A stretch of 64,000 bases of DNA from Marchantia polymorpha subsp. ruderalis (taxonomy: Eukaryota; Streptophyta; Marchantiopsida; Marchantiales; Marchantiaceae), in assembly GCA_037833965.1 (NCBI GenBank), contig AP031357.1, forward strand, positions 18,124,001-18,188,000, given 5' to 3'. Each line of letters opens with the position of its first letter. Within the stretch, counting starts at the first letter, position 1. The position numbers and the translations under genes were made by a program. The notes under the pieces were generated by a model, which searched no databases, had not been told where the DNA came from, and worked only from the letters and a program-made list of their open reading frames with translations. Below, piece by piece: positions 1-64,000 of this stretch.

Positions 1-3000
1 GGAACATCAACTAAAGGCTATGCTCGAGAAGCTGAATATAGTCTACCTCCAGTCGAGATCTCATCCGTAAGCTCAACCATTCACGATCTTTTCTAATCTG
101 AAGTTCGTACAAAAATCATCCTCGTGTATCTCCTATGCTGATATTCGATTTCTGTTGAGCGGTGCATGTGTCAAAGCTCCGTTGCGCGAGTCATTCTTTT
201 TCTTAGCCCCCGCAAATTAGACAACTCAGAAAGCAATATCTAATCTGCAACCACTTTGCCGGCTCGGTCACCTCTCTCACCGCTCCCAAGATTCGGAACC
301 TATAAGTTCATAAATCCTCGCTCCTTAACCTAAGAATCGGACACCTGCTCGGGCCAGCTCAAGCAGAACCGTCAGTCAGTCTCTACAATATTGTTCTTCA
401 CGAGTACAACCAAGTAATCAGGTGGCATGTGAGTGGCACAACTGTGAATAAAGTTTGCTTCCATGAGGTGCGCTTTAGTGGGGGAGAGAAGCTCCAAAAT
501 TGTTGCAAAAAGGTGAGAAGAGAAGCAGGTCGAGCAGATCGGAAGCAAGGCGGACGTCACGTCTCGACAGAAATAGGACAGAAATTAAGGTTTGAAGAAT
601 CAACCAGCGCTACTGATTCGGAGCCCTAGTTCCGAATGGGCGGAAACTTTGGGAACTCGAGTTCTGGCTTGCTCAGGCCGAGCTGCCAACACGACACGCA
701 TCGGTGAATTCTCGGCTTCGGACCCATAATGTGGCAGTAGATGCGAGGACTCCAGTTGACTTCTCTTTTTTTATATAGCGGGCTACCGTCAGCTACATAT
801 CTGTCTGGAGCTCTTGTCATCATTCCCTATTCCATGGCAATTTAACATTTTGTCCACACGCTCTGGCATGTTCCTGTGTTCCCGATGTTTCCAATAAGGA
901 CTGCATATTCTCTGGAGCTGGGAACTGCTGTGTACGAATCCTACGTAGCCCTCGCACGATCCTACAGATTCCTACGGTCATAGGAAACTTTTCGATGATT
1001 TCCGCCTTTTCGACCGACCCCCAAAATGCACACACATGGGACTGTGCCTGATGAGACCGGCAATTCCCTGGACCGTGATTCCCGAGCCTCTTCCATGCGC
1101 AGTAACCCAGAGGCCCATCACATCCATCACATCGCCCGGAGGACTTAGTCTAGTAATATACCTGCTGCTTCTGCTGCTCAATCTGCAAACTTAGAAGCTG
1201 ATCATCGATATCCAGACCGTGTTACTTCTCTGGAGGATAATACCTTTCGAGACCGGTCCGTTTTTATTTGTGTCCTTGACCAGATTCCATCTATCTATCA
1301 CGTAATCATGGGCCTGGGTTAGTTCGTGTTCTCTGTCAAAGCAGTCGATAGGTGAAAAGGTTTGCATTCCGAGATTCTCTAATCTGCGAGTCCAGGCGAG
1401 CGAGATGGAGTCCTTTTCCATCATTCAAGCGTAAAGCAACGGGATGGAGTAGTTTTGCATGTCTGTTGGAGACCCCAAAAGGTTCAGAGTTTCGATGTAC
1501 CCAGCAAAGGCCCCTTCCAAGTTCCAACCAATGGGTTGCAATGTCTCACCACCAATCAAACCTAGGTAGAGTACAACATGAGTTCATTGAACGTTTCGCA
1601 ACAACTCGAGCCTCGTCACTTGCCTCGTCGAAGCTTCTTCAGTTGCGTTCTTCAGTTGCGGTCAATGTGGCTGCGACTGGATCTCTGGCACTTCAACTAT
1701 GGCTGAAAACCTTCGTCATGTTTCGCTTGTCATTGACCTTCAGACCTTGAATAAATATGTATTTTAGGAGCCTCATCGCTTACTGCCAGATGCTTACCGA
1801 GTCTGATGTCACGTACCGTGTCCAGAGCCCGAGTTGGAATGAAGTACTTTAGCGCTCTCATCCCGAGTCTTGTCCTGTCTGATTGGATGTCAAGTGGCTT
1901 CCCATGCATTTGGTTGCAATTGATATCTAAGACTTTTGTGTTCGTGGTAGAGGTTGCCGCTTTGTTCAGCTAAACAATGAGTGGCCTACATTCTTTTCCT
2001 TTATGAATTTATAGATCAGAAAAGTTAAAGCTTTCAAGAGTCTTCAAGCCGAGGAGCACGTGAGTAGTGAATATCCGGGTTTGTCCTTTTCCATCCATGT
2101 GAGGATGTTTGACAGAAGTTTCGCAGGATATGAGAGAAACATCACTAAACTATCATCCGTGAGTCCTTGCTCACCTTTTAGTCCTCCCTGGAAGACTAAG
2201 TTCGAGATTTCTCCTTCGGCCGCTTATGCTTATGAGCTAAACAATAATTTAGGCCATGTCCTCGTTGTGGCCGAGCTTACACAATGCAAAACCTGCCCAG
2301 AGATCCATTCATTCGTGGATCCAAGTGGAGCAGTGTAAACCTGTCGTCATTGTAATTTTTATTTCTATCGTAAATGGTCTACAGCACCTCGATGCACCTT
2401 TATAGCCTGTAACAAAATTAAAGTTGATTCTTTCGCTGCCAAACGAAGGTATGGGAGACATAAAACATGTGATATTGTAGCTGGATGTCTTGAGAGACAC
2501 AATTCAGCATGTCCTGTCCCCTTATTAGTTTAAAGAAGACCCCATCTTTCCAAATCTGTCCATCACGAAGCACTTGACTGGATATGTCTTTTCTGGTCTG
2601 TGGAATATCATGCTCCCTGCCCTTAAGACATCTTTAAGAAACCTCTTCTTCATTGATAAGTTTTGATTTCAAAAAGGACATAACATGTGACTCCGTTGTC
2701 ATTATAGCTAGCTCGTTTCTCCATAATAAACTACATCGAAGTTACAGAAGCAAAGTGAACTGCAGAGAGGAAATAAAAGGAACCATACAAAAGAACGTGC
2801 TTCTCGTTAGTACTACTGTAAGGATTATGCAACTGAATTTCAATTGTGGGGCAACATTTACGTAATTCCTTCCACACCTACATGTTCAGATTCCCGCTAT
2901 GGATAGTGGCTCACACACAGAAGTTTCACAGCATTAATGTGTTTCCTCTTAGTTTAAATGACAGGTCATTCTATTAGTAGTGTTCGGACAGAGAGTGCTT

Positions 3001-4060
3001 ATCAGGGGTGATGTAGTGAAGGCCACCTATATTTTTGGCATGTACATCGATCTGATAATTCCTTGGTCTTCCAGTGACATCGATTAGATAAACATGGGGA
3101 GGGTTCATTGTATTAATGTTGTTATCAGATACATGAATCATAAATTGCTAAACGAACTGTAAAGAGTGTTCTCATACCTATGTTTCCGAGTTTCTAGTAT
3201 GACACTACACAACGAGCATATGAAAATTCAGTGGACTCAAATTTCGCTTTTCCTTCCAATTTTGTACCTACTATTTTATTTCAAAAGAAAACTGGACACA
3301 AAAAGTGCACCAAAACGTATGTAAACCTAAACCCTAACCTCCCTCCCTCCGGTGAGTACTATGTGGAGCTCAACTCTAGCGGTCAAGAGATGGTCACGAG
3401 AATCAAAAGCGAGCGACTGTTCCGCGAGTGCAGAACCATACAGTCTGTCCTTGACACCCGCCGTTTCATTATGCGCAGCATCAAGTGTGCTTACGGATGG
3501 CGAGTCAAGTCAGAAAGCATCCAGAAATAATATGCGCGAAAGAGATCAAGCATGCAATCGAAAGAGGAGGGAAGAATCGATCAAAACGTACACAGCAAAG
3601 GCCACACCATAATCAATAGAGACCACAAATTATGTGTACCGCTTGAATTTATGCCAGATTAGGATGTCTTTCACAGCCACCAGAAGTGATAAATGGCAAT
3701 GAGAAGATGTTCAAGATGAGTTGCAGTTGCTCAGATATATGTGGAAGTTATGAAAGACTGCAAATTTGGACTACAGTATATTAGAAACCAGGAATTCGCT
3801 GCGATCAGAAAATTCCACTCGACAGTTGGAATACACTTCCTTTGAAGCTGCTCTCGCAAGCGTATTCAGCAGTGTACGGGCTACCACGTCGCAATACTAC
3901 AGCTAGCGTACGACTTGAGACCACATTCCAGAGGACGTACACAGTAAGGACAGTGGTGTTTAGATCAATCAGCCTCCTTTCGTTGAGGTGGTGCTCATAA
4001 TGCGCACATTCCACATTCTGCGAGCTCCGCGAGCCTTACCAGACCGAGGCATGAGTTACT
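1..4060. other. Leading spacer, no gene recognised
   Basis: Open frames here are short (the longest is 132 codons at 1352-1750), lack recognisable domains and overlap on both strands, so none is called. A TATA-like run (TTTTTATATAGC) lies near 768-779 but no transcription unit can be tied to it. A small direct repeat of TTCTTCAGTTGCG occurs around 1634-1660. Composition is moderate in GC at first and AT-richer from about 1900 to 3250. Confidence 0.5.
3326..3339. promoter_or_regulatory. Telo-box-like motif
   Basis: The stretch CCTAAACCCTAACC contains AAACCCTAA, the plant telo-box (interstitial telomere-type motif). Such motifs are known in promoters of plant growth and ribosomal genes. No gene start can be assigned next to it, so a regulatory role is only possible. 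It could equally be a chance or relic telomeric unit. Confidence 0.25.
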
Positions 4061-6969
4061 GACCGGTCACCAAATCATCATCATCATCACCACCATCGCC
4101 ATCATTATGGGTTGTCCGATTGACTCCCGCTCTATGGATCTGCATGCCCGCCCGCCTTCCTTCCGACCCGCCGTCCCGCTCAGATCTCACCGATTCCCAG
4201 CCCCAGCACGCGAAACTTGAGATCGCGGGCGGGCGGCCCGGTGACGACGGGTATTCACTGCAGGACGGGTATTCATTCGGGTCGTTGCGTCGAGGTCAGG
4301 GGACATTTCTCGTCGGGCCTCGCCCCCCACAGTTTCCCCCTCAACGGAATATTCATAGATGACGTAGCTGACGTAGCGACGGAGAGAGGCCATCGCGAAC
4401 AACCGAGAGGCCCTACCGATCGCCACGTGGAGGCCAACCGGGCATCCGCAAAGCGCGAGCGGGAGAGCGGAAGGGAGGATGGAAAACATGTCGACGCAGT
4501 TTCGACTGCGTACGTGCCGGGCCGTCGTGGGCTGGGATATCGTCAATCACAGTCAGTGGATTCGACATCGGAGAGCAACTACGGACGCACCTCACGCGAC
4601 GCTGTAGCGGCCGCCACCGCCACCGCCAGGTGGCTGGCTGGCTCACGAGGGACTTTGTAGCACCTCGAAGAAAATGTGCCCGGAGTCCTTCCTTCATCGA
4701 CGTGCACGTTCGAGGGAAGGGACGCAGTTCGGCAGCGGGCGACCGTGTCACGCGGAGGCAGACGGCGAGAGAGCGACCGAGTTGCGGAGGAGGAGGAGGA
4801 GTCGGGAACGGCGAGCACGAACCGATGAGGCGAGCGGGAGGGAGGGCCGTGGACCGAGTCGTCGCCCGGGGTGGAATTGATTGATCACGAGTAGGGACTC
4901 GCGGTCTCTGCGGGCCGCATGGAACGAAAGTTGCGCTGGAGATGCCGTCAGCTGATTAGCCCGAAGGAAATCCGGGCGGTACAGGGCGCTGCTGTAGGCA
5001 GGCCGAGCGGCCTAGGGGAGGGAGGGCGAGTGATGAAAACCACGAGCGGGGAACACTTCTCATGGTGGAGAACTTTCTTGCCAGAGAATTTGGATTGAGA
5101 CGTACGCCGCGACAGATCCTCCCTCCTTCGAGTCTGAATCTCGTGAGCGGGGAGATCTATCCGGTCCACGGTACTGAATGACAGATTTATGAGAGGTCGA
5201 GATCCGAATTAGCTGCTGGTCTGGGCTGTCGCGGCTGTGCGCTCGGCAATTTATGCTCGCAGACTGTCGAAGCTTTCAGTGTCAGCCGCCGACGTAGCAA
5301 GTCCACGAGACTCCTGACCAGCTGAAGGCTCAGGGCACAGAAAGGACTCCACTGCCGTGATACAGTCGAGAAAAACATCCCCTCTGCTCGACCAGCCGGT
5401 GCGTATCCCCTCCTCCTGTCGCAATGTCGTACTGCCTCCCCCGTCTGTCCGTCTGGGCCTCGCATCACCTCCGTGTCTCTCTGTCATCATCGTCGCCTCC
5501 CCAATCGTCACCAATTCCCTCCAATTTCTTCTTGTGCGATATTTCTCGCTGATTCAATGCAGGTCCTCGGGTTCGTGACCTGCTCCTTTCCATGTGCACG
5601 TACATGCGCGCCTGCCTCGGCGAGAAGTTGCGGTTGACGTGAATTCGCCCCGCTTGTTGACATCCTCACCTCTGTGCACCACAGGGACCTGGTGCACATC
5701 GGAGTCCATAGATTTTTCAGGAATTACAGCCGGGCAGTCAAAACGAGATTCATGGCTAGAAATTCGGGCTCGCAGCACATCCGCAGCATAGTTTCATACG
5801 TTCCTTGTAAAGCTTCGGGAATCTTTGGGCCGGAGGAGGATGATGTTCTCAAATTGCCGAGTTGTGCCCACACTGAGATCCAATCCGGTGCAGAATCGAG
5901 GCACAGTTGGTGCTGAGATTTTACTGTTTGAGGACTAGAAATCCTTTCACCAGGCTCCGAGCACTGGCCTCAGCCTGGCTCGCATAAAAGGAGAAGGTAG
6001 CTTTCACACGAGAGCGTTGATTTAGTTCACACTCTCCCCTCCCCTCACGAAACTCCTCCAATGCTCTTCCACACTTCTCGGTCAGGATGGTTCCAAATTG
6101 AAATCCGGAACTTGGAAGCTGCACCACGCCCTCGCTCCCTCCCTCAAGGCAGCAGTCTGAGAACTCTCTGCAGAATCCGGAGAGCATCGAAATCGAACTC
6201 TGCGATCCGAGGTCTGGTACTGCAGCCGCATGAATTCGAGACGACGAGGTGGAAGGTGGTGTGTGATATACATGTGCAGCACTCATGGCTCACGACGGAC
6301 AAGAAAGCGATGTCCAGAAGCCTTCAGTAGCCTCGAGACTACAGTACAGTACTCGCGTAGCCTCTTGCTCACGACGTCTTACCGACCGAACCATAGGACA
6401 CAGAGCTCAGGTTGTCCAGATTTGGCACTCAGGGCACGTCTGACATCACCGCGTCTTACGTTCGGTGGGCTGTCATAGATCTACTTTTCTGGTACAGTCT
6501 ACTGCATCACTTCTGTCGGACCTGTCAATGTGCCATAGTGCGTGCTCTCGATACGACCTCCCTCTACTGGTCGACGGTTCCACTGCACCGGGACCTGCGC
6601 GGTGTCAGTGACAATCGCGGATGAGCTTCAATGGGGAGAGTGAATTGCAAATGAACTGGTGTAAATTTGAAGACGAATTGACGTCCAGCTGCAGCTACCG
6701 CAGTGTTCCTTCGTAGGACGAGACTCGAGAGAGTCTGTTGACAGTCGAGGCAAAGTCATTTGACAATCTTCGAGGAGGGCAAGCTCTTCGGTGCCTGTGC
6801 TTGCCCGTGGACCCGGATGCATGAGAGTCGAGGTTCGAGAGAGGCACGTCGTTGTTAATGTGCGGAAGCGCAGTAATTGATCAGTTCAGAATCAGTTCGA
6901 TTCATTCCGGACCTTTGACCGTGCGATCGTGTGTGTTGTGTTGGCTCGTGGTTGTGAAGATATTCCAGA
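4061..6969. promoter_or_regulatory. GC-rich region upstream of the WAT1-like gene
   Basis: GC content rises sharply at about 4100-5500, with a CAT microsatellite at about 4075-4106, a GAGGAGGAGGAG run near 4790, and a doubled GACGGGTATTCA near 4248 and 4265. Overlapping open frames on both strands, as expected from high GC, carry no recognisable domain. A TATA-like GCATAAAAGG lies near 5981. The likeliest reading is the promoter and possibly a long, perhaps intron-containing, 5' leader of the transporter that begins at 6970. A non-coding transcript cannot be excluded. Confidence 0.35.
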
Positions 6970-9186
6970 ATGGGGCAGGAGAGAGTGAACGGGTCGGGGA
7001 AGATGGAAATTGCGGCGGAGCAGAAGAAACGATTTGGCTGCGTCGACTGGTTCTGCAATGGAACTGGCAAGGTTCACGCAGCGCTCATGATGATGCAACT
7101 CGGATTCGCCGGTCACCAAATTTTGAGCAGAGTTGCGCTGACCAGTGGGCTGAGCCAATTCGTTTATGCTATCTACCGTAATGGGCTTGCTTTGATCATT
7201 ATGGGCCCCTTTGCCTACGTCCTGGAAAAGTAAGTTCCATGTACACGATCACGCTCGTCAATTGTGAAGCCTGAGCCCGGACTCGCCGCATTGATGAACT
7301 GTGAATGGAGATGCGATCGATGCACGGTGCTTCGTCTTTCTGCTGAATGTCGTTTCGAATCAGCTCGAATTAGCTCGGATTAGCTCTAACCTGATTGACT
7401 GGTGCTCTCCACTTGCAGGAAGGACAGACCGCCCATGACTCTCAAATTGATGTACAGATTCTTCCTCCTTGGGTTGACAGGGTAAGCTTCGCTGTTTACT
7501 AGCGCGTTCAGCTTTCTGTCGGACTTGGTTCTTGCAGCATTGTCCATATTACATGATTCGCTCGCTCTTGTGTTCGCACATTGATTGATCTCGTTCTCGC
7601 AATGATGCCACAGAATCGTTGGAAGCCAACAGCTTTTTCTTGCGGGTTTAATCTACACTTCAGCAACATTCGCTGCCACGATGCAAAATGCAGTGCCCGT
7701 GATCACGTTTCTCATGGCAATGATGTTGGGGTGAGCACGTGATGTCATAGCCTTCAATCATGTCGGAATTTTGGATTCCCTGAGCGCAGATTCTGTGGCT
7801 GTCCAGCAAAAGGCGTCAAAGGTTCAACGATAGAGTCTTGTCGATCAATAATTGCAGGTGACTTTGTGAGACGTCGTGGCAAAGTCTGCTCGGATCCATT
7901 ATACTAATCAGGTGCATGTGTTGGACCAGACTTGAAAAGGTGCGGATTGGCAGACTCGATGGTCAGGCCAAGGTGTTGGGAACTGTCGTATGCGTTGCGG
8001 GTGCAATTCTGATGTCCGTCTACAAGGGACCCGCCGTGTATCATGGCTGGGCGAAAGAAGATGGCAACGAAGACCTCCACAAACTTGTTGGCCACTTTTT
8101 GGGTTCCCATCTCGTTCGATTTGGGATCTCCCAGTGGCAACTCGGTGGAATCTTGCTTCTCATCAACTGTATCTCTTGGGCTGCATATTTGATAATGCAG
8201 GTGAGCGATTTATGTCTCTTCGCTTTCGCTCTCAGTTATGTGAATCCCCTGGCTGGAATAAATTTGGATGCAGTTGTGGTGGAATTTAGCTCATTCGCTT
8301 TGTTCCTGGTGTTCCTGTGCAGGCTCCGATCCTGAAAGTTTGTCCGACCCCGTTGACGATCACCGCCTTCACGTATTTCTTTGGTTCCTTGCAAGTCGGA
8401 GTTTTAATGTTCATCGTAACGGGAGGAAAAATTAACTGGTCTCTTTCGTGGGGCGCACAAGCCATCAGTGTCGCGTACGCTGTAAGTTCTTCTTCTAGAT
8501 GAATCGTACAGTAGTCAGCAACACCATCAGTTCCGTGACTTTCAATGCTTGATAAAGGCTGATCCAATCGTATGCTGATTAAATTGAGCACATGTACAGG
8601 GTGTTATATCGTCGGGTATAAACTTCTCCCTGCAGTCGTGGGCTATCCAGAAGGGTGGGCCTCTTCTCGTATCACTGTACACACCCGTGCAGACGATCAT
8701 TGTGGCCTTCCTGTCCGTTCTTCTACTTGGCGACTCCTTGTATTTGGGCAGGTATGTATCAAAATGTCTCTTCTTCGTCGTTTGAAGGTGTTTCGAGCTT
8801 TGTGCTGTTTTGGGGTCATGAATCTGACGGACGTTGTGCTTGAACTGGGGCCCCGTATGGAGTGCAGTCTTGTTGGAGGTTCAGGAGCAGTTTTGGGGCT
8901 ATACCTGGTGACATGGGGGCAAGTGGAACACCGGAAGAGAGATGCATTGGAAATTGCAGCAGAAACCAAGAACGAAGATCTGGAAGCTAGCGCTCATCCA
9001 CACTTTCCCACATCTGTCTCCTCACTCACCCAACCTCTCCTGAACGACCAACATGGAGAAGATCGAGATCAGGTAGTCGAATTTGTTCCGAGAATCATCC
9101 CTCCTCCTCGCACTTTCTCTCGTCAGCGTTCCTTCTTATTCGACGACTCTGAAACTGCATGCTTGTCTCCCCATCACATGGAGTAA
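6970..9186 (+). CDS. WAT1-related EamA/DMT-family membrane transporter, 7 exons
   Basis: Spliced from exons 6970-7229, 7419-7481, 7614-7730, 7912-8200, 8323-8481, 8600-8751 and 8868-9186, giving 452 residues. All introns are GT-AG and phases match across every junction. Family landmarks appear in order: MMQLGFAGHQILSRVAL in helix 1, QNAVPVITFLMAM, RLEKV followed by GQAKVLGT and YKGP, the second EamA repeat beginning WQLGGILLLINC, then SGINFSLQSWAIQKGGPL, TPVQTI, GDSLYLG and GLYLVTWG. Members of this plant family are ten-helix drug/metabolite-type transporters; Arabidopsis WAT1 exports auxin from the vacuole. The substrate here is unknown. The cytosolic tail after the last helix (about 85 residues, rich in Ser/Pro/His) is long for the family. 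The start is the first ATG of exon 1. An alternative is retention of intron 5 or 6, which would truncate the protein. Confidence 0.93.
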
Positions 9187-11212
9187 TATAATCGATGACT
9201 CCCTCCTTCCCTCATTCAATCCAACACGCCTCTACTTCTTTTTTTCTTACATGCCACTCTTGTCGAAAACTGTACAGCCATCTCTGACAACTGTTCGGCC
9301 TTAGCTACCCAAGCTAGCGATATGAAAATTCTGTGGGTTGGTATGAAGATGAGGAACCTTCTATTGTCAGAAGGGCTGCCACCATTTATCCATGATCAAC
9401 ACATGTGACATCTTTCGTCGACAAGAGATAATTTTTTTTCCAGCCTGGGATCATGGATGACCATCTAACAATGCCCATGACTTCCACAGCTTCCAAAGCC
9501 ACTCATGATAACCCAAAAAAGTGTTGTGTTTTACTGTCAGTACGGTCCACTTCTGTATATAGAGGTCAAAGCTTTCTTAACCTTTGACAGCACTTGAGGA
9601 GAGGTAGATTCCGCCTGTAGAGCTTATTTTTAGTAGGTGAGAAAAAAACGCAAGAAACTGCAGATGACTGATAATTTTGTACACGGTTTAATTTAAGCTT
9701 CCGTAGAGAATCACCTTTCCAGCGTTGAGTTTGGAGTACCTGCTAGTATAATATGTGTCGCCACAAGAAGAAACTCTGAATAATGTAAAGCATGTGAATA
9801 ATGGAAGATAATGCTTCAAAAAACAATACGGAGTCCACCGTCTCATGCCCATATTTTTGTGATATTTTTTGCTACGATCGATTACATGAAAGGTCGAACA
9901 GTTTAGCCAGTCAGTTACTTAGTTCGTTTGCTTTTTACATCAGGGAAAGAAGATAGGAAAACATCCTCCCTCGTTATTATACTGAAGTCTCATCATCGAC
10001 AAAGTAGTGCACTGCATTCATCCGCCGTCCGGATATGAAATACTCAGGCTCCGCAAAGCAGACGGAACGTGTCAATGTAGTTACACAGATAACTTACTCT
10101 TGTCATTTAAACCTGCTGAAATCATGCCGTCGTTTGGTCAAGTCGATGTGTTGCTAGATATCACGATCCCAAATTAGTGTCTTCTGGTTGTGGCAGGATC
10201 TTCTTCCTAGCAGCCCATCTAGCATTTATCGCATTTGGATAACCTCTCCTTCAACGGTACCTCTTGAACCTCATCGTGGATCCGCAGAAAACACGTCTAG
10301 ATCTCCTGATCTGATCATGGACCTCAACGGATCTAGCTTAGTTGAAGACAAGCCTAGCAGGTGCGACAGGAAAGTAGATGATCAGAATAGAGTACTGTAG
10401 ATATTGTCACTTAAGTCGATGCTTCGTTCTCCGACTCGATTCAAAAGAAGTACTACACAGTAGCTGGTTTCAATTCATTTAGCTGGTTGATGTTGAAATA
10501 AGAATGAGAATTATTTTAGCAGGCGATATATGATTATTGACGTGATGGGTTTTTGGTGTGTGGGTGTGGTGTGGCTTTTGATCGCAGAAAATTAAGTACT
10601 AGACTTACTTTGAAACCATGATTGGCTGGACCCTCGAGTTTCAACGAGATATGCAACTGGGCATGGCGAGAAACTTGGCAAATAAGATAAAAGAATCTGA
10701 AAAAATCGATATAAATGTGGTCGACTCATTGAGTGACAGATAGTTCACATTCTTGGAGCACGGGTCGAGCTCTCGAGTAGAAAAAAAGTGCGGCCATATG
10801 GAATGTACTCTAGCTAAACAGCAAGATACCGACGAGCGCCCCAGGTACAGTACATTCCTAGTGGAAAGCATGCTTTAGATACAGAATCCCCATGACATTT
10901 CACATGGTAAATTTTTTCAACAAAGCTGCTCCAGCCTCCCAGCACCTATTTAAAGGTTACATCTGACCTTGGGAGGAGTGTCATTATCTCGAATCATTGA
11001 GTATTCCAATATCAAGAGGCCTCGTCTCTCACCTTCTGGGGAAGTTCTTCTACAATTCTACAGTCCGTCCTCCGTCCACGTTGGAGCTTTTACTGCTATC
11101 ACACTACTTTGGCCTTGCATGCTTGCGCTTGAAACCTCTCAAACGATGCATGTCAGATCATCTTGGACACCACAATGGCTGACCGTGGAGATGGGCCATC
11201 TTAAGCGGCGAA

Positions 11213-11250
11213 CGACAGGAATCATGTCTCCTCTGTTTCGATTCCTGTCG
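11213..11250. repeat. Perfect 11-bp inverted repeat
   Basis: CGACAGGAATC at 11213-11223 is matched by its reverse complement GATTCCTGTCG at 11240-11250, with a 16-nt spacer. It is one of a series of short-spacer hairpins in the window. Confidence 0.85.
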
Positions 11251-14200
11251 CCATGTCCAACATGTGGACCTCAATTTCGAGGTCAACCGGTAGATTAGTC
11301 GCTTGCTTGATGAGTTAGAATTTATAATCAGTGTCCTGTGTACATAGAGAAATCTCTGAGAGGGGTGAAAGCCCTGTAAGTATAGTTTCTTAGCTCTTTG
11401 TAAATGATTGCCATAAATTCTTGTTCTACGAGCAGATCCAAAGTTACCGGGCTTTTGATTGCTGTAAATCGGCCCGGACTCATAATCTCTTTCCGAACAT
11501 TGGGCCAATCCCGTGCTGGGCCCTACATACTCCATATCTAGCGGAATCAACCATATCCAAGGCGTCAGTAACCAGAAGAAACCGCGCAGACCTGATGGAA
11601 GCTCTCAATAGGCCAAGCATGCACTGGTAACTTGTCAGTACGAGGGTTTCTGTTTCAGATTCTCGAACCTTCTGATGCACCTGAACATGTGAACACTTGT
11701 TGCAAAGAAAATGAGGCTTGCAGAACTCGAAACCATGACTTACAGTGAGGAGAAACCTCATTTTAGGTTCAGGGGTTACGAGCAACTTACATCAGCTTAC
11801 TTACATAGCAAAGCCTCTCTGCAAGCAGAACAGCAATATCTTTGCATTTGCAGGGACAAATTATAATATCAACTTTCATGTAGAACTCGCGGACAGGTTG
11901 TGAAAGTTTTCAACAATCAAAGCAAACTTGAAAATTATAGATAGTCCCGATAAATTTCTGAAATCTCTGCTCAACGCTTACACAAGACAACAAGCCACAA
12001 TTTACTCTGAGATGCAATGTACCTAGCAATGAGACTAGTCCTGAATTGGATCAAACCTAATGAGGTTGTCTCTCTGCGAATGAAATCTGAGATGATTGAT
12101 TGACTGGTCCCCAAACAGCAAATAGAACAAACGTTGATTATCTACTATGCTCAAAGTATCGTCAACAACTTACTGTAAGATTAATGGGATCTGAAAAAGG
12201 GAATGCACCTCTATAACTCTTAGGTCGGTATATTATGACACTGACATCGTGGTACTTTCCACTGAAAGTTTAGCAACCAAGGAATACCTTTCGCATATAT
12301 TAGACTTCAGCTCGCCTTTAGTTTACCTTCATCTAACCAGGACAGTAATGGACATTGAAGAAAACGTCTGACACTACTTTGAGCAACACACGAGCATGCC
12401 CACTCTCTGCGCTCTCGGGAACAAAGAACTGACAAGGATCGAGACATGACATCTGAGCTCAGGATGACATGGGACAAAATTGCTGCTCCTTCGCATTTCC
12501 AGGTTCATGGGACGTACATCTTCTAACCTTCAAGAAAGAGATTAAATTAACATTCATAATATGTGGTCACGTGGGAAGGACATAATGGCTTCGCATCCTT
12601 GGCATTCTCTCAGCTCGTGCTGTATAATATCCTACAACAAAATTTGCACCAGACCTAACAAGCAGGAGCAAAAGCAATGCTGCTAAATGAACTCTTAAGT
12701 TCTGATTCACAGAGGTGTGGTCGTTGGAAGAAATCGCTTCGGAACCTTCCACCGAAACCTACCTTTAACGACGAATCCAGGCAAGATTGGTGCAAGATCG
12801 AAAACACATCACAGTTGGACAATTTTGCGAAGGAGAAGAGAATGTCGGTAAACATGAGGAGCTGCCAGATCATCGTCTTAGAGCTGTAAAGCATGCATGG
12901 ACTGGATTTTGAACTCCACCGTCTATGAAACAAATGATCAGAACAAAAGCAAGCATTTCAATGAGCATCTACAGATAAGAGCAAAAAGCTCACCTCAAAC
13001 ATCGTAACCTTTTGAATTCGGCTCCTAATTAAGGATTTTTATTCTATTCATTTCTGCGAGCTAAGCATAATTGAACGAATCTGATATCCATCTGAGCAAA
13101 TAGTAGTAACATCTACCAAACCGTTCAGAGTCTCAGAGTCCGAAGACGACTGCTGGAGTGAATCAGAAAGTGCTCATGATCATAGGTCTTGTGTGAATCA
13201 CAAAATCCACCTAATATTTGGTCTGCGGCAACGACTATCCACTTGCCTGTCCCAGTACCTGTGTACTTTGTTACCCAGAGGTGTGTGCGCTTCGCTCTCC
13301 TCTTGCAGGTCTTTCTTCTGGGACTCGCGCTGTCTTCTTCGTCGATGATCCGCTACCGTAGCTATGAGGAATTTTCCGACACCGTTCCACATCTCCTCAA
13401 GGAATCCCCAACATGCCAAGGAAGTAGTGAAAGAGTGTAGAGAAACGGAGGAACTATAGAATACAAGTTTTCTAACAAGTTCCACATGTAAGAAATTTCT
13501 CGATACACGAAACAAAATTGCTTGGAGGATACGTATCGTAGTTTGATAACATACATCCGTGATCTTGTTCCCTGTCCCCTGCTATCGAGCCGACACAGGC
13601 TTTTCAGATTCACCTTCGTCAGCTATTGGCTTCACGATATACTGCTCCGTCATCCCTGCCTGCCTACAGGGTAAGAACTTCACTCCTCAGTGCTCGCGTG
13701 ATGCATAGCAAATAGCACTGTGTCAGACGTGTCACAGGCATGAATCGAAAGGAGCCTCTGCATCTTGCAAATCTTCACATGTCACAAGTGCCCTGTTACA
13801 GCACTGCAGGTATTCATTCATATCAGTACTGCAAGTCTTGTTCATCGGACTGCTTCTCCTGACTTCTGCGAGATCGAGTGTCTAGGTAGTAAGACAAGGC
13901 AACGTACAGCGTGGAATCAGAGTGCAACTGCTTTGCTTCAAGCAGTTGTCCTGAATCGACAGTTGCTTCGCAATTTTAGCATATGGATTGTCTTATTAGC
14001 TTCTTCAGTACTGCGTATGCGTATGCGTCCAGATTGGGACTACCCTGTATCAGATTGATCTTCGATAGAAGGGAGAGATTGGACAAGCTCCTTGGGCTGA
14101 GGGGTGCACATGCTTCCTCCAGCATCCTTGCTAACAAGAGGCTGTGAGCTCAGTGGGGTGATCGTGACTCGATAATCCTGCAGCAGTGCGACATGTGCAG

Positions 14201-14265
14201 ACGCGAGACTTCGAGATAATGCACTCAATCTCGAGGGATGATTTGATCACCTTTTTCCTGTTAGC

Positions 14266-14339
14266 GTGAGGTAACTCCTCACGCTCAATGCTCCTCCACT
14301 AGAATATGAGGTGTTACCTCACACTTGAGTGGAGGAGCA
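14266..14339. repeat. Two interleaved inverted repeats (A-B-A'-B' order)
   Basis: Arm A GTGAGGTAAC (14266-14275) pairs with GTTACCTCAC (14313-14322). Arm B TGCTCCTCCACT (14289-14300) pairs with AGTGGAGGAGCA (14328-14339). The order A, B, A', B' makes the two pairings cross, as in a pseudoknot. A third local hairpin, GTGAGG (14266-14271) with CCTCAC (14277-14282), competes with arm A. No gene is recognised on either side. Confidence 0.8.
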
Positions 14340-17300
14340 GTGGAAGAAAACCTTCGACCGTATCACATCATCCAATTCAGGATTCTCTTTCTTCTTTGTT
14401 AGAGGGTCGTTCCTGACCGCAGCTATCCCACATTACTTCTTACATAAGAATTGATGTGACGGGGTCGAACATCGGGGAGGATGTTTCTGCTCTATACAGT
14501 GTCCCAATTCATACCTGTCCAACAAGAAAACAGTTAAAAACGATGCCTCAGCATAACCTGATTTGCAACAGAGTCCTACTTCCTTTGGAAATTCAGATTT
14601 AACCCAATCCCACTCCCTTGCTCATAATGAATCTTTTATAGAAAATTTGTCAAGCTTCTTGGTTCGCAATTTGAACTGTAAACGTAATCAAATGTCCACT
14701 CGGTTCGAGAACAGGAACCACATGCTGGATCAACCTGTCAACCTGCTCGTGAAGTTGCAACAGGAGTAATCTGGATCGCCCACTTCTTCAACAAGACGTG
14801 GTATCGAAACACTAGGCGTATAATGGAGAGATCGTGTAAGTGTCTACCTGAAATAAAGTATTTCATTGCATACGAAGCTTTGCATCCTATGCAATAGCCA
14901 GGATTTAGATTGAGTCCAAATAAGATTGATTCTGGGTCCTGATATCAATTTTAATTTACAGGTCAATATCTATAATAATATCTATTATAAATGTATAATA
15001 TCTAGAGCTTTGTCTTCCAGTTATGACTTTCATTTCCCTTTGCTTTTCTATTCTAGTTCATGGACAATCCCAGGTCTCTGTCCACCTTTTTCTTCCTGAG
15101 TTGCACAGATTCATCACTTTAGATTGTTCTGTCGCTTCTGAATGAAGAACAAGAGATTCTTATGGCATCAAGTACTGTATCGCTCTGAAAATAGTTTTGG
15201 CCATCTTATCTTCCGGCACGCCGTCATCAGATATTTTGGATTTAATTAATTCTTTGAAAAGGTTCGGTGCTGCACCGCATGGAAAACTATCAGGATTGGC
15301 GAAATATCTGGATGATGTGTCCGATTATGTGATACCTTCATTCTGTCAACATCGAGCAGCCATGTTCAATTGGATTCATTCCTCCGAGTGGTGGGGTGAA
15401 ATTGGCGCTTTGAAGCACTGACTTTAGATTCGATTCTTTGTCACTGGATTGAGATCGCCTTTCAAACCTTGAAGCGTAAGGAGGAGACCTCGATTGCGCC
15501 TACGGTTTCAACTTGCTAGGCTTTCAAACTAGTAAGGAGTTCGTAAGATTTTCTTATGTGAGACATGAATGCGTGCAGCGATGATATTGAAGTCGCCAAT
15601 ATCTTAGCACCTTGCAATCAATCCTGTAGATTGAAGATCAATAAGATAACGAAGTTACGCCAATTATGCCTAACTTACATTTCTTTGTCCAACGAGTTCT
15701 TATATGGAGGGTTTGTTACGATTCCCTCTAGCACTATACTACATGGAATGTAGTAAAGATTTAGGGAAAAATTGCTTCCATCGGTTTTGTCCCTGTCTCT
15801 GTATACACTCTTTGTTGCTGACTTACCTCCCAGATGGAACGGATTTCATAATTGAAAGGATATATCAAATGGAAGCAAGAACAAAGTTGAAATAGATTCA
15901 GAATCAATAAATGCAAGAACAGATTACAATAACTGTTGAAGAGTGATAGAAAATATCCCAAGATTCTCTATATATACTCCAATCAAGCCAAATTACTTCT
16001 AGGACGTATTAGGACTCCGAAATTGGAAAAAAATATCTCTAACAAAGTCACCACCATCGCTAGTAGGACATAGCATCAAGTTGGAAAAGAGAAAAGGAAA
16101 GATAATATTTCGAAATTGGAAGTTAGTTGTGTATTTCACAAAAAAGAGTGTCACATCCCGTAACACTCTTTTACTCAATATCACATCTATGTTGTGGATC
16201 ATATACATATTTTATTCCATCTTATCCAAACTCATCCTCACTAAAGCCAAAAAAAGAAACACTTTTGGATTTGGAATATATACTATTCATGTTTCCATTA
16301 TTAAACGCAGATGATACAAAACCAAAGACCTTTACATGTGATAATTTAATCTATTTTATACAGTACTTTGCTCTTTGCTCTTTACTTTGCTCTTTTCTCC
16401 TATGAACTCTAGTTGTAAAATTGAAAAGTCTGATTATGCATCCAATTGTCTCCATCGATACTTCTCAATAACCATTATATTAAAACGAATATCAAATTTT
16501 AAATCTTTGCCTTCTGACGAGATAAAGATCTGTGAAGTACCTCTAAAACTTTATGACGCGCAAAACTTTATACTTTATGGTATAGCAAACGTGTCGTATA
16601 AATTTCAATTCCTCTCAATCGGATTATATTGTAAAGAATTCACTCAGATGTTGAGCTACTTACGTGATTTCCGTCATCCGCAAATTGAGAAACCACCTCA
16701 TCAAATGAAATTGGTTAAAGGTCGATGACTTTTCATACATTCAAAGTTTTGAAAATCATATCACAATTATTTTGTATCTAGTCTATAAATAAAAAAATAC
16801 AGATGTATGAGGTTTTATATATATAATGCAACATCAGTTCTGTATTTGCTTTATTGTTACGAGATAATTACTTGATGGTACCTATCCCGAACGAAAAACA
16901 TTTGACTAGACCCATACTTTTTATTTTACCCGATGGGACCATTCCGACAGCCCACCGTCACCAATGTTACTCTTGGAGTTCTCGTAACGCCTGTGTTTTT
17001 GTACCGTGTGTTTTCGATTTCAAAACTAGTTCTCGACATAGTTATAGTTTAGTTTTAGCAAAATTTGTGATTGGTTTGTTTTATATAACGTAATGATCAA
17101 GTCAGTGTAAAAAAATTATTTTCCAACCCCCACTTTCCGATTGACTAAAGACTGTCCATGTTCTGAATCATGCTCAAATCAATCTTAGACGAGTCCAGGA
17201 GTTGTGTCAACAAGGGCCTATCCCCATTCCGAGATCCCTTCTACTACCAACTAAAATCTATCATTTAACTCTCAATACAAGAACTCGCTGGTGAGGGTGG

Positions 17301-17913
17301 AGTGCATGCATTGGGTGGTCCAATGAATAGTTTAGGGTCTTGTCAAGTGTTTTACGTTACGGATGGGTACCATAGATTAATTTCCTCTTATTGATACACA
17401 AGTGAAACATTTCATCTGAAACGAGGGAGTACTTAACGAGGCAGAGTTTCAATGAGTATGGGGTTGCGATCTTGCATTGATCACCAATATCGTTCGATGA
17501 AATTGAAGATGAATCACCAATTTCACAAGGTCGTTCTGTAAGAAGAAACTACCTCGATGTTTTTCTCGATTCCTGTGCGCCAAGAGTCGTGCACGTAGTT
17601 GACACAATTAATGACAGAAAAGGGAGATAAGAAATACTATGATACAATGATGTATGTACTTGCGATACATAGAACAGAATTTCCAATTTATCAAATTCTC
17701 CCGCTTTCTCCCGATGGTATGAAACCAAAAAAAATTTCAAAGTTAAAATTAATATGTGCGAAATCATATTAATATATATTTATTTTAATTTTTTGGTGAA
17801 AAAACTCTTCTATCATTTGTAATCATAATCCTCGGAGCTTCATGCTATGTACTGGTTTTATATTTGCGCTCTGAAGTCGATTCTACATAGGGGTCGAAAT
17901 CATCAAGACTTGG

Positions 17914-19374
<1,461 letters not shown>

Positions 19375-19950
19375 TTTTGCTTATCACCCGAATGACAATG
19401 ATTCTAATCTGCCGAGTGAAACTCGCTCTCAGACCGCTGGGCCGAGATGCGGGTGATGAACAATTGGCAACTCCAAGACTTTATAGGTGGACTTGAAAAG
19501 TACAACGAGTGGTGATTATAGCAATTTTTCATGTTATAATTTTTCTGCATGATGATGAATGTACATATGCTCCAGTCGTGCAGCTTCACCGATCATTTGC
19601 AGAATGATGCAATCTTCAGAGCTTATTACCCAAGTCTTGATCTCTGATCTTACATTCACAAACATGTGATTGCAACAAGCAATGCTTGAATGTACTTGAC
19701 ACGGACATACATATGGAATAGAAAAGTCTAAAACTCGTGTAGGAATCCATGACGTAACGCGAAGACAATCGGTCAAACGGAAAAGTAATCCGTTTTGAAG
19801 GTGAATTAAATATTCTCACAAGCTTTTTATAGTAATTGGCACTAACTAGCTTAAGTTATAGTTAGCTTAACTAGCTTAAGGGCCATATGCAGTGGTTTCT
19901 CCCAGCATTTTGAATTTCCTGCCAGCGGAAGTGACAGGAAAGTTGATTCT
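19375..19950 (-). repeat. Duplicated upstream region of peroxidase copy 1
   Basis: Read on the minus strand, this block matches the sequence upstream of copy 2 (about 20740-21210) and, more weakly, copy 3 (about 24415-25179). The homology therefore covers promoter as well as gene. The segment ACCTATAAAGTC (minus strand, near 19480) is a good TATA box. A frame of about 60 codons (19404-19589) also exists in copy 2 and is probably conserved only because the DNA was duplicated. Confidence 0.8.
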
Positions 19951-20460
19951 ACTATGACGGATTCGAACTATTTACGTCAGAGGGTATGAAACAATAAAGC
20001 ATTCCAAGAGTCATAAAATAACGTGATTGATTTATATCGATAATAGTAGTCCTCTCTATAGCTATGGAAAGAATCTGTGAACATTAGAATACACAATTAC
20101 CTTGACTGTTTATACGATAAGCCCTCCCCCACAAGGTGAATTCGTTTGTTCCAGAAACGAAAGCAAATTTGTTCCATTTGTTCCAGCTGGAAATTCTGCA
20201 AGCTCGAAGCAATCTGCACGCCTCATTATCATAAATTTTAATTTTGAAATTATAAGGCTGTGATGTTGATCAGTGCCTGTGGAATGCATATAATGCTGAA
20301 ATGCCAATGAGGTCGTGATCACATTTGTAATAATAGTTATCACACTAAAAGGGAGGAAAACCCAGAAATAGAAGAAAATATATTTTCGTCTTTGCTTAAA
20401 AGTCAACGAAATTCGTTTTTAAGTCCTCTGACTAGCACCAAGTCGCAGACAAACCAAATC

Positions 20461-20532
20461 CGATGACTCTGTGACGAATGTGATTGCGATCTCATCCGAT
20501 GACTCTGTGACGAATGTGATCGCGATCTCATC
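20461..20532. repeat. 36-bp tandem duplication
   Basis: Two adjacent 36-bp units (20461-20496 and 20497-20532) begin CGATGACTCTGTGACGAATG and differ at a single base (ATTGCG versus ATCGCG). They lie between the divergently oriented peroxidase copies 1 and 2. Confidence 0.9.
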
Positions 20533-20739
20533 GGCATTTCTCTGTGTGAGCATAAAGGCACTAATCAACTTCGCAGTCTTCTAACATATTTAATTAAAAT
20601 CTATGATCATGAGGCGTGCATATTGCTTCGATGTTGCGTCAAGCATCATTCCACGCAATCTGCACGCCATGTTAGCAATTTTTGTCCATCCATGTAACAC
20701 TCAATGTGTCTTCTCATGCTTTTTGCTATATTAATTTAG

Positions 20740-21210
20740 TTAGTGCCCATTACTATAGAAAACTTGTGAGAATATTTTATTAACCTTCCAAACGGAATAC
20801 TTTCCCGTATGACCGATTGTCTCCGCGTTACGTCCTGGATTCCTACACGAGTTTTAGACTTTTCTATTCCATATGTAAGTCCGTGTCAAGTACATTTGAG
20901 CATTACTTGTTGCAATCACATGTTTGTGACGTAAGATCAGAGATCAAGACTTGGGTAATAAGCTCTGAAGATTTGCATCATTCTGCAAATGATCGGTGAA
21001 GCTGCACGACTGGAGCATATGTACATTCATCATCATGCAGAAAAGTTATAATATGGAAAATTGCTATAATCACCACTCGTTGTACTTTTCAAGTCCACCT
21101 ATTAAGTCTTGGAGTTGCCAATTGTTCATAACCCGTATCTCGGCCCAACAATCTGAGAGCGAGTTCCACTCAGCAGATTAGAATCATTGTCATTCGGGTG
21201 ATGAGCAAAA
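20740..21210 (+). promoter_or_regulatory. Promoter region of the intact peroxidase copy 2
   Basis: This corresponds to the block upstream of copy 1, inverted. At the place where copy 1 has the TATA box CCTATAAAG, this copy has CCTATTAAG (about 21097-21106), roughly 110 bp before the ATG. Copy 3 has CCCATAAAG. If this is the core promoter, the intact gene has the weaker TATA element. The assignment is inferred from position and alignment only. Confidence 0.4.
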
Positions 21211-22766
21211 ATGACTTTCAACAGCCTTAGCATTCATCTTCTTCCAGTTTTTGTTTTCGTATTGTCCACGGTTGGAGTGGATGCTGGAGCTGCTAATCCC
21301 AGCTACGGTTTACAAGATGACTACTATCGTCATTCATGCCCAAGTGCCGAGTCAGTGGTGAGGAGAGTTGTGATGGGGAATGTCACCGTTGTCGACAATC
21401 GGAAGTTTGCTGCGGGCCTCCTACGTCTATCATTTCACGATTGCTTCGTCGAGGTGAGTACCTCGAAACCAGCATCAGGTTGCAGTTGCATGTCATCTGC
21501 ATCTAGTATACATCTGCAGCCTTGCACGGTAAACTCTATGATCGGTCACAAGAAAGTCAGTTCACTGCAAGTTTAATCGCCTTGAGTTCGAGAAGCCAAT
21601 AGGATGGGATGGACATTGAGACTTGGTTTCCAAAACAGTTACTTTAAGCTCGAGAGTGTGTGTGTGCATTATTTGGCAGGGCTGCGACGCATCCGTTCTT
21701 CTGTATGGTCCCGGCACAGAGAAGACTGCACCTGTTAATAAGTTCCTCCAAAGTTTAGAGATCCTTGATAAAGCCAAGCAAGAGCTGGAGAAGATCTGCC
21801 CTGGCGTGGTGTCGTGCGCCGACATCTTGCAGTATGCAGCTCGCGATGGCGTCATCGCCGTAAGAGCATACTCATTCGGCCTTTGCCTGAGTAGCTGCTA
21901 CATGGAACTCAAACTTGACTACCTTCATTTCCATGAGCTTAAATTTTAGCAAAATTGCACTAAATCTGACATCTAACTGAAGGGGCTCTAAATAGGAGTT
22001 GCCCTCCGCTCTTGCCCTCGAAGACAATTCAGAACTCATATTCAGATTTTTGCAACTGGTGTTGCAGCTCAACGGCTCAAGCTGGAAGGTGCAAGGAGGA
22101 CGGAGAGATGGCCGTGTGTCAAGGGCTGAATCCGCCGAAAAAGAAATCCCTTCACAAGATTTTGACTTGGATGGATTGACTGCATCGTTCAAAAGAAAGG
22201 GACTTTCCAGGGATCAAATGGTCATTCTTTCAGGTACAAGCACTTGGATCATTCTGATTAGCTGCTTCAGGAGACACCTCTACTTACAACCAAATTCTGC
22301 ATTACGCTTGAGGGTTTCTATAATGAAATTCATAAATGATGTTGTCTATATTGAACCAGGAGCACATACTTCAGCGGCCGGCCACTGCGAGAACCTCGTT
22401 AGAAGACTTTACAATTTCAATTCGACTCATGCCACTGATCCGTCGATTCCTGCTGCTTATGCGGCCGAGCTGAAGGCCACATGTCCCCGAAAGACATTTA
22501 ACGACACTGTCTTTATCACAATGGATGCGGTCTCAGCATTCTTCGACGCCGGATATTATGTGACTCTCGAAGAGCACAAGGGGGTGTTCACTTCGGATCA
22601 GATTCTGTTCGACGATCATCGTACTCGGCCTCTGGTGAAAACTTTGACTGACTACAAACTGTTCGAGAAGAAATTCCACCAAGCTATGCGCGCTATGGCT
22701 GCAATCGGAGTCAAATTGTATGATGGAGAAATTCGAAAAGACTGTCGCTTTATAAATTCGTACTGA
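21211..22766 (+). CDS. PRX: Class III secretory peroxidase (copy 2, intact)
   Basis: Exons 21211-21453, 21680-21859, 22068-22233 and 22360-22766 join in frame to give 331 residues, the usual length. Residues 1 to about 24 form a hydrophobic signal peptide, so the enzyme is expected in the apoplast or cell wall. The distal site [12 protein letters not shown] carries the catalytic Arg and His. GCDASVLL follows across intron 1, and the proximal haem-ligand His lies in [12 protein letters not shown], split by intron 3. All eight structural cysteines of the class are visible (HSCP, HDCF, GCDA, ICPG, SCAD, GHCE, TCPR, KDCR). The enzyme uses hydrogen peroxide to oxidise phenolics and other donors, in wall cross-linking and stress responses. 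Potential N-glycosylation sites include NVT and NST. Copies 1 and 3 are decayed relatives. Confidence 0.95.
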
Positions 22767-24414
22767 CCAAGTACTCCTCTTACGGCCCCTTTGTAGTTTT
22801 GACTTCAGAGCTCCAGTTCAAAACCACGGCGTATCGTGAAGCACCGAGTATTGTGAGTTGGAATGAAAAGCGTTGCAATTTGTAAACAAAATAATATGTA
22901 GTTATACTAATTAAACAATAAAAGTATCTTCTTCAAAATTCCCGGATGAAGATTTCTATATGCAAATACTGAGATTTTATCTTTAATTTTTATATTTAAT
23001 TCATATTCACAAATAAAGTCTAACTCAACAAACAATACAGTATATCAACGCTTTAGATAAGGTAGATATCGAGAGGGCGAAAGTAGATAAATCCAAAAAT
23101 ATATTATTTTTTATAATTTTCAGTTAAATTTATATGTAAATGTGAAAAAAATTGAGATTCTTAGATCAATAATTTTTTTCAACTCGTAAGTTTGAATTTC
23201 TACAACTTCATATACAATCTATTTCAATCAATATTGAAGCAAATAACTTAAAAAAATGCTTCAAAATTTGTTTTATATTGCGTACAGCCGAATCTAATCA
23301 TCAAGCCCTTACAAAGATGAAAAAATGGTTGTAGAATAATTTTTAATGTAAATCATACTTTATTATCTAAAATCTTAACGATTGATCATATTATTCTTGC
23401 TGTTGCAAATGTTGTTGTGTAACAACACGATTACTAGACAAAACAACTAAAGAGCAACAGCATTGATGAACCATGTGACTTATTACAATTACTACAAAGT
23501 TATTGAAGTAATGCAAAATGTTGGTATGAAAAAAACTGAAAGTGGTGTAAAAAAAAACTTGAACAAAGTGAACCTTGGTATAAAAATGTTAATATGAAAA
23601 TTTTCAAAATAGTATGAATATGTTGGACCAACATATTCATATTTTTGTACCAACTCTGTTGGTACAAAAATATCCAAACTGATATGATATTGCTTCTAAG
23701 ATTATGTCTAAGACAAGGAAAATTTAATGATACTAAGACATCAAAAGTCATGACAGTATATCAATAGTATGACATCTGAACTAATTCTCATTTGGATTTA
23801 TCTTATATGATTTTTAACTAATGAATCATGAAATTAAAAGTGTGATGTTTTTTTATATCCATATTCAAAAATTTTCTTACAATCTTACTCTAACATTGAT
23901 TATCAAATGTAGTTTTAAAAATAAATCTTTCATTATGAAAACAATTCGAACAATAATATTTTATTTTATTTTACTTGATGGATAGTAAATCTTAATTTTA
24001 CATTTAATGATTTTAGAAATGACCTTGGTATTTAATGGTCATGTTTCATACTATTCCTTTTTTATTTTTTTATTTTAGGTATCATATTATGAATTTTGAG
24101 TCAGGTGGAGTGGATGTCACTATGACTTTGAGTGGATTACGGTTGCCACTGTGATACACTTTCAAATTAGATGTATAGATTATGATCATCACCTTGTTTC
24201 ATAGAAAAGGTGATCCCAGGTTTAGCGGGAGTACTTATTAACAGTCAATGTAATCATACATTGTCGTTTTGACAAATGCTTTCTATTGCTTTAGAGAGAA
24301 CTCTGACTACTGTTTTCCATAGAAATCAATCACACTACTTCATGACTATTGGTATGCTCTGTTGTTTATACACGTTATAACGTAAACAGTTCGAACACGT
24401 TAATCTACCATCAA
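22767..24414. other. Peroxidase 3' UTR and AT-rich spacer
   Basis: The first 100 bp or so (CCCCTTTGTAGTTTTGACTT near 22786) are conserved in the other peroxidase copies and form the 3' UTR. From about 22880 the sequence is very AT-rich with no gene. A pair of adjoining hairpins lies at 23614-23673. Confidence 0.6.
23614..23673. repeat. Two adjoining perfect hairpins
   Basis: ATGAATATGTTGG (23614-23626) pairs with CCAACATATTCAT (23628-23640) across one base. Sharing two bases with it, ATATTTTTGTACCAAC (23639-23654) pairs with GTTGGTACAAAAATAT (23658-23673) across three bases. Confidence 0.9.
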
Positions 24415-25179
24415 CCTTCGTAGCACTTCCACTAGCAGCAACTCCAGAATGTTCGTAGAAACCACTGCATATGGCCCTTGCTGGCAGTCCGGTAATCATT
24501 GATATATTCCCCTACTGGGGCGAAGCGCCATGATAGCAGAATTTTTTTCCGATCCATGTGATACTAGATGGGTCTTCTCATCCTTTTCGCTGTATTATCT
24601 TAGTGCTCGTTACTGTAAAACATATATGTCGGTCGTCAAAGATCTCACGAGCGGCCGAGTGCCAGCTTCGCCATAGAAACTCCGATCTGAAGTTGACAGA
24701 TCCACAGGGATCTTGGAGATTCGACATGTCGAATCGTGAGAATACTGAAGAACATTCAGAACGGAATACTTTTCTGTTTCACCAATTGTCACGGCGTTAC
24801 GTCCTGCATTTCAGCACGAGTTCTAATTCTTGTATTCCAGATATATGTCGGTGTCAAGTACATCCAAGCCTTCCTTCTTGCAACAACACATTTGATTGCA
24901 ATATCAGAGCTCAAAAGCTGGCTATTAACCTCTGAAGAGCGCATTATTTTACTGCACATGATCAGTGAAACTGCAAGACTAGAGAATATGTACATTCATC
25001 ATCATGAAATAGTTATAAAATGGAATATTATTATAATCACCTCTCGTAATTTTCAAAGCCTCCCATAAAGTCTTGCAGTCGCCATGTGTTTGTCACCCTC
25101 ATGCCAGCTCAATGGTCTGAGAGCGAGTTCCACTCAGCAAATAGAATCATCCTCATTCCGGTGGGAAACACCAGAAAGC
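24415..25179 (+). repeat. Duplicated upstream region of peroxidase copy 3
   Basis: This is a diverged copy of the blocks upstream of peroxidase copies 1 and 2. It shares CCACTGCATATGGCCCTT-type sequence (24463-24480) with the copy 1 flank (complement near 19880), ACGAGTTCTAATTCTTGTAT near 24815, and the CATAAAGTCTTG core element near 25063. Confidence 0.7.
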
Positions 25180-26621
25180 ATGGCTTTTACCTAACTTACC
25201 ATTCATCTTCTTCCAGTTTTTGTTTTCCTCTTGTCGTCAGTCAGAGTGGATGCCGGCGCTGCAAAACCCCACTATCGATTACAAGATGACTACTATCGTC
25301 ATTCATGCCCGAGTGCCGAGTCAGTGGTGAGAGAGTTGTGCGTGCGAATGTCAGTGATCCCAGCCGTCGCATCCATTTGAGGTTTGCTGCGGGCCTCCTA
25401 CGTCTGTCATTTCACGATTGCTTCGTCGAGGTGAGTACCTCGAAACCAGCATCACGTTGCAGTTCCATGTCATCTGCATCTAGTATACATCTGCAGCCTT
25501 GCACGGTAAATTCTATGATCGGTCACAAGAAAGTCAGTTCACTGCAAGTTTAATCGCCTTGAGTTCAAGAAGCCAATTGGGTCGGGTGGACATTGAGACT
25601 TGGTTTCACATGCTACAGCTACTTTAAGCTCGAGAGTGCGTGTCTGTGCATCATTTGGCAGGGCTGCGACGCATCCGTTCTTCTGAATGGTCCTGGCACA
25701 GAGAAGGCTGCAGCTGTTAATAAGTTACTCAAAAGTTTCGAGATCATTGATAAGGCCAAGCAAGAGCTGGAGACCGTCTGCCCTGGCGTGGTGTCATGCT
25801 CCGATATCTTGCAGTACGCAGCTCGCTACAGCGTCGTCGCGAGCTGCGTACTGCAAGAGCAGACTCCTGGGCCTTCGACTGCGTAGCTGCTACATTGAAC
25901 TTGAACTTGACTACCTTCATTTCCATGAGCTCAAATTTTAGCACAATGCACTGAATGTCACATCAATTCAAGGCGCTCTTAACAGGAATTGAAGAGAATT
26001 CAGAACTTATCTTCAGATTCTTGCAACTGGTGTTGCAGCTCAACGGCTCAAGCTGGAACGTGCAAGGAGGACGGAGAGATGGCCTTGTGTCAAGGGCTGA
26101 ATCCGCCGAACAAGAAATCACTTCACAAAATCTGGACTTGGATGGATTGCCTGCATCTTTCAACAGAAAGGGACATTCCAGGGATCAGATGGTCATTCTT
26201 TCAGATACATACACCTCAATCATTCTCACTGCAAGGACCTGCAGTATGCTGGTGGGTGTCTGTCATGAGCCTCAAGGATGATGTTGTATGTGTTTCACCA
26301 GGATCACATACTTCGGCAGTCGGCCACTGGGACGCCCTTGTTACACGACTTTACAATTTCAATTCGACTCATGCCACGGATCCGTCCGTCGATCCCTGCT
26401 GCGTATGCGGCCCAGCTGAAGGCCTTCTGTCCCCGAAAGACCTTCAATGACACGGTCATTGTCCAGTTGGATGTGGTCTCACCATTGTTCGAAGCCGGAT
26501 ATTATGTGATTCTCACACAACGCAAGGGAGTGTTCTCTTCGGATCAGATTTTGTTTGACGATCCTCGTACTCGGCCCCTGGTGAAATCTTTGACGGACAA
26601 CAAACTGTTTCAAACGGAACT
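25180..26621 (+). pseudogene. Class III peroxidase pseudogene (copy 3), interrupted in exon 4
   Basis: It is co-linear with copy 2 but broken many times. Codon 5 is TAA. One G is missing in GTGGTGAGAGAG, and a TGA precedes the distal site, although [12 protein letters not shown] itself survives. Exon 2 is open ([15 protein letters not shown]) but its donor is gone, replaced by a reverse-complemented copy of the exon end (25808-25857). The exon-3 donor changed from CAG|GTAC to CAG|ATAC at about 26203. The proximal site keeps the His but reads GHWDA, so a disulphide Cys is now Trp. About 4 extra bases (CCGTCCGTCGAT) shift frame near 26387. Similarity stops abruptly at about 26621 after NKLFQTE, and the expected C-terminus and 3' UTR are found again only at 30758-30870. 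Confidence 0.9.
25808..25857. repeat. 19-bp perfect inverted repeat replacing a splice donor
   Basis: The end of peroxidase copy 3 exon 2, CTTGCAGTACGCAGCTCGC (25808-25826), is repeated as its exact reverse complement at 25839-25857, with a 12-nt spacer. Copies 1 and 2 have CGTAAGAGCAT at this point, including the donor GTAAGA. Only copy 3 has the inverted arm. Confidence 0.95.
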
Positions 26622-26648
26622 CAGCAGCTCATTTCATGTGCTGCTGAG
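26620..26648. repeat. 9-bp hairpin at the peroxidase break point
   Basis: CTCAGCAGC (26620-26628) pairs with GCTGCTGAG (26640-26648) over an 11-nt loop. It sits exactly where similarity to the peroxidase family ends. Confidence 0.8.
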
Positions 26649-26799
26649 AATAACATCGGAAACTCAAACAGTTATGTTTTGATCATTTTGAATATATACA
26701 AGTCCTACAAACATGAGAAGTTTTTACATCGGATTTTATCTGCCCACTCTCTGCTTTGATTTAGCCTAGGCTGCCATCGTCTTACACTCTCATTCGATT

Positions 26800-26842
26800 C
26801 CGCCACTTTCTCTCCTTTGAACTCCAGGAGAGAAAGTGGCGG
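26800..26842. repeat. 17-bp perfect inverted repeat
   Basis: CCGCCACTTTCTCTCCT (26800-26816) is followed, after nine bases, by its exact reverse complement (26826-26842). It lies just beyond the 3' end of the damaged F-box frame. Confidence 0.95.
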
Positions 26843-27554
26843 CTGTAGAAGGTCGGGAAAGAAAGATTGCAAAACGAATGTAGAACTGATATGAAAGATC
26901 AGTTCCAGATTCGTTCTCCCCCGACCTCTGTTGGAATATATCTCGCTCGTTATAACATTCTCCATCGTCATTCGATACATGGACGTGGAGGACCACCTCC
27001 ATGCTTCGAAGACGGAGAATTTCCACCACTGCATGAATACTCAACTCGGAGGAGAGGAGTGTCGATCATCATACGCTCTTTTTGAAGCCTCCTCTTGAAG
27101 GCGATGATGATCTTCCACCACCAAGACTCAAGACTACCGTCGTATTGTAATTGTATTGACACGACTCGGACATGGAGAAATGATACTCCAGATAAATTAG
27201 AGCTTGATCCTTCGCCTGATACCTCAGCGCGTGGGGCGCGTGGGTAACCAGGGTGCCCATGGAGACGCCTGCCCAGCGAAAGAGCCCAGCATCGCATTCA
27301 GAAAATTGAATGGTGACCTCCGCGGCGATTGGACAAGCCGAGGGAAGAGCTGCATTGAGCAGAGCGAGCACCGAGCAGAAGCACGGGGGAAACGGGAGGC
27401 AGGACTCGAAAAGGCAAGAGCTGCCGACCATGCGGCCCCCCTTGGTGTGCACGAGCTTAATGGACTTGAGCGTCTTCTTCTCCATCACGGACCAAGTGAC
27501 TTCGAAGTTGCAGATTTGGGCCTTGGTCCACATCCTCTGGGCGTACCTGGACTC

Positions 27555-27653
27555 GGGGACAACCACTGACTCGGCGTTCTCGGCGCCGTATGCCGAGAAC
27601 GCCGAGTCAGTGGTTGTCCCCTGACTCGGCGTTCTCGGCATACGGCGCCGAGA
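27555..27653. repeat. Triple fold-back (29-bp and 32-bp perfect inverted repeats)
   Basis: 27555-27583 is the exact reverse complement of 27593-27621 (29 bp, 9-nt spacer CGCCGTATG). Overlapping it, 27578-27609 is the exact reverse complement of 27622-27653 (32 bp, 12-nt spacer). One segment is therefore present forward, inverted and forward again. The two same-orientation copies are offset by 55 bp, which is not a multiple of three. The structure lies inside the F-box coding sequence. Confidence 0.95.
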
Positions 27654-27724
27654 AACGGAACAGATCCTCGTTGCTCGCGTTTAGCACAGTGCTCGGCACC
27701 GCTGCCACGTTCCGGCCCTCCACA

Positions 27725-28216
27725 ACCACATTGGCCTTCTCGTGCACGAAGAATATGAGGTCCTCCATGTGGAGTCCTCCAAGCTTGAGAGGAATCGCGA
27801 ACTCGGCTTGGTGCAGGTCGAGATTCATTCTTCTGACAAAGAAAAGATAGTACCCTCGCTGGAGCACGAGCTTTCTCCCTACTGCGGACTTCAGATACGG
27901 CCACTGCGACTCGCAGAACATCCTCCACAGCTTCTCGTCGCTCGCCTCCTCTCTCCACTCCTTGCTCACGACCACATTGGCCTTCTCGTGCACGAAGAAT
28001 ATGAGGTCCTCCATGTGGAGTCCTCTAAGCTTGAGAGGAATCGCGAACTCGGCTTGGTGCAGGTCGAGATTCATTCTTCTGACAAAGAAAAGATAGTACC
28101 CTCGCTGGAGCACGAGCTTTCTCCCTACTGCGGACTTCAGATACGGCCACTGCGACTCGCAGAACATCCTCCACAGCTTCTCGTCGCTCGCCTCCTCTCT
28201 CCACTCCTTGCTCACG
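27725..28216. repeat. 246-bp near-identical tandem duplication
   Basis: 27725-27970 and 27971-28216 are two copies of a 246-bp unit (82 codons, in frame with the minus-strand F-box gene). The only difference I found is CCTCCAAGC versus CCTCTAAGC. The near identity points to a recent event or an assembly duplication. Confidence 0.93.
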
Positions 28217-28413
28217 CAAGTGCACGCCGCCAAAGTACGGGGGTCGCGCACCTTCTGGAGCACTAGCATCGCCAGCAGCCGCTGTCGAACCTCCTCCGAC
28301 ATCACGAACGACAGCGGGCTCAAGGCGCCCGAGCTCCCACTGCTCATTGCGCTCTCCGCTTTCAGTCTTCTTGCCGTCCAACCTTCCATCCCGTCTAGCA
28401 CTCTTTATGTTCT

Positions 28414-28551
28414 CTGCGGCGATGGACCGCCGCAGTGCCAATTGCCTTCTAGATTCTGAGTCCGTGGCGGACTCAGACGCTGACAGTTGCAAATTCATGT
28501 TTGCAACGCACAGACGAGCGCCTGCGTTGTTGACACTGCAGGCGCTCGTCT
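28414..28551. repeat. Three hairpins between the F-box and TPR-SET frames
   Basis: CTGCGGCG/CGCCGCAG (28414-28421/28428-28435), CTGAGTCC/GGACTCAG (28456-28463/28469-28476) and AGACGAGCGCCTGC/GCAGGCGCTCGTCT (28512-28525/28538-28551) follow one another in 140 bp, with loops of 6, 5 and 12 nt. This is the gap between the two divergently oriented gene remnants. Confidence 0.9.
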
Positions 28552-28625
28552 CTGCCAGCATTGAGGGCGCGGCCGCGGCGATCGGGACCCGTTCGTCGAG
28601 GATTGACGTTAATGAAAATGGCTAG

Positions 28626-30248
28626 GGAGCGTGGACAAAGGTGAGCGCCATTCGGGAGGCTGCTGCCAAGTGTCCCGAAGGAAGGCCTACGCATTCAGAT
28701 GAATTATCGCATGAGGATTCGCAGGCTTCAGTGGAATCGACCAAAACTTGCAATAATTCGGCGAAGAGCCTTCAATCTTCATCGGCGGGTGTCGAGGCCT
28801 CGAAGGCAGGCACAGAGTCGGACAATGATGTGTGTGCATCTGAAGAAGTCCATCACCTGCTGTCCAATGGTTGCAGTCAACCCGCTGGTGCCTGCGAGGA
28901 AACAGATGCTTCAAAGACGTCAAAGCCCAAAGAGATCATCGATGCAGTGGTGGAGGAGTAACCTACTGCAGCAGCTCTTCGAATTCGGGGGAATCATCGT
29001 TTCGCCCGACAAGATTGGACCGGTGCAATCGAACTCTACACCCGCGCAATTCACAAAGCAATTCAAGAATCCAAAGAACAGATGTCCTTGAGTAACAGAG
29101 TCAATCATGTGAATGGCAACGGAGTGGAGATAGAGATGGAGGTTGTAATGGACTATTCCAACAGAGCGGAGGCGTGGCTGAGGATCCACCATTACGAGAG
29201 GGCGTGGGCTGACGCCGAGCGAGCGTTGTCCATCGATCCCCACCATCTGAAGAGCCTCTTCCGAAAGAGTAGGGTGCTTCTTGGTCTCGGAGATTATCAG
29301 CAGGCATTGACTCATCTGGATTCTGCTTATGCGCGTGCACCTTTTGATAAAGATCTTCTTGCTGCCATAAAACTGAGTCGGATTGGTGACCACCAAAGCC
29401 GACTGGGTGTTTATGAGCTGACTGATTTCTATCTCAAGGGTAGGTTCGCTGGGGAAAATCCAACATGTGCACACTACGTCGGTCCGATTCAGTTGAAAGC
29501 AGCTAGCGGGAACAAGGATCGTGGATTGTTCTTGACAAAGCATGTAAAGGCCAGGGATCTGCTCCTTGTATCTAATCCTCTGGCCATGTTGGATTCGATG
29601 AGTGCAAACAAATGTCAAAAAAATTCGCTTGATTATGGCGCAAAGGGTAGGCTTGATCCGGAAATCCAGGAAAAGCTCGTACATGCAGTCCGGGAGCGAG
29701 CGAAGGTATCCACCAAGAATCGCCAGAGGCTGCTGGCTCTGTGTCATGGCACCGATAGTGCGCAGCACGCAGTACCTTCCATGGATCTCTTCATTCCGGG
29801 CAGGAGGGTAGCCCCGGTGGAGACTTTGAATTTGAAAGAGGAGCGGATCAACCGCTTGGTGATGCGAAATGCCATCGAAAGGAACATGGTGTCGACAACC
29901 CTCGAGAGAAGACATGATACTACGAGAACTAATGCCAAAGATCACGAGGAGAGAGTTTTCTGGGGCTTGTGGGTGTTACCTTCGTTCATCAACAATTCGT
30001 GCATCCCGAACGTGTCGATGGTGGTGATTGGAAGAGCTCTGTTGGTGTATGCATGTAGAGATTTGAGTGCAGGAGAGGAGCTGCTTTGCAGCTACTTCAA
30101 CCTATTTCAGCCACTACCCCAAAGGCTTAAATTTAAAGGCACAAATTTAGTCGTCATTTCTTTAAAATACATCTATAAAAGGGCTTTAATCATACACACA
30201 AGAAGATATAAATTGCTTGTGAAAAATATGATTTATTATTTTCATTAA
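28626..30248 (+). pseudogene. TPR-SET domain protein, truncated at both ends with an internal stop
   Basis: A single frame runs from about 28626 to 30248, interrupted by one TAA at 28959-28961. Before the stop lies a Ser/Glu-rich stretch starting SAIREAAAKCPEG. After it comes a TPR region (GNHRFARQDWTGAIELYTRA, then SNRAEAWLRIHHYERAWADA and KSLFRKSRVLLGLGDYQQAL) and then a split SET domain (DRGLFLTKHV; FINNSCIPNV; GEELLCSYFN). Such plant TPR-SET proteins are SMYD-like putative lysine methyltransferases. Family similarity ends at FQPLPQR (about 30120). The cysteine-rich post-SET part is replaced by AT-rich sequence coding a Lys/Tyr/Ile-rich tail of about 40 residues. There is no in-frame ATG before 28626, where a TAG precedes. 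The first ATG after the stop (29082) would give 388 residues lacking the first TPR helices. Most likely a captured or decayed fragment. Confidence 0.7.
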
Positions 30249-30618
30249 ATCAAATATATCAAAAAAAAGATTGTCTAACATCCAAACATAGAAGTAAAGT
30301 CACACATTATTATTTGTTGAAACTATCTATGATATGTTCATATATATACAATGTAATTTAGTTTGACAATCACAAGCATTTTAAAGAAAATCAACACAAA
30401 ACATACCTTGTTTATCATAATGTGGCTAGATTTCCAAGAAACACATAATCCTTGTTGGGTAAGTTCCAAACCGCACGGAAGGCCTAACTGTGTGGGAACT
30501 GTCTCGGAGAGAGACTTTATAGACATGTCTGTGAAGATGCGGAATACCTGCACCTGGACAGAAAGTAGTATACTAAAAATTATAATTTGTGTGTTTGAGA
30601 TCCTTTACCAGCTTTCTT

Positions 30619-30652
30619 ACATAGTTAGACTAGCTAACTAGTCTAACTATGT
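30619..30652. repeat. 15-bp perfect hairpin with 4-nt loop
   Basis: ACATAGTTAGACTAG (30619-30633) pairs with CTAGTCTAACTATGT (30638-30652) around CTAA. It lies about 100 bp before the right junction of the inserted block. Confidence 0.95.
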
Positions 30653-30757
30653 CGTAGTCAAACTAATTAAAATGATTCAAACACTTTATAGAGGCAAGAC
30701 AAATAAATAGAAGGTGAGGAGTAAATAGCATGCCCTGAAAACGTATAAGTGGCGCCT

Positions 30758-30870
30758 ACTGACACGCCCCCTTGTAGTATTGACTTCAGAGCTCAAGTGC
30801 AAAACCATGACCTAGCGTGAAGCTTCGAGTATTATGAATTGGAATGTAAAACGCCGCAATTTGTAAATTC
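30758..30870 (+). pseudogene. Displaced stop codon and 3' UTR of peroxidase copy 3
   Basis: TACTGA at about 30758-30763 matches the terminal Tyr-stop of the peroxidase family. It is followed by CCCCCTTGTAGTATTGACTT and AGAGCTCAAGTGCAAAACCA. These match the 3' UTR of copy 2 (22786-22880) and the flank of copy 1 (minus strand, before 17914). No other peroxidase exon lies nearby, so this is the distal end of copy 3, separated from it by about 4.1 kb. Confidence 0.8.
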
Positions 30871-32490
30871 GATATAGCATAATAAATTAAATCAAAATTG
30901 AAATGTTTATGCTCAACTTTTTCCATATAAAGTTTATGAATTGTATGACATTGAGATATTTTCTTCAGCTACCGTCGGGTATAGTCTATATGAACAACTA
31001 ATGAATTAAAATCAAGCCTCTAGAGAAGTTTCATGTGTAGAGGACGGAAGCAGATAAAGTCAAGCCCAGGAAGACAACAACAAGCAATACTACGTTTAAT
31101 CTTGACTATCAATCGGAATACAAACACTACGACAGTTGCCATATCATCTAATTTGATCGCTTTTCTTACATTAACAATATTTTGTGAACAACAATGAAAC
31201 ATGATGAGGTTTCTCTATAATTTCATAATATTTCAATGTCAAATAAATGAATTTTTATAAATTCCTGGGTTAGCTATGAGTGGAGCACTCATCTCAATCT
31301 CTCATGCTATGAATAATTATGTCTGCCCAAAGTATTAAAGTATTCATACATCAACATCTGCAACAACCAATTATAAATCTATCTTAGTAATGCAGAATGC
31401 AAAGCAAAACAAAACTCAATCAATGTGAAGTTTCTACTTTGAAAAGCCTTTGAAAACAGCATCCATGTAATGGCTAGATGAAAATTATCATTCAACTCCT
31501 GCAAGTTTACCTGTCTCCACACCTGCACGTTCAAAAATAATAGCATATATATATATATATATATGAACTAAGTTTAGGGAGATACTTATTTATATGAAAA
31601 AAGTTAAAGGTGTCCAGTGAACAAAACTTAATGCATGAATGAACCAACATCCACGATTTGCATCCACGATCCAAGATTTACATTCTTGGTAGTAATAGTA
31701 CAAGAAACGCTTTTCATGATCATTTTTGCTAAAATAGTGGAGTTTTACAAAGTTCTCCATACATCAAACCAAATGTCCATCGTATCCATTTCCACTTAGT
31801 CCATTCGTACTTTTAGTCAAATGAATGGACAAAGTAGAAAAACACATGAGCTCATGTATTAGTTTTGATCATACAACATCTCGGATATGACATATATATA
31901 TGAGAAAAAATAAGTATGTATACCTTGTATCTACTCCCAAAATTTCATGTAAAATTTTAATCACAAAATAAGAAAACACAAAGATAAGGAAAATTTACTG
32001 CTAATCAAAAACGTTATAATTGTCATGAAGAAATCCATGGAAAGGAAATCGAATCTTCAACTAAGTTTGATAAAGATGTCACTTTCTCTCATAAATCAAT
32101 CTTATCATAAAATCTAAAAATTTGAACAGATTATCCTGTCATAACATGACCAGCATGTAAGTGAAAGAGTAATCATAAAAAAATTAATCCATTGGACTTA
32201 TGGGTATTAATTAATAATATTATATCAAAATTAATTGTGGTTACTTATACAAACTAATCTTTTCATTTAGAAATATATCTTTAACTAATACAAAATTCCA
32301 TTTGCATAAATTAAAATAATTGATTCTATATAAAACTTCACTTGTGCAATTAATCGATAGATCTCTCCGACTTTGAATGAAAATAAATGACTGTATCATT
32401 ATCATCAACAGAACACGATGTTTTTTCATTACATTATGAATCAGAAAAAAACTAAAGTTTCGTTTCTACTACTTGATTCTTAAAACTTAG
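30871..32490. other. AT-rich spacer
   Basis: No coding frame or RNA gene is recognised. An AT dinucleotide run occupies about 31545-31564. The composition changes abruptly to GC-rich at about 32520, entering the leader of the thioredoxin reductase gene. Confidence 0.6.
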
Positions 32491-33018
32491 AAGATGAAAC
32501 TATGCAATCAAAGGCTTATCAGTGACGACTCGGACTTGAGGAGGCGGCAGCAGCGAAGGAAGGCGCGCGGGAACCAACGTCGGACGAGCCGCGCCTCTAG
32601 CGCATTTAGATGCTTGCGCTGTCGGAGTCCGGGCGCATCGAGGGCACCTTCGCTCGCCGTCGTGCGACTGTGTGCTGTGCCAGGTCCCTTCTCGCACAAT
32701 TTCCTGGCCTTACAGTGCTCCAAGCAACAGGGATTGTTGTCGGATCGACGAGTTAGTCCGTCAGTGTTCACATTGGACTCGCTCTTTTGAGGTCTGGCTG
32801 CTTGAAAGGATTCGTGGAATTCTCTCTACTGCGTATGATCGAGGGTGCTGGAAACTAAAATTCGTGTGACGGAGAGTCCAGTTTCGAGGTCTGCAGGATT
32901 GAACGCCCGACTGAAGGATTGACGAATATCTTGTTCGGTGATCGAAGGTTGTTCTTTGTGCGCCGCGAGGGTAGTGTGAACTGACAGCCGAGCTTTCCTT
33001 GTTTTATTTTGAGCGTGT
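32491..33018 (+). promoter_or_regulatory. Leader and promoter region of the thioredoxin reductase gene
   Basis: GC-rich sequence rises out of an AT-rich flank immediately before the reading frame. Small frames on both strands (for example 32494-32790) have no recognisable domain. No clear TATA box was seen. It probably holds the core promoter and 5' UTR. Confidence 0.4.
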
Positions 33019-34137
33019 ATGCTGCCTCTGGCGAGACAGATTGCTCAGAGCCCTAAAACTCTGTACCGCAGAATATCTGCTGCTCTTGCCGCAGGCGTTT
33101 CCTCCCCCAGGGGTTACTCGACGGAGGCAGCGATGGGGGAGTTGGAGAAACTAAGCACTGCCATGTGCATTATCGGTTCTGGCCCTGCTGCGCACACCGC
33201 TGCCATCTATGCTGCGAGAGCTGAGGTTCACCCTATTCTTTTCGAGGGATGGATGGCGAACGGAATCGCGGCTGGAGGGCAATTGACAACCACGACAGAC
33301 GTCGAGAACTTTCCTGGATTCCCGGAAGGAATTTTGGGTGGAGAGTTGTGCGATAAGTTCCGAGCGCAGAGTCTTCGGTTTGGAACGAGGATTTTCTCCG
33401 AGACGGTGGTTCGGGTGGATTTGTCTATCAGGCCTTTCAAGTTGTTCACAGATACGAAGGAGGTTGAGGCAGACACCGTGATTATTGCAACAGGGGCCGT
33501 GGCCAAAAGGCTAGTTTTCAAAGGCGCCGGAGAGGAAGATGGAGGATTTTGGAATAAGGGAATCTCTGCCTGCGCTGTGTGTGATGGTGCTGCGCCGATT
33601 TTTAGGAACAAGCCTCTGGCAGTAATTGGCGGAGGGGATACAGCCATGGAAGAGGCTAATTTTTTGACCAAGTATGGGTCCAAGGTCTACGTGATTCATC
33701 GTCGTGATGAGTTCCGGGCCAGTAAAATTATGCAAGCTAGGACTTTTGCTAACCCTAAAATTCAAGTTATATGGGATAGTGTAGTAATCGAAGCAGTAGG
33801 AAACGAGAGAAACCTTCTTGGGGGTTTGAAAGTTCAAAATGTCAAGACTGGAGTCGTGACTGAGCTTCCAGTTTCAGGTCTTTTCTTCGCCATTGGTCAC
33901 GAGCCGGCATCAAAGTTTTTGGATGGGCAAATTGAAACCGACCCCGATGGTTACATCATTACGAGGCCCGGAACAACACACACAAACGTGGATGGAGTTT
34001 TTGCCGCAGGGGATGTACAAGATAAGAAATTCCGTCAAGCGATCACCGCCGCAGGCACTGGATGCATGGCTGCCTTAGAAGCCGAACATTATTTGCAAGA
34101 GCACAACATTCAAACTGGCAAGTCGGAACCGGAGTGA
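33019..34137 (+). CDS. NTR: NADPH-dependent thioredoxin reductase (NTRA/NTRB type), single exon
   Basis: An uninterrupted 372-residue frame matches the low-molecular-weight plant NTR along its whole length. It transfers electrons from NADPH through FAD and a redox disulphide to thioredoxin h or o. Visible are the FAD-binding GSGPAA (53-58), [16 protein letters not shown] (86-101), active-site CAVC (185-188), the NADPH-binding GGGDTA (204-209) and HRRDEFRAS (227-235), and the C-terminal FAD motif [11 protein letters not shown] (331-341). The first 38 residues, rich in Arg/Ala/Ser, look like a mitochondrial presequence. A second ATG at codon 39 (33133, context GCGATGGGG) would give the cytosolic form, and this dual use is known for Arabidopsis NTRA/NTRB. 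It lacks the extra C-terminal thioredoxin domain of chloroplast NTRC. The lack of introns contrasts with most neighbours and may mean retroposition or an intronless ancestral form. Confidence 0.97.
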
Positions 34138-35151
34138 TGAAGAAAAGAACCGGTCTAGTTACCATATCAGTGTTGCAGCAGGAGTTTCAGGAGCATGCCG
34201 TACAAGCAACTGAGACATGCGTGTCGGTTTCTTCATGAAAGAAGACGACGACAGTCAACTCGCCAATAAAGTCTCAATAGATCTTCTTAGTTCCATTGTG
34301 TGATTTTTGTGCAAAGAGCGTGAAATTAGCGTAGACGTCTCCATCATGCTCACGATTAAATTAGGTAGAGTCTACAGTTACATACATTGGATCCATCAAG
34401 TCACATATTGTGGGTTGCAGGCTGCAAATTGTGACCATATCAACCATTTATCGCTGTGATTGGGGCACTCGTCTTACAGTTTTTTTAGCATCACACGCCA
34501 ATGTATCAAAGGGTCTTTCCAGCATCGAAAAGTTTTGTTCGTGGATTCCTAAGAAAAAAAAACTACGACTACGACCTTTATTTTTATCCTTGCAATGTAC
34601 CTGTTGCTGCTTTGATGATGGCTTAGCATACAATATTGAATAACAAACATGTACATTGTTCGCTATATCGGTGGGCCGCAATCTTGCACTTCAATTGATC
34701 AATGCAGGTGCTCGTCCTCATGTCCTGAATTTATGAAACGTCTAGGAGCAGACACGATTCTCGGAAGGCGCTTAGCTCTCGAAGTGTTGGTTTTTCCTGA
34801 AAAACTAGACCTCGGCCTAAAGCTAATTATTAGTGGTGATATTGCTAGTCGAGTTCTTAAATCTCTAGTATTTGTTGTTTATGTGCTTATGTATTTGGAT
34901 GAAATGAACTCATGGAAATATGCATGAGCCTTTCTCATCAAGATATATGTTGAAGACCTTCACTGACCTTCACTGACCTTCGCTGTAAAGAAGAGGAGTG
35001 CTACCACTACATTGTGTTTTTTTTTCGCCAGTTACCTTCATGCTCTGATTATCATATCTTACTCTTCCAGATTCATTCATAACATTCTGTAAAGGCCACA
35101 TGAAATAGCTGGAGAAGTCCTAACGATAGATACTCTGGACAACAAGGATAA

Positions 35152-35230
35152 TGTATTAGCAAGGATAACTTTTGAGCATACTGGATCGAATTATCGTCAA
35201 GTATGCTCAAAAGTTATCCTTGCTAATACA
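35152..35230. repeat. 31-bp perfect inverted repeat
   Basis: 35152-35182 is the exact reverse complement of 35200-35230, with a 17-nt spacer. The arms begin TGTATTAGCAAGGATAACTT. No gene, target duplication or further transposon-like sequence flanks it. Confidence 0.96.
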
Positions 35231-35701
35231 CAAAATAGTTGGAAATTAAGATGATGGGAGTTTTGTACGAACGTGCTCATATATAGTGGGTGCTGTAGTG
35301 CCATTTGGAATTAATTGGAAAATGAGACATCTTGTACTCAACAAGATAGTGCAGCTTGTCCCAATTGATTAATTTATCAAGCGTTTTACATGTTTTGAAA
35401 AGAGCAAACCTTCAACAACCACGCCCTTCCACTCCAGGTTGCAAGCCTCCACATGTCAAAGTCGAGAAAGAACAGCATACGCCTGCTCAGGGGACAATGC
35501 GATGCAACGATCTCGTTGAGTGGGTAGCTCTTTGAAAACCTCAACCATAACCTTCCGAGAGATTATGCTTATCATGTTCATCCCTATCGTGATGCTCAGT
35601 GAGCCGCACAACCATCCGCTCTGCCCTTTTCCATCCTATGTATCTTACATACGCTGAGGAGATTGGGACATAACTTATGTCGCATAAGTATTCCGCAGTC
35701 C

Positions 35702-35747
35702 GGTGTAGTAGATGAGCCTTTCCAGGTGTAGTAGATGAGCCTTTCCA
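35702..35747. repeat. 23-bp perfect tandem duplication
   Basis: The unit beginning GGTGTAGTAGATGAGCCTTT occurs at 35702-35724 and again, identically, at 35725-35747. Confidence 0.95.
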
Positions 35748-36489
35748 TCGATAGAGACTGTCGGTTACTTCCCGGTCAGATACCAGTACACAAGAAGGTG
35801 AATTGGTTCTATCGCTTCTATTTTTGATCTTCTACTCTGCCAAGGTGGATTTAGGTAGAACAGTTTATTCGGGGCTGCCTGAGAGAGACGCTACGAAACA
35901 CTCTTGCGAGTCCACCTACTCGAATGTTCCTGTACTCGGCGTGCGTAACAATTCCGCCCATTCACTCCACTAGACATTTCAGCCGATCCGTGGGTTATGG
36001 ACAGTCTACGTTCTCATGTTTTTCCACTTCCACGTTTCTATACTAGAATATTCTCCACCGGTTTGCTGTGCGTTTTAAAATCCCTTCAACTTTCCAATCA
36101 AGATGTGTTGTAGTCTGTGTGAATTCTTACATTACGTAGGATTTGGCACGTAAACCCAAGTTTCCATGCGTTTCACCATACATTCAGTGACAATGGTTTT
36201 GTTGGTCCATGCTCCAACCGTAACACTCTTTCGGCGATGGAGGATTACGGATAGACAATGTTCCGTTCGCCTGCCATGAGTTTTCCGACTCATTGCGGAA
36301 TTGAGACGTTCTATAATTCCCAATCCGCTGTGTATACTGACCGGTGACTTGCGCACGTCGCACATGACACATAACTTTCCCTGACTATCTAGTTTGTTCT
36401 TACTACATGGAGTTGTCTAGTTGGTAACTGTGAATCAGACTTCCTTTTCGGAGATGGTTCAACTCCAGATTGAAGATAGTTTGGTGGGT

Positions 36490-36522
36490 TTACTACATCA
36501 TATGTATTGTGTGATGTAGTAA
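36490..36522. repeat. 11-bp perfect inverted repeat
   Basis: TTACTACATCA (36490-36500) pairs with TGATGTAGTAA (36512-36522) over an 11-nt loop. Confidence 0.9.
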
Positions 36523-37059
36523 GCAGGTCATCGGGTCCAAGTTGGTCCGAGAGAAGTGAATCGAGACTGAAAGACAGTAATTTGTTACCGGAACCAGTGA
36601 TCAGAAAGTTTGAAGCAATAGATGCCATCATGACGGCAGTCAAACCAATAGGGAAACAATAGTCATCACTTCACTGGTTACGAGAGGAGGCGTCGCTTGT
36701 AATCGACCGGAATGCAGAATTGGCAAGGACTTCGGAGGAGAAGTGCTCAGTGTCGGCTAAGTTAAGTTCGATTCGTGCCAGCAGTGTCATCATAGACATC
36801 AGTAGAGGGAGCTGTGGTAACATCATAGCAACTTCTCTCCAAATCCCTCGAGTGGACCAATCCCCAACGAACTTAAAACTACAGAGGAAATTTATTTCCT
36901 ACAGCCACGTCTCAGACATCCAAGGAAGGATAAAACCGCATCAATTCTCAAGCCCGGCGAGGCGAAAACTCTAGGGCGGCCACTGCGAATGTTTGAGAAA
37001 CAAGCCTTAATGTTATCATCACAGACGTGGCAGAGAACGGATCGGAAAAACCCTTCACA

Positions 37060-37154
37060 GCTGTGAAGGACGTCGCACAGCATCCTCCTGACCTACGACA
37101 GAGGAAATCAGCTACTGGAGGCACCGGAGGAGGTAGAACGACGTCCTTCACAGC
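37060..37154. repeat. 16-bp perfect inverted repeat with 63-nt spacer
   Basis: GCTGTGAAGGACGTCG (37060-37075) is repeated as CGACGTCCTTCACAGC at 37139-37154. The left arm overlaps a self-palindrome CTTCACAGCTGTGAAG (37053-37068). The spacer is purine-rich with repeated GGAGG. It lies in a GC-richer island (36700-37450) without a recognised gene. Confidence 0.9.
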
Positions 37155-39858
37155 ACACTTCGAATCTGGTGCCGCTAACCTAAAAAAATTGGCGAATGCA
37201 GTTTAACTGAGTAACACCGATGCATCAGTATGAGGAGCAAACTCAGAGATAGCATGAGGATCCAGAAGAGAAATCAGCAGTACACCCCGGGCGGCGCTCG
37301 ACGATTTGATTGTCTCAGGACGGAAGTGGTATTTATATGTGTCGAGACGAATGGTGGCGGAAGTCTCGGGCCTCCGTTGGCCGCTCGGCAAGTCGGGACC
37401 ACCGGATGAAAGTTAGGGTTCCGGCTCAATCATGATCAAGGGATCATGGCACGACTCTCCTCTAAGGTGGCTGTGACACGCTTTGTCTTCCAGAAGTTTC
37501 TCGTTAATAAAGGGAAATCGCGTTAATTAAAGCATATGACAATGCGTGCTTTTGAAAACACGTATAATTCTACCTCGCTCTATTGACGCCTTAGTGATCA
37601 TCGTGTCTATCCATTTACTGCAGATGAAATGGATATGGTATGTATTACTTTTCTTTCAACATTATCTAAAAAAAATATATTTTCAAAATGTACAGGGTAA
37701 CGGAGGAGACTGAGGTATAGTAGGAAATAGTTGCATGTAGATATGGTTATAAGCGAGCAGATTTAATTTATAAAAATTTCCAACATGGATTGACTTTCAT
37801 CTTAATATTGATATAAAATATCTGATAAATTTGATAGAAGTAATTGTATTCTAAAGTGTCGTTTTTTTGTGAATTTTGACGTATGTCGTTTTTACATGTG
37901 AAGTGTGGCGAATATATTTTAAAGTAGGTTTTGAGAAGTTGATAGTCTTGAAAATTGAAAGTAAAAACATGATAGGGTGTACACTGTCTTTATCAGATTC
38001 TTCAATTATAACATATATATTTGTAAACTCATGATATTAGTTTGATAATATTAGATATGTCGATGCACCTTGTCTAATATAATCAAACTTTCGCCTTGCA
38101 GTGTTATATCATCATATTAAAGAAAATTAAGAATCAAAATTTGAAATGAGCATGTCAAAAGGTTTCAATAGCCCAAAAAGTAAGATGGTTTATTTTTTGT
38201 AAGTTGTGGATATATTATTTTATCTATCTGAGTATATTAATTAAGTTCATAGTTCTGCACATCGATAGGATTGCGGGAGTAGTTGGCCATCCTCTCAAGT
38301 TATGTTCTTTACTTAAATAGTTTGAAACTAAGTTCTGTATGTACTCTCTTGCACTTTGTGAGAAGCCTTTATCCTATCACGAAATATATCATGTTATATT
38401 TGAAATATGTGAAAGTTCACACAATCTATTTTTGTCTAATTTTGGTTAATATAATATTAGAGAGCGGCTAATTATCCCTAAATTTATATTAAGTATCCTT
38501 CACTTTAGCGTTCTTTCACTACTCGAGGCTTCCACTCCCTGTCTCCTACCGTCTGTGCTATGCGGTCTCTTCCCCTGAACTTGAAATCCATCAAATGTGA
38601 TGCCCTGGGATTTCCTGAACTTGAAGAGGATGAGATAGACTTTCGAAAGTTTATCAAAAGCAATTTTGTTTCACTATTTTTCGTTCACCAATCATAGACT
38701 TCCCGAGTAACTCTTGGTACTTGATGAGTAGGCAGGGTAAGGATAACTAGCTGCTCCTTAATATTATTATTTGAATAATAAATATAATAATATTACATGT
38801 GCAAAATTACTTACTTATGTTAACAAAGTAAACTAATTACACTATCAGGCAAAGCCGGCCTATATTTCACAACTTTTTTTGATATAGAGAAATATATCCT
38901 TCTCTCAGAAGAAATTCCTCTCGCACAATTTTAATAAAGATCAAACTACAAATATGATGAGGTATATGGTGTTGATCAATATACATATATATATGCAAAA
39001 CTTATGTATGCAAATCCATTACAGTGGACATCATGAATGGAGAATGGAATAAATTGACCAAGTCATGACTGGATGGATAATTTCAACTAAAGCACGCATG
39101 CTCTGAAATTCATAGAAGTGGTAACCTTCTGGACGAGTTCTACTTCTGGACGATACACTCAACTATCATATCCTGCTTATTCCATTTCATGGCAAAGTTT
39201 AGGATGATTGTACATGAGAAATTATTACAGCAGCCAAACACCTGCCGGGGTTTAGACAGTATTTCTTCTCTGTATGCCATGAATATATGTCACCATCATG
39301 CATTGAATCGTCGCGAAGCTTGCAAGCTCGTTGTTTGGATGTTCATTTTACCTGGACTCGACTGAGACAAAGTCACAAGATAAATCGTGCGAAAGCTTGC
39401 TTAGAGATAAGATGCTAGGGACAACTGAACAACGAAGTCGTAAGAAAGCATCAATCTAGGTTGCAAGCAAATGACTTCAGAGTAGAAAGTCTTCGAAACA
39501 GTGACCAACTTCGATCAGTATGGGACGTGCTTTTCGCTGCTCAACATTCAGTGTGACAATACCTGCAGCCCAGCTTAATATACAAAATGTGACTGAACAC
39601 CCCACGGCGATTGTTGCTCACTGCCATTCTACATAGAAGTATTAGGGTCTGCGTAGACGAGGCTCCACCCCTTAGCCTCGCCGTTGTGAACAGACAAGTA
39701 GGTACCAGAAGTAAATACTCCACTAACCGAAAGAGAGGATGAAAGAACGAGTAAGGTATAAAGACGATATCAACATTGATATTTTTGGATCCTCGCTGTC
39801 TGGAGAAATAGACGATTGTGCACCCCACTCCCTCCGCCCAACACCGTCAGCAACCGCG

Positions 39859-39904
39859 ATGGAAACAAACTCTCCACCAATCATAGCGGGGAGTTTGTTT
39901 CCAT
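39859..39904. repeat. 14-bp perfect inverted repeat
   Basis: ATGGAAACAAACTC (39859-39872) pairs with GAGTTTGTTTCCAT (39891-39904) over 18 nt. Confidence 0.93.
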
Positions 39905-42900
39905 GCCGTTAGAAGAGAATGCATCCTCCGCTGTCATCGTTACTTCTGTAAAAGTTATCATCGATGGAGTCGACGACGGCCATGAAGAAACCTTGAAGTC
40001 TTACTCCTTACATTCAAATTATGTGTTTTACAGTTGACTTCTATGTGTTAAACCGGATATCTAAGTGGTGCATCCTTGAATTTTCTTGGCACATGTTGTC
40101 CATCTTTCATTTATATTCAGAGTATGATCTCGGGAGCAACGTGACGCGCTAAGTAATGTGCCACAATTAGGATACAAGGGTGACGCAATAGCAAACTTGA
40201 CGTGAGGAACATTTACAAACACTTCAGTACGAAACTGGGAAACATGGCTTTCATTCTCTTGCCCGGACAATCCGGTACACATTTAGCAGACATATTTTGT
40301 AAGAGTTTGGATTGGAAATCAATATGGAAGAAAGTACTAGGACAAGGAGCGTTTCTGCTGTAGACACAATCATGACAAATCTGAGGTGCCCAGTTTGACA
40401 AGATTATGCAGTTAGAACTCACTCCAAGCATGAGAGAAAAAGACCACGAGGCCCCTACTACGTGGAAACTCTCACGACGAAGAGTCTCCAAAACCCCACT
40501 TTCTACTCAATGTCGAAGAAAAAATTTGTATAAAAATCTTCACGTTGCAACTGGAAAAAACAATTTCATCCTTAATTCTATACACCACATTTCCAAGGAG
40601 ATGGTGTGGATGAGAGTATTCGATGTGGGTTCAACGGAAAAGACTAAAAATCGGTTTAAAAAGTCATTCCAGTTTGACGTTGAGGTTAAGGGGAACTGGA
40701 GAATCGATAATTGCTGAAGTGCAATTTTCACTTCCCAGTTAGAGATGCGTCTTCTACAATTGTACATGATGCACTGACGCCATGTCAAATGCCATCGCCT
40801 GATTCGTAGTTCTAAGTCTTGGGAATAATGTTTGAAGGCGAGGATCTCAAGCAGCCACTGACCAGCTAAATCTAAACCTCGAGGCTTTTTCTGTTTTGCT
40901 ACTAAAATACGGCCCTTTCTGTATTGCGGTATGCTCAGGCTCTAGAGGAACACAATCAAGAGGGCATCATCTGAAGGTTTTATGTTGGGAACCCGTATTT
41001 TGTTTCACTGGGCAAGTTTAACAAGTGATCATCAGTTACCAGTTTTCCCGAAAACACGATAAATACAATTCCTCCTTCTTTCAAACTCTCAATTTGCCCC
41101 CCGAAATTTTTGGGATCACAGAAGCAAAAGGCATCTTGAGTATTTACTTTTGCTGACTCATGATATAAGCTTCTTTTCCCTACCGGATATAACTAGAAGA
41201 AAGCAGACATAGTGGTATGTACACAGTAACACGTAGAACAAAGAAGATAAAACGTATAAAGATTCAAACAATATTACATTTTAAACCAACAATCGTGAAG
41301 AACTAATATTCACACACAACAATGCAAAAAGAATCCAAACACAAATACGTATATCATCTTGATATAAATTACATTAAAAAGAAACATAAAATTTTTATTT
41401 AAAAAATTTCACTTTGTGTCATTCAAAGCTACAAACAGCATTCAGTATTTCAGGTTGTGTCAAACAAATCTAATACAACTAATTAGTAAATCACTAATTT
41501 GAATTGACAAGAACTCCTTTCAACTTACCCTACATTCATGTTTTCGAACATGTATTCTTTCTATCAGATATGATAATTCTATGAGAAAGAATCTAAATCT
41601 CTCAATAAAAATTCGATTGAATTAAATTTTATTTATTTCAGAACAGAACTATTAGTGGTTGTTATTTATAAAAAAGTTGTGAATCAATATAATTTTAATT
41701 TATTTATTTACTCAAATTTTAATTTCATAAAAAAATTTTACATAATAATTAGCTTGAATATATTGGCATTTTTAACTAATAAAATTATATTTATTTATCA
41801 ATTAATTTCTAAAATAATTTTTTTGTGATTTGATTATCACAAATAATGTTTGCAACATATTATTTAAAATTCATCTCAATGATGTTGTAGTATATTTGGG
41901 ATCAAAGTTATCTAAATTACATATTTATTTCAATAGAAATATAGGTTGTTCAAGATATAAAACCAGTTCATTTATAATGTAATTTAAAATTATCAGTTGA
42001 TGATAAAAATATATTAATTGAAAATATTTTTATAAAAATAGTGTTATCTAGATATATTTATTATGTTATCAATTCACTATAAATGTAATGATTGGTGGAA
42101 TAGAATACTTTATTCTTGTGTCATCCTCAAAAATCATATAATTATTTTCAAGAGAACTTTTCTTGAAATAAAGCATGAAGTGGAGAAATTTTTTTTTCTT
42201 TTATTCTTCATTTGATAATAAATGTTTTAATCTGAAATCTTTCAAACGAAATACATATACGATGTTAAGAATTTTATTTTTTTATCTACCATTAATGTTT
42301 TCTAGTCAATATCTCTTTTCTTTAATAATTTATTTAAAAATATCACATTCTTGAGATATTTAACATACATTCCTTAATTTCCAAATACTCGTTCATTATG
42401 TTCTTCTTTATTGTAATTCTTATATTGATATACAAACATTGTCAATAAACTTTTTATCATATTTGTCAATCAAATTATATAAAATCTTTCATATGTTGCA
42501 ATATTATCTTAAATTTAAAAAGAATTCACAACCATATGATCTTTTGTGAGAATCTAACTTAATTTAGTTTATTACCAAATAATATACTCCAACAGAATCA
42601 TATATATAACGTTGCTAAAATGCATGGGATACATGGACATTTATAATTTTCTGATCGATACAAATTTAGATTTGTGTGTATATGTATTTTTAGTTATACA
42701 TAGTGCAATATGACATATTTCTCATTACTCTTCTTCATTTCATTCCCACGATGGTGGGCTCTTCAAAACTTTCATGGCATGTAAGAACTTTCATGTTGTA
42801 TTGTAACACTTCTGCACGTCATGCAGAGGCGTAAAACATTAAACAAGTGAGGTCTAAGTAGCTACATTTGGGTTCATCTCACACCTCGCCCCAAATTTTG

Positions 42901-43650
42901 AAAGCTTAAAAGGTCATGAATAATTCAGACAAGAAAAATGTACAACTTCGCAGATGGTGTGGGGAACTATGCATGAAACGGAGTAGATATTTCCCAGGTG
43001 CATCCACCACTTTCCACTTGGTCCTTCCGGCTGTCAGTTGGCGATGCACATCGTTGGCACCATTTTCGATCATGTTGGCAGATTCTACTCAAAATTGGTA
43101 AATGTATTATATACAGTGGTACAACGGAGGAAGAGTGAAAGGGTACAAGTCAGCTTATAAAGGACCTCCTTAATCTTGCACCCACTAAATCAGGAAATAA
43201 ATTCTTGATAACTGAGCCTAGTATCAAACCTACTATCCACTGTATCCTTCTGATTCACCGAAATTCATGCCCAGATCTTCTAGCTTCATTTGAAGGAACG
43301 AGCTTGACGTGGGCATGGTCGTGCAGAGTCCCTTCATGCCGTTAACTTGCAAGGAAAGGGTCACTAGTCCCATCTCGACAGTTCAGGCAAATCTCCGGGA
43401 TGTAGACAGAAAGAAGCAACGAGGAACAGAGGGCAATGATCTCTACTGGTACCCATGTCCATGGGCGTATCATCCATACTCTACAACATCTTATGTTTAC
43501 ATCATCAGAACATTTAGTATATACGTAAGAGATCTGCAGCTTGCACCATGTGAAGGTCGGTGGCGTATGTCATCAAGCAAATGACAGGAATACAGGCATT
43601 GAGATCCACTTGGTGTGATGAACTGCAGTCAGTCGGTCTCCGAATTCTTA

Positions 43651-45558
43651 CTAAGACTTAGGCGCGTCACCTGAACTTTTCTTCTTCGGAATGTCACATC
43701 CCTTGGGGGGATGTTTGTGGCAGTGGTGAATTTCTGTATGAGCCAGTATAAGACCGTCAACATTCTTCTTGATAGTACTGCAAATATTGTCAAGAGGAAA
43801 GATCTGGAAAGGTTCCTCAATGAGAACTCCCACCTGCATAGACAAGGATGAGGTGAGAGATGAAACTTCCAGAGGCAGCTCCAGACTTCCAAGTTGTCAA
43901 CCTCGTTCTTGTATGAAACTCAGCGACACCTCATTCCATCAAAACTGATTGCCATAAATCATTTTGTAGTAAGTCAGCAAGCAAATCTTAGAAATCAATG
44001 GAAAGGTCTGAACTGTACCTCCTCAATGCAGAACAAAGCACCTGCACTCAGAAATGTGGCCGGAACAGAAACCCATTGACAATGATCCCACAAAGCTAAA
44101 GGAAGGGCAATGTGCCACAACACGAGGAATCTGGATGTCAATCGAGTATATGATAGAGGAATTGGAGTCTTGAATATTCGCTCACAGGCTCCCAGATTGT
44201 CAGCAAATTGAGTCATGTTTACATCCTGACAACAGGAACAAAAGAAGCTTGTGATTAGACATGCGCAGAAAAAAACCCAAAAGCCACAACAGCAACATTG
44301 CTTGTTTGCCTCACCATTCGAGTTAACTGCATCTCTGTTATGCTGCAGCTGTGGATTATTTCTGACATGACTTGCAAAACGTAGTTGGGCCGATGAGTAG
44401 AAGCTAGAATTCCGTCAATTTCCTCCTTGTCAATCCAAGAATGTAGATCATCCCGCAAGTCTCCACCTCTCACCAGATGGTGTTTCATACATACATTGAA
44501 TGCTACCTGCGGACAAAATGTTCATTGCAGCCGTCGTTGTCAGTCTAAACTTACATTCAGGTTACCATTACGTAATTCGAAACAGAAAGAAGTGGAGTCT
44601 TTCAGAGACGGCAAGTTTTTAGACTATTTCAATGTAAAAGAAGACGAGATTTGGTTTATTCAGAAGTGTGTGCCAGTGATGTTGACATAGTTACGTATAA
44701 TATAATCTAAAATCAAACCACAAAGGATATCACAGAAAATCTCAGTCTTTATGGTTCAAAGCTCAAATTCAGAGGAAAAAAAATGGCTTTTTTATCCCAT
44801 CCAATTGGGAAACAAATAGTGAACTGAGATCATGGGGAGTGGCCCTTACTTACACAATGACGTATCAGCTTTTTGACCTTCTCGGCATCTGAAGGGTGCT
44901 GCATCCAAGTCAACGCTTGTCTGGTAATGTCCCTCGTCCTGTTCACATTCGAACCCCACGCCCTTCTGGCCTCATCAAACCTGGCATACGAGGCATTTGT
45001 CCGAAACACAAGCAGCAAAGCCAAGGCAGGGGCCATTAACTGGAAGGGAGTCGCCGAGACATGTAACAACGGGAGGAAGGAAGGTAACCAGTGACTCAGT
45101 ATGCACTCATTGTACGCAGAGAGCGCAATAGACACCGTAGTCAGCCCAAAAACTGGAGGCCACAGAGCTAAAATGACTCTCGAAGATCGCATGGAAAGAA
45201 TATGGCGACTGTGTCGCAAACTACTGCGGTGCCGGGACCAGTCTTTGTGATCATAAACCGTCCTTCGATACAAAAACACTTCTTCCTTTGGAAAATCTGG
45301 ATCGTACGGCTCGGGCTCGGGTCCAGATCCTACGCAACGAATTGTCTGTCTCCTTGACACCCTCGACTCCTTCACATGAATCGTGGAGATTCCACTGCAT
45401 GGTTGCGCTCGTAATCTGAACGCAGTTCTTCCTCGCCTAACATTAAGCTCTTGAGGTAAACCGGGGCAAAATGAATGAAATCTTGACAATTCGAGAAGAG
45501 AGGTCGAGAAAGACAGACACCTTGAAGTTAACTTGGGAATAGAACAGAGCGTTTCCAT
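43651..45558 (-). CDS. VCCN1: Bestrophin-family chloride channel, chloroplast type, 4 exons
   Basis: Exons 45558-44854, 44506-44315, 44225-44019 and 43833-43651 join in phase through GT-AG introns to give 428 residues; Arabidopsis VCCN1 is close to this length. The first 75 or so residues, rich in Ser/Arg and lacking acidic residues, look like a plastid transit peptide. The bestrophin/UPF0187 core follows: SRHILSMRSSRVILALW, the segment LLVFRTNASYARFDEARRAW, NVNRTRDITRQAL, then IPLSYTRLTSRFLVLW, and the C-terminal EEPFQIFPLDNICSTI. The tail is basic and ends PKS. Plant members are thylakoid chloride channels that adjust the proton motive force when light changes. The start is the first in-frame ATG, in AATATGG context. 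Orthology to VCCN1 rather than a close paralogue is inferred from overall pattern. Confidence 0.93.
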
Positions 45559-48246
45559 ATTGAAATTGATCCGATAATCTCCCCAAATTTTTCAGTCCTA
45601 ATCTAGAATTTGAATTATGCTTCGAGCCGAAGTAGAAACTAGAACTTACGCTCTAGATTGAGATACGCGGCAAATCACAGGAACGAATTGAGGCTCTGAC
45701 AAATGTGCTCCTCGAATTTAAGCGACCGAATTCCTCTAACTGTGTCTAGAGTTCTGCTGCATTCAACCCTAGGTTAACCTCAATCACCCAGAGATGGAGG
45801 ATTTACTTCCCGAGCGACTTCCAGGACTCTCAGGAATCCACAAACCCATCGTAACACAAAGCAGAGGCAGCGCACAAGGAGCATAAAATCTGGCGAGCTT
45901 GTGAACCCACTTGCCCATCTTTCCCACTCCTTCGGCACCTTCACACCGCCCTAGCCGCACATCCTCCATTCCCTGAACTTTCAATTCCCTTCTCTGTGGT
46001 ATACAAATCACCAGTCAGTCCCCACTGGAGTAATTCGATCGGTCCTCGCTCAAGCCAAATTCAGCAAACATCTTCCCATCGACCAAGAGAGAAAGAAAAA
46101 AGAATCTTGTTCCTCAAACTCCATCCACATCGTAATTTCCACCTCCCGTATGTCTACATCGGGCCGCATCGGGATTTCGTTCCCGACGCAGTGCTCGGAG
46201 TGGCTGTCGGTTTCTCGAGGCGCAACTGTTTTGCTTTCGCTGGGCCTGCGCCTGTGACAGCCGCCGGACGACGAGGCCAGCGGAGCACCTTCCGAACGAG
46301 CAACGGTTTCGTTCCTCCCCCGGAGACCGGGCCTCCGGGATCAGGTGCCAGCCCGTCTTACCCCTTCTCCTGAAGCTCATGTGTTACGTACTTCTGTTTT
46401 CTTCCAAGACCTTGTGAAGGTCGTGATATTAACGTCGGGCTCAGCCGATCCTCAATTCTCTTAATTGATGCTTAATTTTCCTCTGACTTATGCAACGTAC
46501 AGGGGGCGGGTTTTGGATAATTTGCTCATAACATTAGAACTTGACAAAATGGAAAATGAGCTCAACGCATTTCTAAGAGTAAATGTGGAAATTTCATTGT
46601 TTGGCCCGAAATATTATCAAAACCATCTATCACGTGTTATAGTACTTAGGATTTCTTGAAATTTCTTGATTTATTTTATATTTTGAATTCGATTTTTTTC
46701 TTCTTCCTAGTTTTATTAGAAAACGTGTTCGGTTTTGTCATGATATGAGTATTGATGCATTTATTCCTGTCTTATACATTTGGATGTATAGTTTGGAGCA
46801 TGTATAGTTGTAATATTGCGTTTCGTATATTAGATAGCCTGTACGCATAAAATTACATCTTGTCGTAAAATCTCACATCGATCAGGTAAATAGAGGATTC
46901 GTGTTGTTGTATGAGAGAAATATTGATATCTAGGCCTAATTTTGTTTGCCCATATTGATTATATTATTAAATTTTTTTGTTTCGTGATTTCTTTTAGAGT
47001 CTCTTCCTCCATTCTTCTTTTGTTACTAGAGATGCATCCTTTTATTATTAATAAAAATACATACACATAAAAAATGTTTGAAATAAGGACAGTTTTTCTT
47101 TAAGACATCTTTTATATGCAGACAAGCAAACTCTAATCTGTAAGTACAACTCACATGGTTCCTGTTCATATCTTGCAGGTTGAACATTTCATTCATCAAG
47201 TAGAGCTTGTTCGTTCCACTTCTGAGATACAAGTGATACACGTGTTTGCAGGGAGTATAAGGTTATTACAAAGTTGAGTTGACTTGTATGAAAATCTCAA
47301 GTGACTTCTGATTTTTTTCAGCAGGTTAAACTCAATTTCTTGGCAAAATGAATGCTTAATCAAAAAGCAAGTCTTCTTTCAAGGTGTTTATGAGTTTGTA
47401 GTCCTCATAGATACTTAACTCAATGGAGATGACACACTTTTGTTAATCCAAGAATTATTAAGAAGCCCATAACGAGAACACATTATCATGTCTTCTTCAA
47501 TGGTCACACAATTTACTCGAAGTTAACTTCTCTTCTCATTAGAGGATTTTTTTGAATGTCAAACCTTGAGTTTACCGTCTTCTCTTGACGGTAAACTTGA
47601 AGAAAGAACTAGCATGTATCATATTGATCATAGTATATAGATCATTGACCTTGATAGCAAGCCTGAAACTAGAAAAACTTGTAGACAAGCACAAATTTTT
47701 GACGAGATGCAATCCCTCACAATTCAATAACATATAGATCATTCACAATGACAGCAAGCCTAAAACTAGACAAACATGTAGACAAGCACAAATCTCTAAC
47801 AAGATGCAATCCTTTACGATTCAATTGCAGTTTAGAAACAACATTTTGACATGCAATGTCTGAGAAGTACTTTGTAACTTGGATTTAGTCCAACAAGGAG
47901 AATTGTTGTATCCTAGAACTCAAACATATGTGATTCAGAAGTCATCATCTTGACTCCATCCTCTCAGAAGAAAATGATTTATTGGCGGATAGATCACGTA
48001 GTAAATCCAACTATTCAATCATGTCAAATTTTTTAAGGAAATAAGAGATTGAATCTTGAAACTCTTCATTCTACTCCAGCAATTATTCGTTGATCCCATC
48101 CTGTGTTACCCACAGATCCGTCGTACGCGCCGCCATGATCATCAACTCATCTTCATATGGTTTTGATTGTTGGATCTGATCGCTGCATAAAGATACAATG
48201 TGATGTTCAAACAATTAGCGTTTGAGACTCAATATCACCTTCTGAA
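45559..48246. other. Spacer upstream of the channel gene
   Basis: 45559-46400 is GC-moderate and should contain the promoter and leader of the minus-strand channel gene. Overlapping frames 45996-46373 (+) and 46114-46380 (-) have no recognisable domain. From 46400 the sequence is AT-rich and gene-free. A paired phrase beginning AAACTAGA and mentioning CTTGTAGACAAGCACAAAT or a near copy recurs at about 47667 and 47764, showing a diverged direct duplication of about 95 bp. Confidence 0.5.
47569..47597. repeat. 11-bp perfect inverted repeat
   Basis: AGTTTACCGTC (47569-47579) pairs with GACGGTAAACT (47587-47597) over a 7-nt loop. One mismatch further out the pairing continues (TTG/CAA-type). Confidence 0.88.
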
Positions 48247-50573
48247 CTAACGAGTTATGCGCCACATCAACTTGCCAAAGGCTGTGCGATTACGACAAAC
48301 AAGATGCATTCTTTTTCGCAGCTTGTGTTGTCGTTCAACACCAACTGATGATCTTGGTTCGATATACACCTTGATAAGAATAGAAACAAGATGAAAATAT
48401 CTTGACTGACATTGACCATAAACATAACGAGGTTGATATACCTTATGTGGTGTCATGTTGGTCATCAACTGCTTTACAGTAACATAGAACTTCATGAATT
48501 TCATCTTCAAATTTTTGAACTACTACTCACCTTTTTTTGAAGATTTGTGACAGCGAATCAGAATCTTGATTGCAGCATGAAATTGATCAATAAATGAACT
48601 TTTGCCAAACTCAAGCACTTGATCATCATGGACATGCGCAACATTCATTCAAAACACATGATAGAAGCGGTTGACAAAAAAAACAAGCGCATGAACAGAC
48701 AAAAAAATCTCATCGATCAATGAAATTGAGCTTGCATCTGATCAAGCTCGACACCGGATAATACAGTAGGGCAGTACTGCCTAAAGGTGATAATGCACCA
48801 CTTTTAGCTTAAAAATTGTTACCAATCTTGATCTTAAAAGTCGATTTGATACTTAAAAGTGATAAAGCGACTTTATTGAGCTATTCGCCGGTCAAATTTG
48901 GATCATAGTTGTCCACTGCTTGCTCTTAAGTATGCGTTCCAGCGACGAGTCTTGCAAACTAGTGCAGATGTCGTACTTCTTCCATTTGAGTACGGAGAAA
49001 TCGGCCTCAACTTACGTGTTGTTAGCGAAGATGTTGACAAGCCAGCCACAAAAATGACGTAGATGATCAAATCGACCGTCATAGATCGCAACCTTCAAGG
49101 ATTTTTCATTGTGTAACCTCTTAAAAATGGTAAAGTGGTAAGACTTACAAGTGGTAAAATTTTTCAAAATGCCACGTTTATGTAGGTCTGTCATTTTATC
49201 TCCATTTTCCTACTGAGTAGGGAGATGAAAAAGATGAATACGAAAGTCGCATAGAGGTAGTCATTGTTGATGAATCAGTCTCGATTATGCCGATGGACTT
49301 GTGAATGTGATCAAACAAGTTGATTGCAGATTTTGCGCTGCGCTTGAAGCTACTCTTGTTGATAGTGTTCACGAGGCTTTCCTGAAGTTCATAGCTAGCA
49401 TCAATATTTTGCTCCTACTCTTTAATCAAATTTGGCAGAGAAGTGATAGAAAGTTTGGTTGTCTTCAGACTAACGAACATATAATTCACGATGTACCAAC
49501 GTGAAGTTGAATACATAATCATTGAGTAGGACTCACCAAGCATCTTTTTGCAAACTAAAGAAAATATTTTATTCGGTGATAACTAGTTCTTGATGCACTT
49601 TAAGACGATGAGAATAATCTTGAGTAATAATTTGAAATTTGCAACTTGATCATATCTTCGCAGAAGTTGTTCAATGGATGAACTTTACATCCATATGCAT
49701 AGTCTACGTCACAATTGTCTATCAGTTGATTACAAAGAGCTCGCATTGCATTACAGCTGTCGGAAATAAAAGCTTCGTGATATTCTTGTCGATAAATGCA
49801 GCAATTCTATTGAGCATCAGTCTCATCTTCATAGGAAGCTCACTGGCGGACTCCCTCTTGAAATTTGCTCTCAGATAGTCCACAAAATATGGACGGGTAT
49901 CATGGACAATGATGTTAGACATGCTCTGAGACAACACATTAGAGTCACCATCCATACCAATAATCACAACTGCGACAAATATCAAATCCTAGCTCATATG
50001 CATTTGTTGTTGCAACATGTGAAAAAAATTGGTTTTTTAACACTTCGTATGATGGAATGATTTAGTTGGGAGACATTACCTTGATAAAATTTTGCTAGGC
50101 TGAATGATCAAACATATGAAAGTTTGTAGCGATTTGATTCCTGGCAAAACCAAACAAAGAATCGAGTATCCGTTTTTTGTCTAAATAGAATCCAAAGAAT
50201 ATTTTTGCATTCATCTGATCAACAATAGATGAATTCTTCCTCAAAATGAATCTCGACTCTACCATGCTCTTAGCAGTAAGTATTCCAATCAACTACTCAG
50301 ATTGTTCATGAAATTGAAAATTTGTTGATGACAAAGCTGTAAGATCTACAATGAAGCGAATGGAGCAAGTCGTTAAAGACTAGTACCAACGGAGCGCGCA
50401 TAGTGATCACAATTGGTGAGATGAGTTTTCATACTAGACAAAGTTGTAGAGATCAAGGATTTGCAATGTTTGCATTCCGCCTTGATAATATTAAACTTGG
50501 AATCAGCCGGAAGCTCTTTGAAGTGATCGAGTGAGTTTTTTTTTGGTGATCCAAACCAACCATCACTCAACAA
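48247..50573 (-). mobile_element. Degenerate hAT-type transposon, transposase remnants
   Basis: On the minus strand a frame ending near 50373 begins with a BED-type zinc finger: CKHCKSLISTTLSSMKTHLTN carries the Cys-x2-Cys, followed by His and Cys at the usual spacing. BED fingers open many hAT transposases. Further down the same strand, in shifting frames, come NSSIVDQMNAKIFFGFYLDK (50095-50292), RPYFVDYLRANFKRES with MRLMLNRIAAFID (49722-49985), and finally VERQHKLRKRMHLVCRNRTA (48247-48510), which resembles the C-terminal end of DUF659/hAT proteins. Many stops and frameshifts separate these, so the element is dead. Terminal inverted repeats and an 8-bp target duplication were not located. 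The family call rests mainly on the BED finger and is tentative. Confidence 0.45.
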
Positions 50574-50679
50574 CGAAGCTTAACCACATGCAACAGTCCC
50601 AACCCAGCACCGCCAAGCAGTCTGTGAATTACGATAGCGCTTCATGCTTGTATGTGCTTAAAGATGAAGGGCGCAATGG

Positions 50680-51090
50680 AAATTCACTTGTGCCGCACAT
50701 TGGAATGAAATCAACCTACTCCAACTTCTTGACGCGCATGCAACGTTGTTGATGCACATCACCATTTGCTCGCATTCGAGAAGTGGACGGCAAAGACAAT
50801 GCTTCCAAATGCAGTTGTGCCGCACACTATGATGTAATATTTGAACCAAAAATTGGCCTACTCCGACTAAACGCACTTCTCGACGCGCATGCAACGTTGT
50901 TGCTGAACAGCAATATTTGCTCGTATTACAGATGTGGACGGCATAATCCTCAAATTCAGTTGTGCTGCACATTGTGGTGTAATTTTAAAACAAAAAATCA
51001 TCCTACTTCGCTTTCCCAAAGCTCATGCATCTTTCTTGGTGCGCACCATCATTGGCTCGAAGTACAGATGTCAATGTTACCAAGTTTCCA
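50680..51090. repeat. Three imperfect tandem repeats of about 127-145 bp
   Basis: The anchor TTGTGCCGCACA (or TTGTGCTGCACA) occurs at 50688, 50815 and 50960. After it each unit has a similar order of segments: a line ending in CCTACTCC or CCTACTTCG, a GACGCGCATGCAACGTTGTTG block in units 1 and 2 (diverged in unit 3), and a TTTGCTCG or TTGGCTCG with CAGATGTGGACGGC. The repeats lie just upstream of the BED finger of the hAT remnant. Confidence 0.75.
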
Positions 51091-51324
51091 CATTCTACGC
51101 AACCGTGTCGCTGTAAACGTCTTAAACATTGTATTTAAGTGTAACATTGGAGTTAAGAGAGAAGTTCACTCGAAGATAGAAACGTAAACTCTGAAGATGA
51201 GAGATACCAACAATGGTTCTACTCTCCTTTATATAGCTTTCACCAACAAGTACAAGGAGATAAGATCTTATCCCCACCATCCATCCCACTACTAGTGAAT
51301 AGATGACGTGGCGTATAACCATAA

Positions 51325-51475
51325 CAAGCACATGGATCGCTGACGTGGCGCTCCCAACTAACACATTAACTAACATACTCAATCTTTAACTACAAGCACA
51401 CGGATTGCTTACGTATAACTGTCAACTAACACATCCACTTTGTACCTACCAAGCGCGCGGATCGCTGAAGTGGCC
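51325..51475. repeat. Short tandem repeats of about 60-65 bp
   Basis: Three related segments, AAGCACATGGATCGCTGACG (about 51328), AAGCACACGGATTGCTTACG (about 51394) and AAGCGCGCGGATCGCTGAAG (about 51449), are separated by CAACTAACACAT-type sequence. With a TATA-like CTTTATATAGC just before them (about 51228) the region could be part of an LTR or hAT end, but no paired terminus was found. Confidence 0.65.
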
Positions 51476-53556
51476 GCTATGACTATTGCACACTAAAGTA
51501 TCTTTATCAATATTTAGAATAACCTCTACTTTAGTTCTAACTAACTAAAGATGATTACATTAAGATGTCTTAAACACCTCGGAACGTTTGAAGTTATGCA
51601 ATTTGATTTTAAAGTCATCTATATTTGTTACCTATATAGTACATTGATAAGCTTCTTTCTAATACTTATAAACATGTTGGTGTGCACACTTAGACGTTGT
51701 GCGCGACATATTTCAATAAGACATCCTTGTATTCATAATCTTTCTTCTTCACATTCAACTAGAGATTTAATATCTATTTTGATGAACATACAATCTTCTA
51801 AACTTCAGATTCAATATTAGTGAAGCTGGTTATCTCTCTGCCAAGTATTTTTGTGCTCTTGCTCGAATAAGTAGGTAAGATTTTGGATCTTGACTTAAAC
51901 ATGATTTGTGATTTTTCTATTCTCACGAGTAAATTTTTATACTTATTATATATTCTTTAGTTTGATTACACCAAGACATTTTCTTGAATTTCACATTACA
52001 CAAAAATATACATGAGTTTCACATAACTTGATGTTCATTAAAATCATAAAAAATAACGTCTCATTATTACATAGAAAAAAACTATCCATTCTATCATATG
52101 ATAGATTATGCTTGAGCTAGTAACTCACATGGAGAGATGTCTTGTGTTGCAATCGACGAGAATTTAGAACTATCTATGAGTAGATATAATAACACATACT
52201 CTATCATCTGCCCAAGGATTTTAGTTTATTATTTCTGGATTTCAGTTTTGATACATATATCCCACACTTTACTCCACTACCTTTGTTTGCTTGTACGCTA
52301 TTTTCGCTTTTACATCCATTCGGCCACTTTGAAATAGAAGAACAGAGTATAAATCTGGATCCAATGAGTAATGATATAATCTGGTCCGTGAATGTAATCT
52401 TCCGGTTTCTGAACTCTACGTGGTTGGAGTGGACATTTACGACGCGACGCTCGGGCCTCGCGACCGGGATTGTGGAGCTTTTCTCCAAGTTACCGGACCG
52501 GAGCGCAGCGCCATATCGCGAACCCGGGACTTACGGTTGCGATCGTCAGGATTCTACCGTCTTCGATCGCCTTTTGGTGCAGTGGCAGGTTCCTGTCGTC
52601 CCAGACCGCAATCGATTCGAAAATCTGTCCGACAATGGCCGCTGCCGCGCCCTGGTAATGCCACTCCCGCCTCATCTGTTATCCATGTGATACATGGTTT
52701 CGATAATTGACAGCTTTCGATGTGTGCTCTAGACTTAGGTGCGCAGAATCTCTCAGTTTAGTCGCCAGGCGAATTTCAATTGGCGTTCGACCATCTCGGC
52801 CCGGCCACCAGCCTTTGTAAGATCGTCCCGTTTTCAGCAGCTTAGGTAGTGCTTGTATAACCCATGTAAAATTCGGATGTCGCTAGTTTCGAATGCGTGA
52901 ACTAGGATTGATCGAATCGTCCGACTGGCGGCACTTATAATTCGTCTTGTCGATCGTTTCGGACAAATTCGGACGCAGTTGGATGAATTCTTGGAATCAC
53001 TTGATGGTTTGGCATGTGCGAGAGGTATTCGCGTTCGAATGGACTCAATTTTGAGTTCTCTGTATGATTGGAATGAATATCTCAATCACGGATAGTTTTG
53101 GATAATGACCAGGCGATCGCTAATCTCAATTTCTTGTTATTGTACTCTCACTTCGAATCTCCTATCTAGACTACAAGCAGCCCGGGTCGTAGTGGGTGTG
53201 CGTGCGATAGTGCGGTTTTGAGTTTTATGTTTTGCGCTTGCCACATTGCTCGGCGTTGAGAAAGCATTTCCTATCCCTTACTGAAATTTTCCTGAAAACC
53301 ATTGAGCTGTTCAAAAAAAATATTCTTTTCTGGCTGTCCAGGCACGCTTCTATGAAAATCTAAATACGCTGCTGGCTGCCTTCTACAGATCACATAGTGC
53401 TCTCACAAACCTCTCAGTTGAGCTACCAGACATGGGTGATATCTTCATGGTCGTGTCATAGTTCTATCTTTCCCATGTGAATGATGTGAAATATAAAGAC
53501 ATTGATTCTGGGTTATTGTTCTTAACATTGTACGTTCATTCAACTCAGCTCTGCAG
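51476..53556. other. Spacer and possible 5' exon region of the hydrolase gene
   Basis: 51476-52380 is AT-rich without a gene. 52400-52700 is GC-richer, and an ATG at 52635 is followed by GCCGCTGCCGCGCCCTG|GTAATG, which looks like a short first exon with a donor. Joined to the acceptor at 53556 it would, however, read in a different frame from the hydrolase, so I treat it as possible untranslated leader only. Confidence 0.4.
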
Positions 53557-53645
53557 GTGTGTTTGCAAGGTCCAATGTAGGGGGTTGCAATCATGTAGCC
53601 AGAGAGAATGTGGACTGTTTTCAGCGAAACTGCAGAGTCCATTGT

Positions 53646-56343
53646 ATGAAACCTGTTGTTTCTCAGAAAGCGTCCAAACTGAGCCAAGAATTAGAGGGCA
53701 ACACATGGAGTCGTATGCAAAACAAGCGAGCCGTGCACGTGAGAGCACTGCAAAGAGTGCATGTGCGAGCTACAACCGCTGTAGATACTCCGACAAAAGT
53801 ATTTCCAGCATTCTTACCACCAGAAGTGCAGTTCTTGGAAGAACCTGCCGCCCGAGAAATGGCTTACAGAATGCAGCAAGTGCCCGTTCAGGTAGGTACT
53901 CTATACATATGGAGGCATTCGGCTCTCTACGTTCTTCGATTTCTATTCACTGTTGTGCGTTGTCAAAAAGCAATCTCGTTTGATCGTGCTCCTGTGTTGC
54001 AGACAAGTCTCTCCCAACAACCGATTTTGACCAGCACTGTCGTCTCCAAGGCAGGAGATGGAAAGCCTCCAGTCCTGCTTCTTCACGGCTTCGACAGGCG
54101 AGCATACTCAAGTTACCTGCACTGTGTGATCATTTGAAGCAGCCACAAATTGCAAAACGTAATTGGACAGTACTATTGACACTACGTGTGACCCTTAAGA
54201 GGAAAGATTTCTGAACATTTGGATCGACAAGAAAAACTCCTGCTAACCTTTTTTAAGCTCCTTGTCTCAGTTCTCTATTGGAATGGCGGCGCCTATTTCC
54301 TCTGTTGGAAGCTGGCGGTGCCCAGTCATATGCCGTCGACATCCTTGGTTGGGGATTTAACAACACAGGTACACACCCGTACTTGGAATAAGTCGTCGTT
54401 TGCACTAAGCTGGCATTGCCCTTCGTGAACAGAACTCACGTTTCAACGCTTGATGTTGCAGAGGGAGTAACATCTTTTGGAGTTGAAGCCAAACGAGAGC
54501 ATCTCTACGAGGTACTCACTCCATCATTCAGAATGGTTCTTCAACCAATACTCGTGTTCAGACTTGAGTTGCCGAAATTCAATTCTACGACATTTACTTC
54601 TTCTGTTCAGACGTCGATCATCGTATACTTCGTCATACATGAACTGAACTGCTTGTTGATGTAAGTTCTCATCGTTTGTGCAGTTTTGGAAAACCTACAT
54701 CAAGAAACCAATGGTTCTGGTTGGAGCCAGTCTTGGAGGTTCGATAGCAATTGACTTCGCTGTGACTCATCCTGATGCAGTAGGTGTACATTTATCTTTC
54801 GACCTTCGATCAGTGTTGTGATTCTTCTGGATTTCGTTTCTCTGAAATCCCTATCTCGATAGCATGCCTTCGTGTGTAATCCCATGCCTTCGTAATCGCA
54901 GAAAGCAGTTACTTGTTCTGCCAGTTCTTTTTCTTTCAGCTCAGATTCTGAACGATGGTCATCACTGAGACGGTAACACCTTCGTTGTTTATACACAGGG
55001 AGGTTCGAAAGTTTTGTTGATTCTTACTCATGAGCCGTAAAGTCCTTCATGGCGTACTCTTGTGAATGCAGGTTGCGAAACTCGTTTTGATTGATGCCCA
55101 AGGATTTGCTGAAGGTGTTGGCAATATGGCTACAATACCAAAATTTATGGCTTATGCCGGGGTGAGGCTAGTGCACAACTTGTCTTGGTTGACCTGTCAC
55201 GCCAACTCTGTGTAAAGCCTCTCTGACCTCAGAACATCTTGTGGAGTGCTTCTCATAAAGGAGCTTACAAATCTGCTCGTATCGTTTACAGATCGCACTT
55301 CTGAAGAGTGTCCCTCTTCGATCCTACGCATTCTATCTAGCTTTCGCCAAAACCACAATGAGCGCTATAGCAGATGGCATGCGGGTAAGATCTGTGTGTT
55401 TCTTCATCTGTTACTCCTGCCTGTTTCAGTTGTTGGCTGTAAGTCCTGTTATGTACGGAAAGGACTGCGTACTCCCAATGTGTTCCATTTTGCAAAGCGT
55501 TCCCTCGCGAATTCGGCCGCCGTCAAACGTCAAGAATGGTGCTCCCTTTCTGTATGACGCAGGTGGGGAGACTGCATTGTTTGGTGCCTGGTTGGGCTGA
55601 TTCGTCTGTCAACTTCATGCTTAGCGGAGGCTACAATGTGGCCTCGAAAATACCCGAGGTAACCTTCTCTGATGATTTTGAAGTGGAGCATGTATTAACT
55701 GACATTGAATCCTTCGCATTCAATGTCATCGGGCTCAACATCAGGCTGCCGAATTTATGACAGAGTGTGCCTTCAGCAGATTTTTAGCTTCCCGGTAGTA
55801 TTGATCTGATTCGCCATGAATGTTCTTTCTCTGCAATTCTGTTCGCAGCCCCGTTGTAAAACGTGGACTGATAAACGATTTATCGAACCTGCACAGGTGC
55901 AACAAGAAACTCTCGTAATATGGGGAGAGCAAGATAAGATTTTGCCGAGGGAGTATGCTGAGGTTAGTTGGAAAGCGAAGCATAGCTGCCGAATGTCTTG
56001 ACAGATCAGACATTGAGTTGTCCCCGGTCATGTTTAGTCAAACAGGGCCTGTTAAAGGCAGGAATTCTCTATGGGTGTTTTGTAGAAGGAGGTTTTGCAC
56101 TTTCACCCTTTTCCACATTTTCTCTGTGCTTCCCTGATTCACGGATGCACACGTATCGTAAGCGTCTTCTTTTGTGCTTACTCGGAATACTTATGCACTG
56201 TATTGTACACGTCAATGCAGAGGTTTCGGAAGGAGCTTCCACGACCACAACTAGAATTAGTGAAAGATGCCGGGCACATTCCGCACGTTGAACAACCATC
56301 TGTTGTTGCAGACTTGATTTTAAAATTCATCTCAACCACCTAG
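53646..56343 (+). CDS. Alpha/beta hydrolase-fold protein, plant type, 10 exons
   Basis: Exons 53646-53891, 54003-54097, 54271-54368, 54462-54511, 54684-54779, 55072-55161, 55292-55384, 55563-55658, 55897-55962 and 56221-56343 join in phase to give 350 residues. The fold's signature is complete: oxyanion-hole LLLHGFDS, the strand AVDILGWGFNNT, nucleophile elbow GASLGGS with the catalytic Ser, acid residue in WGEQDKIL, and catalytic His in DAGHIPHVEQP. It probably hydrolyses a small ester or amide; substrate unknown. The 60 or so residues before FLPPEV are Ser/Arg/Val-rich and may be a plastid transit peptide. Intron 2 begins GCGAGC after AG, a GC-AG intron; the alternative GT choices break the frame. 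The start is the first ATG in frame in the first coding exon, which opens after an acceptor at 53556, so an upstream coding exon remains possible. An acceptor at 55848 could lengthen exon 9 by 48 bp in frame. Confidence 0.87.
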
Positions 56344-56897
56344 GTTACCGAGGCAGCTTCTAGTACCGTGGAAGAAGATGCCACAACCAATTTTCTACGA
56401 AGGAAAACACCTGTCTGCTGTATAGTTTGGCAGTAATCACTTTGAGTAGTTAGACCAATTGAATGCTTTTACTTGTTAATCGCACTTTCTGTGCCAAAGG
56501 TAATGACCGACATCGGGTCATGCAGTTTTAGAGCCTGCAGATCAAGGCATCTGTTTATGGAAGCCTGTGTTGTGAAGAATGCGCATGAGACAGATGTGCA
56601 TGTCTAAGAGTAGCTGGCATGCGTCGAAGCTTCGTCGGAAAGCTTATTCTGGCCAGTTGTTGTAATAAATGTCAGAGATTTTCTCGGGGACTACATGTAC
56701 AACCAAAGCTCCAGAAAGCGGTAACAACAATTATGCTGGCCGTCCTAGTCGATCGATCATTGGAAGTACTAGCAGAAGCGTAAGCACTTGTCACAGCATG
56801 TAATTCGGTGCCACCTCGACAAGACATACGAGAGACCGATGTCAAAAGCTCAGAAAACGACTGACCAAGAACTCGATGAGAGGGGAAGTGAGCTAAC

Positions 56898-56980
56898 CTC
56901 TTCGTCTGCTTCCCGAATGCGCCCGAAGTGGTCCCTGATCTCAAGCCACCTGTTCCGAGATTCTGCAACACTGCCTCCAC
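56898..56980 (-). CDS. Possible exon of an unidentified minus-strand gene
   Basis: On the minus strand, TACATGCAG is followed by an 83-bp segment and then GTTAGC, good acceptor and donor contexts. Read in one frame it encodes 27 residues with the look of a real, charged helical protein (RNRWLEIRDHFGRIREA). Neighbouring exons were sought: 57838-57856 has an ATG with a plausible donor about 60 bp later, and 57556-57665 is an open stretch with splice-like borders. I could not chain them with confidence. The gene would converge on the hydrolase. I do not recognise the family. Confidence 0.3.
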
Positions 56981-56999
56981 CTGCATGTACGAAAAGGCC

Positions 57000-59900
57000 C
57001 CTCGCAAAGGTTCAAATCCAGGTTTGTGACGTAAGGACCCCAGATTCTTCATCAGAATGTCATCGATCGCATCGTCGCAGTAATAGGACAAGCAACCAGA
57101 TTGGAAATACGCCCAGGAAAATGATCCGTCCCACGTGTAAAGTCAAGGAAGATCAGCTCAATTCCTGAAGGCCGAAGCGCAATCAGTGAGTGGAATAGAC
57201 TAGAATAGAGCACATTTCCCCTAAGATGACTTTGTAGCTCACCTTTCTCTTTTCCTTTCCTCGTCGCTCGTTCTCGTCACCACTCCTCTCAAATTGAATC
57301 TCGTATCTTGTCCTCTTCCCACTCGAGAGCGGGAACGAGAAGAGGGCAGGCTTGCAACGACCACATTTGCCTCGGTGGCTGGGCTGCTTCCGTGCAGTAC
57401 ATGCGTCCCCTTCTTCGTAGAGAGGCCACCGCGGGAAATTTGGACTCAACCTGAAACTGAAACCTCCAGCAAGATTAGTCAAACCGAATGACCACTTACA
57501 AGCTTACATACCTGTACCGCAAAGTCTCTTACGGTTGCAAAAACTATTCTTCGGGTACCTTCTCCTCCTGTTTTCTCCAGTGCGTTGAGCTTCTTCGTGC
57601 AGGCTCCAACAGTTGGATGACCATTTCTTTATATTCGGATCCATTCCAGGAACTTCTTGTCTGCCGATTAGTTTATTCGCCGCTGATTAGAATAGAACAG
57701 ACCTTGCGCGGGCATTGCTCAAGGAAGAATCAATATTTGTTGACAGCATCTGGATAATATCGGAAAAGAAAAGATTGCGCGAGGAGAAACTCACTTTGCA
57801 AAGTTCATTGGCTGCACTGGTTGGTGTTTCTCTGTGGCTTCTGCACTTTGCATGATTGCTTCGGTGTGGACCATGTGAAGATTGTTGCGTTACGGTTGTT
57901 AAGACAGGCAGCTGCATGGCGCAGTGAGAGAAGAAGATACGTGATGCTGAAATATGTATATGTTCCATCGATATTTTTCGGATCGTCAGGTCAGTCAATG
58001 CATCTGGGTCCGGATAACAGATGCGACACACATTGCTACGCATCGATCGATCGACGGATCTCCCTTCTAAGAAAGTTCCTACTACCGTCTTACAGCGTGT
58101 GAAGAAGACACCATGTGCCTCCAAACTGGTTATACATGTGAGAAACTTGACCCTGACGCGATCATGATCCTTCCACATCCACAAAGAAAGGAGAATCAAA
58201 AACTGTCCCCCTTTCTAAATGAGCTGCTCCAACAGCCTCCGGGAGTTAGTGTTTAATCAATCCCCTAACGTCGATCGAAGAAGCCGAAAGAAGTGGGGAG
58301 TTTTTCCAACTTTGCACCATGAGGCGGGTGTTCATCGAGTTCGGCAACAGGTTAGTTGGTGTTTTATTTCATGGCCCTCCAATGATAGATGTTTCTCATG
58401 TAAATGTGGGCGATAATTACAGAAGAGAAGGATACATAAGCCAGACAAGGGAACGCATACCTAAGATGTAAAAGTAGTTGAATTGAAAGTCTTGGGTACG
58501 AAATGGTTTCACTGATTTCTCTTAGCGTATTTCGAGGACTCCCCTACGACATAGGTGGAAAAACCTCACCCCGATTGTGGCTTCTTATGCACTCCAGTCC
58601 AAGAGAGGAACAGAAAACATTTGCTTCAAGAAGGCCAAGAAGCTTTGTAGACGGCGAGCTTCTCGAGACCGTATCTTGGATTTGTGCTAAATTAGGAATT
58701 CCCTTTTCCTCGTTTCTCTCTCCTTTTATGATTTATAGTTCGCATTCGGCTCGAAAAAAATCGCGTAGGCTGTGGTGAGAGTCAAATATTAGTGTGATGT
58801 GAGTAGCACCTGGTGGAGTAGCCTTTACAGCTTACTCTCTAATCAAATGTTCCTTCCCTCTACGACTTGATGGGGTCTTCCCATCCTGTTTTTGAATCTT
58901 CTCGCGCGTCATGCACTGAAAGGACGGCGTGAGCCTCCAAAGGGAGCCCGAGGAGAAAGAACAATATGCACAGAACGCTGCCACTAATTTCGGGCAAGAA
59001 TAAGGCAAGAAACAACGAAGAAATTGATCTTACCAAATTGAAAATCTACCTTGATCGCCATCTCCAAGAAAGTTGTTTTAGTCTCCATTTTTTTCACTGG
59101 AAACTTTTCAGTCGGACCTCTCCTTCATCGAGCAGAATAAGAGATTTCTAAGCACCTTGTAAAAAGACCGCAAAACCCTTTTCTTTTCTATATGGTCTGC
59201 AACATTTCTAGGACACTAAGAAGGAAACATGGTCTGAGAAAAAAGGGATTGAAAATACCTCGAGCTGCCCTCACTCTCATGACTCCGCGTTATGCAGAAA
59301 AGTTGCCGAAATATTGCTTTCGAGATGGAACACATCTCTCCAACACGCTGGGTCATGACAACCAACCTTTTCTTCGATCATTGCTCCATTGATTCTACGT
59401 TGAGATTTGACTGCGGCCCATCACAGAGCAAACAGAAAGCAAGTTCGGATGCAGAATGATGAATCGGTGACCCAGATGGTGCTCGTCGAGTGATCTCTTT
59501 TCGTATAGCTTGGGCATCTGGGAATGCGAGTCCTTGTCCAAGATTCTGTTTCCATGGAGCGCTGAGTTCTTTAATAATTCTTCTCTTCAGAAGGCTTCTC
59601 TTCGTTCCATGATAATGCACGCGGTGACTTCTCTCATAGGATTCTTATCCTTGTACACTGCAACCTGTCCCGTACTCGAAAGCCTATCCAATCAAGTGTG
59701 TCCCTTTATGTTCGAATATAGTTTGCTATATTGATTTTGTACCGGATTCAGGTACGAGGCCCAGTTCTATCGTTTCTACGTTACCTGCTCTTCGAAAATC
59801 ATGAAATATTCAGAGCCACTTTCCAACAAGTTTAATATGTGGAAAATATAGGGTGCGTTTTGTGGTCATGGTAATGGAGAAACGGACATAATTATATTAC

Positions 59901-60000
59901 GCAATAAATTTCATTCACAAATCGCACACGGAAGCTTGTCATGAGAGTGCATCAATCGCTGTGAGGTGCATCACTTTAATCAAATCCTAACCTTTTGAGC
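57000..60000. other. Region of average GC, no confident gene
   Basis: Short frames with splice-like borders occur on both strands. On the plus strand at 58219-58350 a frame contains HHEAGVHRV before CAACAG|GTTAGT, and at about 58529-58690 a basic stretch is open. On the minus strand lie the segments noted for the possible exon. None could be assembled into a recognisable protein. The region may contain one or two small genes that need transcript evidence to resolve. Confidence 0.35.
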
Positions 60001-63000
60001 GAAATTCAATGTTCGGTGGTATTATTATAACATCACACGAACTCTGTCTAACATGACCTAAATTTGCTAGAAGAGACCCCAAGTACAGCCCTTTGCCTTT
60101 TCTCATGACATGAATGTTCCACGGCGCACTTTAAGTGTAATACATCTCCGATATCATTATCAATACGGCGCTACAATCACACAGCCTACACCTTGGCTGG
60201 AGATCGAAAAAAAGTCATGCATTTTCTTAGTGAGGAGAAAAATATGTAATTATGATCATAGAAAAATATTTATTAAAACGGAAGGTTCAAGTATGACTGA
60301 GGCTGTTAACTGGTAGATAATCTGCTTTTTTCTTATTTTTTCTGTACCTATCTCCTCTTCAGCCCATATTCTTGCTCGCTTCGAGGTCCGTAATGTTTCA
60401 TTGCGAATCTAAAATAAACATAAGATGTACTTTGCAAATACCTTATTACTTACACACATCTGTCTTCCAAAATAAAACGTATTTTTATATTTAGAATTTT
60501 AGTTTAGAATATTTCAATATAGAATTTTCTCTATTCATATTGATTAAATATTCCTCGAAAATCTTATCGGCATCCATAAATCTAAACTTATAAACCTGGA
60601 GATTTCACGAATGAAATTGTGGCAGATGTTCTTTAATTTTAAATGCTTTCAATTTTTTTCCTATTTTCTGAAAATAAAGAAATTTTAAGCATCGTTACAA
60701 TATATTTTTTCCCCGCTATAGTTTAGATAAACTGTGTAAAATCTATCAAATCATTATTATGTATGTAAATTTTACTGATTTTCTAATTTTATAACTATAT
60801 TTTTCATCTGTAAAAGTAACATTCCCAGTTCATGTTATGTGATCGGATGAAATCACCACAAGGAAAAGGTATTTTAACAATCTGTGCATAATCACTTTCT
60901 TGCTACAATTTCAATAAAAATTTCAGTTGTTTAAATTCTGATATTTCAGAAGCATATTTCTTATATTATAAAGTGATTTTACTATGAGTGTCAAGTTATT
61001 ATATTTACCGAACATCACTTTAATTTGTACTAGCATATTCTATACAGATGATGTTTCATGATTCACATTAAAAATCATCCGACTATTTTTTCAATTTTAG
61101 GATTTTCTTCTAGACGTAACGATAAATTTATTAAGGATTATATTGTGATTAATATCAGATATGAAACATGAATAATTTAGCATTTGCATGTTAAACCAGA
61201 GAGTTAAGAAATTTCACAAGTCAATGTGTAGATGAGAATGGTAATTGTGTTCAGTATAAAAACTCATGGTGAGTGATTCATTGTACTTGTAATGGTTGTA
61301 GTTGATCATACATGAGACAATGCTAATCAGGAGGTTTTGCGGTGTGTAACGCTGCTACTAAAATACTTAAGTATTGAGGAATTCTATTGAGTATTGAAGA
61401 GAGATATTCATTTGAGCTGCATGGAGCATCCGGAAGATAGATTCATATCTTCTAGTTTAAGATTAATCACACTCCCATTATTCATGTTAATATCAATTTT
61501 AATAGATTCAATCCGCATGTTTTTTGAATCTATAGTTGAGTTTATCATGAACTTCTTTTACGCTTGCTATGAAAGCTTCACATACTCATATTTCACAATT
61601 TACTTGAATTTAGAATATGGCAGGCATATGAAAAAATCATTTCTTACATACCAACTGAGATATGTTCGTAACTTGAAAGAGGTTTCAGTTGGTGCAATTG
61701 ATTTTTTCATGCTAGACCTTCCCATTCATCCCCAATGAGTACAATATTTGGTCGTAGGCTAAAGCCTTTATGTGCATGCTATGATTCCAAGCCTCAATCG
61801 ATTCCAAGCCCTCTTTTGCAATCTTGCGCTTTTGAAAAACGGTTGACAAATCATTTCCCTTCCCATCGCTTTATGCCATACAACCTTTGAGATGTCTTGC
61901 ACAAGCCCACGGATCTATGAAAAAGAAATGCAAAACGTGCAGTAGCTTGTTCTTCTCGTACATCGATAAAAGCATTCAGACTCATGATATCAAGATTATG
62001 ACGGAGGCATGGGTTCCCGCATATCCATGCAATATATATGTCATTGACAATGTGAAGTTATATGGTAAGAAAATAGGAAGAAGTAGAGCAAAGCCACGTA
62101 CGTGGTTCACCTGTAGATGTCGGTTTGGGCTGTGTCCAAACGCAGGACTCCTCATCCATACCCGTTACCTCCGTTACCGTTGTTTTTGTTGCTTTATCTG
62201 TTTTGAATAAGTTACCTACGGTCTACTACGTGATAAAGTGGTGCGGAGCAGCATTCCCTCTCTTTCTACCGAGAGATTTACTATTTACCGCCCGAGAACG
62301 TTGAATACGACCATGCACGAATCGAAGAACCATGCAACGTTACGTAGTTAACGCTGAGAGTGTTCGCGAGAGATTGACCCTCACGTCCAATATCAGCGCA
62401 TTTACTTCGTAGGTACCACATGGTACAGTACAGTAACTGTAGCTATCCTAGAGAGTATCTCCCAACGTAGTGATTGAGTATCGATGATATAATTACATAC
62501 TTAAACTTCAAAAAAACATGGACAAGGCCATCACTTGTGTTACTTGGCCCGCTTCAATTTATATACATATTCTCAGCGTGTATTAAAGTTTCAACATTTG
62601 CATGAGTATCCCCGGAGTTAAAATCATGTTGAGTGAATCGCGATTCAGGTCTAGTATAAATCTCCACAAATTTTCCGCAATTATCAAAATCAGAACATGC
62701 TCTGCGCTACAGTATTATTTTCAACTGAAATTCAGGTATATTCAATATTTCTCTGGACTTGATTATTATTGACTGAACCCCCTTTCTTTGTGTTACTTGA
62801 TGTTTGAGAAGTTTTTCACACAAAAGAACTCCTACAATTCAGCAGATATTCAACTTATATGTTCACTTCAAAGAAAGTCAATCATATATATTCAATACAT
62901 GTAATTCATGTTCTAGTATCAACATGAGTTAAACACAGTGAAATGTCCTTACAGAATCCGCTGCTAGTATTTGATAGAGAGTATTTTGCTCTCCTATCTG

Positions 63001-63760
63001 CAGTGGAATATTGAGTTCTTCTGTCTAGTGATTTGGTACTAATAACTTGAAGTTTTCCATGTAGATCACATTTACCCTGCTTTTGATCACATGAATATTG
63101 CGCTTCATTTATAGGCTTGAATGCATGTAGTACTGTTAACGTAAATTTCCAAGGTACAATGATTCCAAAAAGATGTATGACTTTGATAAACAACTTGCTG
63201 ATTCCAAGAGTGCAAGTGAAGTACGAATTTTTTACCTAACAAACTTATGCAGTTATTGAGGATGTATTGTATCTATATAATCTTTGTGTTACAAAGTTCT
63301 GAGATACATTCCTCAAGTATAAGGTGTCCATTCACTTACCTTTTAGCACAAATCCTAATTCCTCTACATCTTTATCATAGATACAAACTTTGATAAAGAA
63401 TTATGAAGGTGATTGGGTTGAAGATTTCTTAAAATGTAAAGAGAATTCGTGTGAAAAAATCCTCCTCTTTGTCAAGTTGAAGAAATAATATATTCCGATG
63501 AAGAGAATGTCTTATAATTAGCAGTATGGATGAGTGCTGATTGTATGTACCCTCATTAATTTTCGGATTTGTGATTACAGATTTTCAGCATATGTTTCGA
63601 GTAAAGATGTATGCAAGGCACATGATCCAATAGCATGTGCATTACATATAAAGAAAGATATTCTATTATATGTTGAAATTTCTGTAAGCTAAATATTCAT
63701 ATTTGTTTGTATTTCATCATTTAAAATAGTAAGGTTTATTTATGCTTTTGCTTAACGAGA
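60001..63760. other. AT-rich spacer
   Basis: No recognised gene or RNA. Frames such as 61394-61738 and 61887-62210 are open by chance-like lengths and lack domains. 60400-61400 is especially AT-rich. Confidence 0.5.
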
Positions 63761-63850
63761 ATGCATGCTAGTGAATATATTCTTCATAATGTTCTTCTTC
63801 ATAATATTCTTCATAGATGCATTATGAAGAATATATTCACTAGCATGCAT
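63761..63850. repeat. 31-bp perfect inverted repeat
   Basis: 63761-63791 is the exact reverse complement of 63820-63850, with a 28-nt spacer that itself repeats TTCTTCATAAT-type words. The arms begin ATGCATGCTAGTGAATATAT. No flanking gene is recognised. Confidence 0.96.
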
Positions 63851-64000
63851 TGACCCCCAACTCACACCATGCATTTTTTCTTGATGATGAAATCTCATGC
63901 ATTGATGTTTTTATTATTAACATGTATGAGGTTGGTATCACTTTTGACCTTGTGAATTTTGAAACAGAAGATGTTAAAATTTATATAGGGAGGGGTTAGT

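What the first reader, a model, noticed from the sequence alone, without database searches (positions are those of the whole stretch)
11213..63850. Window-wide crop of short-spacer perfect inverted repeats
Arms of 8-32 bp with mostly short spacers occur at 11213, 14266, 23614, 23639, 25808, 26620, 26800, 27555, 27578, 28414, 28456, 28512, 30619, 35152, 36490, 37060, 39859, 47569 and 63761. They share no sequence with each other, so they are not one MITE family. Perfect pairing of up to 32 bp suggests recent, local, templated origin, as in intra- or interstrand template switching during replication or repair. Where an uninverted relative exists (25808, 27555), the inverted arm is clearly a new copy of the adjacent sequence. 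A genome prone to such fold-back mutation would be notable.
Basis: partly seen in the sequence, partly recalled or inferred. Interest (0 to 1): 0.72.

Follow-up and report, generated by a model that had tools for sequence, protein, structure and literature searches.

The report
Fold-back mutations in decaying plant duplicates
A plant chromosome stretch carries about a dozen long perfect hairpins; at least three arose when DNA synthesis briefly folded back and copied itself, two of them damaging genes, which is a known kind of mutation caught here with its unmutated relatives alongside.

Summary
The inverted repeats are real: 19 of 19 listed sites pair, 12 with perfect arms of 14-34 bp. Counting non-overlapping arms >=14 bp with spacers <=30, the window has 9 in 64 kb and a 190-kb sample of the same genome has 4; five shuffles of each gave none. 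Six of the 9 lie at 23.6-30.7 kb, mostly in decaying duplicated peroxidase and F-box genes. Paralogues polarise some sites. At 25807, 26800 and 27555/27577 relatives lack the inverted arm; each event can be read as a 3' end folding back on a short seed, copying itself and returning. 27555-27654 is one 55-bp small inverted triplication that stops an F-box frame still open in a C2 copy; 25807 adds 11 bp and destroys a likely splice donor. Not all sites are new: 28512, 28414 and 30619 are shared with paralogues, 37060 is quasi-palindromic in one, 39859 lies in a multicopy repeat. For 35152, 63760 and 23613/23639 no relative was found. The mechanism is supported and known (rad27 yeast, great apes). 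A fold-back-prone genome is not shown: no other plant genome could be measured, and the window's excess is weaker for imperfect arms.

The parts
23613..23641 (.). perfect inverted repeat, arms 14, spacer 1; first of two back-to-back hairpins, no relative found in the genome
23639..23673 (.). perfect inverted repeat, arms 16, spacer 3; second of the pair
24736..26609 (+). third, degenerate peroxidase copy (P3), which carries the 25807 event; its sisters are 20766-22663 (+, P2) and about 17823-20114 (-, P1)
25807..25858 (.). derived palindrome, arms 20, spacer 12; +11 bp against both sister copies; GTAAGA (likely splice donor) in the sisters reads GCAAGA here
26800..26842 (.). palindrome, arms 17, spacer 9; left arm rewritten (+7 bp) against the C2 paralogue, where 10 of 17 positions already pair
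27555..27654 (.). small inverted triplication: forward 30 nt, inverted 37 nt, forward copy with an 18-nt direct duplication; 55-bp insertion absent from both C2 copies that align here
27607..28404 (-). F-box gene copy with a 246-bp in-frame tandem duplication; its frame stops at ...ENAESGDNH inside the inverted triplication
28414..28435 (.). weak hairpin (arms 8, spacer 6); the same core pairs in both C2 copies, and in the L003/L008 copy it is an 18-bp perfect hairpin with spacer 2
28455..28477 (.). weak hairpin (arms 10, spacer 3); in the C2 copy L002 an extra inverted arm makes a 17-bp hairpin here
28512..28551 (.). inverted repeat, arms 14, spacer 12; same pairing in the C2 copy L002 (14 of 14), so probably older than the duplication
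30619..30652 (.). inverted repeat, arms 15, spacer 4; shared with C2:16132328 (14 of 15 pairs)
35152..35230 (.). inverted repeat, arms 31, spacer 17; no relative found in the genome
37060..37154 (.). inverted repeat, arms 16, spacer 63, beside two snoRNA matches; imperfect pairing (by eye) in the C8:17276463 paralogue
39859..39904 (.). inverted repeat, arms 14, spacer 18, inside a multicopy repeat (not read as a new event)
63760..63851 (.). inverted repeat, arms 32, spacer 28; no relative found in the genome

Best explanation
The polarisable strong hairpins are footprints of short-range fold-back template switching, and the undated ones probably are too. A 3' end (stalled nascent strand or repair end) pairs with a short complementary seed (4-8 bp) a few bases upstream, copies up to 37 nt of itself, then returns to the proper template. 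The result is a quasi-palindrome made perfect (26800), a new palindrome (25807), or a small inverted triplication (27555-27654). SHOWN: relatives without the inverted arm at three places, short seeds in one relative of each, and damage to two genes. INFERRED: that the hairpins without relatives at 23613/23639, 35152 and 63760 arose the same way, and that local density is high because the cluster lies in duplicated peroxidase and F-box genes that are decaying and tolerate such scars. Whether the fold-back happened at a fork or a break is not resolved.
For: 25807: both sister peroxidases in the window lack the arm (7 and 5 of 20 positions pair), and sister P2 has a 6-bp seed stem with a 4-nt loop where the copy would start. 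27555/27577: both aligned C2 F-box copies lack the 55 bp (0 of 30; 5 and 7 of 34 positions pair), and the order is forward-inverted-forward with an 18-nt direct duplication. 26800: the C2 copy has 10 of 17 pairs and is 7 bp shorter. A fourth case lies in the C2 copy L002 (5 of 17 pairs in the window). Scan of 40 paralogous chains: 12 templated-inverted hits, 8 in the F-box family and 4 in a palindromic tandem unit of L025, against 1 hit summed over four shifted controls. The excess over shuffles is strongest at short spacers: window 17 against 1.05 at spacers <=20. The same kinds of product, including a 66-bp palindrome-extension insertion, are described in yeast lacking Rad27 (PMC5677150, section 12 part 1).
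Against: Only 3 window structures are polarised as derived, and 26800 rests on one comparator. Seeds are not seen in every relative: P1 lacks the 6-bp stem and L005 has no stem with a short loop at 27577; the window copy at 25807 no longer holds the whole P2 seed. Five listed sites are shared with paralogues, quasi-palindromic in one, or in a repeat (28512, 28414, 30619, 37060, 39859). In 24 chains without window or F-box sequence (2151 differences) the only hits are the L025 tandem units. The shifted control is lenient, because shifts of 300-600 fall beyond the ends of short chains. The 47569 empty-site test went mostly against an insertion: of 9 other places, 1 scored better without the 18 nt, 4 worse, 4 unchanged.
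Confidence: 0.83

Rival explanations
1. The fold-back happened at double-strand break ends (foldback synthesis by Pol delta with end joining, or Pol theta snap-back) and not at replication forks.
For: Yeast breaks yield inverted templated duplications of mostly 5-34 bp by foldback on microhomology (PMC11724301, abstract), much the size seen here; the legend of S7 Fig in PMC5068794 describes snap-back insertions as reverse-complement (passage).
Against: 25807 and 27555 align with net gain and little or no loss and return to the original sequence, which fork switching gives directly; the title of that legend calls snap-back a minor part of delins.
Confidence: 0.35
2. The hairpins are miniature inverted-repeat or foldback transposable elements.
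For: 39859 lies in a repeat with further copies on several chromosomes; perfect arms with a spacer fit the outline.
Against: Genome searches around 23613, 35152 and 63760 found only the locus itself, as did three sample hairpins, though the tool warns that no match does not prove rarity; the derived arms at 25807 and 27555 are copies of adjacent gene sequence.
Confidence: 0.05
3. They are functional RNA hairpins kept by selection (for example young miRNA precursors or snoRNA-associated stems).
For: 35130-35250 folds at -56 kcal/mol, z -13.1, and 63740-63870 at -52, z -10.5; 37060 keeps a quasi-palindromic stem beside snoRNA matches in a paralogue.
Against: No Rfam match at these hairpins at gathering thresholds; two of the polarised ones damage genes; no small-RNA data were available.
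Confidence: 0.08
4. Assembly or library artefact.
For: No reads could be examined.
Against: Hairpins shared by paralogues on another contig (28512, 30619) are not what read chimeras give, and the derived arms have short seeds in relatives.
Confidence: 0.04

Closest known systems
Fold-back template switching in rad27 (FEN1) yeast (PMC5677150)
   Same: quasi-palindrome to palindrome correction; palindrome extension with duplication (66-bp insertion there, 55-bp here)
   Different: here standing sequence of a plant genome, with no FEN1 defect known or tested
Small inverted triplications (PMC13334657)
   Same: forward-inverted-forward order with a reverse-complementary junction
   Different: 37-nt inverted part and 18-nt duplication against medians of 160 and 148 bp there; spacers of 7 and 10 nt against a median of 30 bp
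Short-range template switch events in great apes, four-point model (PMC7954356)
   Same: clustered differences explained by a local reverse-complement copy, which can create perfect inverted repeats
   Different: arms of 17-34 nt here against a median copied length of 12 there; found here by looking for long hairpins, so the sizes are not comparable as samples
Foldback inverted duplications at yeast double-strand breaks (PMC11724301)
   Same: inverted copies of mostly 5-34 bp primed by microhomology
   Different: no break known here

Membership tests
short-range template-switch mutation | a relative without the event exists and the new segment is a reverse complement of sequence next to it | tested here: met
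   25807, 26800, 27555/27577; not testable for 23613/23639, 35152, 63760, where no relative was found
short-range template-switch mutation | short complementary seed at the switch point in the pre-event relative | tested here: met
   one relative per site: 6-bp stem in P2, 4-bp (loop 9) in L005 at 26800, 5-bp (loop 7) in L008 at 27577; P1 and, at 27577, L005 lack such a stem
short-range template-switch mutation | arises in replication rather than break repair | not testable with these tools
   needs mutants or de novo events
small inverted triplication | DUP/INV/DUP order with short inverted-complementary junction | tested here: met
   27555-27654: 30 nt forward, 37 nt inverted, 18-nt direct duplication
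small inverted triplication | size near 148/160/148 bp with about 30-bp spacer | tested here: not met
   18/37/18 nt; below the medians but inside the ranges quoted in PMC13334657 section 2.4 (duplication from 7 bp, inverted part from 20 bp)
MITE or foldback element | dispersed copies sharing the arms | tested here: not met
   no other copy found for 23613, 35152, 63760; met only for 39859
miRNA gene | processed small RNAs from one arm | not testable with these tools
   no RNA data

The most novel reading that the evidence does not exclude
This plant lineage has an elevated rate of fold-back template switching (for example through weakened Okazaki-flap or RPA control), visible genome-wide as an excess of short-spacer single-copy hairpins and repeatedly inactivating duplicated genes, and supplying ready-made hairpins for new small-RNA genes.
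Probability: 0.12. Interest if true: 0.7.

Novelty: new member of a known kind. Interest (0 to 1): 0.34.

Why it matters
Template-switch mutations often pass as unexplained clusters of differences. Here single events can be read base by base beside unmutated paralogues, and two of them damage genes (a likely splice donor lost, a reading frame stopped). They give a starting set of loci for measuring fold-back mutation in a plant genome; the listings I saw (capped) showed no such study of a liverwort nuclear genome.

Tried and rejected
One transposon family: rejected for the sites without relatives, kept for 39859. All sites recent: rejected because 28512, 28414 and 30619 are shared with paralogues and 37060 is quasi-palindromic in one.

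Genome-wide proneness: only partly testable. In the sample, arms >=10 bp with spacers <=30 exceed shuffles about fourfold (32 against 7.8), but direct repeats in the same bins are as common (37) and, at >=14 bp, more common (14 direct, 4 inverted). In the window inverted and direct are about equal at >=10 bp (19 and 21) and only at >=14 bp do inverted lead (9 and 2). Imperfect arms with spacers <=100: score >=14, window 11 and sample 16; >=16, 7 and 12; >=18, 4 and 8; >=20, 4 and 4 (some sample rows are tandem copies of each other). Published inverted-repeat counts for Arabidopsis, maize and human (PMC4237412, passages) use other definitions and cannot be compared. I gave no rate per substitution, because my paralogue set was chosen after seeing the hairpins.

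47569: removing the 18 nt of left arm and spacer improved 1 of 9 other matches, worsened 4 and left 4 unchanged, so an insertion there is not supported.

Full report
Where it is. The window is G000:C8:18124001-18188000 of a 241.5-Mb assembly in 9 contigs, one of 5.6 Mb and the rest 24-33 Mb. Nine contigs with one small one, peroxidase, F-box and SET/TPR frames, a thioredoxin reductase closest in the PDB to 1vdc (I recall 1vdc as the Arabidopsis enzyme) and C/D snoRNA matches suggest a complex thalloid liverwort; the name is inference only.

Observation. All 19 sites exist within one base of the stated positions; 12 have perfect arms of 14-34 bp and 7 have arms of 8-11 bp. With overlaps merged and low-complexity arms dropped, arms >=14 with spacer <=30 number 9 in the window (by these are 23639, 25807, 26800, 27577, 28512, 30619, 35152, 39859, 63760) and 4 in 19 sample stretches totalling 190 kb; arms >=10 number 19 and 32, against shuffle means of 1.55 (20 shuffles) and 7.8 (6 shuffles). 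Six of the 9 lie between 23.6 and 30.7 kb. Without merging, one search counted 11 and 7 for arms >=14, the 7 including TA and tandem-unit repeats, and 0 in five shuffles of each. The excess is strongest at short spacers: window 17 against 1.05 at spacers <=20; at 101-400 it is 26 against 17 in the window and 77 against 55 in the sample. In the sample a two- to threefold excess remains at spacers of 31-100. Two sample stretches (L026, L027) are near neighbours of the window.

Events that can be polarised. (1) 25807: three peroxidase copies lie in the window. The third has 11 extra bases that complete a 20-bp arm; the two sisters pair at 7 and 5 of the 20 positions. Sister P2 has a 6-bp stem with a 4-nt loop where the fold-back would start; P1 does not, and the window copy itself no longer has the whole seed. 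In both sisters the replaced bases include GTAAGA, in P2 directly after the codons AARDGVIA, which I read as the intron donor from the recalled gene structure of class III peroxidases; the third copy reads GCAAGA. The third copy also has its later part open in two different frames, so it looks like a decaying gene in any case. (2) 27555-27654: the alignment with C2 copies L005 (same place as L002) and L008 (same place as L003) shows a 55-base gap in both. The window reads 30 nt forward, 37 nt inverted, then forward again with an 18-nt direct duplication. The frame of the F-box copy stops at ENAESGDNH inside the inverted part, whereas the frame of L002 runs on for about 150 residues after ENAE (341-residue open frame). 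The L003 frame is broken elsewhere (154 residues), so one of two comparators is open. L008 has a 5-bp stem with a 7-nt loop at the switch point; L005 has only 4-bp stems with loops of 15-20; the window's own second forward copy holds an 8-bp one. (3) 26800: the C2 copy pairs at 10 of 17 positions and is 7 bp shorter on the left arm; one comparator only. (4) In L002 an added inverted arm gives a 17-bp hairpin that pairs at only 5 of 17 positions in the window; one comparator, so the direction is by parsimony.

Systematic scan. 40 paralogous chains from the held sequence (26.1 kb aligned, 4034 differences, overlapping pairs included) gave 12 hits of >=12-nt templated inverted segments: 8 in the F-box family (several per site) and 4 in a palindromic tandem unit of L025; four shifted controls together gave 1. 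That control is lenient, since long shifts leave short chains. The scan missed 25807, presumably because exact identity to the relative is broken by another change; the second method, which tests the hairpin in the copy itself, found it. The 24 chains without window or F-box sequence (2151 differences) gave only the L025 rows.

Older or different sites. 28512 pairs fully in L002 and 30619 at 14 of 15 in its C2 relative, so both probably predate the duplications. The core of 28414 pairs in both C2 copies, and in L003/L008 it is an 18-bp perfect hairpin. 37060 is quasi-palindromic, by eye, in C8:17276463. 39859 lies in a multicopy repeat; homology of many copies begins 7 bases before it, while copies on C9 and C8:18213401 also match further left. 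No relative was found for 23613/23639, 35152 and 63760, nor for three sample hairpins, so such hairpins exist outside the window; the tool warns that no match does not show rarity.

Mechanism and literature. Sections read: PMC5677150 section 12 part 1 of 2 and section 13, whose rad27 yeast events include quasi-palindrome correction and a 66-bp palindrome-extension insertion, and which finds signs of the same process in ordinary yeast evolution; PMC13334657 section 2.4 and Discussion; PMC7954356 passages and the section on DNA properties (4017 events, median copied length 12). Abstracts: PMC8794818, PMC8604942, PMC11724301. Passages: PMC5068794, PMC4237412. The kind of mutation is therefore known. 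Searches for template switching with Marchantia (3 papers listed), plant genomes (8 listed), plant palindromes (15 of 44 listed; 12 of 733) and liverwort terms (10 of 188) listed nothing that by title or abstract start describes these events in a liverwort nuclear genome; subscription journals are mostly not held.

Verdict. Ordinary in kind, clean in anatomy.

Noticed in passing
27721-28216: 246-bp in-frame tandem duplication (99% identical, 82 codons) inside the F-box copy; the C2 copy L002 has a single unit.
   Followed up: partly
36595-37030 (-): snoZ102_R77 and SNORD14 matches with a third conserved stretch between them (36740-36831) that Rfam did not name; five other places (C9 twice, C3, C7, C4) match SNORD14 and that stretch together, a hint of an unlabelled snoRNA.
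   Followed up: no
39852-40060: Hairpin in a multicopy repeat with copies at C8:18198691-18213483, C5, C3, C9 and C6; the element type was not identified.
   Followed up: partly
L025:987-1461 and L015:3369: Tandem units built on the palindrome CCTGTGCACAGG within a repeat shared by stretches of C9 and C4.
   Followed up: no
L016:3049-3155 and L022:6783-6939: Long imperfect hairpins in the sample (arms of 53 and 43 bp) without other copies found; could be miRNA-like.
   Followed up: no
47400-47900: Diverged repeat found at ten places including this one; four partial matches end or begin exactly at the 47569 hairpin, but the empty-site test did not support an insertion.
   Followed up: partly
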